Source of the DNA: Campylobacterales bacterium | GTDB taxonomy: Bacteria; Campylobacterota; Campylobacteria; Campylobacterales; Sulfurimonadaceae | DNA: 63,296 nt | Reading direction: 5' to 3' | Assembly (NCBI GenBank): GCA_026390135.1 | Contig: JAPLGN010000037.1 | Span: 1 to 63,296, forward strand | In this document: positions 1-63,296 of the stretch, in pieces | How positions within the stretch are numbered: position 1 is the stretch's first letter | How the letters are laid out: each line of letters starts with the position of its first letter | The notes under the pieces: model-generated | The model's input: the letters and a program-made list of their open reading frames with translations, nothing else | What the model was told of the DNA's origin: nothing | Databases searched by the model: none | Made by a program: the position numbers and the translations under genes

Positions 1-454
1 ATTGTCCATACCCATAAAAAAGCCTCGTATAATCGTGTTTTAGTCGACTTAATTATACTTAAAAGTGCCTATTTATGGGCTTTCGTAGATGAATTTTAGC
101 TAGTATTTTTACTTGAATCTATGTGCGAAAGTTGAGTTATTATAAGAAAATAAGGTCATGAAACTATCATAAGTGAATAGCATACCGTCACTATAACATC
201 CTTCTTACCAGATGTATGAGATCTTTATCATCGAATGGATGCCCAAGAGTATCACAGTTTTGAATTCATTCTGATCAATTTTGGAAAACATTTAGTTCTC
301 GCACAGTTCGCGTAAAAATAGAGTTAGCTCATCAACATGTATCCACAGAGTCTGTGGGTCGTCTATTTGGTAATTGATTTCGATCCGTTTGAGCTAAATT
401 TGGACACAGAAGAAGAAAAAGAAGTGAGAGTTTGCCTGAAATAGGCTCTATATG
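1..454. other. Gene-poor stretch with a possible degraded XRE-type HTH gene
   Basis: No intact reading frame is visible. On the plus strand between about 265 and 410, pieces in different frames read like a broken XRE-family helix-turn-helix repressor: FGKH, then RTVRVK, then ELAHQHVSTESVGRL, then FDPFELNL. They are separated by frame changes and stops. This would fit a decayed phage or island repressor next to the 3' end of the tmRNA gene, which is a common integration target. The resemblance is by eye and weak. The rest of the stretch shows nothing I can name. Confidence 0.3.
426..449 (-). terminator. Possible tmRNA terminator hairpin
   Basis: Just downstream of the tmRNA 3' end on the minus strand, GCCT and AGGC pair around a five-base loop (434-446), with weaker outer AGAG/CTCT pairing. 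A pyrimidine-rich run containing T5 follows. The position is right for a Rho-independent terminator, but the stem is short. Confidence 0.35.
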
Positions 455-826
455 TGGTGGAGGCGTCCGGGATTGAACCGGAGTCCTAAACCAAGATTGT
501 AAAGGCGTCTACATGCTTAGTTTCGTTGTTTGTGTTTCAAACACCTTCACACAACGAGCAAAGTTACGGCATTCAATTCTCTAAATTCATTCAAGTCCGA
601 GACATTCCAAGAATATAGCTATCACAGGGGTTATACGCCAAGCCCTTCCAGTTATAGCATAGGAAGGTAGCGCAGTCCTAAAGTTTAGTTAAACTTACGC
701 TACAGCGTAAGCAGGACGGTAATTAGTGTTGTTTGCGTTTAAGCAAGTGTGAGCCGTGTAACGGAATTGCTCAGTCCGACGATGCAACCTAAACCTTCTT
801 GATCCAGTCGAAGCCATGTCGCCCCC
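455..826 (-). ncRNA. ssrA: tmRNA (transfer-messenger RNA)
   Basis: This RNA rescues stalled ribosomes and tags the nascent peptide for proteolysis. The minus strand starts GGGGGCGACATGGCTTCGAC at 826, the classic tmRNA 5' end. It finishes with a tRNA-like T arm and CGCCTCCACCA at 455, so CCA is encoded. The 5' GGGGGCG pairs with CGCCTCC to form the acceptor stem. The resume frame (736 down to 695) reads ANNTNYRPAYAVA followed by TAA, an epsilonproteobacterial-type tag ending in small hydrophobic residues. The length of about 372 nt is normal for a one-piece tmRNA. Confidence 0.96.
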
Positions 827-852
827 ACAAAGATAACCGAAGTTATGACGAT

Positions 853-858
853 ATTATA
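853..858 (-). promoter_or_regulatory. -10 element of the ssrA promoter
   Basis: The minus strand carries a perfect TATAAT here, about 27 nt before the mature tmRNA 5' end. This would give a short leader to be removed by RNase P. No clear -35 box is seen, which is usual for sigma-70 promoters in Campylobacterota. Confidence 0.55.
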
Positions 859-891
859 TCCAAAGCTATGTAAATAAAAGATTGTTTAACA

Positions 892-1809
892 TTATTGAAA
901 AATTATTCTAAAACCGTATTCACGTTCCCGATAATCCATCGAATCCTCGTACGGAGCAGTAACCCTAGACTGTGCCAGAGGGTACGTTTGTATTGTCATG
1001 GTCACATCAGCATCAATATGAAAAGCATTTAGTATATTTTTCATCCCATGGGCGATATTACCTATAGGGTCTAAAAAAAAGTAGCTTATATCGCCGATAG
1101 TTCTTGAACCGAATACCAGACCTCCGTTCGCATTGAGTTTTCCCTCAAGAACATACATCCCTTCCCCCAAAAACGAACCGAGCAAAGGGGTAAATATAAG
1201 ATCCTGGATCGAGGGAACTTCGGCAACGGCTTCATAACCGTATTCCCAAAAAAAGGTGGACATCAGCGCTGAAAAAGCTGCTGACTCTGAAATCGACATT
1301 CCATCATTACGGGCCATCGTGTAGTACCATGCACCCGATACGGGATGACCAATGTAGTTGATGACCCAGTCATCATGATCCCATACCGGCGGAGTGGAAA
1401 CATGCTCAAACCAACGCTCTGAAAGCGACTTTTTCTGAAGTTCCTTAACATCCCAGCTAGTGATACTCTGAGGAAGCAGTGTCAAAAAACTAACGGATGA
1501 AAGCAGTAGAAGCTGTAAATAGAGTGTATCCTCAACCACTTTTCGATAACGCCAGGGGAGCTCTTCATTGACGTTAATCGTTTGGGGGAGGTAATCTTTC
1601 CCCTGATCTCCGTTGAGTCGCTGAAACGCCTCAATGAGATGATCATCTATAGGATATAAGTACGGATCATCGACAAAAAAAGGAGAAAAATCAGAAGTAT
1701 GCGGTTGCTGAACTTCTAGAGACGGGTTTGTTTTCAACTCATCATACAGAGTGCTCTCCGCAGAAACGGTTATTGCGGCTAAGAATAAAAAAATGATTCT
1801 AAGAGTCAT
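892..1809 (-). CDS. DUF3943 domain protein, exported
   Basis: A 305-aa protein with an N-terminal signal peptide (hydrophobic residues 3-16, cleavage probably near AES). The middle (about 145-215) carries the pattern of DUF3943: WVINYIGHP, then GAWYYTMARNDG, then an S-rich stretch ending in WEYGYEA. The family is of unknown function and is thought to be envelope-associated. The last part is rich in aromatic and alternating residues and ends in Phe-Gln, loosely like an outer-membrane strand. It lies 27 bp after trpA on the same strand, so it probably shares the HPt-trpA transcript. Function unknown. Confidence 0.75.
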   Translation of the reverse strand: MTLRIIFLFLAAITVSAESTLYDELKTNPSLEVQQPHTSDFSPFFVDDPYLYPIDDHLIEAFQRLNGDQGKDYLPQTINVNEELPWRYRKVVEDTLYLQLLLLSSVSFLTLLPQSITSWDVKELQKKSLSERWFEHVSTPPVWDHDDWVINYIGHPVSGAWYYTMARNDGMSISESAAFSALMSTFFWEYGYEAVAEVPSIQDLIFTPLLGSFLGEGMYVLEGKLNANGGLVFGSRTIGDISYFFLDPIGNIAHGMKNILNAFHIDADVTMTIQTYPLAQSRVTAPYEDSMDYREREYGFRIIFQ

Positions 1810-1836
1810 TAGTAACCGGCTAACACTCCATGAGTG

Positions 1837-2577
1837 TTATTCATTAATCAGTGATTTAATATTTCGGGTAATCTCACAACATTTGGCAATTTTTTGAGTA
1901 CTGCTGAGAGTATCATCCAAAAGGACGCTTACAATCGAGGAACCGACAATAACACCATCCGCTCCTTGGACTTTTTCACGTGCAGTCTGCTCATTCACCC
2001 CAAATCCTACATAAACAGGAGTTTGAGAATGACGCTTGATCATTGCTAACACAGGAGCCAAATCTTCACTCTTACCGCTGCCCGTAATTCCAGCATAGGC
2101 AACGAGATAAATAAACCTACGAGCTTGAGCAGTAATCATAGCGATTCGCTCTTCTCCATCGGTTGGAGCTACGAAAGTAATGTTTGCCAACTGACGGTCT
2201 TCAAAGAGATTATGATAGGTTCTTGCTTCTTCGTAAGGGACATCAGGAATAATGAGGCCTTTAACGCCAAGTGTCTGAGCTCTGTTTAATAGCGCTTCCA
2301 TTCCGTATTGATAAAAGGGGTTAAAATACCCCATCCACAGTGTATCGATTTTAGGAGCAACACTAGCGGATATCTCTAAAATATCCGAAAAACGAAATCC
2401 TAATTCTAAAGCATGTTGATTTGCTGCTTCAATCACAGGACCATCTGCAACAGGATCGGAAAAGGGTACACCGAGCTCCAAGGTATCAACACCATTTTCG
2501 CCCAATGCCAATGCCAAATCAATGGTAAAATTTTTATCAGGATATCCTGCTGTAATATAAGCTACGAGTTGCTTCAC
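1837..2577 (-). CDS. trpA: Tryptophan synthase alpha subunit
   Basis: Cleaves indole-3-glycerol phosphate to indole and glyceraldehyde 3-phosphate in the cytoplasmic alpha2-beta2 synthase. A TIM-barrel protein of 246 aa, slightly shorter than the usual 260-270. Catalytic Glu lies in LELGVPFSDP (with the adjacent Asp-Pro-Val-Ala-Asp-Gly-Pro), and the phosphate-binding region is GFGVNEQ plus ADGVIVGSSIV. YAGITGSGK is the usual loop-6 sequence. Its ATG overlaps the stop of the upstream HPt gene by 4 bp, so the two are translationally coupled. No other trp genes are nearby. Confidence 0.95.
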   Translation of the reverse strand: MKQLVAYITAGYPDKNFTIDLALALGENGVDTLELGVPFSDPVADGPVIEAANQHALELGFRFSDILEISASVAPKIDTLWMGYFNPFYQYGMEALLNRAQTLGVKGLIIPDVPYEEARTYHNLFEDRQLANITFVAPTDGEERIAMITAQARRFIYLVAYAGITGSGKSEDLAPVLAMIKRHSQTPVYVGFGVNEQTAREKVQGADGVIVGSSIVSVLLDDTLSSTQKIAKCCEITRNIKSLINE

Positions 2578-2978
2578 GCTTTCTCCATATCGGGTAATAT
2601 TAGGAGAGAAAAATTGATTTTTGAGAGTTCATTATCCATCTTGAAATCTTCTTGCCATTGTAAAAACATATCCGAAACACTAATGAGCCAGGAAATAGTC
2701 TCTTCATTGGCGGACGTATCTCGTAATCTCAGCTGTTCGAGCGCATCTTCAACAAAAGTAGCTAGACGAATCATCGGCTCAATTTTTAAATAACTTGTTG
2801 CTGATTTAATATTGTGAAAAATACGAAACAGTTCTTCAACACTACGTCCATAGCGTTCATCATGGCCTAAATCAATAATCAATGACTCCATAATTTCAAT
2901 CATCATGGCATAGTGATCTAAAAATTCATCGATAATTTCAAAATCGAAATTGTTCTCTAGATCTGTCCGTATGCCCAT
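2574..2978 (-). CDS. HPt (histidine phosphotransfer) domain protein
   Basis: A 134-aa, largely helical single-domain protein. The phospho-accepting histidine is in FHNIKSATSYL (residues 53-63), the HxxKSxA-type signature of HPt domains found in phosphorelays and chemotaxis kinases. No kinase or receiver is attached, so it would act as a soluble phosphoryl shuttle. It overlaps trpA by 4 bp and is the first gene of that unit. The coupling to trpA looks organisational rather than functional. The hybrid kinase at 12135-14063 already has its own HPt domain, so the partner is unknown. Confidence 0.8.
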   Translation of the reverse strand: MGIRTDLENNFDFEIIDEFLDHYAMMIEIMESLIIDLGHDERYGRSVEELFRIFHNIKSATSYLKIEPMIRLATFVEDALEQLRLRDTSANEETISWLISVSDMFLQWQEDFKMDNELSKINFSLLILPDMEKA

Positions 2979-3096
2979 AATCTTTTCTCCTATTTGGGAT
3001 AATTATACCGCGTTTTAAATAAATAGCATCTCCACTTTTATCTGACAAAATGACATATTTTAGATGCCACTACGATTTTAGGGTAAACTTCTATTC

Positions 3097-3885
3097 ATGA
3101 AAAAACTAACCATTAGCGCCATTATGAAGCGCAAAAATACTCTGCCCATTATGATGATAACCGCATACGATGCTCTCTTTGCCCGACTGTTTCAGGAGAG
3201 TGCCGATATTTTACTCGTTGGTGATAGCTTGAATATGAGTTTTGCAGGTCGTCAGGATACATTGAGTGCCACGATGGATCAAATGATTTACCACACCAAT
3301 GCCGTATGCAAAGGTGCTCCAAATACGTTTGTCATTTGTGATATGCCTTTTGGTACCTATACGGATGAGTCCTCTGCGCTCTCTAATGCCATACGCGTTT
3401 ACCGTGAAACTCATGCTGATGCCGTTAAAATCGAAGGTGGAGCCAATAAAGCGTACCTTGTCAAACATCTGAGTGACAACGGTATCGCCATATGTGGTCA
3501 TATCGGTCTCTTACCTCAAAGTGTTCGAGCTGAGGGGGGCTATAAAGTCAAAGGTAAAACCGAAGACGAAGCCCTCTCTCTTATCGCTGATGCTCAGGCA
3601 ATCGAAAATGCGGGAGCTTTTATCCTCGTCATCGAAGGGGTAAAAGCCGACGTCGCTACTCGTGTTGCACAAAGTGTTTCTATCCCTGTTATCGGTATCG
3701 GAGCAGGTAGCGGTGTAGACGGACAGGTTCTTGTATTCTCCGATATGCTCGGATTGTATGAGCCGTTTGTCCCAAAATTTGTCAAACAGTATATGAATGG
3801 TGCTGAAGCCGTCAAAGAAGCTGTTGCTACCTATACCCAAGAAGTGCAAACGCGCGTTTTCCCAGATGAAAATTATGTTTACTAG
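3097..3885 (+). CDS. panB: 3-methyl-2-oxobutanoate hydroxymethyltransferase
   Basis: Transfers a hydroxymethyl group from methylene-THF to alpha-ketoisovalerate, giving ketopantoate, the first step of pantothenate and CoA synthesis. At 262 aa it has the full family length. Diagnostic sequences are [11 protein letters not shown] near the N terminus, [11 protein letters not shown] (metal-binding Asp), [23 protein letters not shown] and [15 protein letters not shown], followed by [15 protein letters not shown]. It ends 11 bp before ruvB on the same strand, so they are likely cotranscribed. Confidence 0.96.
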
Positions 3886-3896
3886 AAATATCTAAC

Positions 3897-4901
3897 GTGG
3901 AACGCATAATCGAAATAGAGAAATTTACTGCTGAAGAGGTCACAGAAACTTCTTTACGTCCTAACAATTGGGACGGATATATTGGGCAGGAACAAATCAA
4001 AAAAAATCTGGGTGTTTTCATTGAAGCGAGTTCTAAGCGCCGTGAAGCACTTGATCACGTCCTTTTTTATGGGCCTCCTGGATTGGGCAAAACTACCCTT
4101 GCTCTCATCATCGCTAATGAGATGGGAAGCAACATTAAAGTTACCGCCGCCCCGATGATCGAGAAAAGCGGAGACCTTGCAGCCATCCTTACCAATCTTG
4201 AAGAAGGGGACATTCTCTTCATCGATGAAATCCACCGCCTTTCACCTGCGGTCGAGGAGATTCTCTACCCTTCGATGGAAGATTTTCGCCTTGACATCAT
4301 CATAGGCTCTGGCCCTGCAGCACAAACGGTTAAAATCGACCTTCCCCGCTTTACCCTCATCGGCGCAACAACCCGTGCCGGGATGCTGTCTAATCCTCTG
4401 AGAGATCGTTTCGGTATGAATTTCCGGATGCAATTTTATAGCCCCGAAGAACTCTGTATCATCGTCACGCAAGCCTCCCAAAAACTGGGAAAAAATATCG
4501 ATAAAGAAGCAGCGCATGAAATTGCCAAACGTTCCCGTGGAACACCACGTATTGCATTGCGTTTGCTAAAAAGGGTACGTGATTTTGCGGATGTTGCGAA
4601 TGAGACTTCCATTTTACACTCCCGATCCCAATACGCTCTCGATCAGCTTGGAATCAATGCGTATGGATTTGATGAGATGGACATACGCCTACTAAAACTA
4701 CTCATGGAGGCCAATGGCCGAGCTATGGGACTAAGTACTATTGCCGCAGCGCTCAGTGAAGATGAAGGGACAATTGAAGATGTCCTTGAACCCTATCTTC
4801 TTGCTAATGGCTATTTGGAGCGAACGGCTCGTGGACGCATAGCCACAGCGAAAACATATGATTTACTTAAATTTGGGAATCCGCCAAGTCATCTGCTTTA
4901 G
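3897..4901 (+). CDS. ruvB: Holliday junction branch migration helicase RuvB
   Basis: Hexameric AAA+ motor that drives Holliday junction branch migration with RuvA. The 334-aa protein starts at GTG. Motifs: [12 protein letters not shown] at the N terminus, Walker [10 protein letters not shown] (about residues 60-68), Walker B LFIDEIH, sensor IGATTRAG, the arginine-finger region NPLRDRFGM, and the C-terminal winged helix with RTARGRIAT (DNA contact). All key residues are present. It follows panB by 11 bp. A GTTAAC-ACG-GTTAAC repeat lies just after the stop. Confidence 0.97.
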
Positions 4902-4981
4902 TTAACACGGTTAACATTGAGTTATTGCATAATTTACTTATTTAATCTATGATGTGACAATCTAAACCAAAAGGATTCCAA

Positions 4982-5347
4982 ATGAAAAAGATTTTAGCAC
5001 TTGCACTCGCTCTAGGAGCTACTGCACTATTGGCTTGCCCTATGCAAGGTGGTATGAATAATGGGTCAATGGGTGGAGGTATGATGCAAAAGTGTCAATG
5101 TGATACCTCAAAACTTCCAAAACCATTAGAAGTATTAGGTTTAAGTGATGCACAAAAAGCGGATATTCAAAAAATTCGCGAAGAAGGAAAAGCCTTTCAT
5201 AATCAACAGCATGAAAAAATGATGGCGGTTCTTACTCCTGATCAGCTCAAAAAATTCGAAGCCAACGCATCTAAAATGTGTCCAAAAAAAGGGAATATGA
5301 AAATGCCTGCAAACGATATGGGATGCAAAAACTGCGATAAAAAATAG
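4982..5347 (+). CDS. Spy/CpxP-like periplasmic protein, Met- and Cys-rich
   Basis: A 121-aa exported protein with a signal peptide (residues 1-18). A Gly/Met-rich segment (MQGGMNNGSMGGGMM) follows, then CQCD, a helical LTXXQ-like core (LGLSDAQKADIQKI, then LTPDQLKKFE) and a Cys/Met-rich tail (MCPKKG, GCKNCDKK). The core resembles Spy/CpxP/CnrX repressor-chaperones. The Met/Cys decoration suggests binding of Cu, Ag or another soft metal. It sits 3 bp before an OmpR-type regulator and its kinase, the arrangement of CpxP with CpxRA, so it may be the periplasmic modulator of that kinase. A good RBS (AAAAGGA) precedes the ATG. Confidence 0.7.
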   Translation: MKKILALALALGATALLACPMQGGMNNGSMGGGMMQKCQCDTSKLPKPLEVLGLSDAQKADIQKIREEGKAFHNQQHEKMMAVLTPDQLKKFEANASKMCPKKGNMKMPANDMGCKNCDKK

Positions 5348-5350
5348 TTT

Positions 5351-6013
5351 ATGATTAAAATCCTCCTTATTGAAGACGATCTTGAAATTGCCGATTTACT
5401 GACGCAGTATTTGAGCCGTTTTCAGATGGAGGTCATTAGTTATACTCATCCAAAATCAGCTCTAAACTCTCTCTCTATCGAATCATATGACCTTGTACTC
5501 CTTGACCTGACTCTTCCCGATATGGATGGCTTGGAAGTATGTAAAATTCTTCGTGAACGCAGCAGCATTCCCATCATTATTTCTTCTGCACGGAGTGATT
5601 TAGGAGATAAGGTTGTCGCACTCGAACTGGGTGCTGATGATTACCTTCCCAAGCCCTATGAGCCACGTGAATTAGTCGCACGCATTCAAAGCCTCCTTCG
5701 TCGTATTAATGGGAAAATTCTCCAATTCTCTAATGAAACTTTTCGAGTAGAGGATACTGGTATTTATAAAGAGGGAGAACTTTTAGTCCTCACGCGAGCA
5801 GAATTTGAGCTCTTAAGCCTTCTGCTTAAACATCGCGGTCAAATTATCTCACGTGATTTTATTGCCAACAATGTTGAATCTATCGGATGGGAAAGCTCAG
5901 AGCGAAGTATTGATGTCCTTATCAGCCGAATCCGTCAAAAAATTGAACCTAATCCTAAGCACCCGATCCTTATCCGTTCCATCCGTGGAATGGGATATCA
6001 GTTTAGCAAATGA
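5351..6013 (+). CDS. OmpR/PhoB-family response regulator (CpxR-like)
   Basis: A 220-aa transcription factor. The receiver domain (1-115) has the acidic pair in IEDDLE, phospho-acceptor Asp in LVLLDLTLPDMDG, Ser/Thr in IIISSARS and Lys in LPKPYEP. A winged-helix effector (about 125-219) has the signatures LTRAEFELLSLL, SRDFIANNV and RSIRGMGYQF. It lies between the CpxP-like gene (3 bp upstream) and its kinase (4-bp overlap), so the three form one operon. CpxR-like is inferred from context; ArsR of Helicobacter (ArsRS) is an alternative comparison. Confidence 0.88.
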   Translation: MIKILLIEDDLEIADLLTQYLSRFQMEVISYTHPKSALNSLSIESYDLVLLDLTLPDMDGLEVCKILRERSSIPIIISSARSDLGDKVVALELGADDYLPKPYEPRELVARIQSLLRRINGKILQFSNETFRVEDTGIYKEGELLVLTRAEFELLSLLLKHRGQIISRDFIANNVESIGWESSERSIDVLISRIRQKIEPNPKHPILIRSIRGMGYQFSK

Positions 6014-7215
6014 TCTCACGTTACCACTCGGTTTTTTTCAAACTTCATGCCTTCTTTTTAATTGCACTTATTGTGTTAATATTACTCTTTAACACCGCAT
6101 TAGGTGAACAAAAATATCAAAAGTTTCGCCTTTTAACCCATCGTTCTATAGAACTTGCTCAAACATTGGAAATGCTAGAAAATCACAGTTGTGAAAATCA
6201 AACTCGAGAGCTTGCTCGTGCTGGCTTCCAAGAGATATCCAATCTTAAATCCGACGCAAAACAAATATATCTCCCTACACCGTTAGAACAAAAGCTTCAA
6301 TCCAATCAACTTCATGTTCAAATCTATCAAGATAGGCAAGGGATAATTTATGCCCTAATGCGCAGTCACTGCACCATGTTTTATCGCGATACTGTCGAAG
6401 AGAATACCTATTATTTTGTATGGCTTTTATTTTTTACCCTTTTTGGTGGGCTAGTTAGTATGTATCTTCTATTATGGCGCAATCTTCGACCGCTTAAATA
6501 TTTATATCAACAAATACAGCACTATGGAGCAGGTGAAGAAATTCTAAATATCCCAAATAATGGAAAAGATGAAATTGCTCTCATCTCTAACGCCTTGCAC
6601 GATGCACTTCATCGACAAAATGCCCTTAAAAAATCTCGTGAGCTTTTTTTACGTAATATCATGCATGAACTCAAGACTCCTATTACAAAAGGAAAGTTGA
6701 TTGTGGAACTTCAAGAACCAAGTACCAATACAACACTGCTTGGTAAACTTTTTTCACGCATGGAACATCTAATTCATCAAATGGCGCAGATTGAAAAAAT
6801 GCATGCCTTTGCATTGAAACCTCAAACAGTAAAACTAAAAACTCTTCTCGATTTAGCGATGGATAACTTACTTTTGGAGGATGAAAATATACATCTTTGC
6901 GGAGGCGAAGAAATAGTAATGGTTGATCCGGTCCTCTTCACCAGTGCACTCCAAAATTTGATCGATAATGCCTATCGTCATGCAAGTACGTTTCCGATAA
7001 TCATAACGTGCAGCAGTGAAAAAATTTGCATACAAAATAGCGGAGAACCGCTCAAGCGTCCCGTGGAAGAAGCCCTGCAAGCTTTTGTAACAGAGCGAGG
7101 AGAAGGAGGATTGGGATTGGGGCTTTACATTGCCCAATCGGTGTGTGAATTGCATAATTTTCATCTAAACTATACGTATGAAAATGGAAGTCACACTTTT
7201 TGCATAGAGTTTTGA
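6010..7215 (+). CDS. Membrane sensor histidine kinase (CpxA/ArsS-like)
   Basis: A 401-aa kinase. TM1 is about residues 10-32 (HAFFLIALIVLILLF). A roughly 100-residue periplasmic sensor region follows, then TM2 about 136-156 (WLLFFTLFGGLVSMYLLLW) and a HAMP-like linker. The dimerisation/phospho-acceptor motif is NIMHELKTPI, and the HATPase has NLIDNAYRHA and GEGGLGLGLYI. The ATG overlaps the regulator gene by 4 bp. The periplasmic region contains three Cys (SCENQ, HCTMF and nearby), which could suit a metal or redox input, but that is inference. Downstream is a family-1 repeat and then the convergent lgt gene. Confidence 0.9.
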   Translation: MISRYHSVFFKLHAFFLIALIVLILLFNTALGEQKYQKFRLLTHRSIELAQTLEMLENHSCENQTRELARAGFQEISNLKSDAKQIYLPTPLEQKLQSNQLHVQIYQDRQGIIYALMRSHCTMFYRDTVEENTYYFVWLLFFTLFGGLVSMYLLLWRNLRPLKYLYQQIQHYGAGEEILNIPNNGKDEIALISNALHDALHRQNALKKSRELFLRNIMHELKTPITKGKLIVELQEPSTNTTLLGKLFSRMEHLIHQMAQIEKMHAFALKPQTVKLKTLLDLAMDNLLLEDENIHLCGGEEIVMVDPVLFTSALQNLIDNAYRHASTFPIIITCSSEKICIQNSGEPLKRPVEEALQAFVTERGEGGLGLGLYIAQSVCELHNFHLNYTYENGSHTFCIEF

Positions 7216-7222
7216 ATTATTA

Positions 7223-7280
7223 CGTCATCCTCTGGCTTGACCAGGGGATCCAGCTAGATTCCCGCCTACGCGGGAATGAC
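7223..7280 (+). repeat. Dispersed palindromic repeat, family 1, copy a
   Basis: An intergenic element bounded by CGTCAT and ATGAC, with the shared core ATCCAGCTAGATTC and a GC stem (CCCGC-CTAC-GCGGG). It lies between the convergent ends of the kinase and lgt genes, so it can act as a bidirectional terminator. Copies b-e occur at 26650, 32648, 35119 and 54623. Confidence 0.85.
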
Positions 7281-7283
7281 AAC

Positions 7284-8096
7284 CTATAGCATTCGCTTTC
7301 GTAATACAAACCAAATTATCACCGATACCGCTGCCATCCCCAGACTTAGTGCCATACCAAGTGTCATCCAATCCCCTAGAATATAACCAATCTGCGCATC
7401 AGGAGCACGATAAAACTCTACAAATGCACGACCCAAACCATACGCAACACCATAGAGGAGGATCAATTCTCCCTCGAATGCTTTACGCTTACGATAAAGA
7501 TAGATAATCGCAAATACGACGAATCCTTCGATAAATGCTTCATAAAGCTGTGAAGGGTGACGAAGTGTATCATACACGTAAATTCCCCAGGGCACATCCG
7601 TAGCTCTTCCGACTAGTTCCTGATTGAGAAAATTACCAATCCGGCCGAATACATATCCCAAGGGAACCGATACCGCCACTAAATCCATCAAGAGCCCAAA
7701 AGGAATACCATATTTTCGATAGTACAAATACGATCCAATCAAAAAACCAACAATGGCTCCGTGAAAGCTCATTCCTCGAATTCCGACAAACTGTCCATCA
7801 ATAAATGGATTAAAAATCTGCCATGGCTGTGTCAAATAATACATCGTGTGCGTATCATAAAAAAGGACATACCCTAATCGTGCACCTAAAATCACACCGA
7901 TTTCGGCATAGATAAAATAATCATCCAATTGCTCTTTCGTAATAGCAATATTATCTTTTTTAACAATCCATTTAGCGATAAGAAGCGCTGATAAAAGAGC
8001 GAGTACGTACATCAATCCGTACCAATGAACGGGTATCGAAAATAAATTAAATGCTATAGGATTAAAATGTTCGTATATGTGGTTCCAAAATTCCAT
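7284..8096 (-). CDS. lgt: Prolipoprotein diacylglyceryl transferase
   Basis: Transfers diacylglycerol from phosphatidylglycerol to the lipobox cysteine of prelipoproteins in the inner membrane. The 270-aa protein has about seven TM segments, normal for the family. Signatures: FHGAIVGFLIG (conserved His), the Lgt motif GRIGNFLNQELVGR, then LRHPSQLYEAF and YGLGRAFVEFYR. It ends beside repeat copy a and is followed upstream by the HugZ-like gene, 10 bp away, on the same strand. Confidence 0.96.
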   Translation of the reverse strand: MEFWNHIYEHFNPIAFNLFSIPVHWYGLMYVLALLSALLIAKWIVKKDNIAITKEQLDDYFIYAEIGVILGARLGYVLFYDTHTMYYLTQPWQIFNPFIDGQFVGIRGMSFHGAIVGFLIGSYLYYRKYGIPFGLLMDLVAVSVPLGYVFGRIGNFLNQELVGRATDVPWGIYVYDTLRHPSQLYEAFIEGFVVFAIIYLYRKRKAFEGELILLYGVAYGLGRAFVEFYRAPDAQIGYILGDWMTLGMALSLGMAAVSVIIWFVLRKRML

Positions 8097-8105
8097 TCAG
8101 TCCCT

Positions 8106-8594
8106 TTATTTCGAATGCTGATGGACAGCACTAATGTGCGTCACCACTTCAAGGTTTTCATTCAAACGGTACGCCTTCCCAAATCCCATCACAACACTTC
8201 CGCTTAATGGAGAAAGTTTAAAAAGATGAAAATCTCCCATCTCTGACAGACTTTGGACAAGATCAGGATCAAAATGAGCTTTAAAACGGTCAATGGCCTC
8301 TAAAAAAATGGGGTTCTCTCGATGTATCTCCGAAATAGAAGCCTCAATGGTAGCGCGTTTGCGGGCAAATGGCTGTAATGTTTTCGACTCATCTTCGGCA
8401 AAAAGCAATGATACTTTTCCCGATTCCAACAGATTACGCCCATGTTGGGCGACGGTGCTAATAAGGATATAAAAATCATTCCCCATTCGCACATAGGGTG
8501 CTGTACTCGCATGAGGTTCACCCGTAGGAGTGATCGAAGCCATCACGAGTGTTTCAAATGTTTCTAAAAAAAGTTTTACTTCGTCTGTCGTCAT
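8106..8594 (-). CDS. HugZ-like heme-utilisation / PNPOx-fold protein
   Basis: A 162-aa split-barrel protein. The N-terminal half has the pyridoxamine-phosphate-oxidase fold pattern (LVMASITPTGEPHASTAPY, then ILISTVAQHGRNL). The C-terminal part is that of HugZ-type heme oxygenases (FKLSPLSGSVVMGFGKAYRL) and ends in a His-containing tail (HISAVHQHSK). HugZ proteins in Campylobacter and Helicobacter bind and degrade heme. The gene overlaps the next upstream Fe-S oxidoreductase by 4 bp and shares an operon with hemN, consistent with heme metabolism. A flavin-binding role cannot be excluded. Confidence 0.78.
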   Translation of the reverse strand: MTTDEVKLFLETFETLVMASITPTGEPHASTAPYVRMGNDFYILISTVAQHGRNLLESGKVSLLFAEDESKTLQPFARKRATIEASISEIHRENPIFLEAIDRFKAHFDPDLVQSLSEMGDFHLFKLSPLSGSVVMGFGKAYRLNENLEVVTHISAVHQHSK

Positions 8595-9868
8595 CGATTA
8601 TCCTTTAATGCTTCAGCAATCAATTCGATCGGATTTTTAAAGACAACATCTACATTTGCTTCATGCATCGAGTTATTGATCTGCATTCGGCACGCACTGC
8701 ACTCAGCGGTGACGATTTGAGCACCGGTTTTGGCAATCATGGCAGCTTTAGGACGTCCTGCTGCTTGGGCAAAATGGAAATTTTCCGTCTGCATGGTCAC
8801 ACCGCCAAAGCCGCAACACGCATTGGGATCACTCATCTCGGTGATGGTGTAGTTTTGCGCTACCAGTCGGCGAGGTTCTTGGTAAACACCTTGCATTTTA
8901 CGCGCATGGCACGGGTCATGGTATGTTACCACAGAATCACTGCGCCCCTTTGATGCCAAAATTGCGTTAAGCTCAGTTTTTTGCTCAAGCCACTCTGTTG
9001 CCATAAAGATTTTATTTTTAAGTTTTTTAGCACGTTCTAACCATTCAGGCTGATCGTGAAAAAAGTGTTCATAATCGATTTTAATCATCGCACTGCACGT
9101 TGCTTCCGGGATTATAATCGCTTCAACTTCATCGATAAAACTCTCGAAATACTCGATGTTCTTTTTAGCATTATGATCGACAGTTGCGAAATCACCCGTA
9201 AAATAGGCGGGTGCTCCACAGCAGAGCTGTTTTTTTGGAATAAAGGCATCCACTTCCAAAACTTTCAAAATTTCCAGAAGACCCTTCCCAATTTCGGTAT
9301 AGTTATAATTGGCCAAGCACCCAATAAAGATTGCAACACGGCGCTTACCGCCATTGGGAATATTTTCGGGATAAGAGTTCATAAAAGAAGTTTTTCCCAT
9401 TGATGGCAAAAGACGATCTTTTTTAATGATGGGCAGATTAAAACGAGGCTGCATAGAATTTAGCTCTGCCTTGATCTTAAATCCGCATGTCTGAAATACG
9501 TATCCGAGCTTAAAGAGAATATCCATGGTTGTTCGGTGGCGTAAGAGAAAGAAAAATGCCCGTTTAAACCATGCAATCCCATATTTATCGGCAATATCCG
9601 CACGTACTTGTTCGATAATCATATCCGTAGGAAGTGCTTTAGGGCAAACATCGGTACAGTTAGTACATAAAAAACAGCTCTCAAAAATCGCTTTGGCATT
9701 TAAGTCAAGCTCCAATTGTCCGCGCTGATAAGCACCAAGTAAATCAATAAATCCACGAGGAGAAGTGACTTCGTCGGCATTAACGTTATGAATCGTACAC
9801 ACGGGGATACACTTCCCGCATTTAATACACGCATCCGATGTTTCCGTAAAATTAAAAAGTTCACGCAT
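8591..9868 (-). CDS. Fe-S oxidoreductase with two CCG domains (GlcF/LldE/HdrD-like)
   Basis: A 425-aa electron-transfer protein. Two 4Fe-4S motifs lie at the N terminus (CIKCGKCIPVC at about 15-25, CFLCTNCTDVCP at about 65-76). Two cysteine-rich CCG domains follow (CCGAPAYF about 215, CCGFGG about 345, with CSACR near the end). This architecture occurs in glycolate oxidase GlcF, lactate-utilisation LldE/LutA and heterodisulfide-reductase subunits. No partner flavoprotein is adjacent, so the donor is unknown. It lies 2 bp after hemN and overlaps the HugZ-like gene. An electron-transfer role connected to heme synthesis is possible but unproven. Confidence 0.8.
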   Translation of the reverse strand: MRELFNFTETSDACIKCGKCIPVCTIHNVNADEVTSPRGFIDLLGAYQRGQLELDLNAKAIFESCFLCTNCTDVCPKALPTDMIIEQVRADIADKYGIAWFKRAFFFLLRHRTTMDILFKLGYVFQTCGFKIKAELNSMQPRFNLPIIKKDRLLPSMGKTSFMNSYPENIPNGGKRRVAIFIGCLANYNYTEIGKGLLEILKVLEVDAFIPKKQLCCGAPAYFTGDFATVDHNAKKNIEYFESFIDEVEAIIIPEATCSAMIKIDYEHFFHDQPEWLERAKKLKNKIFMATEWLEQKTELNAILASKGRSDSVVTYHDPCHARKMQGVYQEPRRLVAQNYTITEMSDPNACCGFGGVTMQTENFHFAQAAGRPKAAMIAKTGAQIVTAECSACRMQINNSMHEANVDVVFKNPIELIAEALKDNR

Positions 9869-9870
9869 CC

Positions 9871-11238
9871 TTATACCGTCTTACTAAACGCTTTGTCACT
9901 GCTGGCATGACGCTTCATGTAGGCATCAAACCCCATTGCAATATTTCGAATAAGCAATGTTCCTGTAGGTGAACACTCGATCGATGTTGGCGTAATAGTG
10001 AGAAGATCATCCGCTTCGAATGGCTTCAGTGCTTCTATAGCATCCGCAAAATACTCGGAAAAAGTGACCTTGTATAACGTCTCAAAACGTTTAATGTCAA
10101 GTTTAAAATTACTCATCAACTCCATAATAACGTATTGGCGAATTTGATCATCTGCATTGAGCGCCACGCCGCGCTCATAAGGAAGTTTTCCTGCATCAAT
10201 CGCTTCTTCGTATAATTCCATTTCTTTGAAATTTTGAGCGTAATAATCCATTCCCTCACCAATGCTGGTTAAACCGACACCAATCAAATCAGCTCCGCCT
10301 TTAGTCGTGTAGCCTTGGAAATTACGGTGCAATTCCCCTTTTTCAATTGCTTTAAAGAGTTCATCGGCAGGTTTGGCGAAGTGATCCATCCCGATTAAAC
10401 GATATCCTTTAGAGGTCATATAATCAATCGTATAGCGCATAATGGCAAGTTTTTCTGCAGGGTGTGGCAATGTTGTCTCATCAATTTTACGCATCGTTTT
10501 TTTCAACCACGGAACATGGGCATAATTGAATACGGCAAAACGATCCGGATCAAGAGAAATTGCCAAATCAAGCGTCTTTTTAAATGTTTCCAAACTTTGA
10601 TACGGCAATCCGTAGATGAGATCGACATTAACACTCACCATGTTGTATTTGCGTGCCAATTCCATCGCCACTTTGGTAATGTCATACGGCTGAACACGGT
10701 GAACCGCGATTTGGACTTTTTCATCAAAATCTTGAATCCCAAAACTTACACGATTAAATCCTGCGTCACTCATCACTTTCATCTGCGCTTCATCAATGTG
10801 CCGAGGATCAATCTCGCAACTGATTTCAGCACCATCCGCAAAGTTTTTAAACGTGCTTTTAATTGTCGCAATAATCTGTTCAAGCTGCCGGGCATCAAAA
10901 AATGTTGGCGTGCCTCCTCCAAAATGAAGCTGAATAACACTTCTGTTTACATCAACATGGGTACTCAAAATTTGAAGTTCACGCGTTAAATAATCAATGT
11001 AACGCTCTTTTTTCTCCTCTTTGGACGTAAAAACAACGTTACAGCCGCAAAAATAACAGGCGTTTTTACAAAAGGGAAGATGAAAATAAAGCGACAAAGG
11101 GCGCTTTGGATCTTGTGAATGAAGCTTATCAATGTACTCAGTGTAACCAAACGTATCATTGAATTCGAGCGCGGTTGGGTAGCTCGTATATCGAGGTCCC
11201 GGCTTGGAGTATCGAGTAAATTTATCAAAATCAAGCAT
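9871..11238 (-). CDS. hemN: Oxygen-independent coproporphyrinogen III oxidase
   Basis: Radical-SAM enzyme that decarboxylates coproporphyrinogen III to protoporphyrinogen IX without O2. At 455 aa it has full HemN length. It has the N-terminal YSKPGPRYTSYPTALEF, the radical-SAM cluster motif CKNACYFCGC (about residues 59-68), the HFGGGTPTF glycine motif, and GFNRVSFGIQDF. The C-terminal HemN domain includes QYVIMELMSNF. It is the first gene of a minus-strand unit with the Fe-S oxidoreductase, HugZ-like and possibly lgt genes. Confidence 0.96.
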   Translation of the reverse strand: MLDFDKFTRYSKPGPRYTSYPTALEFNDTFGYTEYIDKLHSQDPKRPLSLYFHLPFCKNACYFCGCNVVFTSKEEKKERYIDYLTRELQILSTHVDVNRSVIQLHFGGGTPTFFDARQLEQIIATIKSTFKNFADGAEISCEIDPRHIDEAQMKVMSDAGFNRVSFGIQDFDEKVQIAVHRVQPYDITKVAMELARKYNMVSVNVDLIYGLPYQSLETFKKTLDLAISLDPDRFAVFNYAHVPWLKKTMRKIDETTLPHPAEKLAIMRYTIDYMTSKGYRLIGMDHFAKPADELFKAIEKGELHRNFQGYTTKGGADLIGVGLTSIGEGMDYYAQNFKEMELYEEAIDAGKLPYERGVALNADDQIRQYVIMELMSNFKLDIKRFETLYKVTFSEYFADAIEALKPFEADDLLTITPTSIECSPTGTLLIRNIAMGFDAYMKRHASSDKAFSKTV

Positions 11239-11400
11239 TATAGTTATCCATTAAAGGGTTTAGTGTCGCGATTATACTCTTTTGGATTGAAACCGCCCTA
11301 AAGCAGTCATATTAGGCATAAAGTTGTTATAATAACAATATCTTATTTTATTTTCGAAATTTGTGATAAAATAATTAAAAAATTATCAAGAAGTGTACAG

Positions 11401-12150
11401 ATGGCTACTACGAAAGTTCTTATTATTGAAGATGATGATGTAACCGCTCTTAATCTCAAGATGTCGCTTGAAAAATTCGGCTACGAGGTTCTTTCATTGG
11501 CCAATGAAGAGGTCAGTGCCCAAAACAAAATAAAAATTTACAATCCTGATATTGTTCTTATTGATATAGGACTTAAGCGACATGATGGAGGGATTGAGGT
11601 TGCCAACTTTATTCGAGATAAAATGCCTCGACCTTTTATCTTTTTAACGGCTCATTCTGACAGTGAGATCCTTGCTAAAGCCAAGCAAACTGAACCTTTT
11701 GGCTATATTGTAAAGCCGTTTGATCCCCTTAACCTTCACACAACCATCCAAATGGCTCTCTACCGTTTTGAAGAAGAGAAAAAACGGCTTGTCAACGCCG
11801 ATATCCTCAAAACAGACAAAGAGCATCTCGAAAAACTTCTTTATGCAAAAAAACTCTCAACTCAACCCATTGTTGAATTTGGAGATGGCTATCGCCATGA
11901 CATCTCTTTGGGGGAAACTTTTTACAAAGATCAAAAAATCAAGCTCACCAAAAAAGAGAATGCTTTTATCCATCTTTTAATAGCGCAATTAGGAAGTGTT
12001 GTCGATTTTGCACAAGCAACGGATTACGTTTGGGGAGAAGAGGGAGCGAGCGACAATAGCGTTCGAACTCTTGTCTGGCGCTTACGAAATAAGCTTCCAA
12101 CAGATGTTATCAAAAATGCGTCTGGAATCGGTTATTATCTCGAAGAATAA
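11401..12150 (+). CDS. Response regulator, receiver plus winged helix
   Basis: A 249-aa regulator. The receiver (about 5-125) has all key residues: IIEDDD acidic pocket, Asp55 in VLIDIGLK, Thr in FLTAHSD and Lys in YIVKPFDP. A winged-helix output (about 160-248) has KLTKKENAFIHLL, NSVRTLVWRLRNKLP and a terminal GIGYYLEE. It converges with, and overlaps by 16 bp, the hybrid kinase gene on the other strand, which is its plausible partner. A paralog with a broken receiver lies at 53822-54577. Confidence 0.88.
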   Translation: MATTKVLIIEDDDVTALNLKMSLEKFGYEVLSLANEEVSAQNKIKIYNPDIVLIDIGLKRHDGGIEVANFIRDKMPRPFIFLTAHSDSEILAKAKQTEPFGYIVKPFDPLNLHTTIQMALYRFEEEKKRLVNADILKTDKEHLEKLLYAKKLSTQPIVEFGDGYRHDISLGETFYKDQKIKLTKKENAFIHLLIAQLGSVVDFAQATDYVWGEEGASDNSVRTLVWRLRNKLPTDVIKNASGIGYYLEE

Positions 12151-14063
12151 AGTTTTTCATATTCGTCTTCAAGAGTACTGTACGCCTCATTAAAATCAAA
12201 CAACTCACTATTACGCAGCGCTGTATCTTCCAAAAGTGCTGCACGGTGCGAAAATTCTTCAAATCTAAAATTAGCACTAGATCCCTTCATAGTATGAGCG
12301 ATACGAGCAATCTCTTCATAATTGGATTGCTGGATATTCTTTTTTAGCTCTATCAATAATTTAGCCATATTTTTGTGAAATAAATCCAATAATTGGCGAA
12401 TCTGATCACCAGAGAGCATTAGTACTTTCTCAAGACGTTTCATCTCGTCTGATATGCCATTTTCGCACAAACCAATACTGTCTCGGTGAACTGCTTCACT
12501 TTTTTTTAAATACTTTTCCAACAAAATTTCTATATCTCTGCTTCCAAATGGTTTGCCAACAAAAGCATCATATCCCCACTGTATCGCCTTTTCTCGTGAA
12601 CCTTTAAGCACATTAGCACTCAATTCAACAATCGGCGTCGAGGGGAGCTGATGCAAGCTCTCATACTTTCGAATTTTAGAAACCGTTTCATGCCCATTCA
12701 TAATGGGCATTTGTTCATCCATAAAGATCAGATCATATCGGTTAATAGATGCATATTTGAATGCTTCTTGACCATTTGGAACCACAGTTACTTCCAGACC
12801 ATAACGCTCCAAAGTGATTCGAATAAGCTCTTGATTTGCTTCATTATCTTCAGCAACTAAAACTTTTCCGATAAAAAATTCACTATTACTTGGTAGTCTT
12901 TTTACTTCACAAAACTCTTCAGGAGGGAATTCAACCGCAAGGGTAACCACAAAAAGTGTTCCCCAGCCAACATTCGATTCTAATGTGATTTTTCCACCCA
13001 TCTGAAGCGCGAGCTGTTTACAAATTGAAAGCCCCAATCCGCTCCCGCCTCCGCCAAATTTCATTCCCTCGGCAGCTTGATAGAAGGGATCAAAAATACG
13101 CGGTTGATCTTTTACATCAATTCCCGTTCCGTAATCACGAACACAGATCACAAGCGTTGAGTCGGTACGATTAACGTCAACACTCACATCTATTGAAGAC
13201 TTAGGAGGACTAAACTTAATTGCATTACTCAAGAGGTTTCCAAGTATTTGCTGTATTCTAAAAGAATCTGCACGAATGCAATGTGGAATTTGCGGATTGA
13301 TTGAGTAGAGAATAGAAATTGATTTCACATTGGCGCTGGGAATAAAAAGTTCCAAAGTATTGCTAATTTCATCGTGGATATTAAAAGGATGGGGATCAAT
13401 TGCAAATTCCCCACTTCGCAGTTTGCTAAAGTCAAGAATATCGTTGATAATATGGAGTAGATTTTCACCGCTTTGCGCAATAATATCAAGATATTTTTCT
13501 ATACGCTCACCTAAATTTTCACCTTTCAATAAATTAACAAATCCTAAAATAGCATTCAGAGGAGTTCGTATTTCGTGTGATATGTTGGAAAGAAAATATT
13601 CTTTTGCTTTATTCGCTTCAATAGCTTCTTGCTCTTTTTGGTAAATTGTATCGGTGTAGAGCGTCAAAACACCGGCAAAATTCATATCAAAAAGATAACT
13701 AACAGCTTCAAATAAATTTTGCGAATTGATGTCTAAGGAATAGGTAGCATTGATAACCGAGCGTTTAAAATAGCTGCACAAAATAAACAGCTCATCTGCC
13801 CGAATCTCTTGATTTTTGAGATAAGCAATAAACTCTTTCATAACCGGACATTGCCCAAGCTCCATATTTCCAGCAACAACCCCCATAAAGTAATCAAAAA
13901 CGGCACTTGCATAATAAGCTTTAAACCATTCAGGATTTATTGAATGCTTATCTAAAATAAAAGAACACTGCTGCTGCGAAATCCACTCGTTTAAAATGGT
14001 CTCTTTTGCATCGACAAGGGCCTCTTTCGCGTGATAAAGCTGCGTAAAATTGGGAAAATCCAT
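12135..14063 (-). CDS. Hybrid sensor histidine kinase (HisKA-HATPase-REC-HPt)
   Basis: A 642-aa soluble phosphorelay kinase without TM segments. Residues 1-140 form an unassigned helical sensor region that might be globin-like, but I see no decisive heme motif. HisKA has NISHEIRTPLNAI (about 160). The HATPase has NLLSNAIKFSPP and GGGGSGLGLSI. The receiver (about 400-515) has KVLVAEDNEAN and Asp in LIFMDEQMPIMNG. The C-terminal HPt carries IAHTMKGSSANF. Its 3' end overlaps the convergent response regulator gene by 16 bp. That regulator has an intact receiver and is a likely output. Confidence 0.9.
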   Translation of the reverse strand: MDFPNFTQLYHAKEALVDAKETILNEWISQQQCSFILDKHSINPEWFKAYYASAVFDYFMGVVAGNMELGQCPVMKEFIAYLKNQEIRADELFILCSYFKRSVINATYSLDINSQNLFEAVSYLFDMNFAGVLTLYTDTIYQKEQEAIEANKAKEYFLSNISHEIRTPLNAILGFVNLLKGENLGERIEKYLDIIAQSGENLLHIINDILDFSKLRSGEFAIDPHPFNIHDEISNTLELFIPSANVKSISILYSINPQIPHCIRADSFRIQQILGNLLSNAIKFSPPKSSIDVSVDVNRTDSTLVICVRDYGTGIDVKDQPRIFDPFYQAAEGMKFGGGGSGLGLSICKQLALQMGGKITLESNVGWGTLFVVTLAVEFPPEEFCEVKRLPSNSEFFIGKVLVAEDNEANQELIRITLERYGLEVTVVPNGQEAFKYASINRYDLIFMDEQMPIMNGHETVSKIRKYESLHQLPSTPIVELSANVLKGSREKAIQWGYDAFVGKPFGSRDIEILLEKYLKKSEAVHRDSIGLCENGISDEMKRLEKVLMLSGDQIRQLLDLFHKNMAKLLIELKKNIQQSNYEEIARIAHTMKGSSANFRFEEFSHRAALLEDTALRNSELFDFNEAYSTLEDEYEKLYSSR

Positions 14064-14098
14064 AAAACTCTACCTCGATGCTATTGATTTACCGTTGT

Positions 14099-14905
14099 TT
14101 AAGGTGCCACCCAGAGAAAAACACCCAGAGCCACCACTGCCAGCTGCCCCATTAAAAGTGCAAGTGTACCAATAATATTCCCCGTTTGGCAACTGGTACA
14201 CTGCTTATATTGCTGTGATTCATACTGTGCATAGAAAAAATAGCCAATCATCAAAAGCAATGCCCCAACAATAAGATATTTATCCATTAAATATGTCCAC
14301 TCCTGTATCTGCCCAGAAGCGAAAAATGGAACTAAAAAAGTTGCAGCAATTCCAAGGATAAGGTATCGTGCCCCTCGTTTAAAATAGTCTCGATAAAAAA
14401 TCGTGGGGCATGATCCTCCATCTTTTACCAATCCAAATTCAAGGTGATCGTGAATACGCTGCTTCATATCACGGTCTACTCGGTCTACAAAAGTACTTCC
14501 AAAACAATAATCAAAATGTTGCTGAAAAATACGCGCAGCTTCTCCCTCTAAATCGCGATAACACGGAGTGGCATTTTCATCTTCATAGACAACCGTTACT
14601 TTATCATACCGATCAACATCTGCACTGATACCCGGATAATAAATACTTCGTTCTGTCTGTGTTTGAACGTCAGAATGCTTGATAAGACGAGCGTTGATGT
14701 AAGGAATATAGTTTTCCCCTTCTTTAATGACGATAATGCTTTGCTGGATACCGATTAAAATCGCACTGAGGGCATCCAAATCGTTCGCTATCATCGTATC
14801 ACGTATATCGGTGATCCATTGAGTGAGTTCATCATTAAAGAAACGGACATTCGCTGATATAAGACGGATTGCAGGATTAGGATATTGAATAAGAGGCTGA
14901 ATCAT
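14099..14905 (-). CDS. Peptide-deformylase-like protein with lost active site, fused to a membrane domain
   Basis: A 268-aa protein. Residues 1-175 follow the peptide deformylase fold closely (PNPAIRLISANVRFF, then NDELTQWITDIRDTM, YIPYINARLI, YYPGI and FVDRV), but the catalytic residues are gone. The EGCLS motif is ERSIY (Cys to Ser) and the HEIDH motif is QHFDY (His to Gln, Glu to His, His to Tyr). Residues about 178-268 add roughly three TM helices, with a CTSC pair between the second and third. It therefore cannot be a normal metal-dependent deformylase. A ligand-binding or structural role at the membrane is inferred. It lies upstream of the hybrid kinase gene on the same strand (35 bp gap). 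Confidence 0.65.
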   Translation of the reverse strand: MIQPLIQYPNPAIRLISANVRFFNDELTQWITDIRDTMIANDLDALSAILIGIQQSIIVIKEGENYIPYINARLIKHSDVQTQTERSIYYPGISADVDRYDKVTVVYEDENATPCYRDLEGEAARIFQQHFDYCFGSTFVDRVDRDMKQRIHDHLEFGLVKDGGSCPTIFYRDYFKRGARYLILGIAATFLVPFFASGQIQEWTYLMDKYLIVGALLLMIGYFFYAQYESQQYKQCTSCQTGNIIGTLALLMGQLAVVALGVFLWVAP

Positions 14906-14960
14906 TAGAGGATACTTTAAGGGGAAAGTTAGAGAACCAAAAAGGTTCTTCTAAAAAGTG

Positions 14961-15128
14961 TTAGTGACTTTTACTCACAACTATAATCATCTTAAGATTG
15001 ATGATAACGAAACGGATAAACTGCCAAATCTTGCATGTACGCATAGCTCGAGCAAATTTTCCTGGAATCATTGCATTATTGAATTTATTGTTTTTTGCAA
15101 AATTAAATTCTTCAGGTTTTACTGCCAT
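14961..15128 (-). CDS. Small protein of 55 aa downstream of sqr
   Basis: A short reading frame beginning MAVKPEEFNFAKNN, with a strong Shine-Dalgarno (AAGGAG, 6 nt before ATG). It starts 33 bp after the sqr stop on the same strand. The second half (about 34-51, WQFIRFVIINLKMIIVV) is hydrophobic and basic and could be a membrane-associated helix. The N-terminal half is polar and Asn/Lys-rich. I recognise no family. The RBS and the operon position support translation; the function is unknown, perhaps membrane attachment or assembly of the quinone reductase. Confidence 0.6.
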   Translation of the reverse strand: MAVKPEEFNFAKNNKFNNAMIPGKFARAMRTCKIWQFIRFVIINLKMIIVVSKSH

Positions 15129-15161
15129 AATTATCTCCTTAATATTTTTAAAATAGATGGT

Positions 15162-16631
15162 TTATTCTGGAATTACTTTCCAGAACGGTTTTAGCTTCGC
15201 TTTGTACATAAACAAATAGTGAAGAATATGTTTGATCCAGTGACCAGCCAAACCAATTTCACCAAAGGTATAATCCGTATCGCGACCCGTTCCAGGATAT
15301 TTTTCAAAGTCAGGAACAACAGGGAAAACGGTCATTGCAGCCGCTTGTCCGTCTAACCAGCCTTTACCTGCTGATGCAACACATGCCGCACCCATTTCTG
15401 CCATAGATGCTTCATGTAAATGAGCGCTCTCTCCATTTTTAATCAAATCACAAACACTGTGAGCAACTGCCTTACCGATAATACCACTTGGCATACCTGT
15501 ACGTGGAGGAGTTGGATTAATCACAGTACCGTTTGGTGATTTTGCAGGTTTAGAGATGATGTGCGGAGGTGCAAATGCGATTCCCGCTGCAAAAAGATTT
15601 TTATAGGTAGGATTTTGATAAGTACGAGGCCAATCTGATGCTTTCCACTCTTCGTATGGTTTAGGAGTATAATTCGCATCGACTTTCATAAAGCCGTTTG
15701 GAGCAAATACCGTATCGGTAATATCATCACCTGCTTTGTTATATGCTTTAAGACCAACACCCGCAAATGGTGGAATCAACATTGAAAAGTCAAACGTCTC
15801 TTCGCCCATAGTACCGTCAAGAAGTTCGTATGAAACTTTCCCTTTTTCAACTTTGTTAACGTGCGCCCCGGTAATATAATCGACACCGCGCTCAGCGAAT
15901 AATGACTCAGTAAAAATACGTGAACTTACAACGTAACCGCCCACTTTCATGTGCAATCCGCCCATACCGAAGTCGCCTAGGAATGCTTCATTTGAAATCC
16001 ATTTGATATCAGCCATATCGCGGACACCGGCTTTCTTAAGCTCATGTTCAATGTTGAAGATGTATTCGAACGCTGCACCCTGACACGTACACATGCCGTG
16101 ACCAGTACCGATGAGGAATTTTTGAGTTTCCCCTTTTTTCATTTTTTCGATGCACTTCATAAGTTCATGCGATGCATGCTCTGCGTGATCTGCTGTACAT
16201 ACTGAAACAGTGTGCTCACCCAATGACGAACCTTCACCCAATCCCGGAGTTGCTCCAAAATTCAGTTTTGGTCCTGTTGCATTAATAAGGTAGTCATACG
16301 TTACTTCTTCGCTTTTACCCGCTTTGCCTTGACCTGTGTACTCAATCGTCACAAACGGCTTGTCACCTGAAGCATTTCCCTCAGGATTAAGGCTTACTGC
16401 CTTGGCTTGTTTATACGTAATCCCTGCTTTTTTGTAAACAGGGTCAAGATCAAAAGTGACCTCTTCTTTAGACATTTGACCGACGCCAACCCAAATATTT
16501 GAAGGAATCCAATTCCATTTTGCGTTTGGAGTAACCACGACTACTTCATGATCACTTCCAAGCCAATCTGCTGCGAATGTTGCTGCTGTGTGTCCAGCGA
16601 CACCGCCGCCTAAAACAACTAATCTTGCCAT
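15162..16631 (-). CDS. sqr: Sulfide:quinone oxidoreductase
   Basis: Membrane-attached flavoprotein that oxidises sulfide to sulfur/polysulfide and reduces quinone. The 489-aa protein has an N-terminal FAD-binding Rossmann motif (VVLGGGVAGHTAA), a second dinucleotide region (INATGPKLNF), and the Cys clusters SVCTAD and GMCTCQG that would host the redox cysteines. FAAGIAFAPPH is the conserved FAD-ribityl region. The C terminus (HWIKHILHYLFMYKAKLKPFW) is amphipathic and suited to membrane docking. It is longer than type I SQRs (about 430 aa). I do not assign a subtype. A 55-aa gene follows, and the divergent SQR-like gene starts 375 bp away. Confidence 0.85.
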   Translation of the reverse strand: MARLVVLGGGVAGHTAATFAADWLGSDHEVVVVTPNAKWNWIPSNIWVGVGQMSKEEVTFDLDPVYKKAGITYKQAKAVSLNPEGNASGDKPFVTIEYTGQGKAGKSEEVTYDYLINATGPKLNFGATPGLGEGSSLGEHTVSVCTADHAEHASHELMKCIEKMKKGETQKFLIGTGHGMCTCQGAAFEYIFNIEHELKKAGVRDMADIKWISNEAFLGDFGMGGLHMKVGGYVVSSRIFTESLFAERGVDYITGAHVNKVEKGKVSYELLDGTMGEETFDFSMLIPPFAGVGLKAYNKAGDDITDTVFAPNGFMKVDANYTPKPYEEWKASDWPRTYQNPTYKNLFAAGIAFAPPHIISKPAKSPNGTVINPTPPRTGMPSGIIGKAVAHSVCDLIKNGESAHLHEASMAEMGAACVASAGKGWLDGQAAAMTVFPVVPDFEKYPGTGRDTDYTFGEIGLAGHWIKHILHYLFMYKAKLKPFWKVIPE

Positions 16632-17006
16632 ACTTTCTCCCTACCTATTACTCAAATTCCATAAAAGACGATTATAATCCTATTACGTCACAATGCTATC
16701 ACATCCTTAATTTAATCCTTATAATTTAGACTATAATTTTAATTACAACAATGAATGTTACTTTTTTTCCCAATATCTTTTAAAAAATTTATACTCTTTT
16801 CGTCTCTATGTCAGTTTATTTATAAATTATAATTAAATACTATTTCACATAATAATTCAGTATTATACTTTTTTATAATCTTTTAATTAACTTTATATTA
16901 TTTTTATCTAGTAATTGTTATCATTAACCATTGGCTAGAATGCATCTAAGTTGCTTGTTATATCAATTAATTCTCAATAGCAGTTATGATTACAAAAGGT
17001 ATTATT
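16632..17006. promoter_or_regulatory. AT-rich divergent promoter region between two SQR-type genes
   Basis: A 375-bp stretch without a convincing gene, strongly AT-rich. It separates sqr (minus) and the SQR-like gene (plus), so it must hold both promoters. Several TATAAT-like hexamers occur (for example near 16717 and 16826). I could not pick out a convincing palindromic operator. For the plus gene an AAAGG lies 7 nt before the ATG at 17007. Confidence 0.5.
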
Positions 17007-18182
17007 ATGTCATCTAAAGAAGTCGTCATCATTGGCGGAGGTATAGCGGGCGTCGAAGCGGCAATTTTTTACCGTAAAGAGGGATTTGATGTCGAACTGA
17101 TCAGTGATCGGGACTATCTGTATAACTTTCCTATCTCGATTTGGATTCCTGTGGGTATAAACACCTTCGATGATGTTGCTTTACCCCTAAATAAATTTGC
17201 AGAACGTCACAATTTTATCCTTACAATTGATCGCGTCATTGCTATCGATGCTCTCACAAAAACTATAACGCTTGAAAAAGAGGGTGAGTACCACGTCAAT
17301 CACCTCGTTATAGCACTGGGTTCGGGTAAAATGAAGCATGAAGGACTTGAGCATACTCTCTCCATTTGTGGTGCACCGGAACAATCACTGCTGCTCAAAA
17401 AAAGAATTGACGCCTTAATCAAAAAAGGATCTGGAAAAATCGCATTCGGATTTGGCGGTAATCCAAATGACCCAAGTGGTGTACGGGGCGGTCCTGGATT
17501 TGAGCTCTTTTTTAACCTTCATCATAAACTCAAAAAACTGGGAATTCGCGATAATTTCGAGATGACATTTTTCGCCCCAATGCCCTCTCCCGGTGCACGA
17601 ATGGGGGAAAAAGCGCTCAAGCTCATGGCGATGATGTTCAAAAAAAATAACTTTGGCGAACGTTATGGCAAAAAAATTACCCGTTTTGAGTCAGATAAAG
17701 TTATTTTCGAAGACGGAAGCACTCTTGCGAGTGATTTAACGATGTTTATCCCCGCTGGAAACGGACAGCAGCTCATCAAAGAGAGCAATCTTCCCCTTAA
17801 CGATGCCGACTTTATCCGTATTAATGATTTTTGTGAAATTGAAGGAGTTAAGGGCTGGTATGCCATTGGTGATGCTGCCGCACTTGAAGGTCCCCACTGG
17901 AAAGCCAAACAAGGTCACATCGCCGAAGTAATGGCCCGCAATGCCGCCCACAACAGTGCCTTAGCGTTTGGACTAAAAACGGGAGAAAAAAAAGGATACA
18001 AAAATCACCTCAATATCCTCTGCGTAATGGATATGGGTAACGGTGCAGGATTTGTCTACCGTGACGATAAAAAAGCATACCTCATTCCTATGCCCATTAT
18101 CGGACATTGGATGAAAATCGGATGGGGCTGGTATTACAAAATGTCAAAAATTGGTTATATCCCTCGTATTCCGGGGATGTAA
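17007..18182 (+). CDS. SQR-like FAD-dependent oxidoreductase
   Basis: A 391-aa flavoprotein of the sulfide:quinone reductase / flavocytochrome c flavoprotein group. The FAD motif VIIGGGIAGVEAA is near the N terminus, LVIALGSGKM is the second nucleotide motif, and GWYAIGDAAAL the ribityl-binding segment. Cys residues occur in SICGAP, DFCEI and NILCVMD, so three cysteines are present as in SQRs. The C terminus (IIGHWMKIGWGWYYKMSKIGY) is an aromatic amphipathic membrane anchor. I chose the ATG at 17007 over 16986 because AAAGG precedes it at ideal spacing. It is divergent from sqr and followed by a 63-aa gene. Confidence 0.78.
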   Translation: MSSKEVVIIGGGIAGVEAAIFYRKEGFDVELISDRDYLYNFPISIWIPVGINTFDDVALPLNKFAERHNFILTIDRVIAIDALTKTITLEKEGEYHVNHLVIALGSGKMKHEGLEHTLSICGAPEQSLLLKKRIDALIKKGSGKIAFGFGGNPNDPSGVRGGPGFELFFNLHHKLKKLGIRDNFEMTFFAPMPSPGARMGEKALKLMAMMFKKNNFGERYGKKITRFESDKVIFEDGSTLASDLTMFIPAGNGQQLIKESNLPLNDADFIRINDFCEIEGVKGWYAIGDAAALEGPHWKAKQGHIAEVMARNAAHNSALAFGLKTGEKKGYKNHLNILCVMDMGNGAGFVYRDDKKAYLIPMPIIGHWMKIGWGWYYKMSKIGYIPRIPGM

Positions 18183-18226
18183 TACTTCTATCAATCTAAA
18201 CTATCACATCATTAAGGAAATACGCT

Positions 18227-18418
18227 TTGAAAGAAGCAAAGATGGTCATATTTTGTTTCGGGCAAAAACTTCCAAGACCTGAGATGATGGCACCTCGCCC
18301 TCGTTCTATCGGCGTGTGCGATATGGGCGAGAACTTTGTTATCACTTTTTTAGAAGCACCCATGTACGCGATTAATCAGACGATGGAAGAGTGGGTTAAA
18401 GGAATTATTAATTCCTAA
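18227..18418 (+). CDS. Small hypothetical protein, 63 aa
   Basis: A short frame with a TTG start preceded by AAGGA at 8 nt. It lies 44 bp after the SQR-like gene and is probably cotranscribed. The sequence has two Cys (IFCFGQ, GVCDMG) and a Pro/Arg-rich stretch (LPRPEMMAPRPRS). I recognise no family. It overlaps the convergent NifX-like gene by 4 bp at the stop. An ATG at 18242 is an alternative start. Reality is supported by the RBS and the tight packing. Confidence 0.5.
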   Translation: MKEAKMVIFCFGQKLPRPEMMAPRPRSIGVCDMGENFVITFLEAPMYAINQTMEEWVKGIINS

Positions 18419-18813
18419 TGCATCAACTCAGCAATAGCCGTATCAAGGTTGCTGGTTTGAGTTAGCTCAATGGCAATCCCAAGCCCCTCAATATTTCGCC
18501 GTATTCCGTCTCCTAACGCTCGTGCCACCAAAATAGTCGCTTCTTCTAAAAGTGGCGGGATAATCCGACCCGCTGCCAACCCTTTGGCACTCTCATCGTT
18601 CACAATTTCTGCCTTATTTTGGAGAAGTTCTCGATATATTGGATTCTCTTTATACGTAATCGACGAAATTATCCCCTCTTCAACTTTAGCAAAAGCAAAA
18701 AGTTTGGCAACTAAAAAATAAGGGTGTACCGAGATACGATCATCGGTAGGAAAAACAAGCGTAAAGTTATGGGGCTGTCGGATAAGTGCTATCTCCTTGC
18801 CATACATCACCAT
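18415..18813 (-). CDS. NifX/NifB-type dinitrogenase cofactor domain protein
   Basis: A 132-aa protein matching the NifX/VnfX/NifB C-terminal family. It has a Pro-Thr-Asp-Asp opening (LVFPTDDRISVHPYFLVAKLFAFAKVE) and an I-PPLLEEATILVARALGDGIRRNIEGLGIAI segment typical of the fold. Members bind or carry metal clusters, and stand-alone versions occur outside nitrogen fixation. No nif genes are nearby, so a cofactor-carrier role with the neighbouring oxidoreductases is only inference. Its position, convergent with the SQR-like unit, is unusual. Confidence 0.7.
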   Translation of the reverse strand: MVMYGKEIALIRQPHNFTLVFPTDDRISVHPYFLVAKLFAFAKVEEGIISSITYKENPIYRELLQNKAEIVNDESAKGLAAGRIIPPLLEEATILVARALGDGIRRNIEGLGIAIELTQTSNLDTAIAELMH

Positions 18814-19037
18814 CTCTACCTAGTGAACAGCACGGGCTCCTCTCCAAGTGAGATGCCCATTTCTGCAGAGCCAACTTTTATACCGTTGCTGAACTGAGTC
18901 CGGAAGGAAAAACGGTGGAAGTAACGGTCAGTTCGCTTCTAAAATCTTCGTAACGATCTCATACACATTAGGATGGTTTTTAAAAAAAGACTATGATTAC
19001 ATATTGACGCGTTTAAAAAGTCAGGAGGTATCTTATA
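18814..19037. pseudogene. Intergenic scar with a second pepN 3'-end fragment
   Basis: On the minus strand, 18985 down to about 18928 reads FKNHPNVYEIVTKILEAN then stop. This matches the C terminus of the intact pepN product at 23947 (KNHPN, VYEI, KILE). The remaining sequence (18814-18925) has short coding-like pieces, but no gene can be drawn through it. This looks like the debris of a duplicated or replaced pepN region. Confidence 0.55.
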
Positions 19038-20597
19038 ATGCCAAACAAATCACAACCTATCGAACCTAAACACATAGCTATTTTTGGAGCTACAGGGTAC
19101 ATTGGTACGAAAGTATTAATAGAACTTTACAACCTTGGTCACTATGTAACCATATTTGTACGTGAGTCACGAAATATGTCTTTTATTAATGAAGAATGCA
19201 CCTTGTTTGAACATACAAATACGAGAATATGCATTGCTTCTATCAATATTGAAGAGAAAGAACATATCAATATTCGCGAACTGTTAAGCGGCGTAGATGC
19301 AGTATATTACTTCATTCATTCGTTAACTACTAAAACAGAAAACTTTTTAAATCTCGACAATCACTTAGCTGAACTTGTAGCATCTGTATCCAAAGAAGCA
19401 GGTGTAAAACAAATTATTTATCTCGGAGGGCTGGGGATAGACAGACCCGATAAACCTCTTTCTAAACATCTTAAAAGTAGGCAGGAAACCGCTCAACACT
19501 TGCGTCTTCGCCATGATTGCGTCACAGAATTTCGTGCCGGTGTCATCATAGGTGAGGGATCGGCTAGTTTTGAGCTGATTCGTGCTCTGGGAGACAAGCT
19601 ACCTTTTATTCCTGATTTAGGAAAGGAGGAAGGGTACTGCCAACCTATCTTTGTTAATGATGTCATCGACTATTTAATCCATGCCTTGCGTAACCCTCTT
19701 TATTATGGACAAATCGTCGAAATTGGGTGTGGCGAAGACCTTCAATACAGCGACATTGTTATGCGCTATGTCAAGATAACATTAGAAAAAAAATTGCTTC
19801 TCATTCCTATGCCGTTTGCAAGCCTATGGTTAACTCCCGAGGTGATCAGCTGGTTTGCTGCTCGCTTGTCGGGCATGCCCTATATTTTAATCTATCGACT
19901 CATCGCTGGAGCATATTGTGATGCCGTCGTTGAAGAGTTTCCGGTTTCAAAAATCGACAAACGCTCCCCAATCAGCATCACATCACTTGATGAAGCTATT
20001 ATTATTGCTTCTAAACGAAGCGAGGAAGGTTATATAAACAGTGCATGGGATACGCCCTATGAGATATCGGTACTCAATGAAAAAAGAAAAAAACAACTTG
20101 GTTTTATAACATCACAAGAAAAAAATGGTCTTATATTTGATGAATACTCACAAAAAATCCCTCTGGATAAAGCCGATTTAATTTTTAACCGCGTTAAAAG
20201 CATCGGAGGAAAAAACGGCTATTACTCTGTATCCTATTTATGGAAAATACGTGGTTGTATCGATACCTTTTTGGGAGGTCCAGGACTCAACAATTGGGCG
20301 CGAAGATCTCCAAAACTTATGCGTGTTGGGGATAGAATCGATTTTTGGGTTGTAACGTACTATATCAACCGAACCAATCGCAAAGTTTTGCGACTCAAAG
20401 CAAATATGAAAACACCTGGGAACGCTTGGCTTCAATTTTCAATCGAACAAATAGAGCAAACCGATGAAGCACTGTTTATTATGCGACCCTATTTTGATCC
20501 GGAAGGGTTGCTTGGATACCTCTATTGGTACAGTCTTCATTTTATTCATAAAATAATTTTTAAGCAAATGGTTAAAAATTTAACTAAATATAATTAA
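19038..20597 (+). CDS. NAD(P)-binding epimerase-like protein with C-terminal DUF2867
   Basis: A 519-aa two-domain protein. The N-terminal part is an atypical SDR/NmrA-like Rossmann domain (IAIFGATGYIGTKVLIEL, about 12-29; VDAVYYFIHSL; QIIYLGGLG; TEFRAGVIIGEGSASFELIRAL). The C-terminal roughly 150 residues match DUF2867 (GYYSVSYLWKIRG, FLGGPGLN, GDRIDFWVV, PGNAWLQF, DPEGLLGYLYWYSLHFIHKIIF). The family is widespread and biochemically uncharacterised, suggested to act on quinone- or lipid-like substrates. An AGGAGG RBS precedes the ATG. It is not obviously in an operon with cydAB. Confidence 0.82.
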   Translation: MPNKSQPIEPKHIAIFGATGYIGTKVLIELYNLGHYVTIFVRESRNMSFINEECTLFEHTNTRICIASINIEEKEHINIRELLSGVDAVYYFIHSLTTKTENFLNLDNHLAELVASVSKEAGVKQIIYLGGLGIDRPDKPLSKHLKSRQETAQHLRLRHDCVTEFRAGVIIGEGSASFELIRALGDKLPFIPDLGKEEGYCQPIFVNDVIDYLIHALRNPLYYGQIVEIGCGEDLQYSDIVMRYVKITLEKKLLLIPMPFASLWLTPEVISWFAARLSGMPYILIYRLIAGAYCDAVVEEFPVSKIDKRSPISITSLDEAIIIASKRSEEGYINSAWDTPYEISVLNEKRKKQLGFITSQEKNGLIFDEYSQKIPLDKADLIFNRVKSIGGKNGYYSVSYLWKIRGCIDTFLGGPGLNNWARRSPKLMRVGDRIDFWVVTYYINRTNRKVLRLKANMKTPGNAWLQFSIEQIEQTDEALFIMRPYFDPEGLLGYLYWYSLHFIHKIIFKQMVKNLTKYN

Positions 20598-20673
20598 GGT
20601 CATCAGCTTAAAAAATATAATTCACTTCATATCGCATCCACCCTCTTCCCTGCATATTGACGATTTAAGCGGC

Positions 20674-20922
20674 ATGCTCAAAAGCGATTTTAAGAACGAT
20701 CCTAATACTCTCATCTCTTTAAAAGTTTATATTTATTGCGCACATTGTACCAATGCCCAAAGCCGTTCCTTAGAAACTGACTTTGATGGATATATCCGTA
20801 TTACGATAAAGGAACGAAACACTACAATCGTACGTGCTCAATTGGATTACAAAGGTGAGCCTGATGCGTAAAAAATTCAGTACGTCTACGATCATCTGAT
20901 CAAACAACTGCAATGGAGATAA
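20674..20922 (+). pseudogene. Small ORF with an in-frame stop, probably a broken gene
   Basis: From ATG 20674 the frame encodes MLKSDFKNDPNTLISLKVYIY and continues to KGEPDA, then TAA at 20869. The same frame carries on for 16 more plausible codons (KIQYVYDHLIKQLQWR) to TAA at 20920. A single base change in the first stop would restore an 82-aa protein. The frame is also open upstream to 20584. The segment has CAHC and a strand-rich look. No family recognised. It ends 2 bp before the CydP-like ATG, so the intact gene would have belonged to the cyd operon. Confidence 0.4.
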
Positions 20923-20924
20923 GT

Positions 20925-21116
20925 ATGAGTCGTCGTTCTATCGTGTCAATGTATCGTGATTTATGGCGGGCAATGCACTTTAGAAATAAACTCATGATGG
21001 TGCTTATCATCAAATTGGTCATCATTTGGGGACTTTTTCAATTTTTCTCAGACAACCCTTATGAAAATTCTCCAAAAGAGGCCCCTGCACGAATTGCAGA
21101 AACCTTGAAACCTTAA
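20925..21116 (+). CDS. cydP: CydP-like small membrane protein of cytochrome bd operon
   Basis: A 63-aa protein with one TM helix (about 24-40, MMVLIIKLVIIWGLFQFFS). It is preceded by a basic N terminus and followed by FFSDNP and a Pro/Ala-rich tail. The pattern KLxxxWxxxxxFFSD is that of the small CydP-type accessory protein encoded before cydA in many Proteobacteria. The start at 20925 is chosen because GGAG lies 6 nt before it; the ATG at 20913 lacks an RBS. It is 15 bp upstream of cydA. Confidence 0.65.
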   Translation: MSRRSIVSMYRDLWRAMHFRNKLMMVLIIKLVIIWGLFQFFSDNPYENSPKEAPARIAETLKP

Positions 21117-21131
21117 AAAAGGAACTGTATT

Positions 21132-22670
21132 ATGGATCTCATCGACTGGTCGCGTGCGCAGTTTGCGTTGACGGCAATTTATCACTTTTTATTTGTTCCT
21201 CTCACGCTGGGACTCTCTTTTCTTGTTGCTATAATGGAAACGATTTACGTCAAAACGGGTGATGAGAAATGGCTCTCTACTACCAAGTTTTGGGTTAAGC
21301 TTTTTGGAATCAACTTTGTTATTGGAGTGGCTACCGGGCTCATTATGGAATTTGAGTTTGGAACCAACTGGGCAGCATATTCATGGATTGTCGGTGACAT
21401 TTTCGGTGCACCATTAGCCATTGAGGGGATTTTTGCTTTTTTCCTCGAATCGACCTTTTTTGTCGTTCTTTTCTTCGGATGGAACCGCGTCTCAAAAGGA
21501 TTTCACCTCACATCAGCCTGGCTGGTTGCCATCGGAACCAATCTCTCGGCATTGTGGATTTTAGTCGCTAACGGCTGGATGCAACATCCGGTTGGGATGA
21601 ATTTTAATCCCGATTCCATGCGCTATGAGATGGGAAATTTTTGGGATGTACTTTTTTCTCCTGTTGCAGTTGCCAAATTTCTCCATACCATCGGCGGCGG
21701 ATACGTAACAGCCGCCGTTTTCGTCGTCGGAGTTTCTGCGTGGTTTTTGATCCGCGGACGAGAAACACAATTTGCTCGCCGCAGTATCATCGTTGCTTCT
21801 TCCTTTGGACTCTTTGCATCCCTGTTTTTACTCTTGAGCGGCGACGAATCGGCGCATCAGGTGGCTCAAAAACAGCCAATGAAACTTGCAGCCATGGAAG
21901 GCCTTTATTCGGGTGAAGGACGTGCCGGAATCGTCGCGTTTGGGATTTTGAATCCTGATAAAAAAGTGGGAGATGATCTTCCTGAGTTTTACGGTGATAT
22001 TCAAATCCCCTACGCACTCTCACTCTTGGGATACCACGACATCAACGCTTTTGTTCCGGGGATCAATGATCTCATCAGCGGAAATGAAAAATTCGGCATT
22101 ATGAGCGCAGATGAAAAAATTGAACGTGGACACGCAGCCCTTGGTGATTTAGATGCGTATCATGTAGCAAAAAAAGCGGGAGACACAGTCAGCGCAGATA
22201 TGAGTCTAAAAGCGTTTGATGCGAACCAATCGTACATGGGCTACGGTCATGTCACCGATGCACTTCAAACGATTCCCCCTATTGCATTGACCTTTTACAG
22301 TTTCCACGTGATGGTGGCATTGGGTTCTTTCTTTATTGTTTTGTTTATGGTTCTTTTGTATCTTTCAATGACCAATGAACTGATCAATACCCGCTGGGCG
22401 TTGTGGATTACCTTTATGTCCATTCCTCTCGGATTTGTTGCATGTGAAGCAGGATGGATTGTTGCTGAAGTGGGACGCCAACCGTGGGTTATCCAAGACC
22501 TTCTTCCCACGATGAAAGGAGCAAGTGCACTGAGTACGACGACGGTTAAAATTACGTTTTGGGCGTTTGCCATCCTCTTTACGACGCTGTTGATTGCAGA
22601 GATAAAGATTATGATGTCAGCGATAGCCAACGGACCGCACATCGCCCAAAAAGGAGACGATCATGTTTGA
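21132..22670 (+). CDS. cydA: Cytochrome bd ubiquinol oxidase subunit I
   Basis: Quinol-oxidising, heme-bearing subunit of the high-affinity cytochrome bd oxidase in the inner membrane. The 512-aa protein has about nine TM helices. The heme b595/d ligand His is in IYHFLFVPLTLGL, the b558 ligand His in FLHTIGGGYVTA, and the Met ligand region lies around residues 380-400. The signature AEVGRQPW is present near the C terminus. The Q loop (about 250-340) is of moderate length. An AAGGAAC RBS precedes the ATG. It overlaps cydB by 8 bp. Confidence 0.96.
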   Translation: MDLIDWSRAQFALTAIYHFLFVPLTLGLSFLVAIMETIYVKTGDEKWLSTTKFWVKLFGINFVIGVATGLIMEFEFGTNWAAYSWIVGDIFGAPLAIEGIFAFFLESTFFVVLFFGWNRVSKGFHLTSAWLVAIGTNLSALWILVANGWMQHPVGMNFNPDSMRYEMGNFWDVLFSPVAVAKFLHTIGGGYVTAAVFVVGVSAWFLIRGRETQFARRSIIVASSFGLFASLFLLLSGDESAHQVAQKQPMKLAAMEGLYSGEGRAGIVAFGILNPDKKVGDDLPEFYGDIQIPYALSLLGYHDINAFVPGINDLISGNEKFGIMSADEKIERGHAALGDLDAYHVAKKAGDTVSADMSLKAFDANQSYMGYGHVTDALQTIPPIALTFYSFHVMVALGSFFIVLFMVLLYLSMTNELINTRWALWITFMSIPLGFVACEAGWIVAEVGRQPWVIQDLLPTMKGASALSTTTVKITFWAFAILFTTLLIAEIKIMMSAIANGPHIAQKGDDHV

Positions 22671-23775
22671 GACATGGGAATTACTGTGGCTTCAAAATTA
22701 CTGGTGGGGCATTGTCTCTCTCTTGGGTGGCTTTTTAGCGATGATGCTCTTCGTTCAAGGCGGTCAGGCGTTAATCCCAGCCATTGCCAAAAATGACGCT
22801 GAAAAAACTTTGCTTTACAATGTTTTCGGACGTAAATGGGAACTTGGATTTACCACACTTGTATTATTTGGCGGAGCTATTTTCGCCGCGTTTCCTCTCT
22901 TTTATGCGGTGAGTTTCGGCGGAGCATATTTCGCGTGGATGATACTTTTGTTTTCATTCATCATTCAAGCCGTTTCGTATGAGTACCGCACTAAAAAAGG
23001 AAATGTTTACGGTTCACGCTTGTATGAAACTTTTTTGAGTATCAACGGCTATCTTGCTCCCTTTTTGATCGGCGTCATTATTTCTACTCTCTTTTCTGGC
23101 GGAGCATTTATTGTGAATGATGAGAACCTGTCACACTGGATGATTGCAACACGAGGTCTTGAAGCATTGAGTGTCCCTTTTAATCTTTTAGGCGGACTTA
23201 GCGTGATGATGCTCTCACGTATTTTGGGTATGTTGTATATTCTAAACAGTGTTGAAGAGGATAAAATTACACGCTATACAGTCAAAAAGCTCCGTATTGA
23301 AATGCTCATCACCGTTACTTTTTTAGCTTCGTATGCTACATGGATTTTTATTATTCCTGGGCTTACGGTAGAAAACAATCGAGTGCTAATCGAAATGAAT
23401 CGCTATTTTCATACCTTTGTGGCCTATCCGGTAAGTGTTCTAGCCCCTTTCATCATAGGATTAGGGCTTTTTCTTCTCGGAGGATTAAGAGCTAAAAAAT
23501 CAGGATTCTGGTGCGCAGCTGCTGGAACGGTGTTTATGGTTTTTGCTCTTCTCTTTTCTACTGGAGTCGGAGGAGCACCATTTTATCCCTCGTACATCGA
23601 TATCCAAAGCTCATTGACTACTGCGAACAGTTCAGGCAGCCGATACACGCTTACTGTCATGGGATATGTCTCTTTATTCGTTCCGGTCGTATTAGGGTAT
23701 ATTGTAGTCGTTTGGAAAGCGATGGCACGTCCGCTCACCCACGATGAGATCAAAAACGATCCATTTAGTTATTAG
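22663..23775 (+). CDS. cydB: Cytochrome bd ubiquinol oxidase subunit II
   Basis: Structural partner of CydA in the bd oxidase. The 370-aa protein has about eight TM helices; the family usually has 340-380. It begins ELLWLQNYWWGIVSLLGG, the usual CydB opening (W-x-x-x-x-G), and contains FGRKWELGFTTLV and the conserved FPLFYAVSFGGAYFAWM region. AGGAG-type sequence inside the end of cydA drives its translation, and the 8-bp overlap implies coupling. A 49-aa membrane protein follows after 9 bp. Confidence 0.95.
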   Translation: MFETWELLWLQNYWWGIVSLLGGFLAMMLFVQGGQALIPAIAKNDAEKTLLYNVFGRKWELGFTTLVLFGGAIFAAFPLFYAVSFGGAYFAWMILLFSFIIQAVSYEYRTKKGNVYGSRLYETFLSINGYLAPFLIGVIISTLFSGGAFIVNDENLSHWMIATRGLEALSVPFNLLGGLSVMMLSRILGMLYILNSVEEDKITRYTVKKLRIEMLITVTFLASYATWIFIIPGLTVENNRVLIEMNRYFHTFVAYPVSVLAPFIIGLGLFLLGGLRAKKSGFWCAAAGTVFMVFALLFSTGVGGAPFYPSYIDIQSSLTTANSSGSRYTLTVMGYVSLFVPVVLGYIVVVWKAMARPLTHDEIKNDPFSY

Positions 23776-23784
23776 GAGTAAAAT

Positions 23785-23934
23785 ATGGAATACATCGAAG
23801 CATTTCTATGGCTGGGGCTTTGGCCGCTGGTTGTCTTTTTAGGATACAAGTTTACGACATTAAATCTTCGCCATTATCAAAAAATGGAACGGCTTGAAGA
23901 ACTTGAAACTCAAGTTGCACAGACTCAAAAATAG
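23785..23934 (+). CDS. Small membrane protein of 49 aa after cydB
   Basis: A short frame with RBS TAGGAGTAAAAT directly before the ATG, 9 bp after cydB. It encodes one TM helix (about 7-24, FLWLGLWPLVVFLGYKF) and a charged C-terminal helix (MERLEELETQVAQ) that could be a short coiled coil. It sits where cydX lies in E. coli but does not look like CydX or CydH. It is a candidate extra subunit or assembly factor of this bd oxidase. Confidence 0.65.
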   Translation: MEYIEAFLWLGLWPLVVFLGYKFTTLNLRHYQKMERLEELETQVAQTQK

Positions 23935-23946
23935 TCTGTATGATAC

Positions 23947-26550
23947 TTAAGCTACTTCTAAAATTTTTGCAATAATCTCATAAACGTTATTGGAAATATT
24001 CGGATGATTTTTAATCCGCTCCAGTTCAATCCCCATTTTGGCTTTTTGCAATGGGGAGAGTTTCCCATAACTTTTAAACGCTCCTGCAAGTCCTGAAGCA
24101 ATTTGTGGATTGAAAGCATCTATTTCTATCACCTTATCGGCGACAAATATATATCCTTCTCCTCCTATATGATGAAACGCAACTGCATTGCGCGAAAAGC
24201 TTCCTATAAGTGAACGTACTAAATTGGGGACTTTCATATCGTAGGCAGCGTCGTTTTGTAATGCAATAACGCGCTCTAACGTCCCCTCTCTTCGAGAAGA
24301 AGAAAGAAGGGAAAAATATTTGTTCATGATCAAGGTTTCATGACGATGTTTTTGATAAAAATTACTTAATGCCGCACCTGCTAACTGCGGAGCATAATTT
24401 TCAAGTAAATCCAGTGCGGCTAAACGACTCGTCATATTGACCGATTCTTTATAATGCGTTGCACCCATTTGAGAGATCGATTCATCTTCAAGACTCATAA
24501 GAAGCCCAAGATAACGATTTTTAAGTGCGCGTGATGCCATGCTTTGTGCATCTATTTCACCGTTGAGAGGTTCATATAATGTTTCCATCAGAGGGATAAG
24601 TTTCTCTTTGTAGTGCGATGCCAAATATTTTTTAAGTGTTTCAAGCGCGGTGTGAATCGCATCAATATCCAAAATCTCTTGACGCTGCATCATCGTACTG
24701 ATGCTGGGTAATCCGAGGAGTTGTGCTTTAAACATCAATTCCAACGACGAGTCAGACAAGATCACTCCGTATGCTTTTACAAACAGAGGATCGATAGCTT
24801 CGCCCTTCATCATTTTTTCGATGGTCTCCATCCCAAAAACCTGAGACGCTTCATAACGATTAAATCCATCACTGTCCATCGCCATCAAAAAGGGGTAATC
24901 CAATTCTTCACACTCTATTTTCACCGGAGTGCTAAAATGACGATTAAGAGAGAGTTTTGGAGCTTCATAGACCTCATCAAAAACAATGACCGTACTTGCT
25001 TGATCAATCCATACAATGCCCGAATGAATCATCATTGCATTACTACTTTTGAGAGGAATATCCCCGCCTAAACCATCTAGCAACCCAAGTGCCAAAGGAA
25101 ACGCATACGGCAATTGCTCACGACCTTTCGTATCTTTGGGGATGCTTTGAGTGATCGTCAATGTCATGGTTTGTGCAGTGGCATCGTAACGGCTTGTAAT
25201 CTTCAAAGTTGGTGTACGCTCTTGAGAATACCATCGTTTAAACTGCGTTAAATCAAAAGGGCTTTGTGTTTGCATCGCCCATAAGAATTCCTCGGTTCCT
25301 ACGGCTTGACCATCAAAGCGTTCAAAATAGGTGTCCATAGCCAGACGGAATTTCTCACGACCCAACAGCGTATACAGCATCCGAATCACTTCGGCACCTT
25401 TTTCATAAATGGTTGCCGTGTAAAAGTTATTGATTTCGATAAAGTGATCGGGCTTGATCGGATGAGCAGTAGGACCCGCATCTTCGACAAACTGCCGTTC
25501 ACGAAGTGATTGAACATCATCAATACGCCCTATAAGCTGCGAGTTCATATCGGCACTGAAACACTGATCCCTAAATACGGTAAGACCTTCTTTAAGAGTC
25601 AGCTCAAACCAGTTTCGGCAGGTAATACGGTTTCCCGTCCAGTTGTGAAAATACTCATGAGCGATGACACTCTCAATTCCCATAAAATCCCCGTCGGTTG
25701 CACTGTTCTCATCGGCTAAAACATAGTGGGAGTTAAAGATATTTAACCCCTTGTTCTCCATTGCCCCCATGTTAAAACTGTCTACGGCAACAATGTTATA
25801 GACGCTTAAATCGTACTCTCGGCCGTACGTCTCTTCATCCCATGTCATTGATTTTTTCAAACTGCGCATCGCATGATGGCATTTTTCTTCATTTCCGCGG
25901 TCACAATAGATCGCCAAATCGACTTTTTTGCCGCTCATCGTGATAAACGTATCGTGGATGCTCCCCAAATCTCCGGCAACAAGAGCAAAAAGATACGAAG
26001 GTTTCGGGATAGGATCTTCCCAAATGGCGAGATGTTTTCCATTTTCCAGTGTTGCCGTACCTACGAGGTTTCCATTCCCCAACAATATCGGACACAGTGC
26101 TTGATTGGCAATGATTTTGGTGGTAAAACGGGTCATTACGTCGGGTCGGTCGATGAAATAGGTGATACGGCGGAACCCTTCTGGCTCGTTTTGAGTGCAC
26201 CAAATACCGCCTGAACGATACAACCCCTCTAGCGCAGTATTATCATCGGGATAGAGCCGGGTAATAACGCGGATTCGCGCTTCATTGGCATCGAGAGGGA
26301 GGAGTATGAAATTTTCTTCTTTGACGTACATCTCTTCGCTAAAGAGTTCATCATTGACCCATAAAAGCTCTATGTCCATCATCTCGCCATCCAAGCGTAG
26401 CTCTTTGGCATCAGGATTTTGACGTTTGATTTCCATAACATTATCAACACGCGTAGAACCGTTGTCAATAATAAATTCTAGGAGGCACGATGTAATCGTG
26501 TAATCGCTGGGTTGGTAATCGTTAAAATAAATAGGTTCAGGCAATTTCAT
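23947..26550 (-). CDS. pepN: Aminopeptidase N (M1 family)
   Basis: Zinc metallopeptidase removing N-terminal residues from peptides in the cytoplasm. At 867 aa it is the bacterial PepN type. The exopeptidase motif is MGAMENKGLN (about 245-254) and the zinc motif VIAHEYFHNWTGNR, with the third Glu ligand in LTLKEGLTVF. The C-terminal half is the DUF3458 (ARM-type) region. It is convergent with the 49-aa gene (12 bp apart). A fragment of a second copy of its 3' end lies at 18928-18985. Repeat copy b is 100 bp upstream of the start. Confidence 0.96.
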   Translation of the reverse strand: MKLPEPIYFNDYQPSDYTITSCLLEFIIDNGSTRVDNVMEIKRQNPDAKELRLDGEMMDIELLWVNDELFSEEMYVKEENFILLPLDANEARIRVITRLYPDDNTALEGLYRSGGIWCTQNEPEGFRRITYFIDRPDVMTRFTTKIIANQALCPILLGNGNLVGTATLENGKHLAIWEDPIPKPSYLFALVAGDLGSIHDTFITMSGKKVDLAIYCDRGNEEKCHHAMRSLKKSMTWDEETYGREYDLSVYNIVAVDSFNMGAMENKGLNIFNSHYVLADENSATDGDFMGIESVIAHEYFHNWTGNRITCRNWFELTLKEGLTVFRDQCFSADMNSQLIGRIDDVQSLRERQFVEDAGPTAHPIKPDHFIEINNFYTATIYEKGAEVIRMLYTLLGREKFRLAMDTYFERFDGQAVGTEEFLWAMQTQSPFDLTQFKRWYSQERTPTLKITSRYDATAQTMTLTITQSIPKDTKGREQLPYAFPLALGLLDGLGGDIPLKSSNAMMIHSGIVWIDQASTVIVFDEVYEAPKLSLNRHFSTPVKIECEELDYPFLMAMDSDGFNRYEASQVFGMETIEKMMKGEAIDPLFVKAYGVILSDSSLELMFKAQLLGLPSISTMMQRQEILDIDAIHTALETLKKYLASHYKEKLIPLMETLYEPLNGEIDAQSMASRALKNRYLGLLMSLEDESISQMGATHYKESVNMTSRLAALDLLENYAPQLAGAALSNFYQKHRHETLIMNKYFSLLSSSRREGTLERVIALQNDAAYDMKVPNLVRSLIGSFSRNAVAFHHIGGEGYIFVADKVIEIDAFNPQIASGLAGAFKSYGKLSPLQKAKMGIELERIKNHPNISNNVYEIIAKILEVA

Positions 26551-26649
26551 TGTTTCTCTTTTGGCTTTTTGAAATCATAACGCAAAGAGGATGAAATTGA
26601 CTGCCTAAAATTTGTTATACTGTCTACTTTTAGCAATGGATACGTATTC

Positions 26650-26705
26650 CGTCATACTCGCGCAGACGGGTATCCAGCTAGATTCCCGTCGTCACGGGAA
26701 TGACG
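26650..26705 (+). repeat. Dispersed palindromic repeat, family 1, copy b
   Basis: CGTCAT at one end and ATGACG at the other, with the core TATCCAGCTAGATTC and the stem CCCGT-CGTCA-CGGG. It lies between the SQR-like gene's stop and the pepN start, both on the minus strand. Confidence 0.85.
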
Positions 26706-26733
26706 AGAGCATTTTAGTGAATTATATTTCTTT

Positions 26734-28164
26734 TTACATCAACCCATTCAGCATCAAATAACGATACATCGGTTGAAGCATGTACAAATCAAATGCCCAC
26801 CATACCCATCGTGGCTGTGCAGGATCGAGAGGGAAAGAAGGAGCAAGACCATCGTAGTTGAACTCTGCCATAATGATCTCACCGTAGGAGACTTTGAGAG
26901 GACAGACCGTATAGCCGTCAAATTTCAACGTCGGTTCTTTTTTCTCCATTACCGAAATTAGATTGCCGACAACAATCGGTCCTTGATGGCGTGCGCTTCC
27001 CCCTGTTTTACCGATAGGAATACCGCATACGTCCCCGATTCCAAAGACGTTTTTATAACGGCGGTGCTGAAGTGTTTCACGATCGACTTCGAGCCACCCT
27101 TTTGCCGTCCCTTTTTGCCATCCGAGCAATGAGTTAGCCACCGCATCCACTGCTGCTGTTGGGGGAGTAATATGGATAAAATCATACCCCATCGTGACAT
27201 CTTCTTCTTTGGAAACCATATCATACTCTTTGAGCTCTTTGTCGTATTCGCCTTTCACTTCATACTTATGATGAAACGTTGCTATTTTTTTCACAGCATC
27301 GATGGCGATGAGCTCATGACCGAATTTATTGGTAATGTTGCCATATCCTTCTTGAACTTTATGAAGTGCCGCATCAATCTCTGGAAGACCAAAAAGTTTC
27401 TCTCCCGCAGTTGCAAAGGTAAAGTCTGCTGTCAATTTATCACGTTTGAGGAAATCATCACTGAGATAAAGGATTTTTTGAGGAGCTCCACCGCATTTTA
27501 GCGGGGTTGATGGCTGCGTACAAATAACGCGCGGTTTGGAAGTTTTTGCTGCTTCATGAAGATCTTTAAACCATTCATGTGTAATTGTCCCTCCTTCTGC
27601 CGTCCCTGCTGCTAGATCATTCAGATAAACGCTTGAAATACCATTTTTACCGATCATATCAGCAGTCAAGCCTTCAATTTGTTCATAATGATACTGCACA
27701 CCCGTTGCAACAATGAGATAATCATAGTCAACAACCGTACCGCCTTTCGTTGTCAATTTATTATTATCAGGGTCAAACGTTGCGGCTTCGTCTTTGATCC
27801 ATGTTACATCCTCGCCAATGTAGCCTTTGTTGTCAAAAATAATATCTTCAGGAGCATATTCGCCCGCAGCGACAAAAATCTGCCCCGGTTGATAGACGTG
27901 CTTATCATTTGGAGCTATAATCGTAATATCAGACTTTGACAAAGCACGACGAAGTCGAGAAAGAACCATCAAGGCACCTGAACCCCCTCCGACAATGACG
28001 ATTTTACCCACAGCATTCGAAGAAGAAGCCGATAATGTCGTTGGAGCAGCAGATCCGGCTAATACGGATGCAGCAACAGGAGAAAGTGCCATCATTTTAA
28101 GGGCATCACGTCGTGAAAGACCTTCGTGAGCTCGTAACTTTTTCATTAAATCCTGATGATCCAT
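26734..28164 (-). CDS. Tat-exported SQR-like flavoprotein
   Basis: A 476-aa FAD protein. The N terminus carries a twin-arginine signal (LSRRDALKMMALSPVAASVLAG, about 16-37), so it should act in the periplasm. FAD motif IVIVGGGSGALMVL; LIVATGVQYHY; ICTQPSTPLKCGGAPQK with Cys residues at the place of redox Cys in flavocytochrome c sulfide dehydrogenase/SQR; then FGIGDVCGIPIGKTGGSARHQ. The C terminus is an aromatic amphipathic anchor. The start at 28164 is taken because GGAG lies 6 nt before it. Sulfide or polysulfide is the likely substrate, by family. Confidence 0.78.
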   Translation of the reverse strand: MDHQDLMKKLRAHEGLSRRDALKMMALSPVAASVLAGSAAPTTLSASSSNAVGKIVIVGGGSGALMVLSRLRRALSKSDITIIAPNDKHVYQPGQIFVAAGEYAPEDIIFDNKGYIGEDVTWIKDEAATFDPDNNKLTTKGGTVVDYDYLIVATGVQYHYEQIEGLTADMIGKNGISSVYLNDLAAGTAEGGTITHEWFKDLHEAAKTSKPRVICTQPSTPLKCGGAPQKILYLSDDFLKRDKLTADFTFATAGEKLFGLPEIDAALHKVQEGYGNITNKFGHELIAIDAVKKIATFHHKYEVKGEYDKELKEYDMVSKEEDVTMGYDFIHITPPTAAVDAVANSLLGWQKGTAKGWLEVDRETLQHRRYKNVFGIGDVCGIPIGKTGGSARHQGPIVVGNLISVMEKKEPTLKFDGYTVCPLKVSYGEIIMAEFNYDGLAPSFPLDPAQPRWVWWAFDLYMLQPMYRYLMLNGLM

Positions 28165-28266
28165 AATCAACTCCTTGTTAACTTAACGTTTAGACGTTTA
28201 TATAGCTATTATCCCCGTGATTACATTAAATCTTCTTAAAAGTGAATACATTTTCAGTTTTTTGTG

Positions 28267-29016
28267 CTAAATTTTTACGACACTGGTTTCCCAGCCGTCA
28301 TATTGACCGCCGCATTGATGAGAAAGTTCAATAAGATGCAAGGTTAATGCATCAATATCGTAGTAAAACGGTTTATCCTGGCGGTAAAAACTTACACCGA
28401 TCATCGGAGTATTTTCATTTGCTTCTATATATTCTTTTACTTTAAACGATTCGGATTCAATGCGTTTTTCAAAAGAGGCTTGTTGTTCTAGGGTTTCAAA
28501 ATAGGCTTTGTGCTCAATCGCTCGAGGAAGATGAAGCGAGTCACCTTGAACTTTTAGATTATCACATACTTTATGATTTTGAATAATTTGCCACTCGATG
28601 GGTGTTGGAAAAAGAAGCTTATGGTATATTTCCCATTCACTGTCCATTTTTGAGCCGTATTCATAGCTGTAAGTCGAAAACTCTTTCATCGCTGCTTGAA
28701 CCATGTCCGGCCATTCAAAATCGTGTTTAAGATAATAAATAAAAGTCATTTCACCATTGGAAACGATTTTACCGACATAATTTCCGATTCGGTAACGAAG
28801 AGATTCCATCTCGATTTTATCTTCGATGAAACTCAGTTGCGCCTCTTCATCTTCGGAAATAAGCCCTTTATCATTCGAACTTTTCATCGTTATTTTGATA
28901 AATCCCATAAAATGCTTATCATCACTGGGGAGCTCTACCGAAACACCTGCATTCACTAAAACCGACGCGATGTTGCCATCGATTGTCTTCATGTACAATT
29001 CCCAATATTCTTGCAT
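28267..29016 (-). CDS. DUF695 / RraB-domain protein
   Basis: A 249-aa cytosolic protein. The first half matches DUF695 (the WELYMKTIDGN opening and a Tyr-rich FSTYSYEYGSKMDSEWEIYHKLLFPTP segment). The last about 90 residues resemble RraB, the RNase E inhibitor fold (GDSLHLPRAIEHKAYFE, then a C-terminal GGQYDGWETSVV). The combination is a known but uncharacterised architecture. It starts 3 bp after hypA stops, so it ends the hypBCDEA operon. A link to hydrogenase maturation is context only. Confidence 0.75.
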   Translation of the reverse strand: MQEYWELYMKTIDGNIASVLVNAGVSVELPSDDKHFMGFIKITMKSSNDKGLISEDEEAQLSFIEDKIEMESLRYRIGNYVGKIVSNGEMTFIYYLKHDFEWPDMVQAAMKEFSTYSYEYGSKMDSEWEIYHKLLFPTPIEWQIIQNHKVCDNLKVQGDSLHLPRAIEHKAYFETLEQQASFEKRIESESFKVKEYIEANENTPMIGVSFYRQDKPFYYDIDALTLHLIELSHQCGGQYDGWETSVVKI

Positions 29017-29019
29017 GTT

Positions 29020-29361
29020 CTACTCCATTTCCAAGGTCATTAAATACATATCTTCACCGTCGATCACTTTGACATCCAGACTTTCACACGCTGGACATTT
29101 GTAAAAAATCTCTTCCAAGGTTGTCTGTACTCCACACTCTTTGCATTCGATCACCAAAGGCTGGACGTTCAACACGAAATCAGCCCCGTCACACACTGTT
29201 TTTTCTTTGAACGTGTTGAACGCCATTTCAAGCAGATGTGGTTCCACTCCGCTCATCTTGCCGATTTTAACAATAATTTTTTTAACCGATTGGGCTTCAT
29301 TTTCACGTGCTATATCTTCACATTGTGTCAACAAAGCCTGCACTATCGAATATTCATGCAT
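29020..29361 (-). CDS. hypA: Hydrogenase nickel incorporation protein HypA
   Basis: Nickel chaperone that delivers Ni to hydrogenase precursors together with HypB. The 113-aa protein begins with the obligatory MHEYSIV (His2 and Glu3 of the Ni site). It has a zinc domain with two Cys pairs (CKECG and CPAC). I placed the start at 29361, giving MHE directly, rather than at the upstream start codon at 29367. The hypE stop and hypA start share a base (TAATG). Confidence 0.95.
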   Translation of the reverse strand: MHEYSIVQALLTQCEDIARENEAQSVKKIIVKIGKMSGVEPHLLEMAFNTFKEKTVCDGADFVLNVQPLVIECKECGVQTTLEEIFYKCPACESLDVKVIDGEDMYLMTLEME

Positions 29362-30359
29362 TAACAAATCCTTGGGAGTAATTCACCCGTCGGCAGATCC
29401 ATAAACCGTTTTGATCCCCATGCACTTAGTAGGATGACACGACCGTCATATTGATGGGTAACATTGGCAATCACGGCCGCTCTCTCACCTGCTTCAAACG
29501 TTTTTAAAATCTCCACGGCACGATCAGCATCAGAACTTTTAACCGCAAGGATGAATGTCCCCTCGTTGGCAAGGTTATACGCTTCAAAGCCCAAAATCTC
29601 GCAAATTCCCCGTACCGTATCACTCACGGGAAGGGCATCTTCTTGAACTTCGATACATACTTTTGATTGCTTTGCTAATTCATTCAGTACTGCTGCAACA
29701 CCGCCTCGCGTTGCATCGCGCATCGCCGTGATCTCAATCCCCTCAGCTAACAACTTTTCGACCAAGGGCCACAATGAGGTACAGTCGCTTTTCAAATCAC
29801 TGCTGAACTCCATCCCCTCACGGTTGGCAAAAATCGTGGCACCGTGCTTGCCGATCTCGTTTGAAACAATGATCGTATCCGCCGTACTCACACAGTTGGA
29901 TGAGATTCCCCTTTTTTGGACTATGCCGACTCCCGTCGTATTGATAAAGATTTTATCCACGGCTCCTCTGGGAACCACTTTCGTATCACCGCAGACGATA
30001 TTGGCTCCGTTGATCTCCAACTCTTTTTTCATCGAAGCCACAATCGTCTCCAACTCTTCTATCGAAAAGCCCTCTTCGACAATCACCGCACACGTCATAT
30101 ACGTAGGTTTTGCCCCCATCATCGCCAAATCGTTGCACGTTCCGCAAATGCTCAGTTTCCCGATGTCGCCACCGTCAAAAAAGAGTGGGCTGACAGTAAA
30201 ACTGTCCGTAGTAAAGGCTAAACGTCCTCCATCAATAATCGCCGCATCTTCGCTCTTTTCCAATATCTCATTTTTAAACTGTTTGTAAAATATTTTGGAA
30301 ATCAGCTCTGCATTTTCTGCTCCGCCGTTTCCTTGTGCCAGTGTCACCGTTTTTGTCAT
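29361..30359 (-). CDS. hypE: Hydrogenase expression/formation protein HypE
   Basis: Dehydrates the HypF-made thiocarboxamide on its own C-terminal Cys to a thiocyanate, supplying the CN ligands of the NiFe site. The 332-aa protein is in the PurM-like ATP-binding fold. It starts MTKTVTLAQGNGGAE, has FTTDSFTVSPLFFDGGDIG, and ends with the essential PRIC. The start is set at 30359, overlapping the hypD stop by 4 bp (ATGA). Confidence 0.96.
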   Translation of the reverse strand: MTKTVTLAQGNGGAENAELISKIFYKQFKNEILEKSEDAAIIDGGRLAFTTDSFTVSPLFFDGGDIGKLSICGTCNDLAMMGAKPTYMTCAVIVEEGFSIEELETIVASMKKELEINGANIVCGDTKVVPRGAVDKIFINTTGVGIVQKRGISSNCVSTADTIIVSNEIGKHGATIFANREGMEFSSDLKSDCTSLWPLVEKLLAEGIEITAMRDATRGGVAAVLNELAKQSKVCIEVQEDALPVSDTVRGICEILGFEAYNLANEGTFILAVKSSDADRAVEILKTFEAGERAAVIANVTHQYDGRVILLSAWGSKRFMDLPTGELLPRIC

Positions 30360-31486
30360 ATCAAATTCCCGTATTTGTAATAGGCGGCACACGCCCCCTC
30401 TGAACTTACCATACAGCTCCCTAACGGCGAAGTTGGCTTACACGCCGTTCCAAAGACACTGCAATCTTGAGGCTTGGCACGTCCGCGTAAAATATCTCCG
30501 CAAATACAGAGTTTATGATCGTTTATCTCCTCATACGGAAGCAACTCTTTGTAGATTACTTCGGCATCCAACGCTGCAAATTCTGAGCGCAGTTTCAATG
30601 CGCTTCGGGGAATATGTCCGATTCCGCGCCATTTGAAAAGATCTACTTTTTCGAAAAAGTGTTCCACGAAAGCCTGTGCTTTGATATTTCCCTCAAAGTT
30701 GACCAACCGTTTGTACTGCACTTCAAGATCACTGCGCCCTTCGTTGAACTGTTTGACAATCATGTAAATCGATTCCATCACATCGACCGGCTCGAACCCT
30801 GATACGACAACGGGAATATGATATTTTTCTGGGAAAACCGCATAGATTTTCGCACCGCTGATGACACTCACATGAGAAGGTCCGATAAAGGCATCGATGC
30901 AGTGGTCATTATCGCTCCCTTCTATTAAAAGCTCCATCGCTTCAGGCACTGTGACATGGTTGATGTGAAAAAAGATATTTTTGATATTGCGCTTGATCAC
31001 GATATCGATCAGTGCAGCCGTCATCGGAGTCGTCGTTTCAAACCCAATGGCAAAGAAAATAATCTTTTTGTCCGGATTTTCCTCCGCCACTTTCAGTGCA
31101 TCCATCGGCGAATAGACATAACGGACGTCCGCACCTTTGGCACGCGCATCTTGGAGCGTCCCCAGACTTCCGGGAACTTTGATCATATCCCCAAGCGTGA
31201 GTAAAATCACATCGCTCTGCTGTGCGAGTCGGTAGGCATGATCGATACGCTCTTTGGGCATGATGCAGACAGGGCATCCCGGACCGTGTATAAAGTTAAT
31301 GTTTTTCGGGAGAAGCTGGGTCAAACCGTACTTCATTATCGTATGGGTGTGTCCACCGCACACTTCCATGATATTGATGGTACGAGGCAGTTTTTGAGCC
31401 TCTTTTGCGATCAGTTTTTGGTACCCTTTGATAACATTCGGATCGCGAAATCCGTCATAAAGGTCTTTAAGTTCTAATGAACTCAT
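30356..31486 (-). CDS. hypD: Hydrogenase formation protein HypD
   Basis: Fe-S scaffold that, with HypC, assembles the Fe(CN)2CO unit. The 376-aa protein contains MEVCGGHTH, the conserved GPGCPVC, and GFETTTP. The C-terminal cluster motif is built from CICGDILRG, the DCSVFGTACKP segment and GACAAYYKY. The start MSSLELKD overlaps the hypC stop by 4 bp. Confidence 0.97.
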   Translation of the reverse strand: MSSLELKDLYDGFRDPNVIKGYQKLIAKEAQKLPRTINIMEVCGGHTHTIMKYGLTQLLPKNINFIHGPGCPVCIMPKERIDHAYRLAQQSDVILLTLGDMIKVPGSLGTLQDARAKGADVRYVYSPMDALKVAEENPDKKIIFFAIGFETTTPMTAALIDIVIKRNIKNIFFHINHVTVPEAMELLIEGSDNDHCIDAFIGPSHVSVISGAKIYAVFPEKYHIPVVVSGFEPVDVMESIYMIVKQFNEGRSDLEVQYKRLVNFEGNIKAQAFVEHFFEKVDLFKWRGIGHIPRSALKLRSEFAALDAEVIYKELLPYEEINDHKLCICGDILRGRAKPQDCSVFGTACKPTSPLGSCMVSSEGACAAYYKYGNLI

Positions 31487-31776
31487 GGAGCTTCTCGATT
31501 GGCACAATTATCCCCTTCTAGGACCAATGCTCGACGTTCTTCTTCATCCAACGCTTCGAGAATCTCCCGATAAACCCGCAATGACTCCATGGCATCCTCT
31601 TCATCGATTTTGTTCATAATAAAACCGATGTGTAAAAGGACATAATCGCCGATCACAACTGACCCCTCCTCCATCAGTTCCAGACTTGCGGTTCGCTGTA
31701 CACCCATCGTATCGACGGTTGCGATATTGAATTCTGTATCAATTTTTACTACTTGTGAAGGTATGGATAAACACAT
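31483..31776 (-). CDS. hypC: Hydrogenase assembly chaperone HypC
   Basis: Small chaperone that carries the Fe(CN)2CO moiety with HypD to the large subunit. The 97-aa protein starts MCLSIPSQVV, with the essential Cys2, and has the DYVLLHIGFIM strand typical of HypC/HupF. It starts 2 bp after hypB on the same strand, so one transcript reads hypB-C-D-E-A. Only one HypC is visible for two hydrogenases. Confidence 0.96.
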   Translation of the reverse strand: MCLSIPSQVVKIDTEFNIATVDTMGVQRTASLELMEEGSVVIGDYVLLHIGFIMNKIDEEDAMESLRVYREILEALDEEERRALVLEGDNCANREAP

Positions 31777-31778
31777 AG

Positions 31779-32573
31779 TTAAGCTCTCATCTTTCGTTTA
31801 AATTCAATCCATTCAATCACTCGTCCGACAGAAGCTTCATCGTTAATATTGACCTCTAAAATATCGACATTCGGTTTGATTTTACGGGCTTCCGCTTTTT
31901 CACGTTCCATGTCGTATTTGAAATACGGGAGCAAATCGGTTTTGGTGATCAAAATCAGATCGGCAGTTCGAAACATCACCGGATATTTCGCGATTTTGTC
32001 TTCTCCCTCAGGGATGGAAACCAAAACGATATTCAGATGTGAACCCACATCGTAGCTCGCAGGACAGACAAGATTTCCGACATTTTCGATGAAACAGACA
32101 TCCAAATCGGCAATCGGCAAATCATGCAGCCCTTTATGAACCATAAATGCGTCCAAATGGCACGCACTTCCTGTTTGAATCTGTACAGCATTGATCCCTT
32201 TTGCAATCAGACGATCCGCATCACGAGACGTTTCCAAGTCTCCTTCTATTACGGCAAATTTAAACGGTGATTTTCCTGCCATTGCTTCTAACAATGCTGT
32301 TTTTCCGCTTCCCGGAGAGCTCATCAGGTTGATAGCCAAAACGCCGTACTCATTAAAATGCTCACGGTTATGGTGCGCTTCCTGATCATTTTTATCCAAA
32401 ATCTTTTTAATCACCGCAATCGTTTTGGTGTCGTTGAGCTGTGGATTATGGTGCAATGTTTCATGCGCCGCATGGTGATTATGGGAGTGATGGTCTCCGT
32501 GATCGTGGTGATGAGCGTCGTGGTCGTGATGATGGTCGTGATCCGTAATTGAACATCCGCAGTCTTTACACAT
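31779..32573 (-). CDS. hypB: Hydrogenase nickel incorporation GTPase HypB
   Basis: SIMIBI GTPase that supplies nickel with HypA. The 264-aa protein has an N-terminal CKDCGC high-affinity Ni motif. A long His/Asp-rich stretch (about 10-42) can store nickel. The GTPase domain has P-loop MSSPGSGKTALLEA, then EGDLET, HLDAFMVH and ITKTDLLPY. It is the first gene of the hyp operon. Repeat copy c lies about 75 bp upstream, between it and the nickel permease gene. Confidence 0.97.
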   Translation of the reverse strand: MCKDCGCSITDHDHHHDHDAHHHDHGDHHSHNHHAAHETLHHNPQLNDTKTIAVIKKILDKNDQEAHHNREHFNEYGVLAINLMSSPGSGKTALLEAMAGKSPFKFAVIEGDLETSRDADRLIAKGINAVQIQTGSACHLDAFMVHKGLHDLPIADLDVCFIENVGNLVCPASYDVGSHLNIVLVSIPEGEDKIAKYPVMFRTADLILITKTDLLPYFKYDMEREKAEARKIKPNVDILEVNINDEASVGRVIEWIEFKRKMRA

Positions 32574-32647
32574 TTTTAAAATCCTTACTATTATTTTATT
32601 TTTTCGTTCGTGGTGATAATACCAAATCTCATTCTAAAATATGTTCT

Positions 32648-32722
32648 CGTCATACCCGCGAAGGCGGGTATCCAGCTAGATTCACCCTTACGGGCACTTC
32701 GCCCGTCTTCACGGGAATGACG
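32648..32722 (+). repeat. Dispersed palindromic repeat, family 1, copy c
   Basis: Begins CGTCATACCCGCG, has the core TATCCAGCTAGATTC, and ends ACGGGAATGACG. It carries an extra 15-20 bp (GGGCACTTCGCCC, itself a hairpin) relative to copies a and b, as in copies d and e. It lies between the nickel permease stop and the hypB start. Confidence 0.85.
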
Positions 32723-32731
32723 GAATTAAAG

Positions 32732-33370
32732 TTACGCCAAAAGCATATTCCCGCCCACTAAGACAGAAATAACACCCACCGTAGCGAAAACTCGTCGCAC
32801 GTTTTTTATATTGGTCAAAATATCTTTATTGATCCACGAAATAACCAAACCAAAACTAAAGAACACCACCATAACTCCCGCAATAAATGCGAGTATCATC
32901 GTAAAATCAACAACTTGTCCATGGAGCACACCAAGTGTGACCAGCATACCACGTACACCGCCAATTCCCATCAAAACACCTACCCCGAATGCGGATGTAG
33001 TCGTAGAAGATTCATGTTGGTGTTCATTCCCAAACCAGATATGTACGTGTTTTTTGTGTTCATGGGTATGAGTTTTTAAATGGATTTTATTGGCAAAAAC
33101 CATGTAAAGCAGATAGATTCCAATGGAAAGAATCACACTCGATGCAATCACATCTCCATAAGACAAGAATGCTTCGCTCAGTGTGTAATGTTGCAGAATT
33201 TTTGCAAACATAAAAAGCATTATCCCATGCCCTACCGCAAAAGCACCAACAATCAAAAATGTTTTTTTGGCCTCTTTACCGATTGAAAAATCAGCAATAG
33301 CAGTCAAATGGTCGGGACCGAACGCGTGTAAAATACCGTACCAAAAAATTACAATTAAACCCAGTTCCAT
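32732..33370 (-). CDS. Nickel/cobalt permease (NicO/UreH-like)
   Basis: A 212-aa integral membrane protein with about six TM segments. The first helix contains HAFGPDHLTAIADFSIG, the HxxxxDH nickel motif of NiCoT/NicO/UreH transporters, followed by FAVGHG. A His-rich loop (HLKTHTHEHKKHVHIW) sits mid-protein. It stands immediately upstream of hypB and would feed Ni to hydrogenase. The start at 33370 has GAGG 6 nt before it. A palindromic TetR-type operator lies 18 bp upstream (33389-33402), identical to that of hydA. Confidence 0.85.
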   Translation of the reverse strand: MELGLIVIFWYGILHAFGPDHLTAIADFSIGKEAKKTFLIVGAFAVGHGIMLFMFAKILQHYTLSEAFLSYGDVIASSVILSIGIYLLYMVFANKIHLKTHTHEHKKHVHIWFGNEHQHESSTTTSAFGVGVLMGIGGVRGMLVTLGVLHGQVVDFTMILAFIAGVMVVFFSFGLVISWINKDILTNIKNVRRVFATVGVISVLVGGNMLLA

Positions 33371-33388
33371 AGCATCCTCATTCATTAT

Positions 33389-33402
33389 GAATAATCATTC
33401 AG
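33389..33402 (-). promoter_or_regulatory. Predicted TetR operator upstream of the nickel permease
   Basis: The minus strand reads TGAATGATTATTCA, identical over 14 bp to the site upstream of hydA (49223-49236) and one or two bases from the site before the TetR gene. It ends 18 nt before the chosen start codon. Confidence 0.65.
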
Positions 33403-33566
33403 ATTTAAAGATTATAGGAGAATAGGATAAAAGCAAACTAAAATTTTCACTTTCTTATATAATTTTAGGACATGTTTTATTTTTTTACTTCACTAGCGTT
33501 ACACATCTTTCCCCGCTCCCCTTCTAATCGCTATAATTCGATTACTATTTTAATCAAAGGTATCCA

Positions 33567-34328
33567 TTGCGTTGCATCTTCTCATTTTTATTACTCGTAT
33601 GCACTTCTACTTCTCTATTTGCTCTTGTCAGTATTGCACCCGTTGATATTGGTTCCAATAGCGGCTTGAGCGGAAATGTTTCAGGGGCACTAAGCTCCAA
33701 GAGCGGCAATACCCAAAAAGATGAATACTCACTTGGGCTACGATTGCAATACGATCAAGGAATCGATTATTTAGCGTGGGGAATATTTACCTACGATTAT
33801 GGAAAATCCAGCGGTACAAAGAACGAAGACAAAAGTTATGCCCACTTGCGCTACATACACGCCATAGACGAGAGTAAAAACTGGATAGGTGAATTCTTTG
33901 TGCAGTCCGAGCAAGACAAGATCAAAGATATTAATGCCCGTTCACTTGCGGGAACCGGTCTGCGTTGGCGATTTCTTAATTCCGATGAATGGGGAAAAGG
34001 GTATATCGCAATGGGCGGTTTAATCGAAAAGATTAACTATTCCCATCCTGAACTCAATCCAAATGAAGAAAATTATCGTCTCAACAGCTATCTGGCCTAC
34101 ACCAAGAGCTTTATGAACTCCTCCAAACTAAATTATTTAGGCTATTTCCAACCAAAATTCAATGACCCCTCCGATTATGTTTCATCGCAGACAGCAGAGC
34201 TTATCATACCGATCTACGGCACATTAAATTTGAGTTTGACTGCAAAATACGGCTATGACAGTAATCCGGCACTAGGAATTAAAAAAGAGGATACCGCCTA
34301 TATAACAAGTTTGCTCTGGACTTTTTAA
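33567..34328 (+). CDS. DUF481 family outer-membrane-like protein
   Basis: A 253-aa exported protein with a TTG start preceded by AAAGG at 6 nt. The signal peptide is about residues 1-19. The rest consists of alternating amphipathic strands (YSLGLRLQYDQG, YLAWGIFTYDYG, AHLRYIHAIDES, LTAKYGYDSNPA) ending in LLWTF, as in DUF481 beta-barrels. Function unknown; possibly a porin-like or structural outer-membrane protein. It seems monocistronic. Confidence 0.75.
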   Translation: MRCIFSFLLLVCTSTSLFALVSIAPVDIGSNSGLSGNVSGALSSKSGNTQKDEYSLGLRLQYDQGIDYLAWGIFTYDYGKSSGTKNEDKSYAHLRYIHAIDESKNWIGEFFVQSEQDKIKDINARSLAGTGLRWRFLNSDEWGKGYIAMGGLIEKINYSHPELNPNEENYRLNSYLAYTKSFMNSSKLNYLGYFQPKFNDPSDYVSSQTAELIIPIYGTLNLSLTAKYGYDSNPALGIKKEDTAYITSLLWTF

Positions 34329-34368
34329 CGCATTCTTTACCGTTGCATCTTTGGCTACAATATACTTT

Positions 34369-35061
34369 ATGAAACAACCTCATCACTGTATTTATTGCCA
34401 GCATGCACTCTATTCACTCAACGATGGAATGGTCAAATGCTCGGCATGCAAAAAAAAGTACAGTCCGTCGAAAGTCACTAAAATACTTCGGCTTATCGAA
34501 TTGTTTTGTACAGATGAAAATGCGTTGAGTGCGTCTAAAATTACCGAGATAAGCTATGCTACTGCCCTCACCTATTATCAGAATTTTCGTAAACTCATCG
34601 CACAGCAGTGTGAAGAGCAATACCATTTACATCGCACCCAAGAATCCCAATACGAAGAATATCTCTATCTCGAAAAGTCAAAACGTCATGACAAAAAAGC
34701 TATTTTCGACTCCCATAATTTTTTGACATTTGCATATGGTGAACATGTGTACACGATTCTAATGCCCTCGTTAGGAGTCTATAAACAACAGTTTTTAGAG
34801 GACAATCTCGAAGACGTTTATACGAAAGAGTTTTCGAAATTCATGCGAAGCAGTAAAATCATTAAAATATCCGAACACGATAACGCGATAAAGCGTTTTT
34901 GGTACTATTTTGAAAACTTCATCATGACCTTTAAAGGGGTTAGTGATGAGTTTTTTCCCTATTATCTCAAAGAGGCGGAATTCAAATTCAACACACCTAT
35001 GATGAAGCGCAGCGAGGTTCTTGAACAACTTTATTTTCGACCTTCCATTGAAAATCTTTAA
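34369..35061 (+). CDS. IS1595-like transposase-derived protein, probably inactive
   Basis: A 230-aa protein with an N-terminal zinc ribbon (CIYC at about 7-10, CSAC about 26-29, KKYS) as in IS1595/ISXO2 transposases. A middle segment has FDSHNFLTFAYG and the C-terminal region FWYYFENFIMTFKGVSDEFFPYYLKEAEFKFN corresponds to the usual FWxxxKxxLxxxxGVSxEHFxxYLKExExRxN. The usual Glu before FW is Lys here (IKRFW). No terminal inverted repeats are seen. It looks like a domesticated or decayed element. The start at 34369 is the second ATG. Confidence 0.55.
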   Translation: MKQPHHCIYCQHALYSLNDGMVKCSACKKKYSPSKVTKILRLIELFCTDENALSASKITEISYATALTYYQNFRKLIAQQCEEQYHLHRTQESQYEEYLYLEKSKRHDKKAIFDSHNFLTFAYGEHVYTILMPSLGVYKQQFLEDNLEDVYTKEFSKFMRSSKIIKISEHDNAIKRFWYYFENFIMTFKGVSDEFFPYYLKEAEFKFNTPMMKRSEVLEQLYFRPSIENL

Positions 35062-35118
35062 TAGATAAATGTTATAATCTGATAGCAAGCTATTTTTTAA
35101 AAAGTCGTATTTTTTTTT

Positions 35119-35228
35119 CGTCATTCCCGCGAAAGCGGGCGAAGTGCCCTTTGGGTGAATCCAGCTTTGCCTTATGGTGATGGATCCCCGGGTCTACCCT
35201 AAAGGGCACGTGAAGCCCGAGGATGACG
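35119..35228. repeat. Dispersed palindromic repeat, family 1, copy d
   Basis: Starts CGTCATTCCCGCGAAAGCGG and ends GGATGACG. It is longer (110 bp) than the other copies and contains ATCCAGCTTTG, then GGATCC and a second GGGCAC block. It lies between two plus-strand genes, and an apparent ATG-initiated extension of the CheB-CheR frame begins inside it. Confidence 0.8.
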
Positions 35229-35272
35229 GGAAACAAAAAGTGCATAAAATCAGTTATTATTTAAAAATAAAG

Positions 35273-37885
35273 ATGACTTTTGAAGAGGAAATATTCTTGA
35301 AAAATATAAAAAAAACCGACACTGTTACGTCACAGAATGCAGAGCAACCTCTGAAAAACACCTCTTTCCCTATCATCGGAATCGGTGCTTCTGCGGGTGG
35401 ATTAGCGGCGTTTGAATCCTTTTTTTCAAATATGCCCATGGGCCTGCATCCCGATTGTTCCTTTGTATTGATTCAGCATCTCTCACCTGATCATAAAAGT
35501 ATCCTCTCTGAGATCATCGGTCGCTATACGATAATGCACGTTTTCGAGGCCGAGGACGGGATGATTGTACAGCCAAATTGCGTCTATGTCATCCCTCCAA
35601 ACCATGATATTGCACTGATGAATGGAACGTTACAGTTGTTGGAACCTACTCAAGCACGAGGTCAGCGTCTTCCCATCGATTTCTTTTTTCGTTCTTTAGC
35701 AGTGGATTTGCATGAGCATTCAATCGGTATTATCCTCTCAGGCACTGGCAGTGACGGCAAGCAAGGGATAATGGCGATCAAAAAAGAAGGCGGGATGGTA
35801 ATGGTGCAGAACATCGATTCTGCCCAATTTGACGGAATGCCGACAAGTGCCATTTCTACGGGTTTAGTCGATTATGAATTGTTGCCTGAAGAGATGGCTC
35901 CAGTGCTTATGGACTATATCACACGCTCATGGGGGACTCTTTCACCTATTCCAATCCCTGCCATCCTCCCCAAGCACGAAAATAGCCTGCAAAAGATTTT
36001 TTGTCTCCTTCGTGATCAGACAGGACATGATTTTTCACACTACAAACCCAGCAGCATTGATCGCCGTATTACTCGGCGTATGACGATTCATCAGATTGAT
36101 GATATAGAAGAGTATGTCAAATATCTGTTAATTTTACCTGCTGAAATAGACGCTTTATTTCGCGATTTGTTGATCGGGGTGACCAATTTCTTTCGCGACC
36201 CCAAAGCTTTTGAAGTATTGGAAAAGAGAGTCATCCCCAAACTCTTCGAGGGGAAAACTGCTAATCGTGCTATTCGCGTTTGGTCGTGCGGTTGTTCCAG
36301 CGGTGAAGAGCCGTATTCTTTGGCTATTTTATTGCAAGAGCGAATTGAGGAACTTCAAATACCTTATCTTGTACAAATCTTTGCCACCGATATCGATACC
36401 AGGGCTATTGCTACTGGCCGTGCAGGACTCTATCCTATTAGCATTGCCGCCGATATCGCTCCTCAACGGCTTGAGAAATTTTTTACCCTGGAACCGGATG
36501 GAAAGCACTACCGTATTGCTAAAAAGATTCGCGACATGATCATCTTTTCAGAGCAAGACGTGATCAAAGATCCCCCTTTTTCCAATCTTGATCTGATCAG
36601 TTGCCGAAATCTGCTGATCTATATGGGTTCTGTATTGCAAAAAAAAGTTATCCCCTTGTTCCATTATGCTCTCAATGATAGAGGCGTACTGTTTTTAGGA
36701 ACTTCTGAGGGGATTGGTGAGTTTAATAATCTCTTTAGCTGTTTGGATGAAAAATCAAAACTGTATACATGCAATGAAGCTCTCAAACACGAACGACGCG
36801 GATTTATAAATAATGTTATTCCCATCATCCCCCCTGTATACAAAGGAACTCACGTGTCACCAAAATCATCCATTATCGATAACACTCTGCCTCAACACAA
36901 TCCTACCGGCGTACTGGTAAGCGCCAATGGTGATATGCTGTATTTGTATGGAGATGCGAACTTTCCTCTAAATATTGGTGAAATACCCGTCAATACCGTG
37001 GATGGGATACAGCTCGTCAACGAAGAGCTGCAATCAACCAATGAAGAGTTACAATCAACCAACGAAGAACTCGAAACCTCCAAAGAAGAGATGCAGTCGC
37101 TCAACGAAGAACTCTCCACAGTCAACGCTGAACTGCAAACGAAAGTAATAGCATTATCACAAGCCAACAATGACATGAATAATCTTCTCTCAGGTACCGG
37201 TATTGCAACGCTGTTTGTAGATCAAAATCTTTGCATTTTGCGCTATACCCCCTCGGCCAGTCTCCTCATCAACCTTATTCCAAGTGATATCGGTCGACCC
37301 GTCGGACACATAACATCCACTTTGAGCGGATATCACTCTCTGCAATCAGATATACAAACCGTACTAGAGACACTGATTCCAAAAGAGATCAAAGTATACA
37401 CAACGACAGGTCGGTGGTACATGATGCACATTATCCCCTACCGAACCCTTGAAAACATTGTAAAAGGTGCAGTTATCACCTTTGTCGATATTACCGAAAT
37501 CATGAAAGCACAAGAATCCTTGCGTCATATGGCAACCATTGTCCGTGATGCGTACGATGCTATCACGGTACAGGATTTACAGGGAAATATCATCGCATGG
37601 AACCGAAGTGCCGTACGCATGTACGGATGGAGTGAAGCAGAAGCCATAATGATGAATATACGTGCTCGAATTCCCGAAGAGATTCGAGCAAACGAATTAG
37701 AAAAGATATATCAGCTCAGCCATGACGAAATCCTAAAACCCTATCTCGCACAACGACTTTGCAAAGACGGCACGATCAAAGAGGCTTGGATTACGGCAAC
37801 TGCATTGGTCGATGATAATGGCAAGATGTATGCGATCACGACAACGGAACGCCTAAATGAATCATCCGACGGTTCTATCAAATGA
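35273..37885 (+). CDS. CheB-CheR fusion protein with C-terminal PAS domains
   Basis: A roughly 870-aa signalling protein. The CheB methylesterase domain (first about 200 residues) keeps the Ser/His/Asp triad (GIGASAGGLAAF, IQHLSPDH, GTGSDGKQG). The CheR methyltransferase follows (TNFFRDP, SCGCSSGEEPYSLA, FATDIDTRAI, LISCRNLLIYM). A heptad coiled coil of repeated ELQSTNEELQS comes next, then two PAS domains. It could link glutamyl modification to sensing. The frame extends upstream to 35174 through a repeat element, so I start at 35273; a TTG at 35297 with GAGG 8 nt upstream is also good. It overlaps the next gene by 4 bp. Confidence 0.85.
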   Translation: MTFEEEIFLKNIKKTDTVTSQNAEQPLKNTSFPIIGIGASAGGLAAFESFFSNMPMGLHPDCSFVLIQHLSPDHKSILSEIIGRYTIMHVFEAEDGMIVQPNCVYVIPPNHDIALMNGTLQLLEPTQARGQRLPIDFFFRSLAVDLHEHSIGIILSGTGSDGKQGIMAIKKEGGMVMVQNIDSAQFDGMPTSAISTGLVDYELLPEEMAPVLMDYITRSWGTLSPIPIPAILPKHENSLQKIFCLLRDQTGHDFSHYKPSSIDRRITRRMTIHQIDDIEEYVKYLLILPAEIDALFRDLLIGVTNFFRDPKAFEVLEKRVIPKLFEGKTANRAIRVWSCGCSSGEEPYSLAILLQERIEELQIPYLVQIFATDIDTRAIATGRAGLYPISIAADIAPQRLEKFFTLEPDGKHYRIAKKIRDMIIFSEQDVIKDPPFSNLDLISCRNLLIYMGSVLQKKVIPLFHYALNDRGVLFLGTSEGIGEFNNLFSCLDEKSKLYTCNEALKHERRGFINNVIPIIPPVYKGTHVSPKSSIIDNTLPQHNPTGVLVSANGDMLYLYGDANFPLNIGEIPVNTVDGIQLVNEELQSTNEELQSTNEELETSKEEMQSLNEELSTVNAELQTKVIALSQANNDMNNLLSGTGIATLFVDQNLCILRYTPSASLLINLIPSDIGRPVGHITSTLSGYHSLQSDIQTVLETLIPKEIKVYTTTGRWYMMHIIPYRTLENIVKGAVITFVDITEIMKAQESLRHMATIVRDAYDAITVQDLQGNIIAWNRSAVRMYGWSEAEAIMMNIRARIPEEIRANELEKIYQLSHDEILKPYLAQRLCKDGTIKEAWITATALVDDNGKMYAITTTERLNESSDGSIK

Positions 37886-39285
37886 AACGTAAAAAAAGTA
37901 AAATAGATCTCAAAAAGGAAGAGACTCAGGCGCAAATTTTACGTGAAAAAGCTGAACTCTTGACACCTGAGAATATCCCTGTTTTCACCAAAGATCTTTC
38001 ACCTGAAAAGATGCAGGACCTATTACAAGAATTTCACATTCATCAAATCGAGCTTGAGATGCAAAATGAGGAATTGCGCCACAGACAAGCTGAACTTGCC
38101 GCGGAAAAAGAACGCTATTTCGACATCTATGAGCTGGCACCGGTAGGATATTTTACGCTTAATCAAGAGGGTGAGATTCTCCAAGTGAACCTCACAGCCA
38201 CCATCTTGCTCGGCACCCCGAAAAGTTCTCTTATCCATTATTCGCTAGAGAAATTTATCCTCAATAAAGATAAAGATATCTTCTATTTTCACCGTAAAAA
38301 GCTCCTTTCAACTCGTCAGACACAATCGTGCGAGGTACGGATGGTGAAGAGCGATGGGTCACAATTTTGGGCGCAATTAGACTCACAACATTCAAAAAAT
38401 GGTAAGAACGGATTAGTCTTAAATGTTGTGCTTCACGATATCACCCAGCGTAAAAATGCACAAAGAGACCTAGCCATTGCCGCCATTGCCTTCGAATGCC
38501 AAAATGGAGTCCTTATTACTGATCCCAAGGGAATCATACTGCGTGTCAACAAATCCTTTACACGGATAACAGGCTACACTGCACAAGAGGCCATAGGTCA
38601 ATCCGTTTCGATTCTGAAATCAGACCGTTATCCTGAATCGTTTTTTGCTCGTCTGTGGTCAAAATTAAATCAGAATGAAAGATGGCAGGGTGAGATATGG
38701 AATAAACGTAAAAATGGGGAAAATTATGCTGAGCTTTTAAGCATTACAGCCGTAAGAAGTGAAGGAGCTGAAGTAACCCATTATGTCGGTAATTTTTCGG
38801 ACATCACCGAAGACAAAGAAGCTGAAGCCACCATTCAGCTTCTCGCCTACTATGACTCCCTCACAGGATTGCCTAATCGTCGCTTATTGCAAGACAGGAT
38901 TACTCAAGCCATCGGTGCTTCAGCTCGAAGTGGGGAATATGGCGCTGTCCTTTTTGTCGATGTGGACCATTTTAATACACTTAACGACACTTGCGGTCAC
39001 AGTGTGGGCGATTTATTGCTCGTAGATATTGCACAGCGCCTACGCGCCAATGTCCGTCAGTCCGATACCGTAGGACGTCACGGAGAGGATGAATTCGTTA
39101 TCCTGTTAGACAATCTAAGCAGCGAGATGACAGAAGCTGCTACTATGGCACAACAGCTGAGAGAAAAACTGCTCGAGGCAATGAAAAAACCTTTTAATCT
39201 CAATGGCGTAGAATACCATTGTAAGATTGGTGTCGAAATAAACTTACTGAGCAAAGATAATACGACCAAAGATTTTCTCAGATAG
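37882..39285 (+). CDS. PAS-PAS-GGDEF protein, degenerate and C-terminally truncated
   Basis: A 467-aa protein with a long N-terminal coiled region (QIELEMQNEELRHRQAEL), a PAS (about 75-195), a second PAS/PAC (about 205-310) and a GGDEF domain (from LAYYDSLTGLPNRRLLQDRI). The active-site loop is HGEDEF rather than GGDEF. The domain stops at KIGVEINLLSKDN, before its last helix, and no EAL domain follows. It overlaps the convergent peptidase gene by 8 bp. It is probably inactive as a cyclase, perhaps a c-di-GMP or protein-binding partner of the CheB-CheR protein. Confidence 0.8.
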   Translation: MKRKKSKIDLKKEETQAQILREKAELLTPENIPVFTKDLSPEKMQDLLQEFHIHQIELEMQNEELRHRQAELAAEKERYFDIYELAPVGYFTLNQEGEILQVNLTATILLGTPKSSLIHYSLEKFILNKDKDIFYFHRKKLLSTRQTQSCEVRMVKSDGSQFWAQLDSQHSKNGKNGLVLNVVLHDITQRKNAQRDLAIAAIAFECQNGVLITDPKGIILRVNKSFTRITGYTAQEAIGQSVSILKSDRYPESFFARLWSKLNQNERWQGEIWNKRKNGENYAELLSITAVRSEGAEVTHYVGNFSDITEDKEAEATIQLLAYYDSLTGLPNRRLLQDRITQAIGASARSGEYGAVLFVDVDHFNTLNDTCGHSVGDLLLVDIAQRLRANVRQSDTVGRHGEDEFVILLDNLSSEMTEAATMAQQLREKLLEAMKKPFNLNGVEYHCKIGVEINLLSKDNTTKDFLR

Positions 39286-39838
39286 GAGGAGTTTTTGAAG
39301 AAGGATCAAGACTAGTAGGATATTTAAACGTGTCAATAATTTCTTGGAGCGTACTCGCCGTCTCTTTGGAAATGATCTCGACCTCACAGCTTTTGAGATA
39401 GTTTATAATCGCTCCAATATAGCTATCAAACAGACGGGTAAGCTCTGGACTTAGTCCCATACGAAACGAAATAGTTGCAGGGACAATTCCTAATACGTTT
39501 GATTTTGGAAGCGGTTTTCCCATCAGCTCGATCATGTCCAGACACTGCATAACCCCCACTTCATGCGCACCGCCGCTGTTAAGTCCATACCCGCTAAGCT
39601 CGTAGGACGGAATATTGTAGATACTCCCTGGAGTGTCGTCGAGATTGATCGTATCGAGAATAATGATATGATCGTTCTCCAAAAAAAGATTGAGAAGATT
39701 AATTCCCTCGACTCCTCCGTCGATGATCGAAACGTGATGACTCAATGTATAATTAGCACGCAAGTACGCTGCCGCATAGATAGCGATTCCGTCATCTTCT
39801 TCGAGCACATTTCCGACACCTAGAATAACAATCGACAT
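39278..39838 (-). CDS. Hydrogenase maturation peptidase (HyaD/HybD family)
   Basis: Removes the C-terminal tail of the Ni-loaded large subunit. The 186-aa protein has the family opening VILGVGNVLEEDDGIAIY, ILDTINLDD and GGAHEVGV, giving candidate metal ligands Asp16, Asp62 and His92. It is the better preserved of two adjacent peptidases and is the likely processor of HydB, whose sequence has a tail after DPCIACAVH. It lies 3 bp after the second peptidase and is the last gene of the minus-strand hydrogenase accessory run. Confidence 0.85.
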   Translation of the reverse strand: MSIVILGVGNVLEEDDGIAIYAAAYLRANYTLSHHVSIIDGGVEGINLLNLFLENDHIIILDTINLDDTPGSIYNIPSYELSGYGLNSGGAHEVGVMQCLDMIELMGKPLPKSNVLGIVPATISFRMGLSPELTRLFDSYIGAIINYLKSCEVEIISKETASTLQEIIDTFKYPTSLDPSSKTPPI

Positions 39839-39841
39839 AGA

Positions 39842-40399
39842 TTAAAATCCTTTACCGTGTTCGATACTGGGGTTGGCAAACTGATCGAGTATCTCATCCA
39901 ATTCCATTATCTCCTCTTTACGGATACTGTTGATCCCGCTTTTTGCCAGTTCACTCACAATAACATCGATATACTCCAGCCATTTTTCGCGCAAGGCAGG
40001 AGTGACCCCAACATGAACGCTGATAATGTCTTCAGGGACAATACTCACCATCGTCGTTTGCGCACAATGGTTTGCCATCGAACAAATTTGGAGCATTTCG
40101 GTAATTTCCACTTCATTGGCGGTTTTTTTAATCCCTTGGTTGGCAATGAGTTCGTCACCGCTGAGGACATCGATACTTCCTACGATTTTACCATCATCAG
40201 AACTGGTATTGACGATCAACACAACCTCATATTCTTGCAACAAAGGCATCAAACCAAACCCAAGCGTCCCCCCATCGACAATATCCAATGCAGGTTCAAA
40301 CGTAAAATTTTCTTTGAGGTATTTACCCGCATAAAGCCCAATCCCCTCATCCATAAAAAATGCGTTCCCTGATCCTATCAATGCAACTTTAGCGTTCAT
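39842..40399 (-). CDS. Second hydrogenase-peptidase paralog with altered metal ligands
   Basis: A 185-aa relative of the peptidase next door. It keeps IGSGNAFFMDEGIGLY (Glu18), but the Asp of the second ligand motif is Asn (LIVNTSSDD, Asn64). The region corresponding to the His motif reads KTANEVEI (Asn95). Two of three expected nickel-sensing ligands therefore appear to be lost. It may be an inactive partner or a binding protein. It precedes the active paralog by 3 bp. Confidence 0.75.
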   Translation of the reverse strand: MNAKVALIGSGNAFFMDEGIGLYAGKYLKENFTFEPALDIVDGGTLGFGLMPLLQEYEVVLIVNTSSDDGKIVGSIDVLSGDELIANQGIKKTANEVEITEMLQICSMANHCAQTTMVSIVPEDIISVHVGVTPALREKWLEYIDVIVSELAKSGINSIRKEEIMELDEILDQFANPSIEHGKGF

Positions 40400-40488
40400 T
40401 TTTTTCCTTTATCATCTGAATTTTTATAACGTTTTGTGTATATTGTGCTATAATGCTTTTACAATTCGCCTTCGGGCACACCCACTTT

Positions 40489-40932
40489 TTAAGTGGGGCC
40501 AATCAAGCCCTTTATCTTTTCCTGAATCATTTTAAAGTTTTCTTTGTCAACTATTCCAATTCTATTCATTAATCGTTTAATACTAAAAACTTTTACTTGA
40601 AGTATCATAGCAGATGATTTAACGATACCCTTAGATTCATAGTTGTACTCAAATGTATGAAAGTAATCGTCATGTTTTGCAGTCGTAGTGGTAGGTACTC
40701 CTAAAAATAAATCATGCGTAAGCTTTCGGATAATGATAACAGGTCGTGTAAAATTCTCACCTTTGCCATATTCTTCTGAACCTATATTTTGCCCGATCTT
40801 AACCCAAAAAAGTTCTCTTGGTTTGATACCTACTTTTCTATCGCTTGACTCTGTAAGTTTTTTGTTTTCGTTCCATTCATCAAATCGTTTGCTCATTTTT
40901 GATTTAGCCTCGTTTATCTTTTTCTTTTTCAC
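40489..40932 (-). CDS. PemK/MazF-like toxin
   Basis: A 147-aa protein with a basic, Lys-rich N terminus and a MazF-type core (GEEYGKGENFTRPVIIIRKL-like stretch, LFLGVPTTT, then VKSSAMILQVKVFSIKRLMNRIG). The family cuts mRNA. No antitoxin gene is visible upstream or downstream, so it is either orphaned or an antitoxin is unannotated. The gene is AT-richer than its neighbours and sits between hypF and the peptidases, suggesting insertion into the operon. A hairpin (CCCACTTTTTAAGTGGG) overlaps its stop. Confidence 0.7.
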   Translation of the reverse strand: MKKKKINEAKSKMSKRFDEWNENKKLTESSDRKVGIKPRELFWVKIGQNIGSEEYGKGENFTRPVIIIRKLTHDLFLGVPTTTTAKHDDYFHTFEYNYESKGIVKSSAMILQVKVFSIKRLMNRIGIVDKENFKMIQEKIKGLIGPT

Positions 40933-41037
40933 TCATAGTATCCACTTTCTATAATTTAACAAATCTAAACTATTTTATTTTAACTAAAAATAATATTTAT
41001 TTTGCTGAAATCTAATCAGATTTTCCTCACTTATCTA

Positions 41038-43266
41038 TCAACAATTATTATTCAAAGCATAGTATAGCTGCCCCAATGCAATCGATCCGTCATTAATCGG
41101 AGTTTGCTGTTGCGCGTAAAACCGACCATTTCCAAAACGTCGGTAAAGGTGGGACATGAGTGCATGGTTTTGAAAGACCCCGCCTCCGATAGCGATTGGT
41201 AATTCAGGATATAGAGTAACAAAGTAGCGCATCATTGCCTCAACCGTAGCAATGAATCGGCTGGCAATGATTCGTTTTGCATCACTTTGAGTGCTTAACG
41301 CGACTATTTGCTCGACCATCGGAGATAAAACAACTTCCCGGTCTGTCACGGTAAAATCAAAAGATTCCGTAATCGAATCATCCACAAAACTTTCCATAAT
41401 CATTCCCCCCTGCCCCTCATAGTCAAGCGTTTGGATAAATCCGCCCAACGAGGCTACTGCATCAAACAGCCGACCCATCGAACTGCTCAACGGAGAATTA
41501 AGTTTTTTAGTCCACATGTGGTGAAGCTGACGGATTTCATACTCTAAAAAGGCTTCGGTTACGGGTGACTTCAATACCAATACTTCATCGAGGCTATAAC
41601 TCTCAAACAACAGCGACAGCGCAATACGGCGAGGTTCTTTAATCGCTTTGTCACCTCCTAGAAGGGCAAACGGTTTTAAAAATCCGATCCGTTTAAACCC
41701 GTGCGTATCGGCGATCATCACCTCTCCCCCCCAAAGTTTTCCATCGTCGCCGTATCCCGTACCGTCAAACGCAAAGCCCAGCACTTTTTCATCCAAACCA
41801 TATTCTCCCATACAAGCAAGTATATGCGCGTAGTGGTGTTGGATTCCGTAATGCTCTTTTTTTTGCGCTTGGGCATAGCGTGTTGAGGAGTAATGCGGGT
41901 GCAAATCGGTAATCAGAAGTGTTGGTTCAGACTCGTAAAACCGTTTAAACGTTTGAATCGTCTTTTCAAAATAGCCATCGGCTTCAATGCTTCCCAAATC
42001 ACCGATATGCCCGCTCAATACCATGTTTTTCCGTACTCCGAGGGCTATTGCACTTTTTTGGTGTGCTCCGAGGGCTAAAATATTTTTCTCAATGGAGTTT
42101 GTCAAAAGAAGCGTATGCGGTGCAAATCCACGCCCCATACGTAACATAACAACGCGTCCTTGTGCGATTTGAATTACGGAGTCATCGAGCGCATTGACGA
42201 TGGTGCGATTATGACTCAAAATCCCGTCCACAACATTTCCCAGTCTGTGGACAATCTCATCGGTTCTGACGATGATGGGCTCATCACTGATGTTGGCACT
42301 AGTGGCAATCAACGGAAAATCGATAGCCTCAAACAACAGTCGATGAAGGGGGGTATAGGGTAAAAATACTCCCAATCGGTCAATCGAAGGGGCTACAAAT
42401 TTAGAAAGCTTTGTCCCGCTTTTGGCACGGACGATCACAATCGGTTTGATGGCTCCGGTAATATGAGCTCTCTCTTCCTCATTGATCACGGCATACTCTT
42501 TGAGTTGTTCAAATGAGCGGAACATCACGGCTAAGGGTTTGGCTTTTCGGTGTTTACGACGGCGCAATTCACTCACGGCGGTATCGGAAGTCGCATCACA
42601 CATCAGATGAAATCCCCCAAGCCCTTTTAACGCGATGATTTTTCCTGCTTTGAGCATTTCGACCGCTAATTTTATAGGGTCACCCTCTATCTCTAACCCT
42701 TTGTTATCCAAAAACGTCAACGTCGGTCCGCAATCAAGACAGCTGATCGGTTCGGCATGGTAACGGCGCGAGGTCGGATCAGTATATTCAGCATGACAGG
42801 CATCACACATTGTAAACTGTTTCATCGACGTTCGGACACGGTCATACGGGGGGATTTGAAGGATAGTGTAACGAGGACCGCAATCGGTGCAGTTGATAAA
42901 AGGATAGTGGTATCGGCGGTTAGAGGGGTCATCCATCTCGGCTTCACACGCAGGACAAAGGGCAGAATCGAGAGGAATGGCTACGCTCCCAACTCCCAAA
43001 GTGCTCTCTCGGATTTCAAAATCAGCATAACCGCAGACTTCATGCTCAACAATTTCCATCGAATCGATACGGGCACGTTTGGGAAGATTTTCACGTATAG
43101 CCTTGATAAACGCCTCAGAGTTTAGTCCTTCAGCTTCGATAACGACTCCATCAGCAGTGTTGATGACAAAACCCACAATCCCGTGAGTCTTGGCTTCACG
43201 GTAAACAAAAGGGCGAAACCCGACCCCTTGCACTAAACCTTTGATCGTAATTTTATAACTGATCAT
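41038..43266 (-). CDS. hypF: Carbamoyltransferase HypF
   Basis: Makes carbamoyl-adenylate from carbamoyl phosphate and transfers it to HypE, starting CN ligand synthesis. The 742-aa protein has an acylphosphatase domain (KGLVQGVGFRPFVY), two zinc fingers (CPACEAEMDDPSNRRYHYPF and the following CTDCG; CDACHAEYTDPTSRRYHAEP and CLDCG), a YrdC-like domain (KGLGGFHLMCDAT, RRRKHRKAKPLAVM) and a Kae1-like domain (HHYAHILACM, AFDGTGYG, GGGVFQNHAL). The start at 43266 is taken because GGAG lies upstream and the acylphosphatase motif then starts correctly. It follows its degenerate paralog by 128 bp. Confidence 0.95.
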   Translation of the reverse strand: MISYKITIKGLVQGVGFRPFVYREAKTHGIVGFVINTADGVVIEAEGLNSEAFIKAIRENLPKRARIDSMEIVEHEVCGYADFEIRESTLGVGSVAIPLDSALCPACEAEMDDPSNRRYHYPFINCTDCGPRYTILQIPPYDRVRTSMKQFTMCDACHAEYTDPTSRRYHAEPISCLDCGPTLTFLDNKGLEIEGDPIKLAVEMLKAGKIIALKGLGGFHLMCDATSDTAVSELRRRKHRKAKPLAVMFRSFEQLKEYAVINEEERAHITGAIKPIVIVRAKSGTKLSKFVAPSIDRLGVFLPYTPLHRLLFEAIDFPLIATSANISDEPIIVRTDEIVHRLGNVVDGILSHNRTIVNALDDSVIQIAQGRVVMLRMGRGFAPHTLLLTNSIEKNILALGAHQKSAIALGVRKNMVLSGHIGDLGSIEADGYFEKTIQTFKRFYESEPTLLITDLHPHYSSTRYAQAQKKEHYGIQHHYAHILACMGEYGLDEKVLGFAFDGTGYGDDGKLWGGEVMIADTHGFKRIGFLKPFALLGGDKAIKEPRRIALSLLFESYSLDEVLVLKSPVTEAFLEYEIRQLHHMWTKKLNSPLSSSMGRLFDAVASLGGFIQTLDYEGQGGMIMESFVDDSITESFDFTVTDREVVLSPMVEQIVALSTQSDAKRIIASRFIATVEAMMRYFVTLYPELPIAIGGGVFQNHALMSHLYRRFGNGRFYAQQQTPINDGSIALGQLYYALNNNC

Positions 43267-43393
43267 AAATAGTTCTTCTCCCGTATCGTGAGCGATACGG
43301 GTAGCTTTAGGGGGTTGTAGGGACATTTGTCCCTGCCACTTTGCGGGCTCAGTGTGCCCCTTGGGTATTGCTCGGAAAGTGTGTAACGTTAGT

Positions 43394-45313
43394 TTATAAG
43401 TAGACTCCGCCAACAACGCAGTTTTCCTTCCCAATGGGGTAATTTATATTCATCAACGGAGGAGTTGTTTTTAAATTCCTCTGTAAACGGCTAAAGAGCG
43501 ATTGCCCCGCGAAATACGACCCGCACAACACCACATCCGATGCTTTAGTTTTTCCCTTTATTTCGGTAAGAAGTTCACTAAAATAATCGCCAAATGATTC
43601 AAAAATAGAATAGCTTAAATAGACTGAATCAACACCCGCTATTTTATAACTGATGATGCTGGATAAAAAAGCGATATGGTTAAATCGGTTATCTTCTACT
43701 TTCGTATCGATTTGAAGCCCGCCTTTTCCGACGAACTTCAATGCCTCTTTCATTACCCCTTCGTAACTTTTCTCTTCCAAATCCAAAATGATAGCCGTCG
43801 CTTCAAAAAGGGAAGTACCCTCTTTTAGTGCTGACAGCGCTTCTGCCATTGCAGGGAGTTTTGTTCGCATATTCTCTACCAAACGATCCGATCCCTCTCG
43901 CAACGTCGCCATTTTTTCCAACAGTCCCTCAGGGCTAAACGGTTTAGGAGGAACAACACGAATCACTTTTTTCCCATCATAATACAAAAATGACGGTTCA
44001 CCTTCGAAATAGGCTCCGACAACTTTTATTCCAAATTTGTTATGCTCTGCAATGACTGACATAAAGGACGCTTCATCTTCTGCCATCGTGTGAAAATTGG
44101 CAGATTCAACGGCACGGTCTTCGGTTTCGAGCTGATTGACTTTCAGCGTGGATGCCGAGGTAAAACGTTCCATTTGATCAAAGAGCATCCCTTTTTCATC
44201 TTTAATTCCTACTAATCCATTGGCAATACTAAGCGTATCCGTACCAAACGGAAGCCGTGCAGGAAATGAAACACGCTCACCGGAAGTGATAAATTTAACA
44301 TCTTTGTTGATAAAGAGACGCATATCACTTTGCGAATGGATGTTTAAATCAAAATCCATACTAAAATCAGCCTCAACAGCAGACTCCAATGCCTTATACG
44401 CAATAAAATCAAGACCCAAAAGACTCAACTCTTTTCCCAGTAAAATAGAAAAGCCATCATCCGGATATTTCACATCGATGGTTGAGCCAAAAGTACTTCG
44501 CATGGCTTCATCTTTAAGGGCCACATGGATAATCGGACGCTCGATACTTAGCAGTGCGTTAAATTCATCATTAATCAGTGAACAATACTCCGTGATTTTC
44601 ATCGCATTGGTCAGCATTAAAACCGAACTCTGCTCAAGTTTATCCGTACGATAAAAGAGCCGATATCCCATCGTCGTTTTCATCAAAAGTGTTTTACCAT
44701 CACGCAATGCTTTCGCGGCAACTTCAAACATGGTTCGAAAACTTCCCGGATCGTTGGCATAACGTTCATTGCCTTTATGGGTAAGTTTGACAGGGATTCC
44801 GCATTCATGGCAGGAGTTTAATACTTGTTTTTCACGTCGTCCAAAACTTACTGATTCTTTTTCACACGTAGGACAGGGCTTCACATAGGAAAGTGCTGTA
44901 TTACTGCGCGTATAAGGATAATGATCGAAAAAGGCATATTGCCCCCCGCAATGAGTACACTGGGTAAAGGGGTAATAATAACGCTTTGATCCAGGATCAA
45001 ACATCTCTTTTTGACAACCGGGACATAATCCCAACGCAATCGGATACTCGATATCAAAATCAGGAACCGTCTCAGGCTCTCCCTCAATGTCATAATAGTC
45101 ACTTTTTGTCATAAAACACGAAGCAGGAAGATTGGTTCCGATCGATTCAAGACACTCTTGGAGCTTATCATCACCACTGTCAAAAGCACAAATAATTTTT
45201 GTCTTTTGTTGATGGACAACGGCTTTAATCCCGAATGTACGGATAATAGAGATCAAATAATTTTTAATCGTAGGTTGAGAAAAAGAGGTCATCACCTCTA
45301 ACGTAAATGCCAT
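43394..45313 (-). CDS. HypF-like paralog with lost catalytic motifs, hydE position
   Basis: A 639-aa relative of HypF lacking the acylphosphatase signature. The zinc fingers are kept (CPGCQKEMFDPGSKRYYYPF and CTHCG; CPTC, CHECG). A YrdC-like region (LLMKTTMGYRLFYRTD) and a Kae1-like end (VLCGSYFAGQSLFSRL) are recognisable, but the KRR..KP nucleotide motif and the HHxxH motif are absent. In Helicobacter pylori the hydABCDE operon ends with HydE, required for hydrogenase activity; this gene holds the equivalent place after hydC. Whether it is HydE is inference. The start at 45313 has AAAGGG 5 nt upstream. Confidence 0.7.
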   Translation of the reverse strand: MAFTLEVMTSFSQPTIKNYLISIIRTFGIKAVVHQQKTKIICAFDSGDDKLQECLESIGTNLPASCFMTKSDYYDIEGEPETVPDFDIEYPIALGLCPGCQKEMFDPGSKRYYYPFTQCTHCGGQYAFFDHYPYTRSNTALSYVKPCPTCEKESVSFGRREKQVLNSCHECGIPVKLTHKGNERYANDPGSFRTMFEVAAKALRDGKTLLMKTTMGYRLFYRTDKLEQSSVLMLTNAMKITEYCSLINDEFNALLSIERPIIHVALKDEAMRSTFGSTIDVKYPDDGFSILLGKELSLLGLDFIAYKALESAVEADFSMDFDLNIHSQSDMRLFINKDVKFITSGERVSFPARLPFGTDTLSIANGLVGIKDEKGMLFDQMERFTSASTLKVNQLETEDRAVESANFHTMAEDEASFMSVIAEHNKFGIKVVGAYFEGEPSFLYYDGKKVIRVVPPKPFSPEGLLEKMATLREGSDRLVENMRTKLPAMAEALSALKEGTSLFEATAIILDLEEKSYEGVMKEALKFVGKGGLQIDTKVEDNRFNHIAFLSSIISYKIAGVDSVYLSYSIFESFGDYFSELLTEIKGKTKASDVVLCGSYFAGQSLFSRLQRNLKTTPPLMNINYPIGKENCVVGGVYL

Positions 45314-45407
45314 AGTTGCCCTTTGTAAACTAAAATCTATAGTTCTTTTATAGCTCTCCCATCGGAGAATTATAAAAAAACTATCATGTTCGTCATGAAA
45401 TATTCTG

Positions 45408-45476
45408 CCTCGAAGAGGCAAGCTTTAGTGCCATAGCGGCAAGCGTAGCCAAAGGGATTTTATTCCTTTGGCGTTC
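45408..45476 (-). repeat. Dispersed hairpin repeat, family 2, copy 1
   Basis: About 70 bp between hydC and the HypF-like gene. It holds two hairpins: TGCCTC-GAA-GAGGCA and CCAAAGG-GATTTTATT-CCTTTGG. An inverted copy with about 80-90% identity by eye is at 60702-60782 in the cys operon. Both copies are inside operons. Confidence 0.8.
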
Positions 45477-46186
45477 TAATCCAATGTATCGTCTTTGACA
45501 AACTTAGATCCGCCAATAACGATGGCAATATCTGCTTCTTTCCAGAAAATCGTTCTCCACACTTGATAGTAGATATGAAAGACTACCCAGCAGACAATAA
45601 ACCACATGCTCATATGGTGAGCAATACGGACATCCATCAAACTTCCGCCCGTAACAGGAATTGTCCAATCGGTTGCAATATGAAGCATCCACGGCCACCA
45701 TGCTCCAATAGAACTGATCCCTGATTCCAATCCGTGTACATACAGCTGAAGACCGGTAAACAGCATCCACACGAGAAGCAGATGAAAAATCGTAAAATAA
45801 ACCGTATTGAAACTGTCTGAATGCGTTGAATCAAACTTTTTAGTACGATTCAACGTTAACAGGTTCACCAGTACTGCACCAAACTCGGTGATATTTTTCC
45901 CATTCGGAATCAGTTTTTTATACGGCTTATCAAATCGACTGAAAAAATAAAGATAAGCGATTAATACCGATGTTACATCAAAAATAATCGCGATCATAAA
46001 GTGCCCGTAACGATTCCATGCCATCACATATTTATCGACCGCACCATCCGCAATAAACGTTTGATAATACGGATGCCCAATATAAAGACCTGTGATGACG
46101 GCTCCAACCATACTAAACGCATTCACCCAATGGATAATGCGCATAGCAGGTGTCATACGTTTAACTTGTTTGTACCCCTGTTTCAT
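45476..46186 (-). CDS. hydC: Ni/Fe-hydrogenase b-type cytochrome subunit
   Basis: Diheme membrane anchor passing electrons from the hydrogenase to quinone. The 236-aa protein has four TM helices. Candidate heme ligands are His in IIHWVNAFSM (helix 1), FHLLLVWM (helix 3) and AHHMSMWFIVCWVVFHIYY (helix 4). It follows hydB by 10 bp. The C-terminal tail is polar. The ending shares sequence with repeat family 2. Confidence 0.92.
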   Translation of the reverse strand: MKQGYKQVKRMTPAMRIIHWVNAFSMVGAVITGLYIGHPYYQTFIADGAVDKYVMAWNRYGHFMIAIIFDVTSVLIAYLYFFSRFDKPYKKLIPNGKNITEFGAVLVNLLTLNRTKKFDSTHSDSFNTVYFTIFHLLLVWMLFTGLQLYVHGLESGISSIGAWWPWMLHIATDWTIPVTGGSLMDVRIAHHMSMWFIVCWVVFHIYYQVWRTIFWKEADIAIVIGGSKFVKDDTLD

Positions 46187-46196
46187 GATTGGCTCC

Positions 46197-47972
46197 TTAG
46201 ATACTGCAAACAGTATCTACTTTGTAAACAGCAAGCTCTTTACCTTTGGTATCGACAACGTGTACCGCACAAGCAATACAAGGGTCAAAACTGTGAATGG
46301 TTCGAATAATCTCAAGAGGCTGCTCTGGATTGGCAACTTTGGTTCCGATCAAACTTGCTTCATACGCACCTAAACGCCCTTTGTGGTCACGCGGAGCCGC
46401 GTTCCATGTTGATGGGACAACGGCTTGGTAGTTGGCTACTTTTCCATTCTCAATACGAACCCAGTGACCCAGTGCGCCACGAGGAGCTTCTGCCATACCA
46501 CGACCTTTGGTGCTAACACTCACTGCATCAAAGTCAAACTCAGTCCATGTGCTTTTATCACCAGCCGCAACGTTATGTGCAAGTTCATCGATCCAGTCGA
46601 TCATCACATCTGACATCAATGATGTCTCAATAGCACGCGCCGCAGTACGTCCAACAGTGCTGAACAACACTGCAATCGGTAGATTCCCGCGTTGTAAAAA
46701 CTCAGTGACATATTTAGTAATACGTTCATCTTTTCGTGCAACACCAATAACCATACGTGCCAATGGCCCTACTTCAACACGAGTGTCGTTGTAGATCGGT
46801 GATTTGATCCAGCTGTATTTTTCTTTGGTTTTGAGATAGGCGATTCCGTCTTCACGTTTATCAAAACCGGTGTATTCAGGAATCGTTTGTCCATCATACG
46901 GATGAAGAGGTTTGTCCCCTTTATACCATGAGTGCGTAACGTCCTCAGCGATTTTATCCGGATCAATATCCGCTACTTTGCTGATATCTCCACCATAAAC
47001 TACTCCGCTTGGGAAGAGAAGTGCAGATTTGTAAAAACCGGTATCATCAAGACGGAAATCACCGTAACTCATATAGTTCAATAAACCGCCGCCTGTTCCG
47101 CCAACACCTTTGCCCGCCATAAGCTCAGTAAAGGTAGCTTTTGAATCAGTTGCTTCGCCTGCATACATCGTACCTGCCATATAGACATCCGGAAGATAAG
47201 CTTGCTTAATAAATTTACGCCCATCTAAAAGCAATGATTTAAAGAGTGCAAGACGTGCCGGATTTTGGATGTCTTGGACACACGTCACACCACCAACTAC
47301 GATACTTTGTGGATGAGGATTTTTACCGCCTAAGATTGCTTGCATTTTTGCCATATTACGTTGAATATCCAACGCTTGCAAATAGTGAGCAACACCGATT
47401 AGATTTTGTTCAGGAGTCAATTTATAGTGAGGATTGCCCCAATAACCATTTCCGAAAATTCCCAAACGACCTTGTTTTACAAATTTAGCAACACGATCTT
47501 GAATCGCTTTAAATTCGCCTTCACCGTCAATAAAAGGTGATTCACCTGCAACCGTAGCCCATTTACGAGCTTCTACTGCTGTTTTTGCAGGATCTGCGGA
47601 AAGAGCTGAAACAACATCCACGAAATCAAGCGCATGAAGGTGATAAAAGTGAACCACGTGGTCATGAAGATACAACGCACCTTGAATTAAGTTCCGTACA
47701 AGACGTGCATTTTTAGGGATGGTGATTTTGAACGCATCTTCTACTGCTTCGATTGAACGTTGATAGTGGGTACCGGTACACACACCACAAATACGCATTG
47801 CCAATAATCCACAGTCACGCGGATCACGTCCTTGTAAAATGGTCTCAATTCCGCGAAACATCGTCGAAGAGCTGTACGCATCTATGATCGTATTATTATC
47901 ATCAATAACTGCTTCGATACGCAAATGCCCTTCGATACGTGTAATAGGGTCAACTACAATATGCTTACTCAT
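46197..47972 (-). CDS. hydB: [NiFe] hydrogenase large subunit (group 1 uptake type)
   Basis: Catalytic subunit binding the NiFe(CN)2CO centre. The 591-aa protein starts MSKHIVVDPITRIEGHL. The L1 motif RICGVCTGTHYQRS and the C-terminal L2 motif HSFDPCIACAVH provide the four nickel cysteines. A short tail follows the His (VVDTKGKELAVYKVDTVCSI) to be removed by the maturation peptidase. Its ATG overlaps the hydA stop by 8 bp. Confidence 0.97.
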   Translation of the reverse strand: MSKHIVVDPITRIEGHLRIEAVIDDNNTIIDAYSSSTMFRGIETILQGRDPRDCGLLAMRICGVCTGTHYQRSIEAVEDAFKITIPKNARLVRNLIQGALYLHDHVVHFYHLHALDFVDVVSALSADPAKTAVEARKWATVAGESPFIDGEGEFKAIQDRVAKFVKQGRLGIFGNGYWGNPHYKLTPEQNLIGVAHYLQALDIQRNMAKMQAILGGKNPHPQSIVVGGVTCVQDIQNPARLALFKSLLLDGRKFIKQAYLPDVYMAGTMYAGEATDSKATFTELMAGKGVGGTGGGLLNYMSYGDFRLDDTGFYKSALLFPSGVVYGGDISKVADIDPDKIAEDVTHSWYKGDKPLHPYDGQTIPEYTGFDKREDGIAYLKTKEKYSWIKSPIYNDTRVEVGPLARMVIGVARKDERITKYVTEFLQRGNLPIAVLFSTVGRTAARAIETSLMSDVMIDWIDELAHNVAAGDKSTWTEFDFDAVSVSTKGRGMAEAPRGALGHWVRIENGKVANYQAVVPSTWNAAPRDHKGRLGAYEASLIGTKVANPEQPLEIIRTIHSFDPCIACAVHVVDTKGKELAVYKVDTVCSI

Positions 47973-49202
47973 GGCTCTCTCCTGATTTTTCTCGTTTACC
48001 GGCTACGGCGCTTGCTGCTGCATGGATCGCAATACCGATTCCCGCTGCAGTTAACATGCCCAAACCAAATTCATCAACGGTTTTTTCAACACCACCGGTA
48101 GGTGCTTTGATTTTCGCATTGGCCATAGGGCGCTCGTATGCGTATTTGTCCCAAAAATCGGGCTCTGAACAGCCGATACAACCGCGTCCTACTCCGATTG
48201 GCCAGTTGACCGCTTCGTTATAACGTATAATGGAACAGTTGTTAAAGGTCATAGGACCTTTACATCCCATTTTGTAGAGACAGAAATTGTTTTGTGCTCC
48301 TTGGTCACCCCATTCTTCTACATATTCACCCGCGTCAAAGTGAGCGCGGCGTTCACAGTTGTCATGGATACGGTATCCGAATGCAAATTTAGGACGAAGA
48401 AGTGAATCAAGTTCCGGAACTTGCCCCGTCAAAAGATAATGCAATATTACTCCAACCATATTGGCAGGATTAGCAGGACATGCAGGAATATTAATAAGCG
48501 GTTTGTTTTTAATTACGTCCATTACCCCTACTGCACCAGTAGGATTTGGAGAAGCGGCAGGGATACCGCCAAAGGTAGCACAAGCTCCTACGGCAACAAC
48601 GGCCGCAGCATTTTCGGCACAACGGACAAGATGATCATGGAAGGTTTCACCGGCCGCTCCGATCGTTCCGTACTGGCCATTCATTCCCATCGGAATAGAA
48701 CCCTCTACAAAAAGAAGATATTTCCCTTTGAAATGTTCCATCGCTTCATCGAGCTGTTTTTCAGCCTGAAAACCGGATGCTGCTTGCAAGGTTTCTGGTA
48801 TTCCAAAGAAATAATATCAAGTACGATCTCATCGATTTTTGGTCCATCTGAACGTAAAAGCGCTTCAGAATTACCTGCACAGTCTTGAAGTTCAAGCCAA
48901 ATAACAGGCGCACGATTCATCATCACTGCGGCATCGGCAATAAGAGGAGTAAACATAGGAGGAAGCATCAACATCGCCGTCGTTGCACTCGCCCATTTCA
49001 TAAATTCCCGTCTATCAATTCCGTTCTCTTCTAAAAGATCCGAGAAATCAAGTCTATTTGCAGGTGCATTTGCACGCAGCTCGTTCAACCGTGCTTCACA
49101 TCTAACAAACAACTCCTGATAATAGGTATCGCCTTTGTTCGTTTCAATACGTGAGCTTTTCGACGTAAACAGTTTTTTAACCGCTTCTATTCTATCGGAC
49201 AT
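47965..49202 (-). pseudogene. hydA: [NiFe] hydrogenase small subunit, frameshifted
   Basis: The Fe-S electron-relay subunit. The first frame (49202 to about 48797) has the Tat signal RREFMKWASATTAMLML and PVIWLELQDCAGNSEALL, ending normally at ISLEY. The second frame (from about 48795 down to 47965) continues with ETLQAASGFQAE and VGACATFGGIPAA, and ends with the cluster motifs CPANPANM, DNCERRAHF, MGCKGP and GCIGCSEP and a C-terminal membrane anchor. One base appears to be missing at TACCAGAAACC (about 48790-48800). All other features are intact, so it is either a sequencing/assembly error or a recent inactivation. Confidence 0.85.
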
Positions 49203-49222
49203 AATCCTTTCCCCCTTATTAA

Positions 49223-49236
49223 TGAATAATCATTCA
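49223..49236 (-). promoter_or_regulatory. Predicted TetR operator upstream of hydA
   Basis: The minus strand reads TGAATGATTATTCA, a near palindrome identical over 14 bp to the nickel permease site. It ends 20 nt before the hydA ATG and lies upstream of a GGGGG/AAAGGA RBS region. The flanking ATATG...TTAAT extends the symmetry to 16 bp. Confidence 0.65.
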
Positions 49237-49332
49237 TATAGTACGGCGGAATAACTTAAACGAATATTTAAAACATAAAATTTATTTGAAATTTTTTATT
49301 TCTTGTTTATTTTTAGGACTAAAGTGAGAAGT

Positions 49333-49362
49333 TAATGGTTCGACAAGCTCACCACGAACAGA
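49333..49362. repeat. Short dispersed inverted repeat (GTTCGACAAGCTCACCACGAAC)
   Basis: GGTTCGACAAGCTCACCACGAACAG contains GTTCG and CGAAC arms and resembles an intergenic repeat known from many bacterial genomes. Only one copy is in this window. It adjoins the broken end of the pentapeptide-repeat fragment. Confidence 0.45.
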
Positions 49363-49545
49363 GATTATTTAGCGCGTTGTGTACACGCAGAACAAAGATC
49401 AAAAAGGTTTCGCTGAAATCGCAGGAGACGAAGGAGCAGTCATCGAATTCGGTCTTGGTGATCTTTTTTCCGTGCAGTTCAACGCCCTCAAATTTTTCGG
49501 CGAATACGTCCATGTTGTTGGTAATGGGGGTCATGCGAATACCAT
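49349..49545 (-). pseudogene. Truncated pentapeptide-repeat protein
   Basis: The frame gives FAEKFEGVELHGKKITKTEFDD, then CSFVSCDFSETF, the start of an A(D/N)LXX-type pentapeptide-repeat protein. The homology stops after about 15-20 repeat residues and the reading continues into the dispersed repeat (LRVHNALNNLCSW) and a stop. Only the N-terminal end of the original gene remains. Confidence 0.55.
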
Positions 49546-50097
49546 TCAAGTATTCTTCTCTAAAATATGTGTTGCTTCACCATTTAAACTTACCTGATTC
49601 TTTTTACCCCAATAATCAATTAAGCCTTCATCCCCTTGATTGATTGCCCATTCTCTAAGATCATTTCTTTCGCCTTTATACTCAAAATATGGAACAGCCA
49701 TTCCACAAACAGTCAGAACCATTTCAAGCCTTACATCGAAAATCTGACGACACCCTGAAAGGTTTGGCAGAAGATTTGATAATTCATCCCATTCTTTGTC
49801 ATTTTTATGTATTACTTTTGCATTACCTATTAACTTGACAATTAAAGGATCTTTTTCAAAGGAACAAAACATAATTGTCATTCTTTTATTTCTTTGAATA
49901 TGGGCTGAACTTTCATTTGTACTACCAGTTGCATTTATCCATACAACCCTCTTGTTGTCAATAATTTTAAATGAATCCATACCTTTAGGTGATAAATTAA
50001 TGAAACTTTCTTCCGTTGCTGTCGCAACAAAGTAGATTTTTTGTTTTTCTATGAAATCTATAATTTCATGGTTTAATTCTTCAAATTTTGTTGCCAT
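49546..50097 (-). CDS. PNPOx-family flavin-binding protein
   Basis: A 183-aa split-barrel protein of the pyridoxamine-5'-phosphate-oxidase-like family (YFVATATEESFINLSPKGMDSF, VVWINATGSTNESSAHI, MTIMFCSFEKDPLIVKLIGNAKVI). Members bind FMN or heme and have varied, often unknown, activities. A long C-terminal extension (about 130-183) follows the barrel. It lies upstream of the pentapeptide fragment and downstream of the zeta-like pair, in an accessory gene patch. Confidence 0.75.
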   Translation of the reverse strand: MATKFEELNHEIIDFIEKQKIYFVATATEESFINLSPKGMDSFKIIDNKRVVWINATGSTNESSAHIQRNKRMTIMFCSFEKDPLIVKLIGNAKVIHKNDKEWDELSNLLPNLSGCRQIFDVRLEMVLTVCGMAVPYFEYKGERNDLREWAINQGDEGLIDYWGKKNQVSLNGEATHILEKNT

Positions 50098-50123
50098 ATT
50101 CTTCTCATTTTAAAAAATATTTA

Positions 50124-50321
50124 TTATTTATAAATCCCTTCGTACTCTTTCGGAACTTTTGAGGTGATTTCACCATCTGGCATTTGGAAATAGGGTACTC
50201 CATCGCGACGATATACATTTGGTACACCGTTAGCAAGGCTCCGTTCTTGTGCCTCTTTGATCGCTTTTTTTCCGATTTTTAGGATCATGTCACGGAATTT
50301 GTAATTTTCGATGGTCTTCAT
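50124..50321 (-). CDS. Small partner of the zeta-like kinase, 65 aa
   Basis: A 65-aa polar, basic protein (MKTIENYKFRDMILKIGKKA start; a NVYRRDGVPYFQMPDGEI segment). No family recognised. The ATG overlaps the stop of the zeta-like kinase gene by 4 bp, so they are cotranslated. This order (toxin first, small gene second) suggests an antitoxin or modulator. It is real by coupling, and its function is inferred. Confidence 0.6.
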   Translation of the reverse strand: MKTIENYKFRDMILKIGKKAIKEAQERSLANGVPNVYRRDGVPYFQMPDGEITSKVPKEYEGIYK

Positions 50322-50878
50322 TGTAGTCCTCCCACAAAAGTATTGTAATACGGTTCATGCAGTACGGTAAGCTCACCATCGGCGAAGTTGGCAACCTCTT
50401 CGAACTCATCATCGGCGTTAAAAAAGAGAAACCACCGATCCGCCATTGCTTTGTACTGTTCAAAAAACAGTTTTCTACTTCGGTAATATCGGCGGATTAT
50501 ATCCTCTTTGGGAATATCATGACCGCCGTTATAAACCCGATTTTGAACACGTGCAACATTATCAATGACATCTTCGAGATAGAGATAAAAAATATCGATG
50601 AAATAACCGCTTTCTTTGGCTTTTTGGATAATTTTGATCAGATATTTACCGCTCATCGTCGTTTCGAGAATCAAATCTTGTTTTTGGTTGAGCAGTTCTT
50701 CGATCCGACGTAGAAAAATTTTCCCCGCATTGAACTTTTCATGATCCATTGCTTCGGGGTTGAGTTCTTTGGCGATTTCATCGGCATTGATAAATTCCAA
50801 ACCGCTAAATTCTGCATAAGAAAGGGCAAAAGTCGTTTTACCGCTACCGTTTGCACCGGCGATAATCGTTAATCTCAC
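50318..50878 (-). CDS. Zeta-toxin-like P-loop kinase
   Basis: A 186-aa protein with P-loop IIAGANGSGKTTFA at the N terminus, FINADEIAKELNP (substrate-region Asp), ILETTMSGKYL and RVYNGGHDIPKEDIIRRYYRS, typical of the zeta-toxin/UDP-GlcNAc kinase family and of its stand-alone relatives. It is shorter than full Zeta (about 290 aa). The target could be a nucleotide sugar or another small molecule. It is paired with a small downstream gene by a 4-bp overlap. Confidence 0.75.
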   Translation of the reverse strand: MRLTIIAGANGSGKTTFALSYAEFSGLEFINADEIAKELNPEAMDHEKFNAGKIFLRRIEELLNQKQDLILETTMSGKYLIKIIQKAKESGYFIDIFYLYLEDVIDNVARVQNRVYNGGHDIPKEDIIRRYYRSRKLFFEQYKAMADRWFLFFNADDEFEEVANFADGELTVLHEPYYNTFVGGLQ

Positions 50879-50943
50879 ACCTCTATCCTTTAGAATATTT
50901 TATAAAAGCATTCTATCTCAAATGTCATTTATTTGATCACTCG

Positions 50944-52254
50944 TTAATGCGTTGTACACACTGAACAGACATCAAATGATCTAAAAGTAAACGTTGCTGT
51001 TTCGATAGAATCAGCTCCTATCATCGCTTTTTGAGCAGGGCCTGGTGTCTGAGGTGAACCGCATGAAAGATTCCACTGTGTCGGTGTTATAAGCGTGTAA
51101 CTATCGATTATCCCTTTGTTTAGCGTCACTTTATGGATCAATGGACCTCGTGGCGCTTCGACGATGCCAATCCCTTCACCGCTGATAGAAGTGATTTTCT
51201 TGTTGGGTTCAATAAATGATGGCTCATCCAGATGCAGAGATTGTAAAAGAGTTTTGCAATGTTCCAAGAGCAGCGCTGTTTCGTAACTTCTTGCCATGAT
51301 ACGTGTATAGGTGCTGTCGCGAAAACTTCGATGAAGATGCTTAATGAACGGGACACCATTGGTAACAGCACGCGCTAATGGACCGGTTTCAAACGCGTTA
51401 TTTTGATAGAGAGCATTTTTAGCGTAGGTTTTTTCATCCACAGTATAAGGATCTTCCAACATGACCAATTTAGGATTTACTTTTGCTATCCGTCGGTTTA
51501 TATATTTTGAAGGATTTGAAAATCCATGATTTCCTAACACCATATAGCGATCATACGAAAACCCTTGTTTATGCATTTTGGCAGTACGGAGCATTTTATC
51601 AATGTCACGCATATCGCCGCTTACATATGAAAGATCTTTAGCAGAGGATAAATTGAGATAGTCCTCCAGTGAAATACCGGTCAGTTCTTTTTCAAACCAT
51701 CGAATCAACTCATCCAGAATTCCCATTGCACGTACGGTATCGACATAGGTTGGATCACATGTCACACCACCGGGTATCATGTACGAGGAATGAGGCCATT
51801 GTCCAGCGAAAATAGCCAGAACTTTTGTTGCAAGTGATGCCGCATACGCCCCCTTAAGCCGACACGAATCGGCAATTGGACGTTGAAGCAAATGAGACAA
51901 TTCCGGATAAATCACCATATAAAGCCATTTAAAGTGATTTTGTATCAGCTCCAGCGAGAGGGTCAACTCTCGAATCATTTCAGCTTTAGGGGAAATTTCG
52001 AGGGGGAAACCGCTGTTGGCATACACTGATTCGATGGCTCGAACTGCTGCGAACAGATGCGAATGTCCACATATTCCACAGACACGCGGGGTAATGACCA
52101 ATGCATCCATCGCAGGTTTTAAGTATAAAATCGCCTCCATCCCTCGAAAATGGGGAAAAGCAATCGTTGCGAAAGAGACTTTGTTTTGTTCAAAAGTAAA
52201 CTGTACCGAGGCTTCCCCTTCGATTCGTTCGATCCATTTACGTGTTATCATCAA
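50944..52254 (-). CDS. [NiFe] hydrogenase large subunit, HupV-like (group 2), no C-terminal tail
   Basis: The large subunit of a second, soluble hydrogenase, 436 aa, shorter than HydB. The L1 motif RVCGICGHSH matches group 2 enzymes. The L2 motif is FDVCSVCTTH with the stop directly after His, so no peptide remains for a maturation peptidase to remove. This is a hallmark of H2-sensing and some cytosolic group 2 hydrogenases. Pro of the usual DPC is Val. It overlaps the small subunit gene by 17 bp. Confidence 0.88.
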   Translation of the reverse strand: MMITRKWIERIEGEASVQFTFEQNKVSFATIAFPHFRGMEAILYLKPAMDALVITPRVCGICGHSHLFAAVRAIESVYANSGFPLEISPKAEMIRELTLSLELIQNHFKWLYMVIYPELSHLLQRPIADSCRLKGAYAASLATKVLAIFAGQWPHSSYMIPGGVTCDPTYVDTVRAMGILDELIRWFEKELTGISLEDYLNLSSAKDLSYVSGDMRDIDKMLRTAKMHKQGFSYDRYMVLGNHGFSNPSKYINRRIAKVNPKLVMLEDPYTVDEKTYAKNALYQNNAFETGPLARAVTNGVPFIKHLHRSFRDSTYTRIMARSYETALLLEHCKTLLQSLHLDEPSFIEPNKKITSISGEGIGIVEAPRGPLIHKVTLNKGIIDSYTLITPTQWNLSCGSPQTPGPAQKAMIGADSIETATFTFRSFDVCSVCTTH

Positions 52255-53122
52255 TCAGCCTCTTCTCTAAGCGCGGTATGTGAAATGATTTTGCAATACC
52301 CGCCATGGTTAAATAACTTCGCTTGGAAATCCCTACCGGAACATCCTGAGGAATTGACATATTGGTTTTGGTTTCAAACATATTGGTTCGGGGAAAATCA
52401 GGTTCCGTACATCCAAAACATGGCGATCCCGCTCTCGTTTTAGAACTGACATCGTTCCATAATATCTTGTTGCAGGAGGCATGGGTCATAGGTCCCCGAC
52501 ACCCTTGCTTGTAAAACAAACACCCCTCTTTGGTTCCGAAATGATCCGAATCGACTTTCCACTCAAAATATTCATTTCGAGTACACCCATGATGCGCCAA
52601 ATAGGAATAAAGCTCTTTAGGACGATGTAGCTCATCCACTGCTATGGGTTTGTTATCAGCAATCATACGAAGGGTATATCCCATCCACTCCGGATGCATC
52701 GGACAGCCTGAAAGATTAATGAGCTTTGGACTGCTGGCGAAAGGACCTTTTGGCTCTTTTTCATCAAATCCAAGCCCCGTAATATGTTCGGGATCGCTGT
52801 GCTTAAACATTCCCCCGAAACTCGCACAGCTTCCGGCGGCGATCACATACTTCGCATGGCTGCCATAATGGCCAACCAATGTTTCCAAACTCGTCCCGAC
52901 ACGCTCCATACGAGGGTCATATGCTCCCTCAAAAATGAGAATATCACATTCATGCACACAGGTCGAAATCTCTTCGAGTGTATAGGTAGAGGGCAAAAGA
53001 GAATGGTAGAGAAATTCAAAGGTTTCTAAGACGTAAAGGAGATGAGGGTAATTTAGAAAAGAGTGGGTGTTACCGTTACAAGTCACCCCTTGGAGCCATA
53101 AAACTTTTAAGCGTGGTTTCAT
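52238..53122 (-). CDS. [NiFe] hydrogenase small subunit, HupU-like (group 2), soluble
   Basis: The 294-aa Fe-S subunit without a Tat signal or a C-terminal anchor, so the enzyme stays in the cytoplasm. It begins with VLWLQGVTCNGNTHSF. Cluster ligands lie in AAGSCASFGG, LSGCPMHPEWM, HHGCTRNEYFEW, GCLFYKQGCRGP and PCFGCTEPDFP. It overlaps the TetR gene by 4 bp and the large subunit gene by 17 bp, so one operon reads tetR, small, large. Assignment to a sensor or a metabolic group 2 enzyme cannot be made by eye. Confidence 0.88.
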   Translation of the reverse strand: MKPRLKVLWLQGVTCNGNTHSFLNYPHLLYVLETFEFLYHSLLPSTYTLEEISTCVHECDILIFEGAYDPRMERVGTSLETLVGHYGSHAKYVIAAGSCASFGGMFKHSDPEHITGLGFDEKEPKGPFASSPKLINLSGCPMHPEWMGYTLRMIADNKPIAVDELHRPKELYSYLAHHGCTRNEYFEWKVDSDHFGTKEGCLFYKQGCRGPMTHASCNKILWNDVSSKTRAGSPCFGCTEPDFPRTNMFETKTNMSIPQDVPVGISKRSYLTMAGIAKSFHIPRLEKRLIDDNT

Positions 53123-53733
53123 TGTTTTCGCAGAGCATTGTAGATGTTCTCTGCTATAGCGGTTTCGTATTCATTCAATGGTTTCGTGAGGACCTCTTCT
53201 CCATTTAAAAACACCATTCCTCCTAAATAACCCATAAAAAGACCCAATGCGCTAAAGAAATCTTGATCTTTTAACTCTCCGCTTTGCACCCCCTCATCGA
53301 AAAAGAGCATCAATTCTGTTACAAAACCGGAGACGCATACCATTCCGGTACACTCTTTTGTAAATATTTCACGATTGGAAAGAAAAACACGTAAAAAATA
53401 TTCAATGAGCTCAGGGCGCTCACGTGCGATGCTAAAATACATGTGGACAATCATAGTAACTTTTTCTTTTACCGATGCATCCGACATGTTAATTTCTTTT
53501 AGTTTCTCACCTAAAATAGTTGAAATGTACAGCATTAACTCTTTTGCCAGTTGATCTTTTGACGAAAAATAATTATAGAAATTTCCGACACTCATCCCCA
53601 ATTTTAGAGCAATAGCCGGCATCGTTGTCGTATAAAACCCTTCTGTCGAGAAAAGCTTTAATGCTGTTTGCATAATAGACGTTTTACGATCTTCTTTTTT
53701 TGTCGTGGCGGGTTTTTCTGGAATATTCTTCAT
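53119..53733 (-). CDS. TetR/AcrR-family regulator heading the soluble hydrogenase operon
   Basis: A 204-aa repressor. The N-terminal helix-turn-helix (about 20-65) shows the TetR signature: TALKLFSTEGFYTTTMPAIALKLGMSVGNFYNYFSSKDQLAKEL, in pieces. A helical ligand domain follows (FLRVFLSNREIF, FVTELMLFFDEGVQSGEL). I place the start at 53733 because the frame's upstream ATG (53772) overlaps a palindromic operator; the downstream ATG gives a normal TetR N terminus. The operator at 53758-53771 implies self-regulation. The gene overlaps the hydrogenase small subunit by 4 bp. Confidence 0.85.
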   Translation of the reverse strand: MKNIPEKPATTKKEDRKTSIMQTALKLFSTEGFYTTTMPAIALKLGMSVGNFYNYFSSKDQLAKELMLYISTILGEKLKEINMSDASVKEKVTMIVHMYFSIARERPELIEYFLRVFLSNREIFTKECTGMVCVSGFVTELMLFFDEGVQSGELKDQDFFSALGLFMGYLGGMVFLNGEEVLTKPLNEYETAIAENIYNALRKQ

Positions 53734-53757
53734 TTTCAATGTCTGCTTTCTATCACA

Positions 53758-53771
53758 TGAATGATCGTTCA
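53758..53771 (-). promoter_or_regulatory. Predicted TetR autoregulatory operator
   Basis: The minus strand reads TGAACGATCATTCA (flanking ATG...AT extends it to 16 bp). It matches the hydA and nickel permease sites at 12 of 14 positions. It lies between the TetR gene and the divergent response regulator gene (start 53822) and could affect both. Confidence 0.65.
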
Positions 53772-53821
53772 TTATAATTTCATATCAGATTTAGTAATAC
53801 AATTTTCAAGGTTATAGCCGT

Positions 53822-54577
53822 ATGGATATTTTAAGCATCACGAACGTTCTTGTACTAGGGAACGACGAAACAGAGGTTTTATCGTTACAGCATTCTCTTG
53901 ATTCCTATGATTATCAGCTTTTTTTTAGTTCAGCTACAACGAAGAATCTGGAAAACTCACTTAGAGACTACAATCCCGATGTTGTACTGATTCAAATTGA
54001 TCCACTTTCTCTTAATGAGAGTTTATCGTTAGGACGTTTTTTGGATAAGCAGGGAAAGGTACCTTTTATCTATCTTAGCAGTGGTGGAGATGATGCAACT
54101 CTTTTTAAAGCACAAAAGACTCATCCTTATTGCTATCTAGTCCAACCTTTTGAGCCTATTAATTTGCATACGTCTCTTCAATGTGCGTTGCACTGTTTTA
54201 AAAAGCATAAAGTTTCTAACAGCATCATGCAGCAGCTTCATTTGGAATATGACGAATTAAAGATGAAAGTTTTTAATTTGCACTCCAACAGTTCTACGGT
54301 CGATCTGTGTAATTGTTATCAATTCAAAGTCAAAGACTTTACCCTTTTGTACAAAAATACTGAAATTAAAATGACGAGAAAAGAGCGGGCACTTATGTCT
54401 CTTTTAATCGCTCAGGTAGGAAGTATTGTTAACTTTGATCAGATTATCCGCTTTGTGTGGGGAAATGAATATCAGTCGCACAACGATGTACGGACGCTGA
54501 TGTGGAGACTGAATAAAAAACTACCGATTCCCATCGTTAAAAATGCCATGGGGCTTGGTTACTACATCGAGTCATAG
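53822..54577 (+). CDS. Response regulator with a degenerate receiver
   Basis: A 251-aa paralog of the regulator at 11401-12150. The receiver fold is kept, but phospho-acceptor Asp is Gln58 (VVLIQIDP), the acidic pair is LVLGNDE (Gly-Asn), and the conserved Lys is Gln108 (YLVQPFEP). The winged helix (TRKERALMSLL, NDVRTLMWRLNKKLP, GLGYYIES) is intact. It is thus a phosphorylation-independent regulator. It is divergent from the TetR-hydrogenase operon, with 88 bp between the chosen start codons. Confidence 0.85.
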   Translation: MDILSITNVLVLGNDETEVLSLQHSLDSYDYQLFFSSATTKNLENSLRDYNPDVVLIQIDPLSLNESLSLGRFLDKQGKVPFIYLSSGGDDATLFKAQKTHPYCYLVQPFEPINLHTSLQCALHCFKKHKVSNSIMQQLHLEYDELKMKVFNLHSNSSTVDLCNCYQFKVKDFTLLYKNTEIKMTRKERALMSLLIAQVGSIVNFDQIIRFVWGNEYQSHNDVRTLMWRLNKKLPIPIVKNAMGLGYYIES

Positions 54578-54622
54578 GCTGTTTACATCATACCGTCAAC
54601 CTTTAATAGTGCATGCCTATTT

Positions 54623-54696
54623 CGTCATTCCCGTGAAGACGGGCAAAGTGCCCTGTGGGTGAATCTAGCTGGATACCTGCCTTCGCGGGTATGACG
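54623..54696 (-). repeat. Dispersed palindromic repeat, family 1, copy e
   Basis: Begins CGTCATTCCCGTGAAGACGG and ends TATGACG. The core reads GAATCTAGCTGGATAC, the reverse complement of the core in copies a-c, so this copy is in the opposite orientation. It lies between convergent genes. Confidence 0.85.
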
Positions 54697-54709
54697 AGAG
54701 TATATTGAG

Positions 54710-55507
54710 CTAATAAGATTTGATATAAGAAGGCAAGTGTCCCTGAAGATGAACAACATCTCCAAATACGATTACCGCAGGGCTTTGTGCCCCACTCGCA
54801 GCTTCATCAAAATTTTGCAGAGTCGTCACGATCGTCCTTTGATTCGGACGCGATGCATTCGAAACAATAGCGGCGGGTAAATCACCATTGACGCCCAGTG
54901 CCAAAGCAGCTTCTTTGATCTCTCTTGCAACACTCAGCCCCATGAGGATAACAGTCGTATGATTGGGCAGTAGCAAGAGCGGAAGCCAGTCATTGTTAAA
55001 CTTTGAATCTTTTAAATGTGCCGATACCACCGAAAAACTTGCTGCGTATCCTCGTGCGGTCGGTGGAATACCTGCACAGGCGCTCCCTGCCACCGAAGAA
55101 GATATTCCGGGAATCACATCGACTTCGTACCCTCGTTCGATCAGATAAAGCGCCTCTTCTGTTCCCCGTCCGAAGATATAGGGATCGCCGCTTTTGAGTC
55201 TGGCGACATCCAAACCTTGGTTGGCATATGTGGCAATCAACGCATTGATCTCTTCTTGGGAGATACTGTGACAGCTTTTTACTTTTCCCACGTAAATTTT
55301 ATGACTCTTTTCTGGAATCAATTGTAAAATCTCTGCACTGATAAGATGATCATACAAGATAACCGATGCTTCGGTAATAATCCTTGCAGCTTTGAGTGTC
55401 AGCAGTTCGACGTCGCCTAGTCCGCAGCCTACAAGATATACTTTTCCTTTTTTATGTGTAACTTCATCAGCAGACTCGTCTACTAACGTTTTGTCATTTA
55501 TTTTCAT
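54710..55507 (-). CDS. cobA: Uroporphyrinogen-III C-methyltransferase
   Basis: SAM-dependent bis-methylation of uroporphyrinogen III to precorrin-2, the first step toward siroheme. The 265-aa protein starts with VYLVGCGLGDVELLTLKA, has ILYDHLIS, ARLKSGDPYIFGRGTEE and VIPGISSSVAGSACAGIPPTARG, typical of SUMT. It is the last gene of the sulfate assimilation operon, supplying the cofactor of the sulfite reductase. No CysG/Met8-type ferrochelatase is nearby. It overlaps the class V aminotransferase by 4 bp. Confidence 0.94.
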   Translation of the reverse strand: MKINDKTLVDESADEVTHKKGKVYLVGCGLGDVELLTLKAARIITEASVILYDHLISAEILQLIPEKSHKIYVGKVKSCHSISQEEINALIATYANQGLDVARLKSGDPYIFGRGTEEALYLIERGYEVDVIPGISSSVAGSACAGIPPTARGYAASFSVVSAHLKDSKFNNDWLPLLLLPNHTTVILMGLSVAREIKEAALALGVNGDLPAAIVSNASRPNQRTIVTTLQNFDEAASGAQSPAVIVFGDVVHLQGHLPSYIKSY

Positions 55508-56808
55508 TCGAGCCTCCTTGTTAATTTTTTAATTGCAGCGATTAAGGCATCTACATCCTCAATCGTCTGTGAATAATGGATAGTGATACGAAGCCAACCC
55601 GGTTTAAAAGCCAGCAACTCATCATCACCCAACCCTAATAGGTCGTGTCCATAAGGTCCCGCACACGAACACCCAGCGCGTGTTTGAAATCCCTCTTCAT
55701 CCGATAAGAACGCGCACAATACGTAAGGGTCAACATTATGAATATTAAACGATACGATACCGATATTTTCTGCATTTCGACATCCATAACACTCAGATCC
55801 CGGAATCGTTCGAAGCTCTTTTACGAGATGTGAATACAATATTTTTTTAGTCGATGCGATCCATTCAAATCCCAATTCATTACGCAGCTGATACGCCAAT
55901 GCAGCACGAATCAATTGTAAAATCCCAGGGGTTCCAGCATCCTCACGGTCCTCGATTTCATCGACAAATGTATGGCTCTTACGGCTTACATAGCTTACCG
56001 TTCCTCCCCCTGCAAACGTAGGAGAATTCTCTGCGTCAAACAGATTTTTTCGAATAGCAAGCAATCCACATGATCCAGGGCCGCCTAGAAGTTTATGTGG
56101 TGAAAAGACCATCGCATCATACAGTTCGCACGGTATATTTCTATACGGTGACGATGCGGCGGCGTCAAAACAAACCGTTGCTCCGTAACGTCGTAACAAT
56201 GCCGAAATTTCTGTATATGGCGTAATCGTTCCCGTCACATTTGAGGCGATGCAAAACGTACCGATGATTTCACGATCTTTATTGGCTCGTAATATCCATT
56301 CTAATTCTTCTAAATCCACCAATCCATTCTCGTTCAGACCAATACGTACCGTTTCACACAAGGCTTCGCGATAACTGATTTCATTGGAATGATGTTCATA
56401 CGGTCCTACGATGACTAGCGGTAACTTCGCCGTATCTAACCCAAGATAACGTGCCCGTGTTGCAGGAGGAATATACAATCCCAAAATTTCTTGCAACCGC
56501 TTTACCGCAGCCGTCGCACCGCAACCACTAGGAATAATAGCGAATCCGTCATCCAATTCTAACAGCGTTTTCAAATGTTCGCGTGCCTGACGGTAATAAC
56601 TGTCCGTTTTGGCCGCCATTGACGCCTCTTTGGAATGGGTGTTTGCATACGTTTCAAGGACTTCGCGAATACGCTCTTCGATAGGCTCGTATGCTAGACC
56701 CGACGCCGTATAATCAAAATAATGTTTTTTATGTGTCCCAATCGTCTTGCCGATTATCTGGGAATATTTGTCGCCGGCCTCAAGAAGCGGTCGGAATAGT
56801 TGGCTCAT
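55504..56808 (-). CDS. Class V aminotransferase (cysteine desulfurase-like)
   Basis: A PLP enzyme of 434 aa with a SufS/NifS-like fold: HYFDYTASGLAYEPIEE, FAIIPSGCGATAA, CFDAAASSPY and the PLP lysine in VFSPHKLLGGPGS. The C-terminal part has CSCAGPYGHDLLG with a Cys pair. It may be a cysteine desulfurase or related lyase. It overlaps the sulfite reductase gene by about 29 bp and lies before cobA, linking it to sulfur assimilation. The MSQLF start at 56808 is used because GGAGAAG is nearby; the frame is open upstream. Confidence 0.75.
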   Translation of the reverse strand: MSQLFRPLLEAGDKYSQIIGKTIGTHKKHYFDYTASGLAYEPIEERIREVLETYANTHSKEASMAAKTDSYYRQAREHLKTLLELDDGFAIIPSGCGATAAVKRLQEILGLYIPPATRARYLGLDTAKLPLVIVGPYEHHSNEISYREALCETVRIGLNENGLVDLEELEWILRANKDREIIGTFCIASNVTGTITPYTEISALLRRYGATVCFDAAASSPYRNIPCELYDAMVFSPHKLLGGPGSCGLLAIRKNLFDAENSPTFAGGGTVSYVSRKSHTFVDEIEDREDAGTPGILQLIRAALAYQLRNELGFEWIASTKKILYSHLVKELRTIPGSECYGCRNAENIGIVSFNIHNVDPYVLCAFLSDEEGFQTRAGCSCAGPYGHDLLGLGDDELLAFKPGWLRITIHYSQTIEDVDALIAAIKKLTRRLE

Positions 56809-58366
56809 GACGATACTTCTCCAATAAAAAATTTCCAAAATCACGGCTTTGACTGGACTCATACTCCTGAATCAAGGATTCAATCAGAGGTGCGACCTCC
56901 TCCGAAGTGACCTTGACACCGGTTTTCACGGCAAAACGGCTTTGTTCTCCTTCGAGATGCCCTCCGACGATCAGATCAAACCCTTTGAATTTTTCTTCAT
57001 CACGTTTGACAATCGATCCGACAAATCCGAGATCGACGATGTGCGGATGGGCACAGGCATTGGGACATCCGTTAATACTAATACTGACAGGCTCGTTAAA
57101 ACCTTTAAATCGACTTTTCAAATGCGCCACAACCTCAATCGCAAGATTTTTGGTTTCACTCACCGCAAACTTACAAAAATTTAGTCCCGTACAAGCCAGA
57201 GTCCGTGCTTCAAAAACCGACGGATTTGCCTCCAATCCCAATGCTGCTTCCAGTGTCTCCGTAAAGGCTTTGGTCGCCTCTGCTGGAACTCCTTGCACAA
57301 CAATGTTTTGCGTCGTTGTCAGTGAAATTCCCTCTGCACCGTAAAATTCGAGGATATTCCCCAATGAAAGTAATTTTTCACCGCCGATACATCCGCTGGT
57401 AATCGCATATCCGATAGTGTTGTATCCCTCTTTTGTACTCTCAAATATTCCAAAATGACTCCGACGAGGATACGGGGTAAACGCTGTATTGTCATATACA
57501 TCGAACGTCACGCCCGAATCTTTTTCAAGTTCGTTCACAAAACGCTCAACACCCCAATCCTCTATCAGATGTCCTAATCGTGCTTTTAATCGGTTATCAC
57601 GTCGTCCATAATCACGGTAAATTTTAGCCACCGACTGGGCGATTGCAACTACATCTTTACGCTGAATATATCCGATATGATCCGCGATACGGCGATTGCT
57701 TGCCTGCCCGCCTCCGACGCTGATACTGAATGCAATCTCACCATTTTGGCGTTTAACCGCCGTAAAGGTCAAATCTTGAACTTCATGCGAAAGACAATGC
57801 TTACTGCACCCGCTCACCCCAACCTTGAACTTTCGAGGAAGATTGGAAAACGCTCTATTCTCTCGGTACAAATCATTCAATGCATCGACCAGATCACGGA
57901 CATCATCGACTTGATCTTTATCAATACCGTTTACCGGACAGCAGACGATATTACGCGGACAATCTCCTGCGGCCTCGATGGTACTAAGTCCAACGGCAGC
58001 CAAGCGGGCGAAAATTTGTGGAAGATCCGTCACTTTGATCCAGTGAAATTGGATGTCTTGGCGTGTTGTCAAATCCGCCGTATCCCGTGCCAACTCTTTG
58101 GATATTTTCCCGATCTCTGCTAACTGCTCGCGATTGAGATAGCCACCTTCTACTTTAATACGAAGCATAAAATAAAGAGTCTCATCTTCAGGACCTTGAA
58201 GGTTTTTATTCTGCGTATACAAACCATACCATTTAAAACGGTCAATATCGTCTGGGTCGATTGTCTCCCCGTTTTGGGCATAACGGGCAATATCGTCCAA
58301 AACATCCAATCCATCTTTTTCGCTTTTGATTCGCTCAACACGCTGGGCTTTTGTTTCTGAAGCCAT
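56780..58366 (-). CDS. Siroheme nitrite/sulfite reductase (assimilatory sulfite type)
   Basis: Six-electron reduction of sulfite to sulfide with siroheme and a 4Fe-4S cluster. The 528-aa protein has the ferredoxin-like halves (TRQDIQFHWIKVTDLPQ, GDCPRNIVCCPVNGIDKD). The siroheme-Fe-S Cys motifs are LACTGLNFCKF (C-x5-C) and NGCPNACAH (C-x3-C). The operon (cysDN, cysH, cobA) argues for sulfite as substrate. Start at 58366 next to cysN. Confidence 0.92.
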   Translation of the reverse strand: MASETKAQRVERIKSEKDGLDVLDDIARYAQNGETIDPDDIDRFKWYGLYTQNKNLQGPEDETLYFMLRIKVEGGYLNREQLAEIGKISKELARDTADLTTRQDIQFHWIKVTDLPQIFARLAAVGLSTIEAAGDCPRNIVCCPVNGIDKDQVDDVRDLVDALNDLYRENRAFSNLPRKFKVGVSGCSKHCLSHEVQDLTFTAVKRQNGEIAFSISVGGGQASNRRIADHIGYIQRKDVVAIAQSVAKIYRDYGRRDNRLKARLGHLIEDWGVERFVNELEKDSGVTFDVYDNTAFTPYPRRSHFGIFESTKEGYNTIGYAITSGCIGGEKLLSLGNILEFYGAEGISLTTTQNIVVQGVPAEATKAFTETLEAALGLEANPSVFEARTLACTGLNFCKFAVSETKNLAIEVVAHLKSRFKGFNEPVSISINGCPNACAHPHIVDLGFVGSIVKRDEEKFKGFDLIVGGHLEGEQSRFAVKTGVKVTSEEVAPLIESLIQEYESSQSRDFGNFLLEKYRHEPTIPTAS

Positions 58367-58376
58367 TCGTTACTCC

Positions 58377-59783
58377 TTATGTAACTATTTGTGCATTCCA
58401 ATGAGGGAAATGACGTCGAACAAGGGCGTTGAATTCTACCTCGAACTCGGACGCTCCACCTACTTTTTTAGCCTCTTTTTGGGTACTGCCGGTAATCATT
58501 CCCGCAGCAACCGTATTGTTGGTAATTTTGTCAATCAGGATAAATCCTCCCGTTTGACGATTTTCTTCATACGTATCAAATACCAAAGATGAGCCCAACA
58601 CTAAACGAACTGAACCAATGTCATTGAGTCCAAATTCATGAGCAACATGTCGGACCTGCGTATTGACATCGACACGATAATCAATCCCCTCACCTGCAGC
58701 GGAGGTAACCGTTGAGCCTCTTTTAAACAGATAGCTTTTCCCTAAATGAAAAGGCTCTTCATCCATCCAAACGAGATTTGCCGTAATTGCATCCGAGACA
58801 CTGATTGGTTCACCCGTTTTGATGATTATATTTCCACGGCTGATGTCGATCTCTTCATTCAGGGTCAACGTTATCGCTTGCGCAGTGGACGCTGATTCCA
58901 AATCACCGTCATACGTCACAATCGCTTTGATCGTAGCATTTTTCCCCGATGGCAATACCGTTATACTCTCACCGACACCGATACTTCCCGAAGCAATCGT
59001 CCCGGCAAATCCTCGAAAATCAAGATTAGGACGGTTGACATACTGTACTGCCATTCGAAACGGTGCATCCGGCGATGGTGCAGACAAAGGAACCTCTTCT
59101 AAAAGCTCTATTAATGTCTTACCCTCATACCAAGGGGTATGAACACTGCGTGTAACAACGTTATCCCCCTCCAGCGCAGACATCGGTACCGAATAAATTT
59201 TCTCTATCCCAAGTTCTTTTGCAAATGCACGATACTGTGTATCAATTTTCTCAAACACATCCCGATCATACTTCAAAAGATCCATTTTGTTAATCGCGAC
59301 AACAACATTGCGAATCCCCAAAAGACGAACAATAAACGAGTGGCGGCGCGTTTGCGTCACAATCCCGTATCGGGCATCGATCAAGATTATCGCCAAATCT
59401 GCCGTCGAGGCTCCCGTCGCCATGTTGCGCGTATACTGCTCATGCCCAGGGGTATCCGCAATGATGAATTTGCGCTTATCGGTCGAAAAATAACGATACG
59501 CTACGTCGATCGTAATCCCTTGTTCCCGTTCGCTTTGCAACCCGTCCACGAGGAGTGCCAGATCGATTCTATCACCCGTCGTCCCCGATTTTTTACTGTC
59601 ATTTTTAATGCTTTCGAGCTGATCCTCGAAAATCATTTTGGAATCGTGCAAAAGTCTCCCGATTAAGGTGCTTTTACCATCATCGACACTGCCGCACGTT
59701 ATAAAACGCAACAGCTCTTTGTGTTCGTGTTCTTGCAGATAGCTTTGAATATTTGAAGCTATCAAATCCGACTGATGTGCCAT
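58377..59783 (-). CDS. cysN: Sulfate adenylyltransferase subunit 1 (GTPase)
   Basis: GTPase subunit that drives APS formation by CysD. The 468-aa protein has the P-loop CGSVDDGKSTLIGRLL, switch II ADTPGHEQYTRNM and NKMDLLKYD. Two beta-barrel domains follow. There is no APS kinase (CysC) fusion, consistent with the APS-type reductase at 60891. The ATG overlaps the cysD stop by 1 bp. Confidence 0.96.
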   Translation of the reverse strand: MAHQSDLIASNIQSYLQEHEHKELLRFITCGSVDDGKSTLIGRLLHDSKMIFEDQLESIKNDSKKSGTTGDRIDLALLVDGLQSEREQGITIDVAYRYFSTDKRKFIIADTPGHEQYTRNMATGASTADLAIILIDARYGIVTQTRRHSFIVRLLGIRNVVVAINKMDLLKYDRDVFEKIDTQYRAFAKELGIEKIYSVPMSALEGDNVVTRSVHTPWYEGKTLIELLEEVPLSAPSPDAPFRMAVQYVNRPNLDFRGFAGTIASGSIGVGESITVLPSGKNATIKAIVTYDGDLESASTAQAITLTLNEEIDISRGNIIIKTGEPISVSDAITANLVWMDEEPFHLGKSYLFKRGSTVTSAAGEGIDYRVDVNTQVRHVAHEFGLNDIGSVRLVLGSSLVFDTYEENRQTGGFILIDKITNNTVAAGMITGSTQKEAKKVGGASEFEVEFNALVRRHFPHWNAQIVT

Positions 59784-60689
59784 TAAAAATATCCTTCAAT
59801 TTTTTTCTTCTCCATAGAGCCTGCTTGATCGGCATCGATCAAACGACCTTGTCTCTCGCTCGTTTTGGTCAACAGCATCTCTTGAATAATGTCAGGAAGC
59901 GTCACTGCATCACTTGCAACTGCACCCGTCAACGGATAACATCCCAGCGTTCGAAAACGGACATTCTCGATAACAGGGATCTCGCCCTCTTCCAGAGGAA
60001 ACCGTTCGTCATCCACCATTATTTTAACCCCGTCACGTTCGACCACAGGTCTCGGCGCAGCAAAATAAAGAGGAACAAGAGGGATCCCTTCGAGATAAAT
60101 GTATTGCCAAATATCAAGCTCTGTCCAGTTGGACAACGGAAACACCCGTATACTCTCCCCTTTATGAATCCGCCCATTGTAAATATTCCACAATTCGGGA
60201 CGCTGTTTCTTAGGATCCACGATGGTTTTTGTCACGGAACGAATAAATCCGCTCTTTGGCACGACTTTTTTCTTCATCCCGTCGCGCTCCACCGAAAACA
60301 GCATCAAATTTATGCTCATTCAACGCCTGTTTAAGCCCCTCTGTTTTCATGATATCCGTGTAAACAGAACTCCCGTGTGTAAACGGGGTAACCCCTTTGG
60401 CAACTCCCTCAGGATTCACATGCGTCAACAGCGTCAACCCGAGTTCTTCGATACGTCGATCACGAAACTCGATCATCTCTTTAAATTTCCATGTCGTATC
60501 AACGTGCAAAAGTGGAAACGGTAACTTTGAAGGATAAAATGCCTTCAATGCCAAATGAAGCATCACAGAGGAATCTTTCCCGATAGAATAAAGCATCGCC
60601 GGATTTTCAAATTCAGCAATGACTTCACGCATAATATGGATCGATTCCGCTTCCAATACTTTAAGATGGGTCAGTCGTTCTTCAGTCAT
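59783..60689 (-). pseudogene. cysD: Sulfate adenylyltransferase subunit 2, frameshifted
   Basis: CysD makes APS from sulfate and ATP. The first frame (60689 to about 60219) has the N-terminal half: [26 protein letters not shown] and [20 protein letters not shown]. The second frame (about 60218 down to 59783) continues from [20 protein letters not shown] through [22 protein letters not shown] codon junction (RWDPKKQR) reads CGT-G-GAT here, so about two bases are missing near 60218. Both halves are otherwise normal. Either a sequence error or a real inactivation. Confidence 0.85.
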
Positions 60690-60701
60690 AGTATTTCCTT
60701 A

Positions 60702-60782
60702 TATAAACGCCAAAGGAATAAAATCCCTTTAGCTACGCTAGCCGCTTGGGCTACTAAAGCTTGCCTCATTACGAGGCAGATT
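60702..60782 (+). repeat. Dispersed hairpin repeat, family 2, copy 2
   Basis: About 80 bp, the inverted counterpart of the copy at 45408-45476. It shares AACGCCAAAGGAATAAAATC, CTACGCT and AAAGCTTGCCTC. It lies between cysH and cysD in the operon and contains the same two hairpins (CCAAAGG/CCTTT, GCCTC/GAGGC). Confidence 0.8.
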
Positions 60783-60795
60783 TTTTTATTAATAT

Positions 60796-60888
60796 TCATA
60801 CAAATAAGGCCCAGTCGGCCAAGTCCTCACGTTGCGACGCACAGTCGTCTCCGCATATTTGACGCAAAATCGCCAATAAAACAGTCAT
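60796..60888 (-). CDS. Possible 30-aa peptide after cysH
   Basis: A short frame beginning MTVLLAILRQICGDDCA, with GGAGG 6 nt before its ATG and 2 bp after the cysH stop, ending in a TGA before the repeat. It has two Cys and acidic residues. It may be a genuine small protein of the cys operon or a chance frame. I cannot tell by eye. Confidence 0.35.
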   Translation of the reverse strand: MTVLLAILRQICGDDCASQREDLADWALFV

Positions 60889-60890
60889 AA

Positions 60891-61598
60891 TCAGCCTCCG
60901 TTTCGGTGCAATCCGCACTCTTTATGTTCAGGGTTTTCCCACCACCATCGCCCGGCACGTATATCTTCTCCCTCTTTTACTGCGCGCGTACATGGGGCAC
61001 AGCCGATACTCGGATACCCAAGATCATGCAATGCGTTATAAGGGAGCTTATTTTCTTTGATAGCGTTCCAAACGTCTTCTTCGCTCCACTCGATTAACAA
61101 ATTGAGTTTAATCAATCCGTTTACTTGATCCCATTGCACCAGCCGCATCGTTTCACGCGTCGGAGACTGAGCACGTCGCAATCCGGTTATCCAGACATCC
61201 AATCCTTTTAATGCCCTTTGCAGCGGAGCGATTTTACGGACATGGCAGCACATTTTTCTATTTTCAATACTCTCACGAAATCCATTGATCCCTTGACGCT
61301 GATAAAGAATTTCAATATCCGCAGTATTGGGAAAATAGACATCAATCTTGATGCCATATTTTTTATTTGTCTGATCCATCACGGTATACGTCTCTTCGGG
61401 TAATCGTCCCGTATCAAGGGTAAAAATTTTAGCCTTTGGATTTTGTCGCAGCAGCAAATCGGTCAGGACCTGATCTTCCGCTCCAAAGCTCGTAGCTAAA
61501 GCGATCTTCTCTTTATAGGTTTGGGTAAAATATTCCAATATTTTCTCAATCGGTTCATTTTCAAACTCTCTGTTCAATACCTCAATCGTATGTTTCAT
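60891..61598 (-). CDS. cysH: APS reductase (assimilatory, Fe-S type)
   Basis: Reduces adenylylsulfate (APS) to sulfite. The 235-aa protein has LATSFGAEDQVLTDLL, FTLDTGRLPEETY and ITGLRRAQSPTR. The cysteines MCCHVRKIAPL and YPSIGCAPCTRAV form the CC...CxxC 4Fe-4S motif of APS-type enzymes, and the reactive KECGLH is at the C terminus. The start at 61598 is used because AGGAG lies 6 nt before it; it overlaps the DUF2061 gene end. Confidence 0.93.
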   Translation of the reverse strand: MKHTIEVLNREFENEPIEKILEYFTQTYKEKIALATSFGAEDQVLTDLLLRQNPKAKIFTLDTGRLPEETYTVMDQTNKKYGIKIDVYFPNTADIEILYQRQGINGFRESIENRKMCCHVRKIAPLQRALKGLDVWITGLRRAQSPTRETMRLVQWDQVNGLIKLNLLIEWSEEDVWNAIKENKLPYNALHDLGYPSIGCAPCTRAVKEGEDIRAGRWWWENPEHKECGLHRNGG

Positions 61599-61606
61599 CG
61601 TCACTC

Positions 61607-61837
61607 CTAAATTTGATAGTCGTTTTTGACCACCTTTATTCGTCCAAAATTTGTTTTCTCCCAAGCCCGCTCATGAAAATAATATAAAACCATCTTCGTA
61701 AAAACTTCAATCGATCCGATGGACAATGCCCAAATCAAATTGCCCGTAATAAAAAAAGCAATAACCATCGTATCAATCGTCCCTACCGTTCTCCAGGAGA
61801 CGGCTTTGAGTACACTGCGATAATGTTTGTCTCTCAT
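61607..61837 (-). CDS. DUF2061 membrane protein
   Basis: A 76-aa protein with a hydrophobic segment (MVIAFFITGNLIWALSIGSIEVFTKMVLYYF) and the DUF2061 pattern RSVLKAVSWRTVGTIDT plus YYFHERAWEK. The family is often encoded beside sulfate assimilation genes, but its role is unknown. The stop lies inside the RBS region of cysH and the start is 1 bp after cysK. Confidence 0.8.
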   Translation of the reverse strand: MRDKHYRSVLKAVSWRTVGTIDTMVIAFFITGNLIWALSIGSIEVFTKMVLYYFHERAWEKTNFGRIKVVKNDYQI

Positions 61838-61838
61838 C

Positions 61839-62771
61839 TCAATGACTCTCCACTGGAAACTCGTAAAGCTCCGTACTCAAATACCGCTCACCGGTATCGC
61901 ACAAAATCGTTACGATTGTTTTCCCTTTATTCTCAGGGCGAGCCGCGATTTTCCGTGCAGCGGCGACATTGGCACCTGAGGAAATTCCCACCAGAAGCCC
62001 CTCTTTTTTTGCTATTTCTCTCGAAGTCTCAAAAGCTTCCTCATTCGTGATCCGAATAATTTCATCATAAACTTTCGTATTGAGCACTTGCGGAATAAAT
62101 CCGGCTCCGATTCCTTGAATTTTGTGCGCTCCGGCTGGCTCTCCCGACAAAACGGGTGATGTATCCGGTTCTACGGCGATCACTTGAATATCAGGGTTAT
62201 AGCGTTTTAACACTTCCCCCACTCCTGTAATCGTTCCGCCAGTACCGACAGCAGCGACAAAAATATCTACTTTACCGTCTGTATCACTCCATATCTCTTC
62301 TGCCGTTGTTACTCTATGAATTTCGGAGTTATCCGGATTGTTAAACTGCTGTAACAAAACAGCATTTGGCACAGTTTGTGAGAGTTCCAATGCTTTTGCA
62401 ACTGCTCCCCCCATCCCCTTTGCAGGTTCAGTCAAAACGATTTGAGCCCCCAACGCCACTAAAAGCCGTCTACGTTCAAGACTCATGGAACTGGGCATTG
62501 TAAGAATCAATTTCAATCCAAGGTTTGCCGCCACACTCGCAAGAGCTATCCCGGTATTTCCACTCGTAGGTTCGACGATAACACTCTCCTGTGTAATCTC
62601 ACCTCGCGCTATTGCTTTGAGAATCATGTTGCTTCCGATTCGATCTTTAACCGATCCGGACGGGTTCATAAATTCGCATTTACCTAACAGTATGGTTTCA
62701 TTTTCTTCAAATTTCAGTTTCACCAATGGTGTATTACCGATTAACTCTGTAATATTGGCCGCTATTTTCAT
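61839..62771 (-). CDS. cysK: Cysteine synthase A
   Basis: PLP enzyme forming cysteine from O-acetylserine and sulfide. The 310-aa protein has ELIGNTPLVKL, the PLP lysine in NPSGSVKDRIGSNM, TSGNTGIALA, GTGGTITGVGEVLK and GIGAGFIPQVL. It is the first gene of the cys operon. A GGAGGG RBS precedes the ATG. A 14-bp palindrome similar to the TetR site lies 75 bp upstream. Confidence 0.96.
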   Translation of the reverse strand: MKIAANITELIGNTPLVKLKFEENETILLGKCEFMNPSGSVKDRIGSNMILKAIARGEITQESVIVEPTSGNTGIALASVAANLGLKLILTMPSSMSLERRRLLVALGAQIVLTEPAKGMGGAVAKALELSQTVPNAVLLQQFNNPDNSEIHRVTTAEEIWSDTDGKVDIFVAAVGTGGTITGVGEVLKRYNPDIQVIAVEPDTSPVLSGEPAGAHKIQGIGAGFIPQVLNTKVYDEIIRITNEEAFETSREIAKKEGLLVGISSGANVAAARKIAARPENKGKTIVTILCDTGERYLSTELYEFPVESH

Positions 62772-62846
62772 TGTTCCCTCCTTCTTTAGTAAAGACTCCT
62801 CGTGATGTAACTCACACCTAAAATCGCTTGATTAAAACAACATAAC

Positions 62847-62860
62847 TGAACGTTCATTCA
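62847..62860 (+). promoter_or_regulatory. Possible TetR-type operator upstream of cysK
   Basis: Reads TGAACGTTCATTCA, 13 of 14 positions equal to the site at the TetR gene (TGAACGATCATTCA). It is in the cysK / EAL-protein intergenic region. The distance to the cysK ATG (75 bp) differs from the three other sites. Confidence 0.5.
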
Positions 62861-63013
62861 GTAATATTTGATGGCATTCTAACGAAAGTATTTTTTATTG
62901 TCTAGTAAACATAGTGTTTTACTAAGGTATAGTTTCTTTGAATACATGATTCTACTATTTCAAAAGCAAAATACGCTACACTTCCTGTATCTATTAGTTA
63001 TAAAGTGTTCATA

Positions 63014-63296
63014 ATGAATAATACCCTTAGCCTTGCTCGTCAACCCATCATGAATCGTGACGAGCAAATAGTCGGATATGAATTTTTTTATCGCGATGAA
63101 GAAGGAAAATGCAGCATCGATGACCCAAGACATGCTACAAGCTCAGTATTGGTCAATCTTCTTAATCAAATCGGGACAACTGCAAGTTTTGGGGATTCTC
63201 TGGCGTTTATCAACACCGATGGACCACTACTGTTAACCGACATTATTCGCACCCTTCCTAAAGAAAAATTTGTTTTTGAACTCTCCGAAACCATGA
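63014..63296 (+). CDS. EAL-HDOD signalling protein, N-terminal part
   Basis: The open frame continues past the window edge (94 residues seen). It begins MNNTLSLARQPIMNRDEQIVGYEFF, then YRDEEGKCSI, and has FINTDGPLLLTDI and KFVFELSETM. The opening LARQPI-x-R-x-x-x-x-GYE-x-x-YR is that of EAL domains found with an HDOD domain (YuxH-like). The EAL of such proteins often lacks the catalytic residues, so it may be a c-di-GMP-independent signalling module. The rest is outside the window. Confidence 0.75.
   Translation, partial: MNNTLSLARQPIMNRDEQIVGYEFFYRDEEGKCSIDDPRHATSSVLVNLLNQIGTTASFGDSLAFINTDGPLLLTDIIRTLPKEKFVFELSETM

Follow-up and report, generated by a model that had tools for sequence, protein, structure and literature searches.

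The 14-bp palindrome that precedes the nickel permease gene nicO, hydA, tetR and cysK in the window (the 63,296 nucleotides of contig JAPLGN010000037.1 from a Campylobacterales bacterium) is confirmed as real, and its distribution among related genomes supports the first-pass annotation, which had read it as a candidate TetR regulon. In our overall model, to which we assign a probability of roughly 0.7, TetR is, in this part of the Campylobacterota, a dedicated repressor of hydrogen oxidation and the adjoining cytoplasmic [NiFe] hydrogenase SSU2-LSU2 is its H2 input. The model rests on the conservation and positions of the sites, their co-occurrence with TetR, a conserved operon and a sensor-type C terminus of the hydrogenase. 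From these features we infer binding, repression, the H2 signal and the contact between hydrogenase and TetR.

Palindromic sites in the window and its genome

A scan of the window recovered all four sites, including the identity of the nicO and hydA sites on the minus strand and the agreement of the tetR and cysK sites at 13 of 14 positions that had been described earlier. The coordinates given for the hydA site were correct; those for the nicO site (33389-33402) were one base off (see Table 1). The distance to the start codon is 24 nt for tetR (ATG at 53733), 20 nt for hydA (49202), 17 nt for nicO and 75 nt for cysK. For nicO, ATG 33370 is the likely start, the first open ATG being 33385. The -10 boxes were identified by eye and with the help of column counts over the loci of relatives; scanning nicO for a consensus promoter gave no match.

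Table 1. Predicted operators and genes in the window.
Feature	Coordinates	Strand	Remarks
O-nicO, predicted operator	33388..33401	minus	TGAATGATTATTCA; 9 nt after TATAAT (33416-33411)
O-hydA, predicted operator	49223..49236	minus	TGAATGATTATTCA; directly after a -10-like element
O-tetR, predicted operator	53758..53771	minus	TGAACGATCATTCA; first base is the last T of the TATAAT -10 box (53776-53771)
O-cysK, predicted operator	62847..62860	minus	TGAACGTTCATTCA on plus strand, TGAATGAACGTTCA on gene strand
hypB, hypC, hypD, hypE-like, hypA	29020..32573	minus	downstream of nicO
NicO-like nickel permease	32732..33385	minus	head of hyp operon; Pfam NicO 19.1 bits, under the 27.7-bit cut-off
Two hydrogenase maturation proteases	39842-40399, 39278-39838	minus	
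HypF	41038-43434	minus	
HypF-like protein	43394-45421	minus	
Cytochrome b subunit of uptake hydrogenase	45476..46186	minus	
hydB, uptake hydrogenase large subunit	46197..47972	minus	
hydA, uptake hydrogenase small subunit	47965..49202	minus	split over two frames in the assembly (48705-49202, 47965-48789)
LSU2, large subunit	50944..52254	minus	ends CSVCTTH-stop, no C-terminal extension
SSU2, small subunit, cytoplasmic [NiFe] hydrogenase	52238..53122	minus	no Tat motif; 4-nt overlap with tetR stop
tetR, TetR-family repressor	53119..53733	minus	53733 is the probable start; first open ATG (53772) inside operator
Tetrapyrrole methylase	54710-55507	minus	
Class V aminotransferase	55504-56862	minus	
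Nitrite/sulfite reductase	56780-58366	minus	
cysN, EF-Tu-type GTPase	58377-59783	minus	name inferred from order and domains
cysD-like, PAPS-reductase family	59783-60689	minus	split frames; name inferred likewise
cysH, PAPS-reductase family	60891-61664	minus	name inferred likewise
cysK, cysteine synthase A	61839..62771	minus	

The genome scan that had been proposed as a check gave exact matches in the window's own genome (1.87 Mb, 82% complete) at these genes only. The symmetric palindrome TGAAYRNNYRTTCA gave four, all in the window, and its reversed control none; pattern TGAAYGWTYATTCA gave the same four. Since both patterns were derived from the four sites, their recovery is by construction and the missing fifth match is the informative part. 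The probability that four randomly scattered sites all fall inside the window is ~1.3e-6. Near-matches say little, because they are common genome-wide (allowing up to two mismatches, 60 on the forward and 66 on the reverse strand, versus 32 and 34 for the reversed control), and the force of the result rests on the exact matches. Mismatch-tolerant counts in the window alone were barely above chance, with 27 versus 17.25 expected (4 of 100 shuffles as high) and, in a second count, 13 versus 7.55 expected (8 of 100 shuffles as high).

Conservation of the sites and co-occurrence with TetR

We surveyed the 250 nt upstream of hydA in the best 80 TetR loci of named genomes, 56 of which had a locatable hydA. 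The exact site was present in 53 of these 56 loci and a site with at most one mismatch in 55, compared with 0.26% and 1.3%, respectively, of 7,426 background windows of 250 nt. The next-best of 256 half-sites reached 10 of 56. According to the record titles, the loci with conserved sites belong to several genera. One could still take the sites for chance AT-rich palindromes, citing the slight excess of the window-only counts over shuffles and the exact matches found elsewhere in other genomes. The background windows and the half-site controls speak against this reading, as does the conservation across genera; it is already refuted for hydA and nicO, and its probability is negligible.

The sites also follow the regulator. 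For hydA we chose 40 regions among the matches listed: TetR-negative genomes with a hydA of at least 75% identity, five more at ~50% and a selection of TetR-positive genomes, with frames of ~810 codons left out. The site was found in 26 of 28 regions (23 exact) from genomes with TetR or LSU2 and in 0 of 11 without a TetR orthologue (Fisher 5e-8, too optimistic a value since related genomes are not independent). A nicO match was present in 73 genomes, and 30 places were examined. All 21 genomes examined with TetR or LSU2 had the site (15 exact, 6 with one mismatch), versus 1 of 7 without TetR (Fisher 2e-5, too optimistic for the same reason). This single TetR-negative genome, G132, is 57% complete, and its TetR gene may simply be missing from the assembly.

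Conservation in relatives, another check proposed in the first-pass annotation, holds at hydA, nicO and cysK, and nearly all the regions examined in TetR-less genomes lack the site. Their confinement to these genes holds for the own genome only; other genomes of the family also match elsewhere. In three TetR-positive genomes, 3 of 5 (G051), 2 of 4 (G062) and 2 of 5 (G025) exact sites lie at hydA, nicO or cysK. The TetR-negative genome G016 has six exact sites, all of them away from its hydA and nicO.

Similar palindromes serve many TetR-type regulators, and binding by this TetR is a prediction. The palindrome might thus be bound by another, unlinked regulator, with the adjoining TetR as a bystander. 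The disappearance of the sites from hydA and nicO in genomes without TetR, with the incomplete genome as sole exception, and the additional site in the tetR promoter at most loci of the window's genus make this very improbable.

The sulfur link had been considered the weakest part. Within the window's genus, however, all 18 genomes with a cysH operon carry the site before cysK (15 exact, 3 with one mismatch), although the link is lineage-specific. The 30 cysH loci comprise these 18 and 12 from outside the genus with short flanks, none of which showed a site. This negative result is partly an artefact, since longer flanks (20 regions and G027) then revealed sites farther upstream in two other groups, g11 and g16. 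Among the other TetR-positive genomes with long flanks the site was absent in 10 of 11, and the eleventh (G099) had it with one mismatch. An accidental link was considered and set against the sites in the genus and in g11 and g16. The genes after cysK span 54710..61664 on the minus strand.

Upstream of tetR itself, 13 of 20 loci in the Sulfuricurvum block have a site within 250 nt (one mismatch allowed), versus 5 of 60 elsewhere. Among the latter 60 loci, no shared palindrome was conspicuous apart from A/T-only half-sites. The autoregulation suggested earlier is plausible for the window's genus, where the site is common, and was rejected as a general feature. The two-operator arrangement is also present in the close relatives L054, L055 and L057. 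In some close relatives a response-regulator-like gene diverges from tetR.

TetR, its partner hydrogenase and the proposed mechanism

TetR contains an N-terminal TetR_N helix-turn-helix (PF00440, E 1.7e-14, 53.7 bits versus a cut-off of 24). Its AlphaFold model is all-helical (mean pLDDT 83), and the best Foldseek matches are TetR-family structures. Cys141 and Cys146 (217-residue numbering) are conserved in all 77 TetR sequences that align there (the other 3 of 80 have a gap) and lie in a loop region predicted with lower confidence.

A point missed in the first-pass annotation is, in our view, more interesting: the "soluble hydrogenase" has a C terminus of the sensor type and, in the sampled genomes, cannot be separated from tetR. 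In the phylum sample, tetR lies one gene upstream of LSU2 on the same strand in 50 of 50 LSU2-bearing genomes (827-1321 nt apart). In the family sample LSU2 occurs with TetR in 75 of 78 cases; in the other three (G035, G085, G100) LSU2 is at a contig end. All 65 intact LSU2 copies (67 matches, two set aside) lack a C-terminal extension and end FDxCSVCTx[HQ], 13 of them in Gln, and none has a proline in the D-x-C motif (0 of 65 DPC). The Tat motif RRxF[LIV] is absent from the first 60 residues of all 75 SSU2 reading frames, a set that includes one doubtful match (L080). The first cluster motif in these frames is CxGN in 69 (CNGN in the window), CNAN in five and truncated in one; the CGGC type of HoxB/HupU was not found. 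Of the gas-channel Ile/Phe pair, judged by eye from the alignment, Ile is present and the Phe position is Val.

Without a Tat motif and a C-terminal processing peptide, SSU2-LSU2 looks like an H2 sensor. For S. denitrificans, PMC4149538 reports no H2-uptake activity in the soluble fraction, yet transcription of the cytoplasmic hydrogenase, which fits a sensor better than a bulk catalyst. Our best reading of the sequence features is that SSU2-LSU2 is a sensor-like [NiFe] hydrogenase that probably acts as input to the TetR repressor.

TetR could instead run the same regulon on a signal of its own (reduced-sulfur species, thiol/redox state or a metabolite) sensed via the Cys pair, with SSU2-LSU2 as only the first regulated enzyme, whose task would be to supply carbon fixation with reductant, the role suggested for group 2d. 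The invariance of the pair and its loop position point in this direction, as do its retention in L058 and L080, both without SSU2-LSU2, and the inclusion of sulfate assimilation in the regulon. A few genomes keep TetR and some sites without SSU2-LSU2, so that TetR may have its own input: G104 has a site before cysH and no hydA or LSU2 match, G059 an exact site at hydA, and G135 an exact site at nicO and none at its hydA; in L080/G007 tetR directly precedes hydA. A reductant-making enzyme, however, would not be expected to need tetR directly upstream in every one of 50 genomes. LSU2 also resembles the sensors HoxC and HupV in having no C-terminal extension, and soluble H2 uptake was not detected in S. 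denitrificans (PMC4149538). We therefore regard a separate TetR signal as unlikely, though worth keeping in mind.

For the preferred reading, with SSU2-LSU2 as H2 input, we propose the following scheme. TetR would bind TGAAYRNNYRTTCA at the -10 box or immediately downstream of it and so block transcription. Its targets would be the uptake hydrogenase genes hydABC and the nickel permease/hyp maturation operon, joined in the window's genus, and probably in two other groups, by the assimilatory sulfate-reduction operon. TetR would also repress its own operon in the window's genus. SSU2-LSU2 most likely reports H2 to TetR, and the presence of H2 would open the regulon. Sulfate assimilation would be induced along with the rest, since cells that live on H2 rather than on sulfide or thiosulfate have to produce reduced sulfur themselves.

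In a one-piece version of the switch, SSU2-LSU2 would dock on TetR and pass electrons from H2 via its Fe-S clusters to Cys141/Cys146, freeing TetR from DNA without a kinase or small-molecule ligand. We consider this specific version doubtful. If true, it would resolve what the cytoplasmic hydrogenase of Campylobacterota does and would give bacteria, besides kinase relays and c-di-GMP-type systems, a further route from H2 to gene expression. A natural repressor of this one-component, H2-responsive kind would also lend itself to use as an H2 biosensor.

The operator would tie H2 as energy source to nickel supply and, in some lineages, to sulfate assimilation in one switch, which is sensible for cells alternating between reduced sulfur and H2. 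In PMC4584964 and PMC7952632, the function of the cytoplasmic group II hydrogenase in Campylobacterota that oxidise sulfur and hydrogen is described as speculative or as still to be elucidated. Every sampled genome with the enzyme on a contig of sufficient length also has the TetR partner; this and a mapped operator at the uptake hydrogenase make the debate on sensor versus reductant source testable. The abstracts and excerpts on TetR and hydrogenases that we retrieved contain no report of this regulator, which does not prove its absence from print.

Comparison with known systems

The palindrome resembles TGAATGA, the operator half-site of FadR of Bacillus subtilis; we know of no conserved Cys pair in FadR. 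This TetR-family protein (3whb, 3whc) is among the best fold matches of TetR (~20% identity over the aligned fold). It binds acyl-CoA (title of 3whc) and controls fatty-acid genes, which sets it apart from the role proposed for the TetR described here.

Both SSU2 and LSU2 have their best PDB sequence match in Huc (7utd, 7uur, "Hydrogenase-2"), whose small subunit has the CxGN motif in common with SSU2. Huc, presumably the group 2a enzyme of Mycobacterium smegmatis, is a catalytic high-affinity enzyme, and to our knowledge it has no TetR pairing.

Judged by gene position and literature description, SSU2-LSU2 very probably corresponds to the hydrogenase that PMC5401914 names group 2D and PMC7952632 names Group 2b Hup. 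Suden_1437 adjoins the HydAB genes Suden_1435/1436 (PMC4149538, available text). The accessible portions of the literature report the group 2d or "Group II" cytoplasmic hydrogenase of Campylobacterota as a reductant source for the rTCA cycle or a possible H2 sensor; these portions mention no TetR, operator or regulon.

The regulatory hydrogenases HupUV/HoxBC (group 2b) are likewise cytoplasmic [NiFe] enzymes with no export motif, and their genes adjoin a regulator gene. HoxC and HupV end right after CxxCxxH with no C-terminal peptide, as does LSU2, whereas HydB has a further C-terminal tail. LSU2 is 27.9% identical to an Azospirillum HupV-type protein encoded beside HupU. The motifs differ: HoxC/HupV end FDPCMVCTVH (L2 motif DPC) and LSU2 has DVC; the first cluster motif is CGGC in HoxB and CxGN in SSU2. 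In the regulatory-hydrogenase locus that we compared, genes for a sigma-54 dependent regulator, for the subunits of the regulatory hydrogenase and for an ATP-binding protein lie in succession, presumably hoxA, hoxB, hoxC and hoxJ. Group 2b enzymes signal through the HoxJ/HupT kinase and the HoxA/HupR regulator, whereas the conserved partner of SSU2-LSU2 is a one-component TetR.

Operator sites in the window and in whole genomes

The first-pass annotation had placed a shared 14-bp palindrome, the putative operator of a TetR-family repressor, before four genes, and all four copies are present in the window sequence. They precede tetR itself, hydA (small subunit of the uptake hydrogenase), nicO (a NicO-like nickel permease gene) and cysK, at the head of the sulfate-assimilation operon. 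In the tetR promoter, the last T of a TATAAT box is also the first base of the operator. The likely start of tetR was favoured because a longer open frame begins within the operator.

Features in the window, with operator sites confirmed in its sequence
Feature	Position	Strand
Operator, nicO	33388-33401	
Operator, hydA	49223-49236	
Operator, tetR	53758-53771	
Operator, cysK	62847-62860	
tetR (likely start 53733)	53119-53733	minus
tetR-SSU2-LSU2, then zeta-toxin/AAA-like and PNPOx-like genes, then hydA-hydB-cytochrome b-hypF-like-hypF-proteases		minus
nicO-hypBCDEA		minus
cysK-cysH-cysD-cysN-sulfite reductase-aminotransferase-methylase		minus
hydA, in two frames	47965-49202	
Zeta-toxin/AAA-like and PNPOx-like genes	49546-50878	
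PemK/MazF-like gene	40489-40932	
Transposase-annotated gene	34351-35061	
cysD-like gene	59783-60689	
Stretch before tetR compared with close relatives	53745-53771	

Palindrome counts that tolerated mismatches barely exceeded shuffled sequence in the window and, across the genome, came to no more than about double the reversed control. A scan of the genome, proposed in the annotation, gave a sharper result with exact patterns. In the own genome (1,874,820 bases on 56 contigs, 82% complete) the degenerate pattern TGAAYGWTYATTCA has 4 exact matches, which are the four window sites, and the fully symmetric pattern TGAAYRNNYRTTCA returns the same four only (reversed control 0). As both patterns were derived from these sites, the informative point is the absence of a fifth.

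The symmetric pattern was also scanned in six other whole genomes. The three with TetR (G051, G062 and G025, 1-5 contigs each) contained 5, 4 and 5 exact sites against 0, 3 and 2 in the reversed controls; by coordinates 3/5, 2/4 and 2/5 of them lie at hydA, nicO or cysK. The three TetR-negative genomes (G016, G053 and G091) contained 6, 0 and 1 sites (controls 4, 1 and 4), none of them near their hydA or nicO matches.

Several features of the gene layout are recorded here. In two close relatives (L054 and L055) tetR is preceded by a pair of operators separated by about 120 nt, and in L055 the second copy has one mismatch; the window lacks the stretch between them, so that one operator remains. 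The window hydA is divided over two frames (open frame of 283 codons), most listed uptake-type relatives being unbroken at about 410-445 codons; the split probably stems from a frameshift introduced during assembly or sequencing. Two overlapping frames also make up the cysD-like gene. The zeta-toxin/AAA-like and PNPOx-like genes separate LSU2 from hydA; a zeta-like gene is also present in L055, and the LSU2-hydA gap is just about 150 nt in L054 and L057. A protein with a PemK/MazF-like toxin domain is encoded between hypF and the maturation proteases. The gene annotated as a transposase in S. paralvinellae is weakly IS1595-like in the window, under the cut-off, and in three genera (56% and 48% identity) it keeps its place between a maturation protease gene and nicO. 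Instead of being a mobile element, it may encode a domesticated zinc-ribbon protein that belongs to the hydrogenase cluster.

Conservation of the operator at hydA and nicO

Pfam detects a TetR_N domain in the protein, and its predicted structure has a TetR-like fold. Of 151 genomes in the family, 83 have a match (E <= 1e-10), two of which, G020 (42%) and G142 (32% identity), were treated as non-orthologous; across the phylum, 53 of 249 genomes have one (E <= 1e-35). A scan of GTDB representatives gave 322 relatives; the best 80 of these (L054-L133) were used and include Sulfuricurvum, Sulfurimonas, Sulfurovum, Nitratifractor, Nitratiruptor, Poseidonibacter and others.

The hydA start could be located in 56 of these 80 loci. 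Within 250 nt upstream, TGAAYRNNYRTTCA was found exactly in 53/56, with at most one mismatch in 55/56 and with at most two in 56/56; random windows from the same loci gave 0.26%, 1.3% and 9.6%, respectively. When all 256 half-sites with the same core were compared, the runner-up reached 10/56. According to column counts over the 53 exact loci, a TAnnAT element ends two bases before the site, so the operator spans the expected transcription start. Eleven loci (L089, L096, L101, L102, L103, L108, L111, L114, L117, L125 and L126) carry paired sites, each with at most one mismatch, spaced by exactly 45 nt, possibly reflecting cooperative binding.

The site also follows the presence of TetR. For hydA we analyzed 40 regions, mostly about 1.1-1.35 kb around and upstream of the gene, and dropped one as too short (L135, 149 bases). 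In genomes with TetR or LSU2, 26 of 28 regions contained, at some position, a site with no more than one mismatch (23 exact; G006, G046 and G099 each supply two regions), whereas genomes without orthologous TetR, including G020 and G142, gave 0/11. The two regions lacking a site are a second hydA copy in G030 (L145) and that of G135 (L159), which has TetR without LSU2. For nicO, 30 loci were inspected out of 73 genomes with a match. All 21 from genomes with both TetR and LSU2 carry the site (exact in 15, one mismatch in 6), which usually lies a few bases past a TATAAT-like box; G135 has an exact site, G142 none, and the TetR-negative genomes 1/7, namely G132 (57% complete). Fisher tests of TetR against site gave 5e-8 (hydA) and 2e-5 (nicO), values that are too optimistic because the genomes are related.

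The conservation at hydA and nicO that the annotation had predicted is thus borne out in relatives. We put the probability that TetR governs hydA and nicO via the palindrome at roughly 0.93. From the position of the sites, we are highly confident that it acts as a repressor and not as an activator.

Sulfate assimilation

A cysH-type match is present in 18 of 41 genomes of the window's genus (taken as Sulfuricurvum). Each of the 18 carries an upstream site, exact in 15 and with a single mismatch in 3. These sites begin 49-95 nt before cysK; in G104 the site instead lies 231 nt before cysH, with tetR itself in front. No site was found at two further cysH matches, one beginning at a contig end (L239) and the other a 44% paralogue in G082 (L240). 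All 18 genomes carry TetR or, in G100, LSU2 at a contig end.

Outside the genus, short flanks showed the site in 0/12 loci. Longer flanks revealed an exact site 625-641 nt before cysK in three genomes of group g11 (G027, G044 and G010) and 491 nt before it in two of group g16 (G063 and G058). In G027 another short open frame intervenes and the cys operon lies between LSU2 and hydA. The g11 and g16 sites are attributed to the cys operon with less certainty than those of the genus. A one-mismatch site is present at the cys genes of G099. With longer flanks, the cys genes of 10 further TetR-containing genomes, nine of group g2 (taken as Sulfurimonas) and G034, whose sole site belongs to nicO, showed no site, nor did those of 5 TetR-negative genomes.

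The sulfur link, the weakest part of the original proposal, therefore holds in the genus (18/18) but is absent from those 10 TetR-containing genomes. This distribution suggests that sulfate assimilation joined the regulon in certain lineages and not in others; in this genus it very probably belongs to it.

TetR and the cytoplasmic hydrogenase SSU2-LSU2

The small and large subunits of a cytoplasmic [NiFe] hydrogenase, SSU2 and LSU2, are closely linked to tetR. SSU2 follows tetR in 75/80 loci. Of the five exceptions, L107 and L056 end about 125 and 630 nt past tetR, L080 leads directly into hydA, L058 continues with the cys operon, and L123 has none of the queried genes after tetR. In the phylum sample, every one of the 50 genomes that carry LSU2 (E <= 1e-60) also has tetR, located 827-1321 nt upstream, roughly the length of one gene, on the same strand of the same contig. 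Three other genomes of that sample have TetR without an LSU2 match at the cut-off (G174, G059 and G184); G174 has both subunits after all, at lower identity, and G059 an unrelated gene in the LSU2 place. In the family sample 75 genomes have both, 8 TetR only (including G020 and G142), 3 LSU2 only, each time at a contig end, and 65 neither. G039 has a second, distant LSU2-like match (31%), and G056 an additional partial one.

Where the contig is long enough, LSU2 was not seen without TetR in the sampled genomes, while TetR occasionally occurs without LSU2. If LSU2 exerts its effect via TetR, such an imbalance is to be expected. A caution comes from G104, G059, G135 and L080/G007, which indicate that TetR can function, or is at least retained, in the absence of SSU2-LSU2. 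In S. paralvinellae (L253, NZ_CP041407.1 18895-44193) the tetR-SSU2-LSU2-hyd-hyp cluster resides on a 49.8-kb plasmid, where exact sites precede both hydA and the gene occupying the nicO position.

We favor SSU2-LSU2 as the probable H2 input to TetR. Cys141 and Cys146 of TetR are present in 77/77 aligned sequences (gaps in 3/80), and the pattern CxGxxCxS in 75/80 reading frames; the four frames without CxGxxC (L056, L059, L096 and L120) are probably cut by stops or frameshifts. Direct electron transfer to this cysteine pair seems unlikely.

A sensor role has been suggested before, so H2 sensing by the cytoplasmic hydrogenase is already an old idea. Passages on Sulfurimonas describe the group II hydrogenase as a possible sensor or low-H2 enzyme and leave its role open (PMC7952632, PMC4584964), and one on N. 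profundicola lists an "H2-sensing (Group 2)" hydrogenase together with an uptake hydrogenase whose gene numbers are adjacent (PMC2628731). For S. denitrificans, passages report transcripts of the cytoplasmic hydrogenase, yet no soluble H2 uptake, and growth on H2 without reduced sulfur (PMC4149538); its hydrogenase activity is reportedly repressed by thiosulfate (PMC6682613). These passages name no TetR regulator or operator. As far as the literature was searched, what is new here is the repressor partner together with its operator and regulon.

LSU2 retains the four metal-binding cysteines (R[VI]CGIC, CSVC). Among 67 LSU2 matches two were set aside (L080, a HydB match, and the truncated L130), and all 65 intact copies end in FDxCSVCTx[HQ] (52 His, 13 Gln). 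HoxC of Cupriavidus necator and HupV of Azospirillum, which are known H2 sensors, have the same C-terminus and adjoin genes annotated as regulatory hydrogenase small subunit and HupU, respectively; HydB of the window, unlike LSU2, carries an extra C-terminal tail. SSU2 lacks a Tat motif (0/75), and its first cluster motif (CxGN in 69/75, CNAN in 5) resembles that of Huc and differs from that of HoxB. SSU2-LSU2 is therefore not a plain group 2b member: its C-terminus and genetic linkage look sensor-like, but the cluster motif and the partner set it apart.
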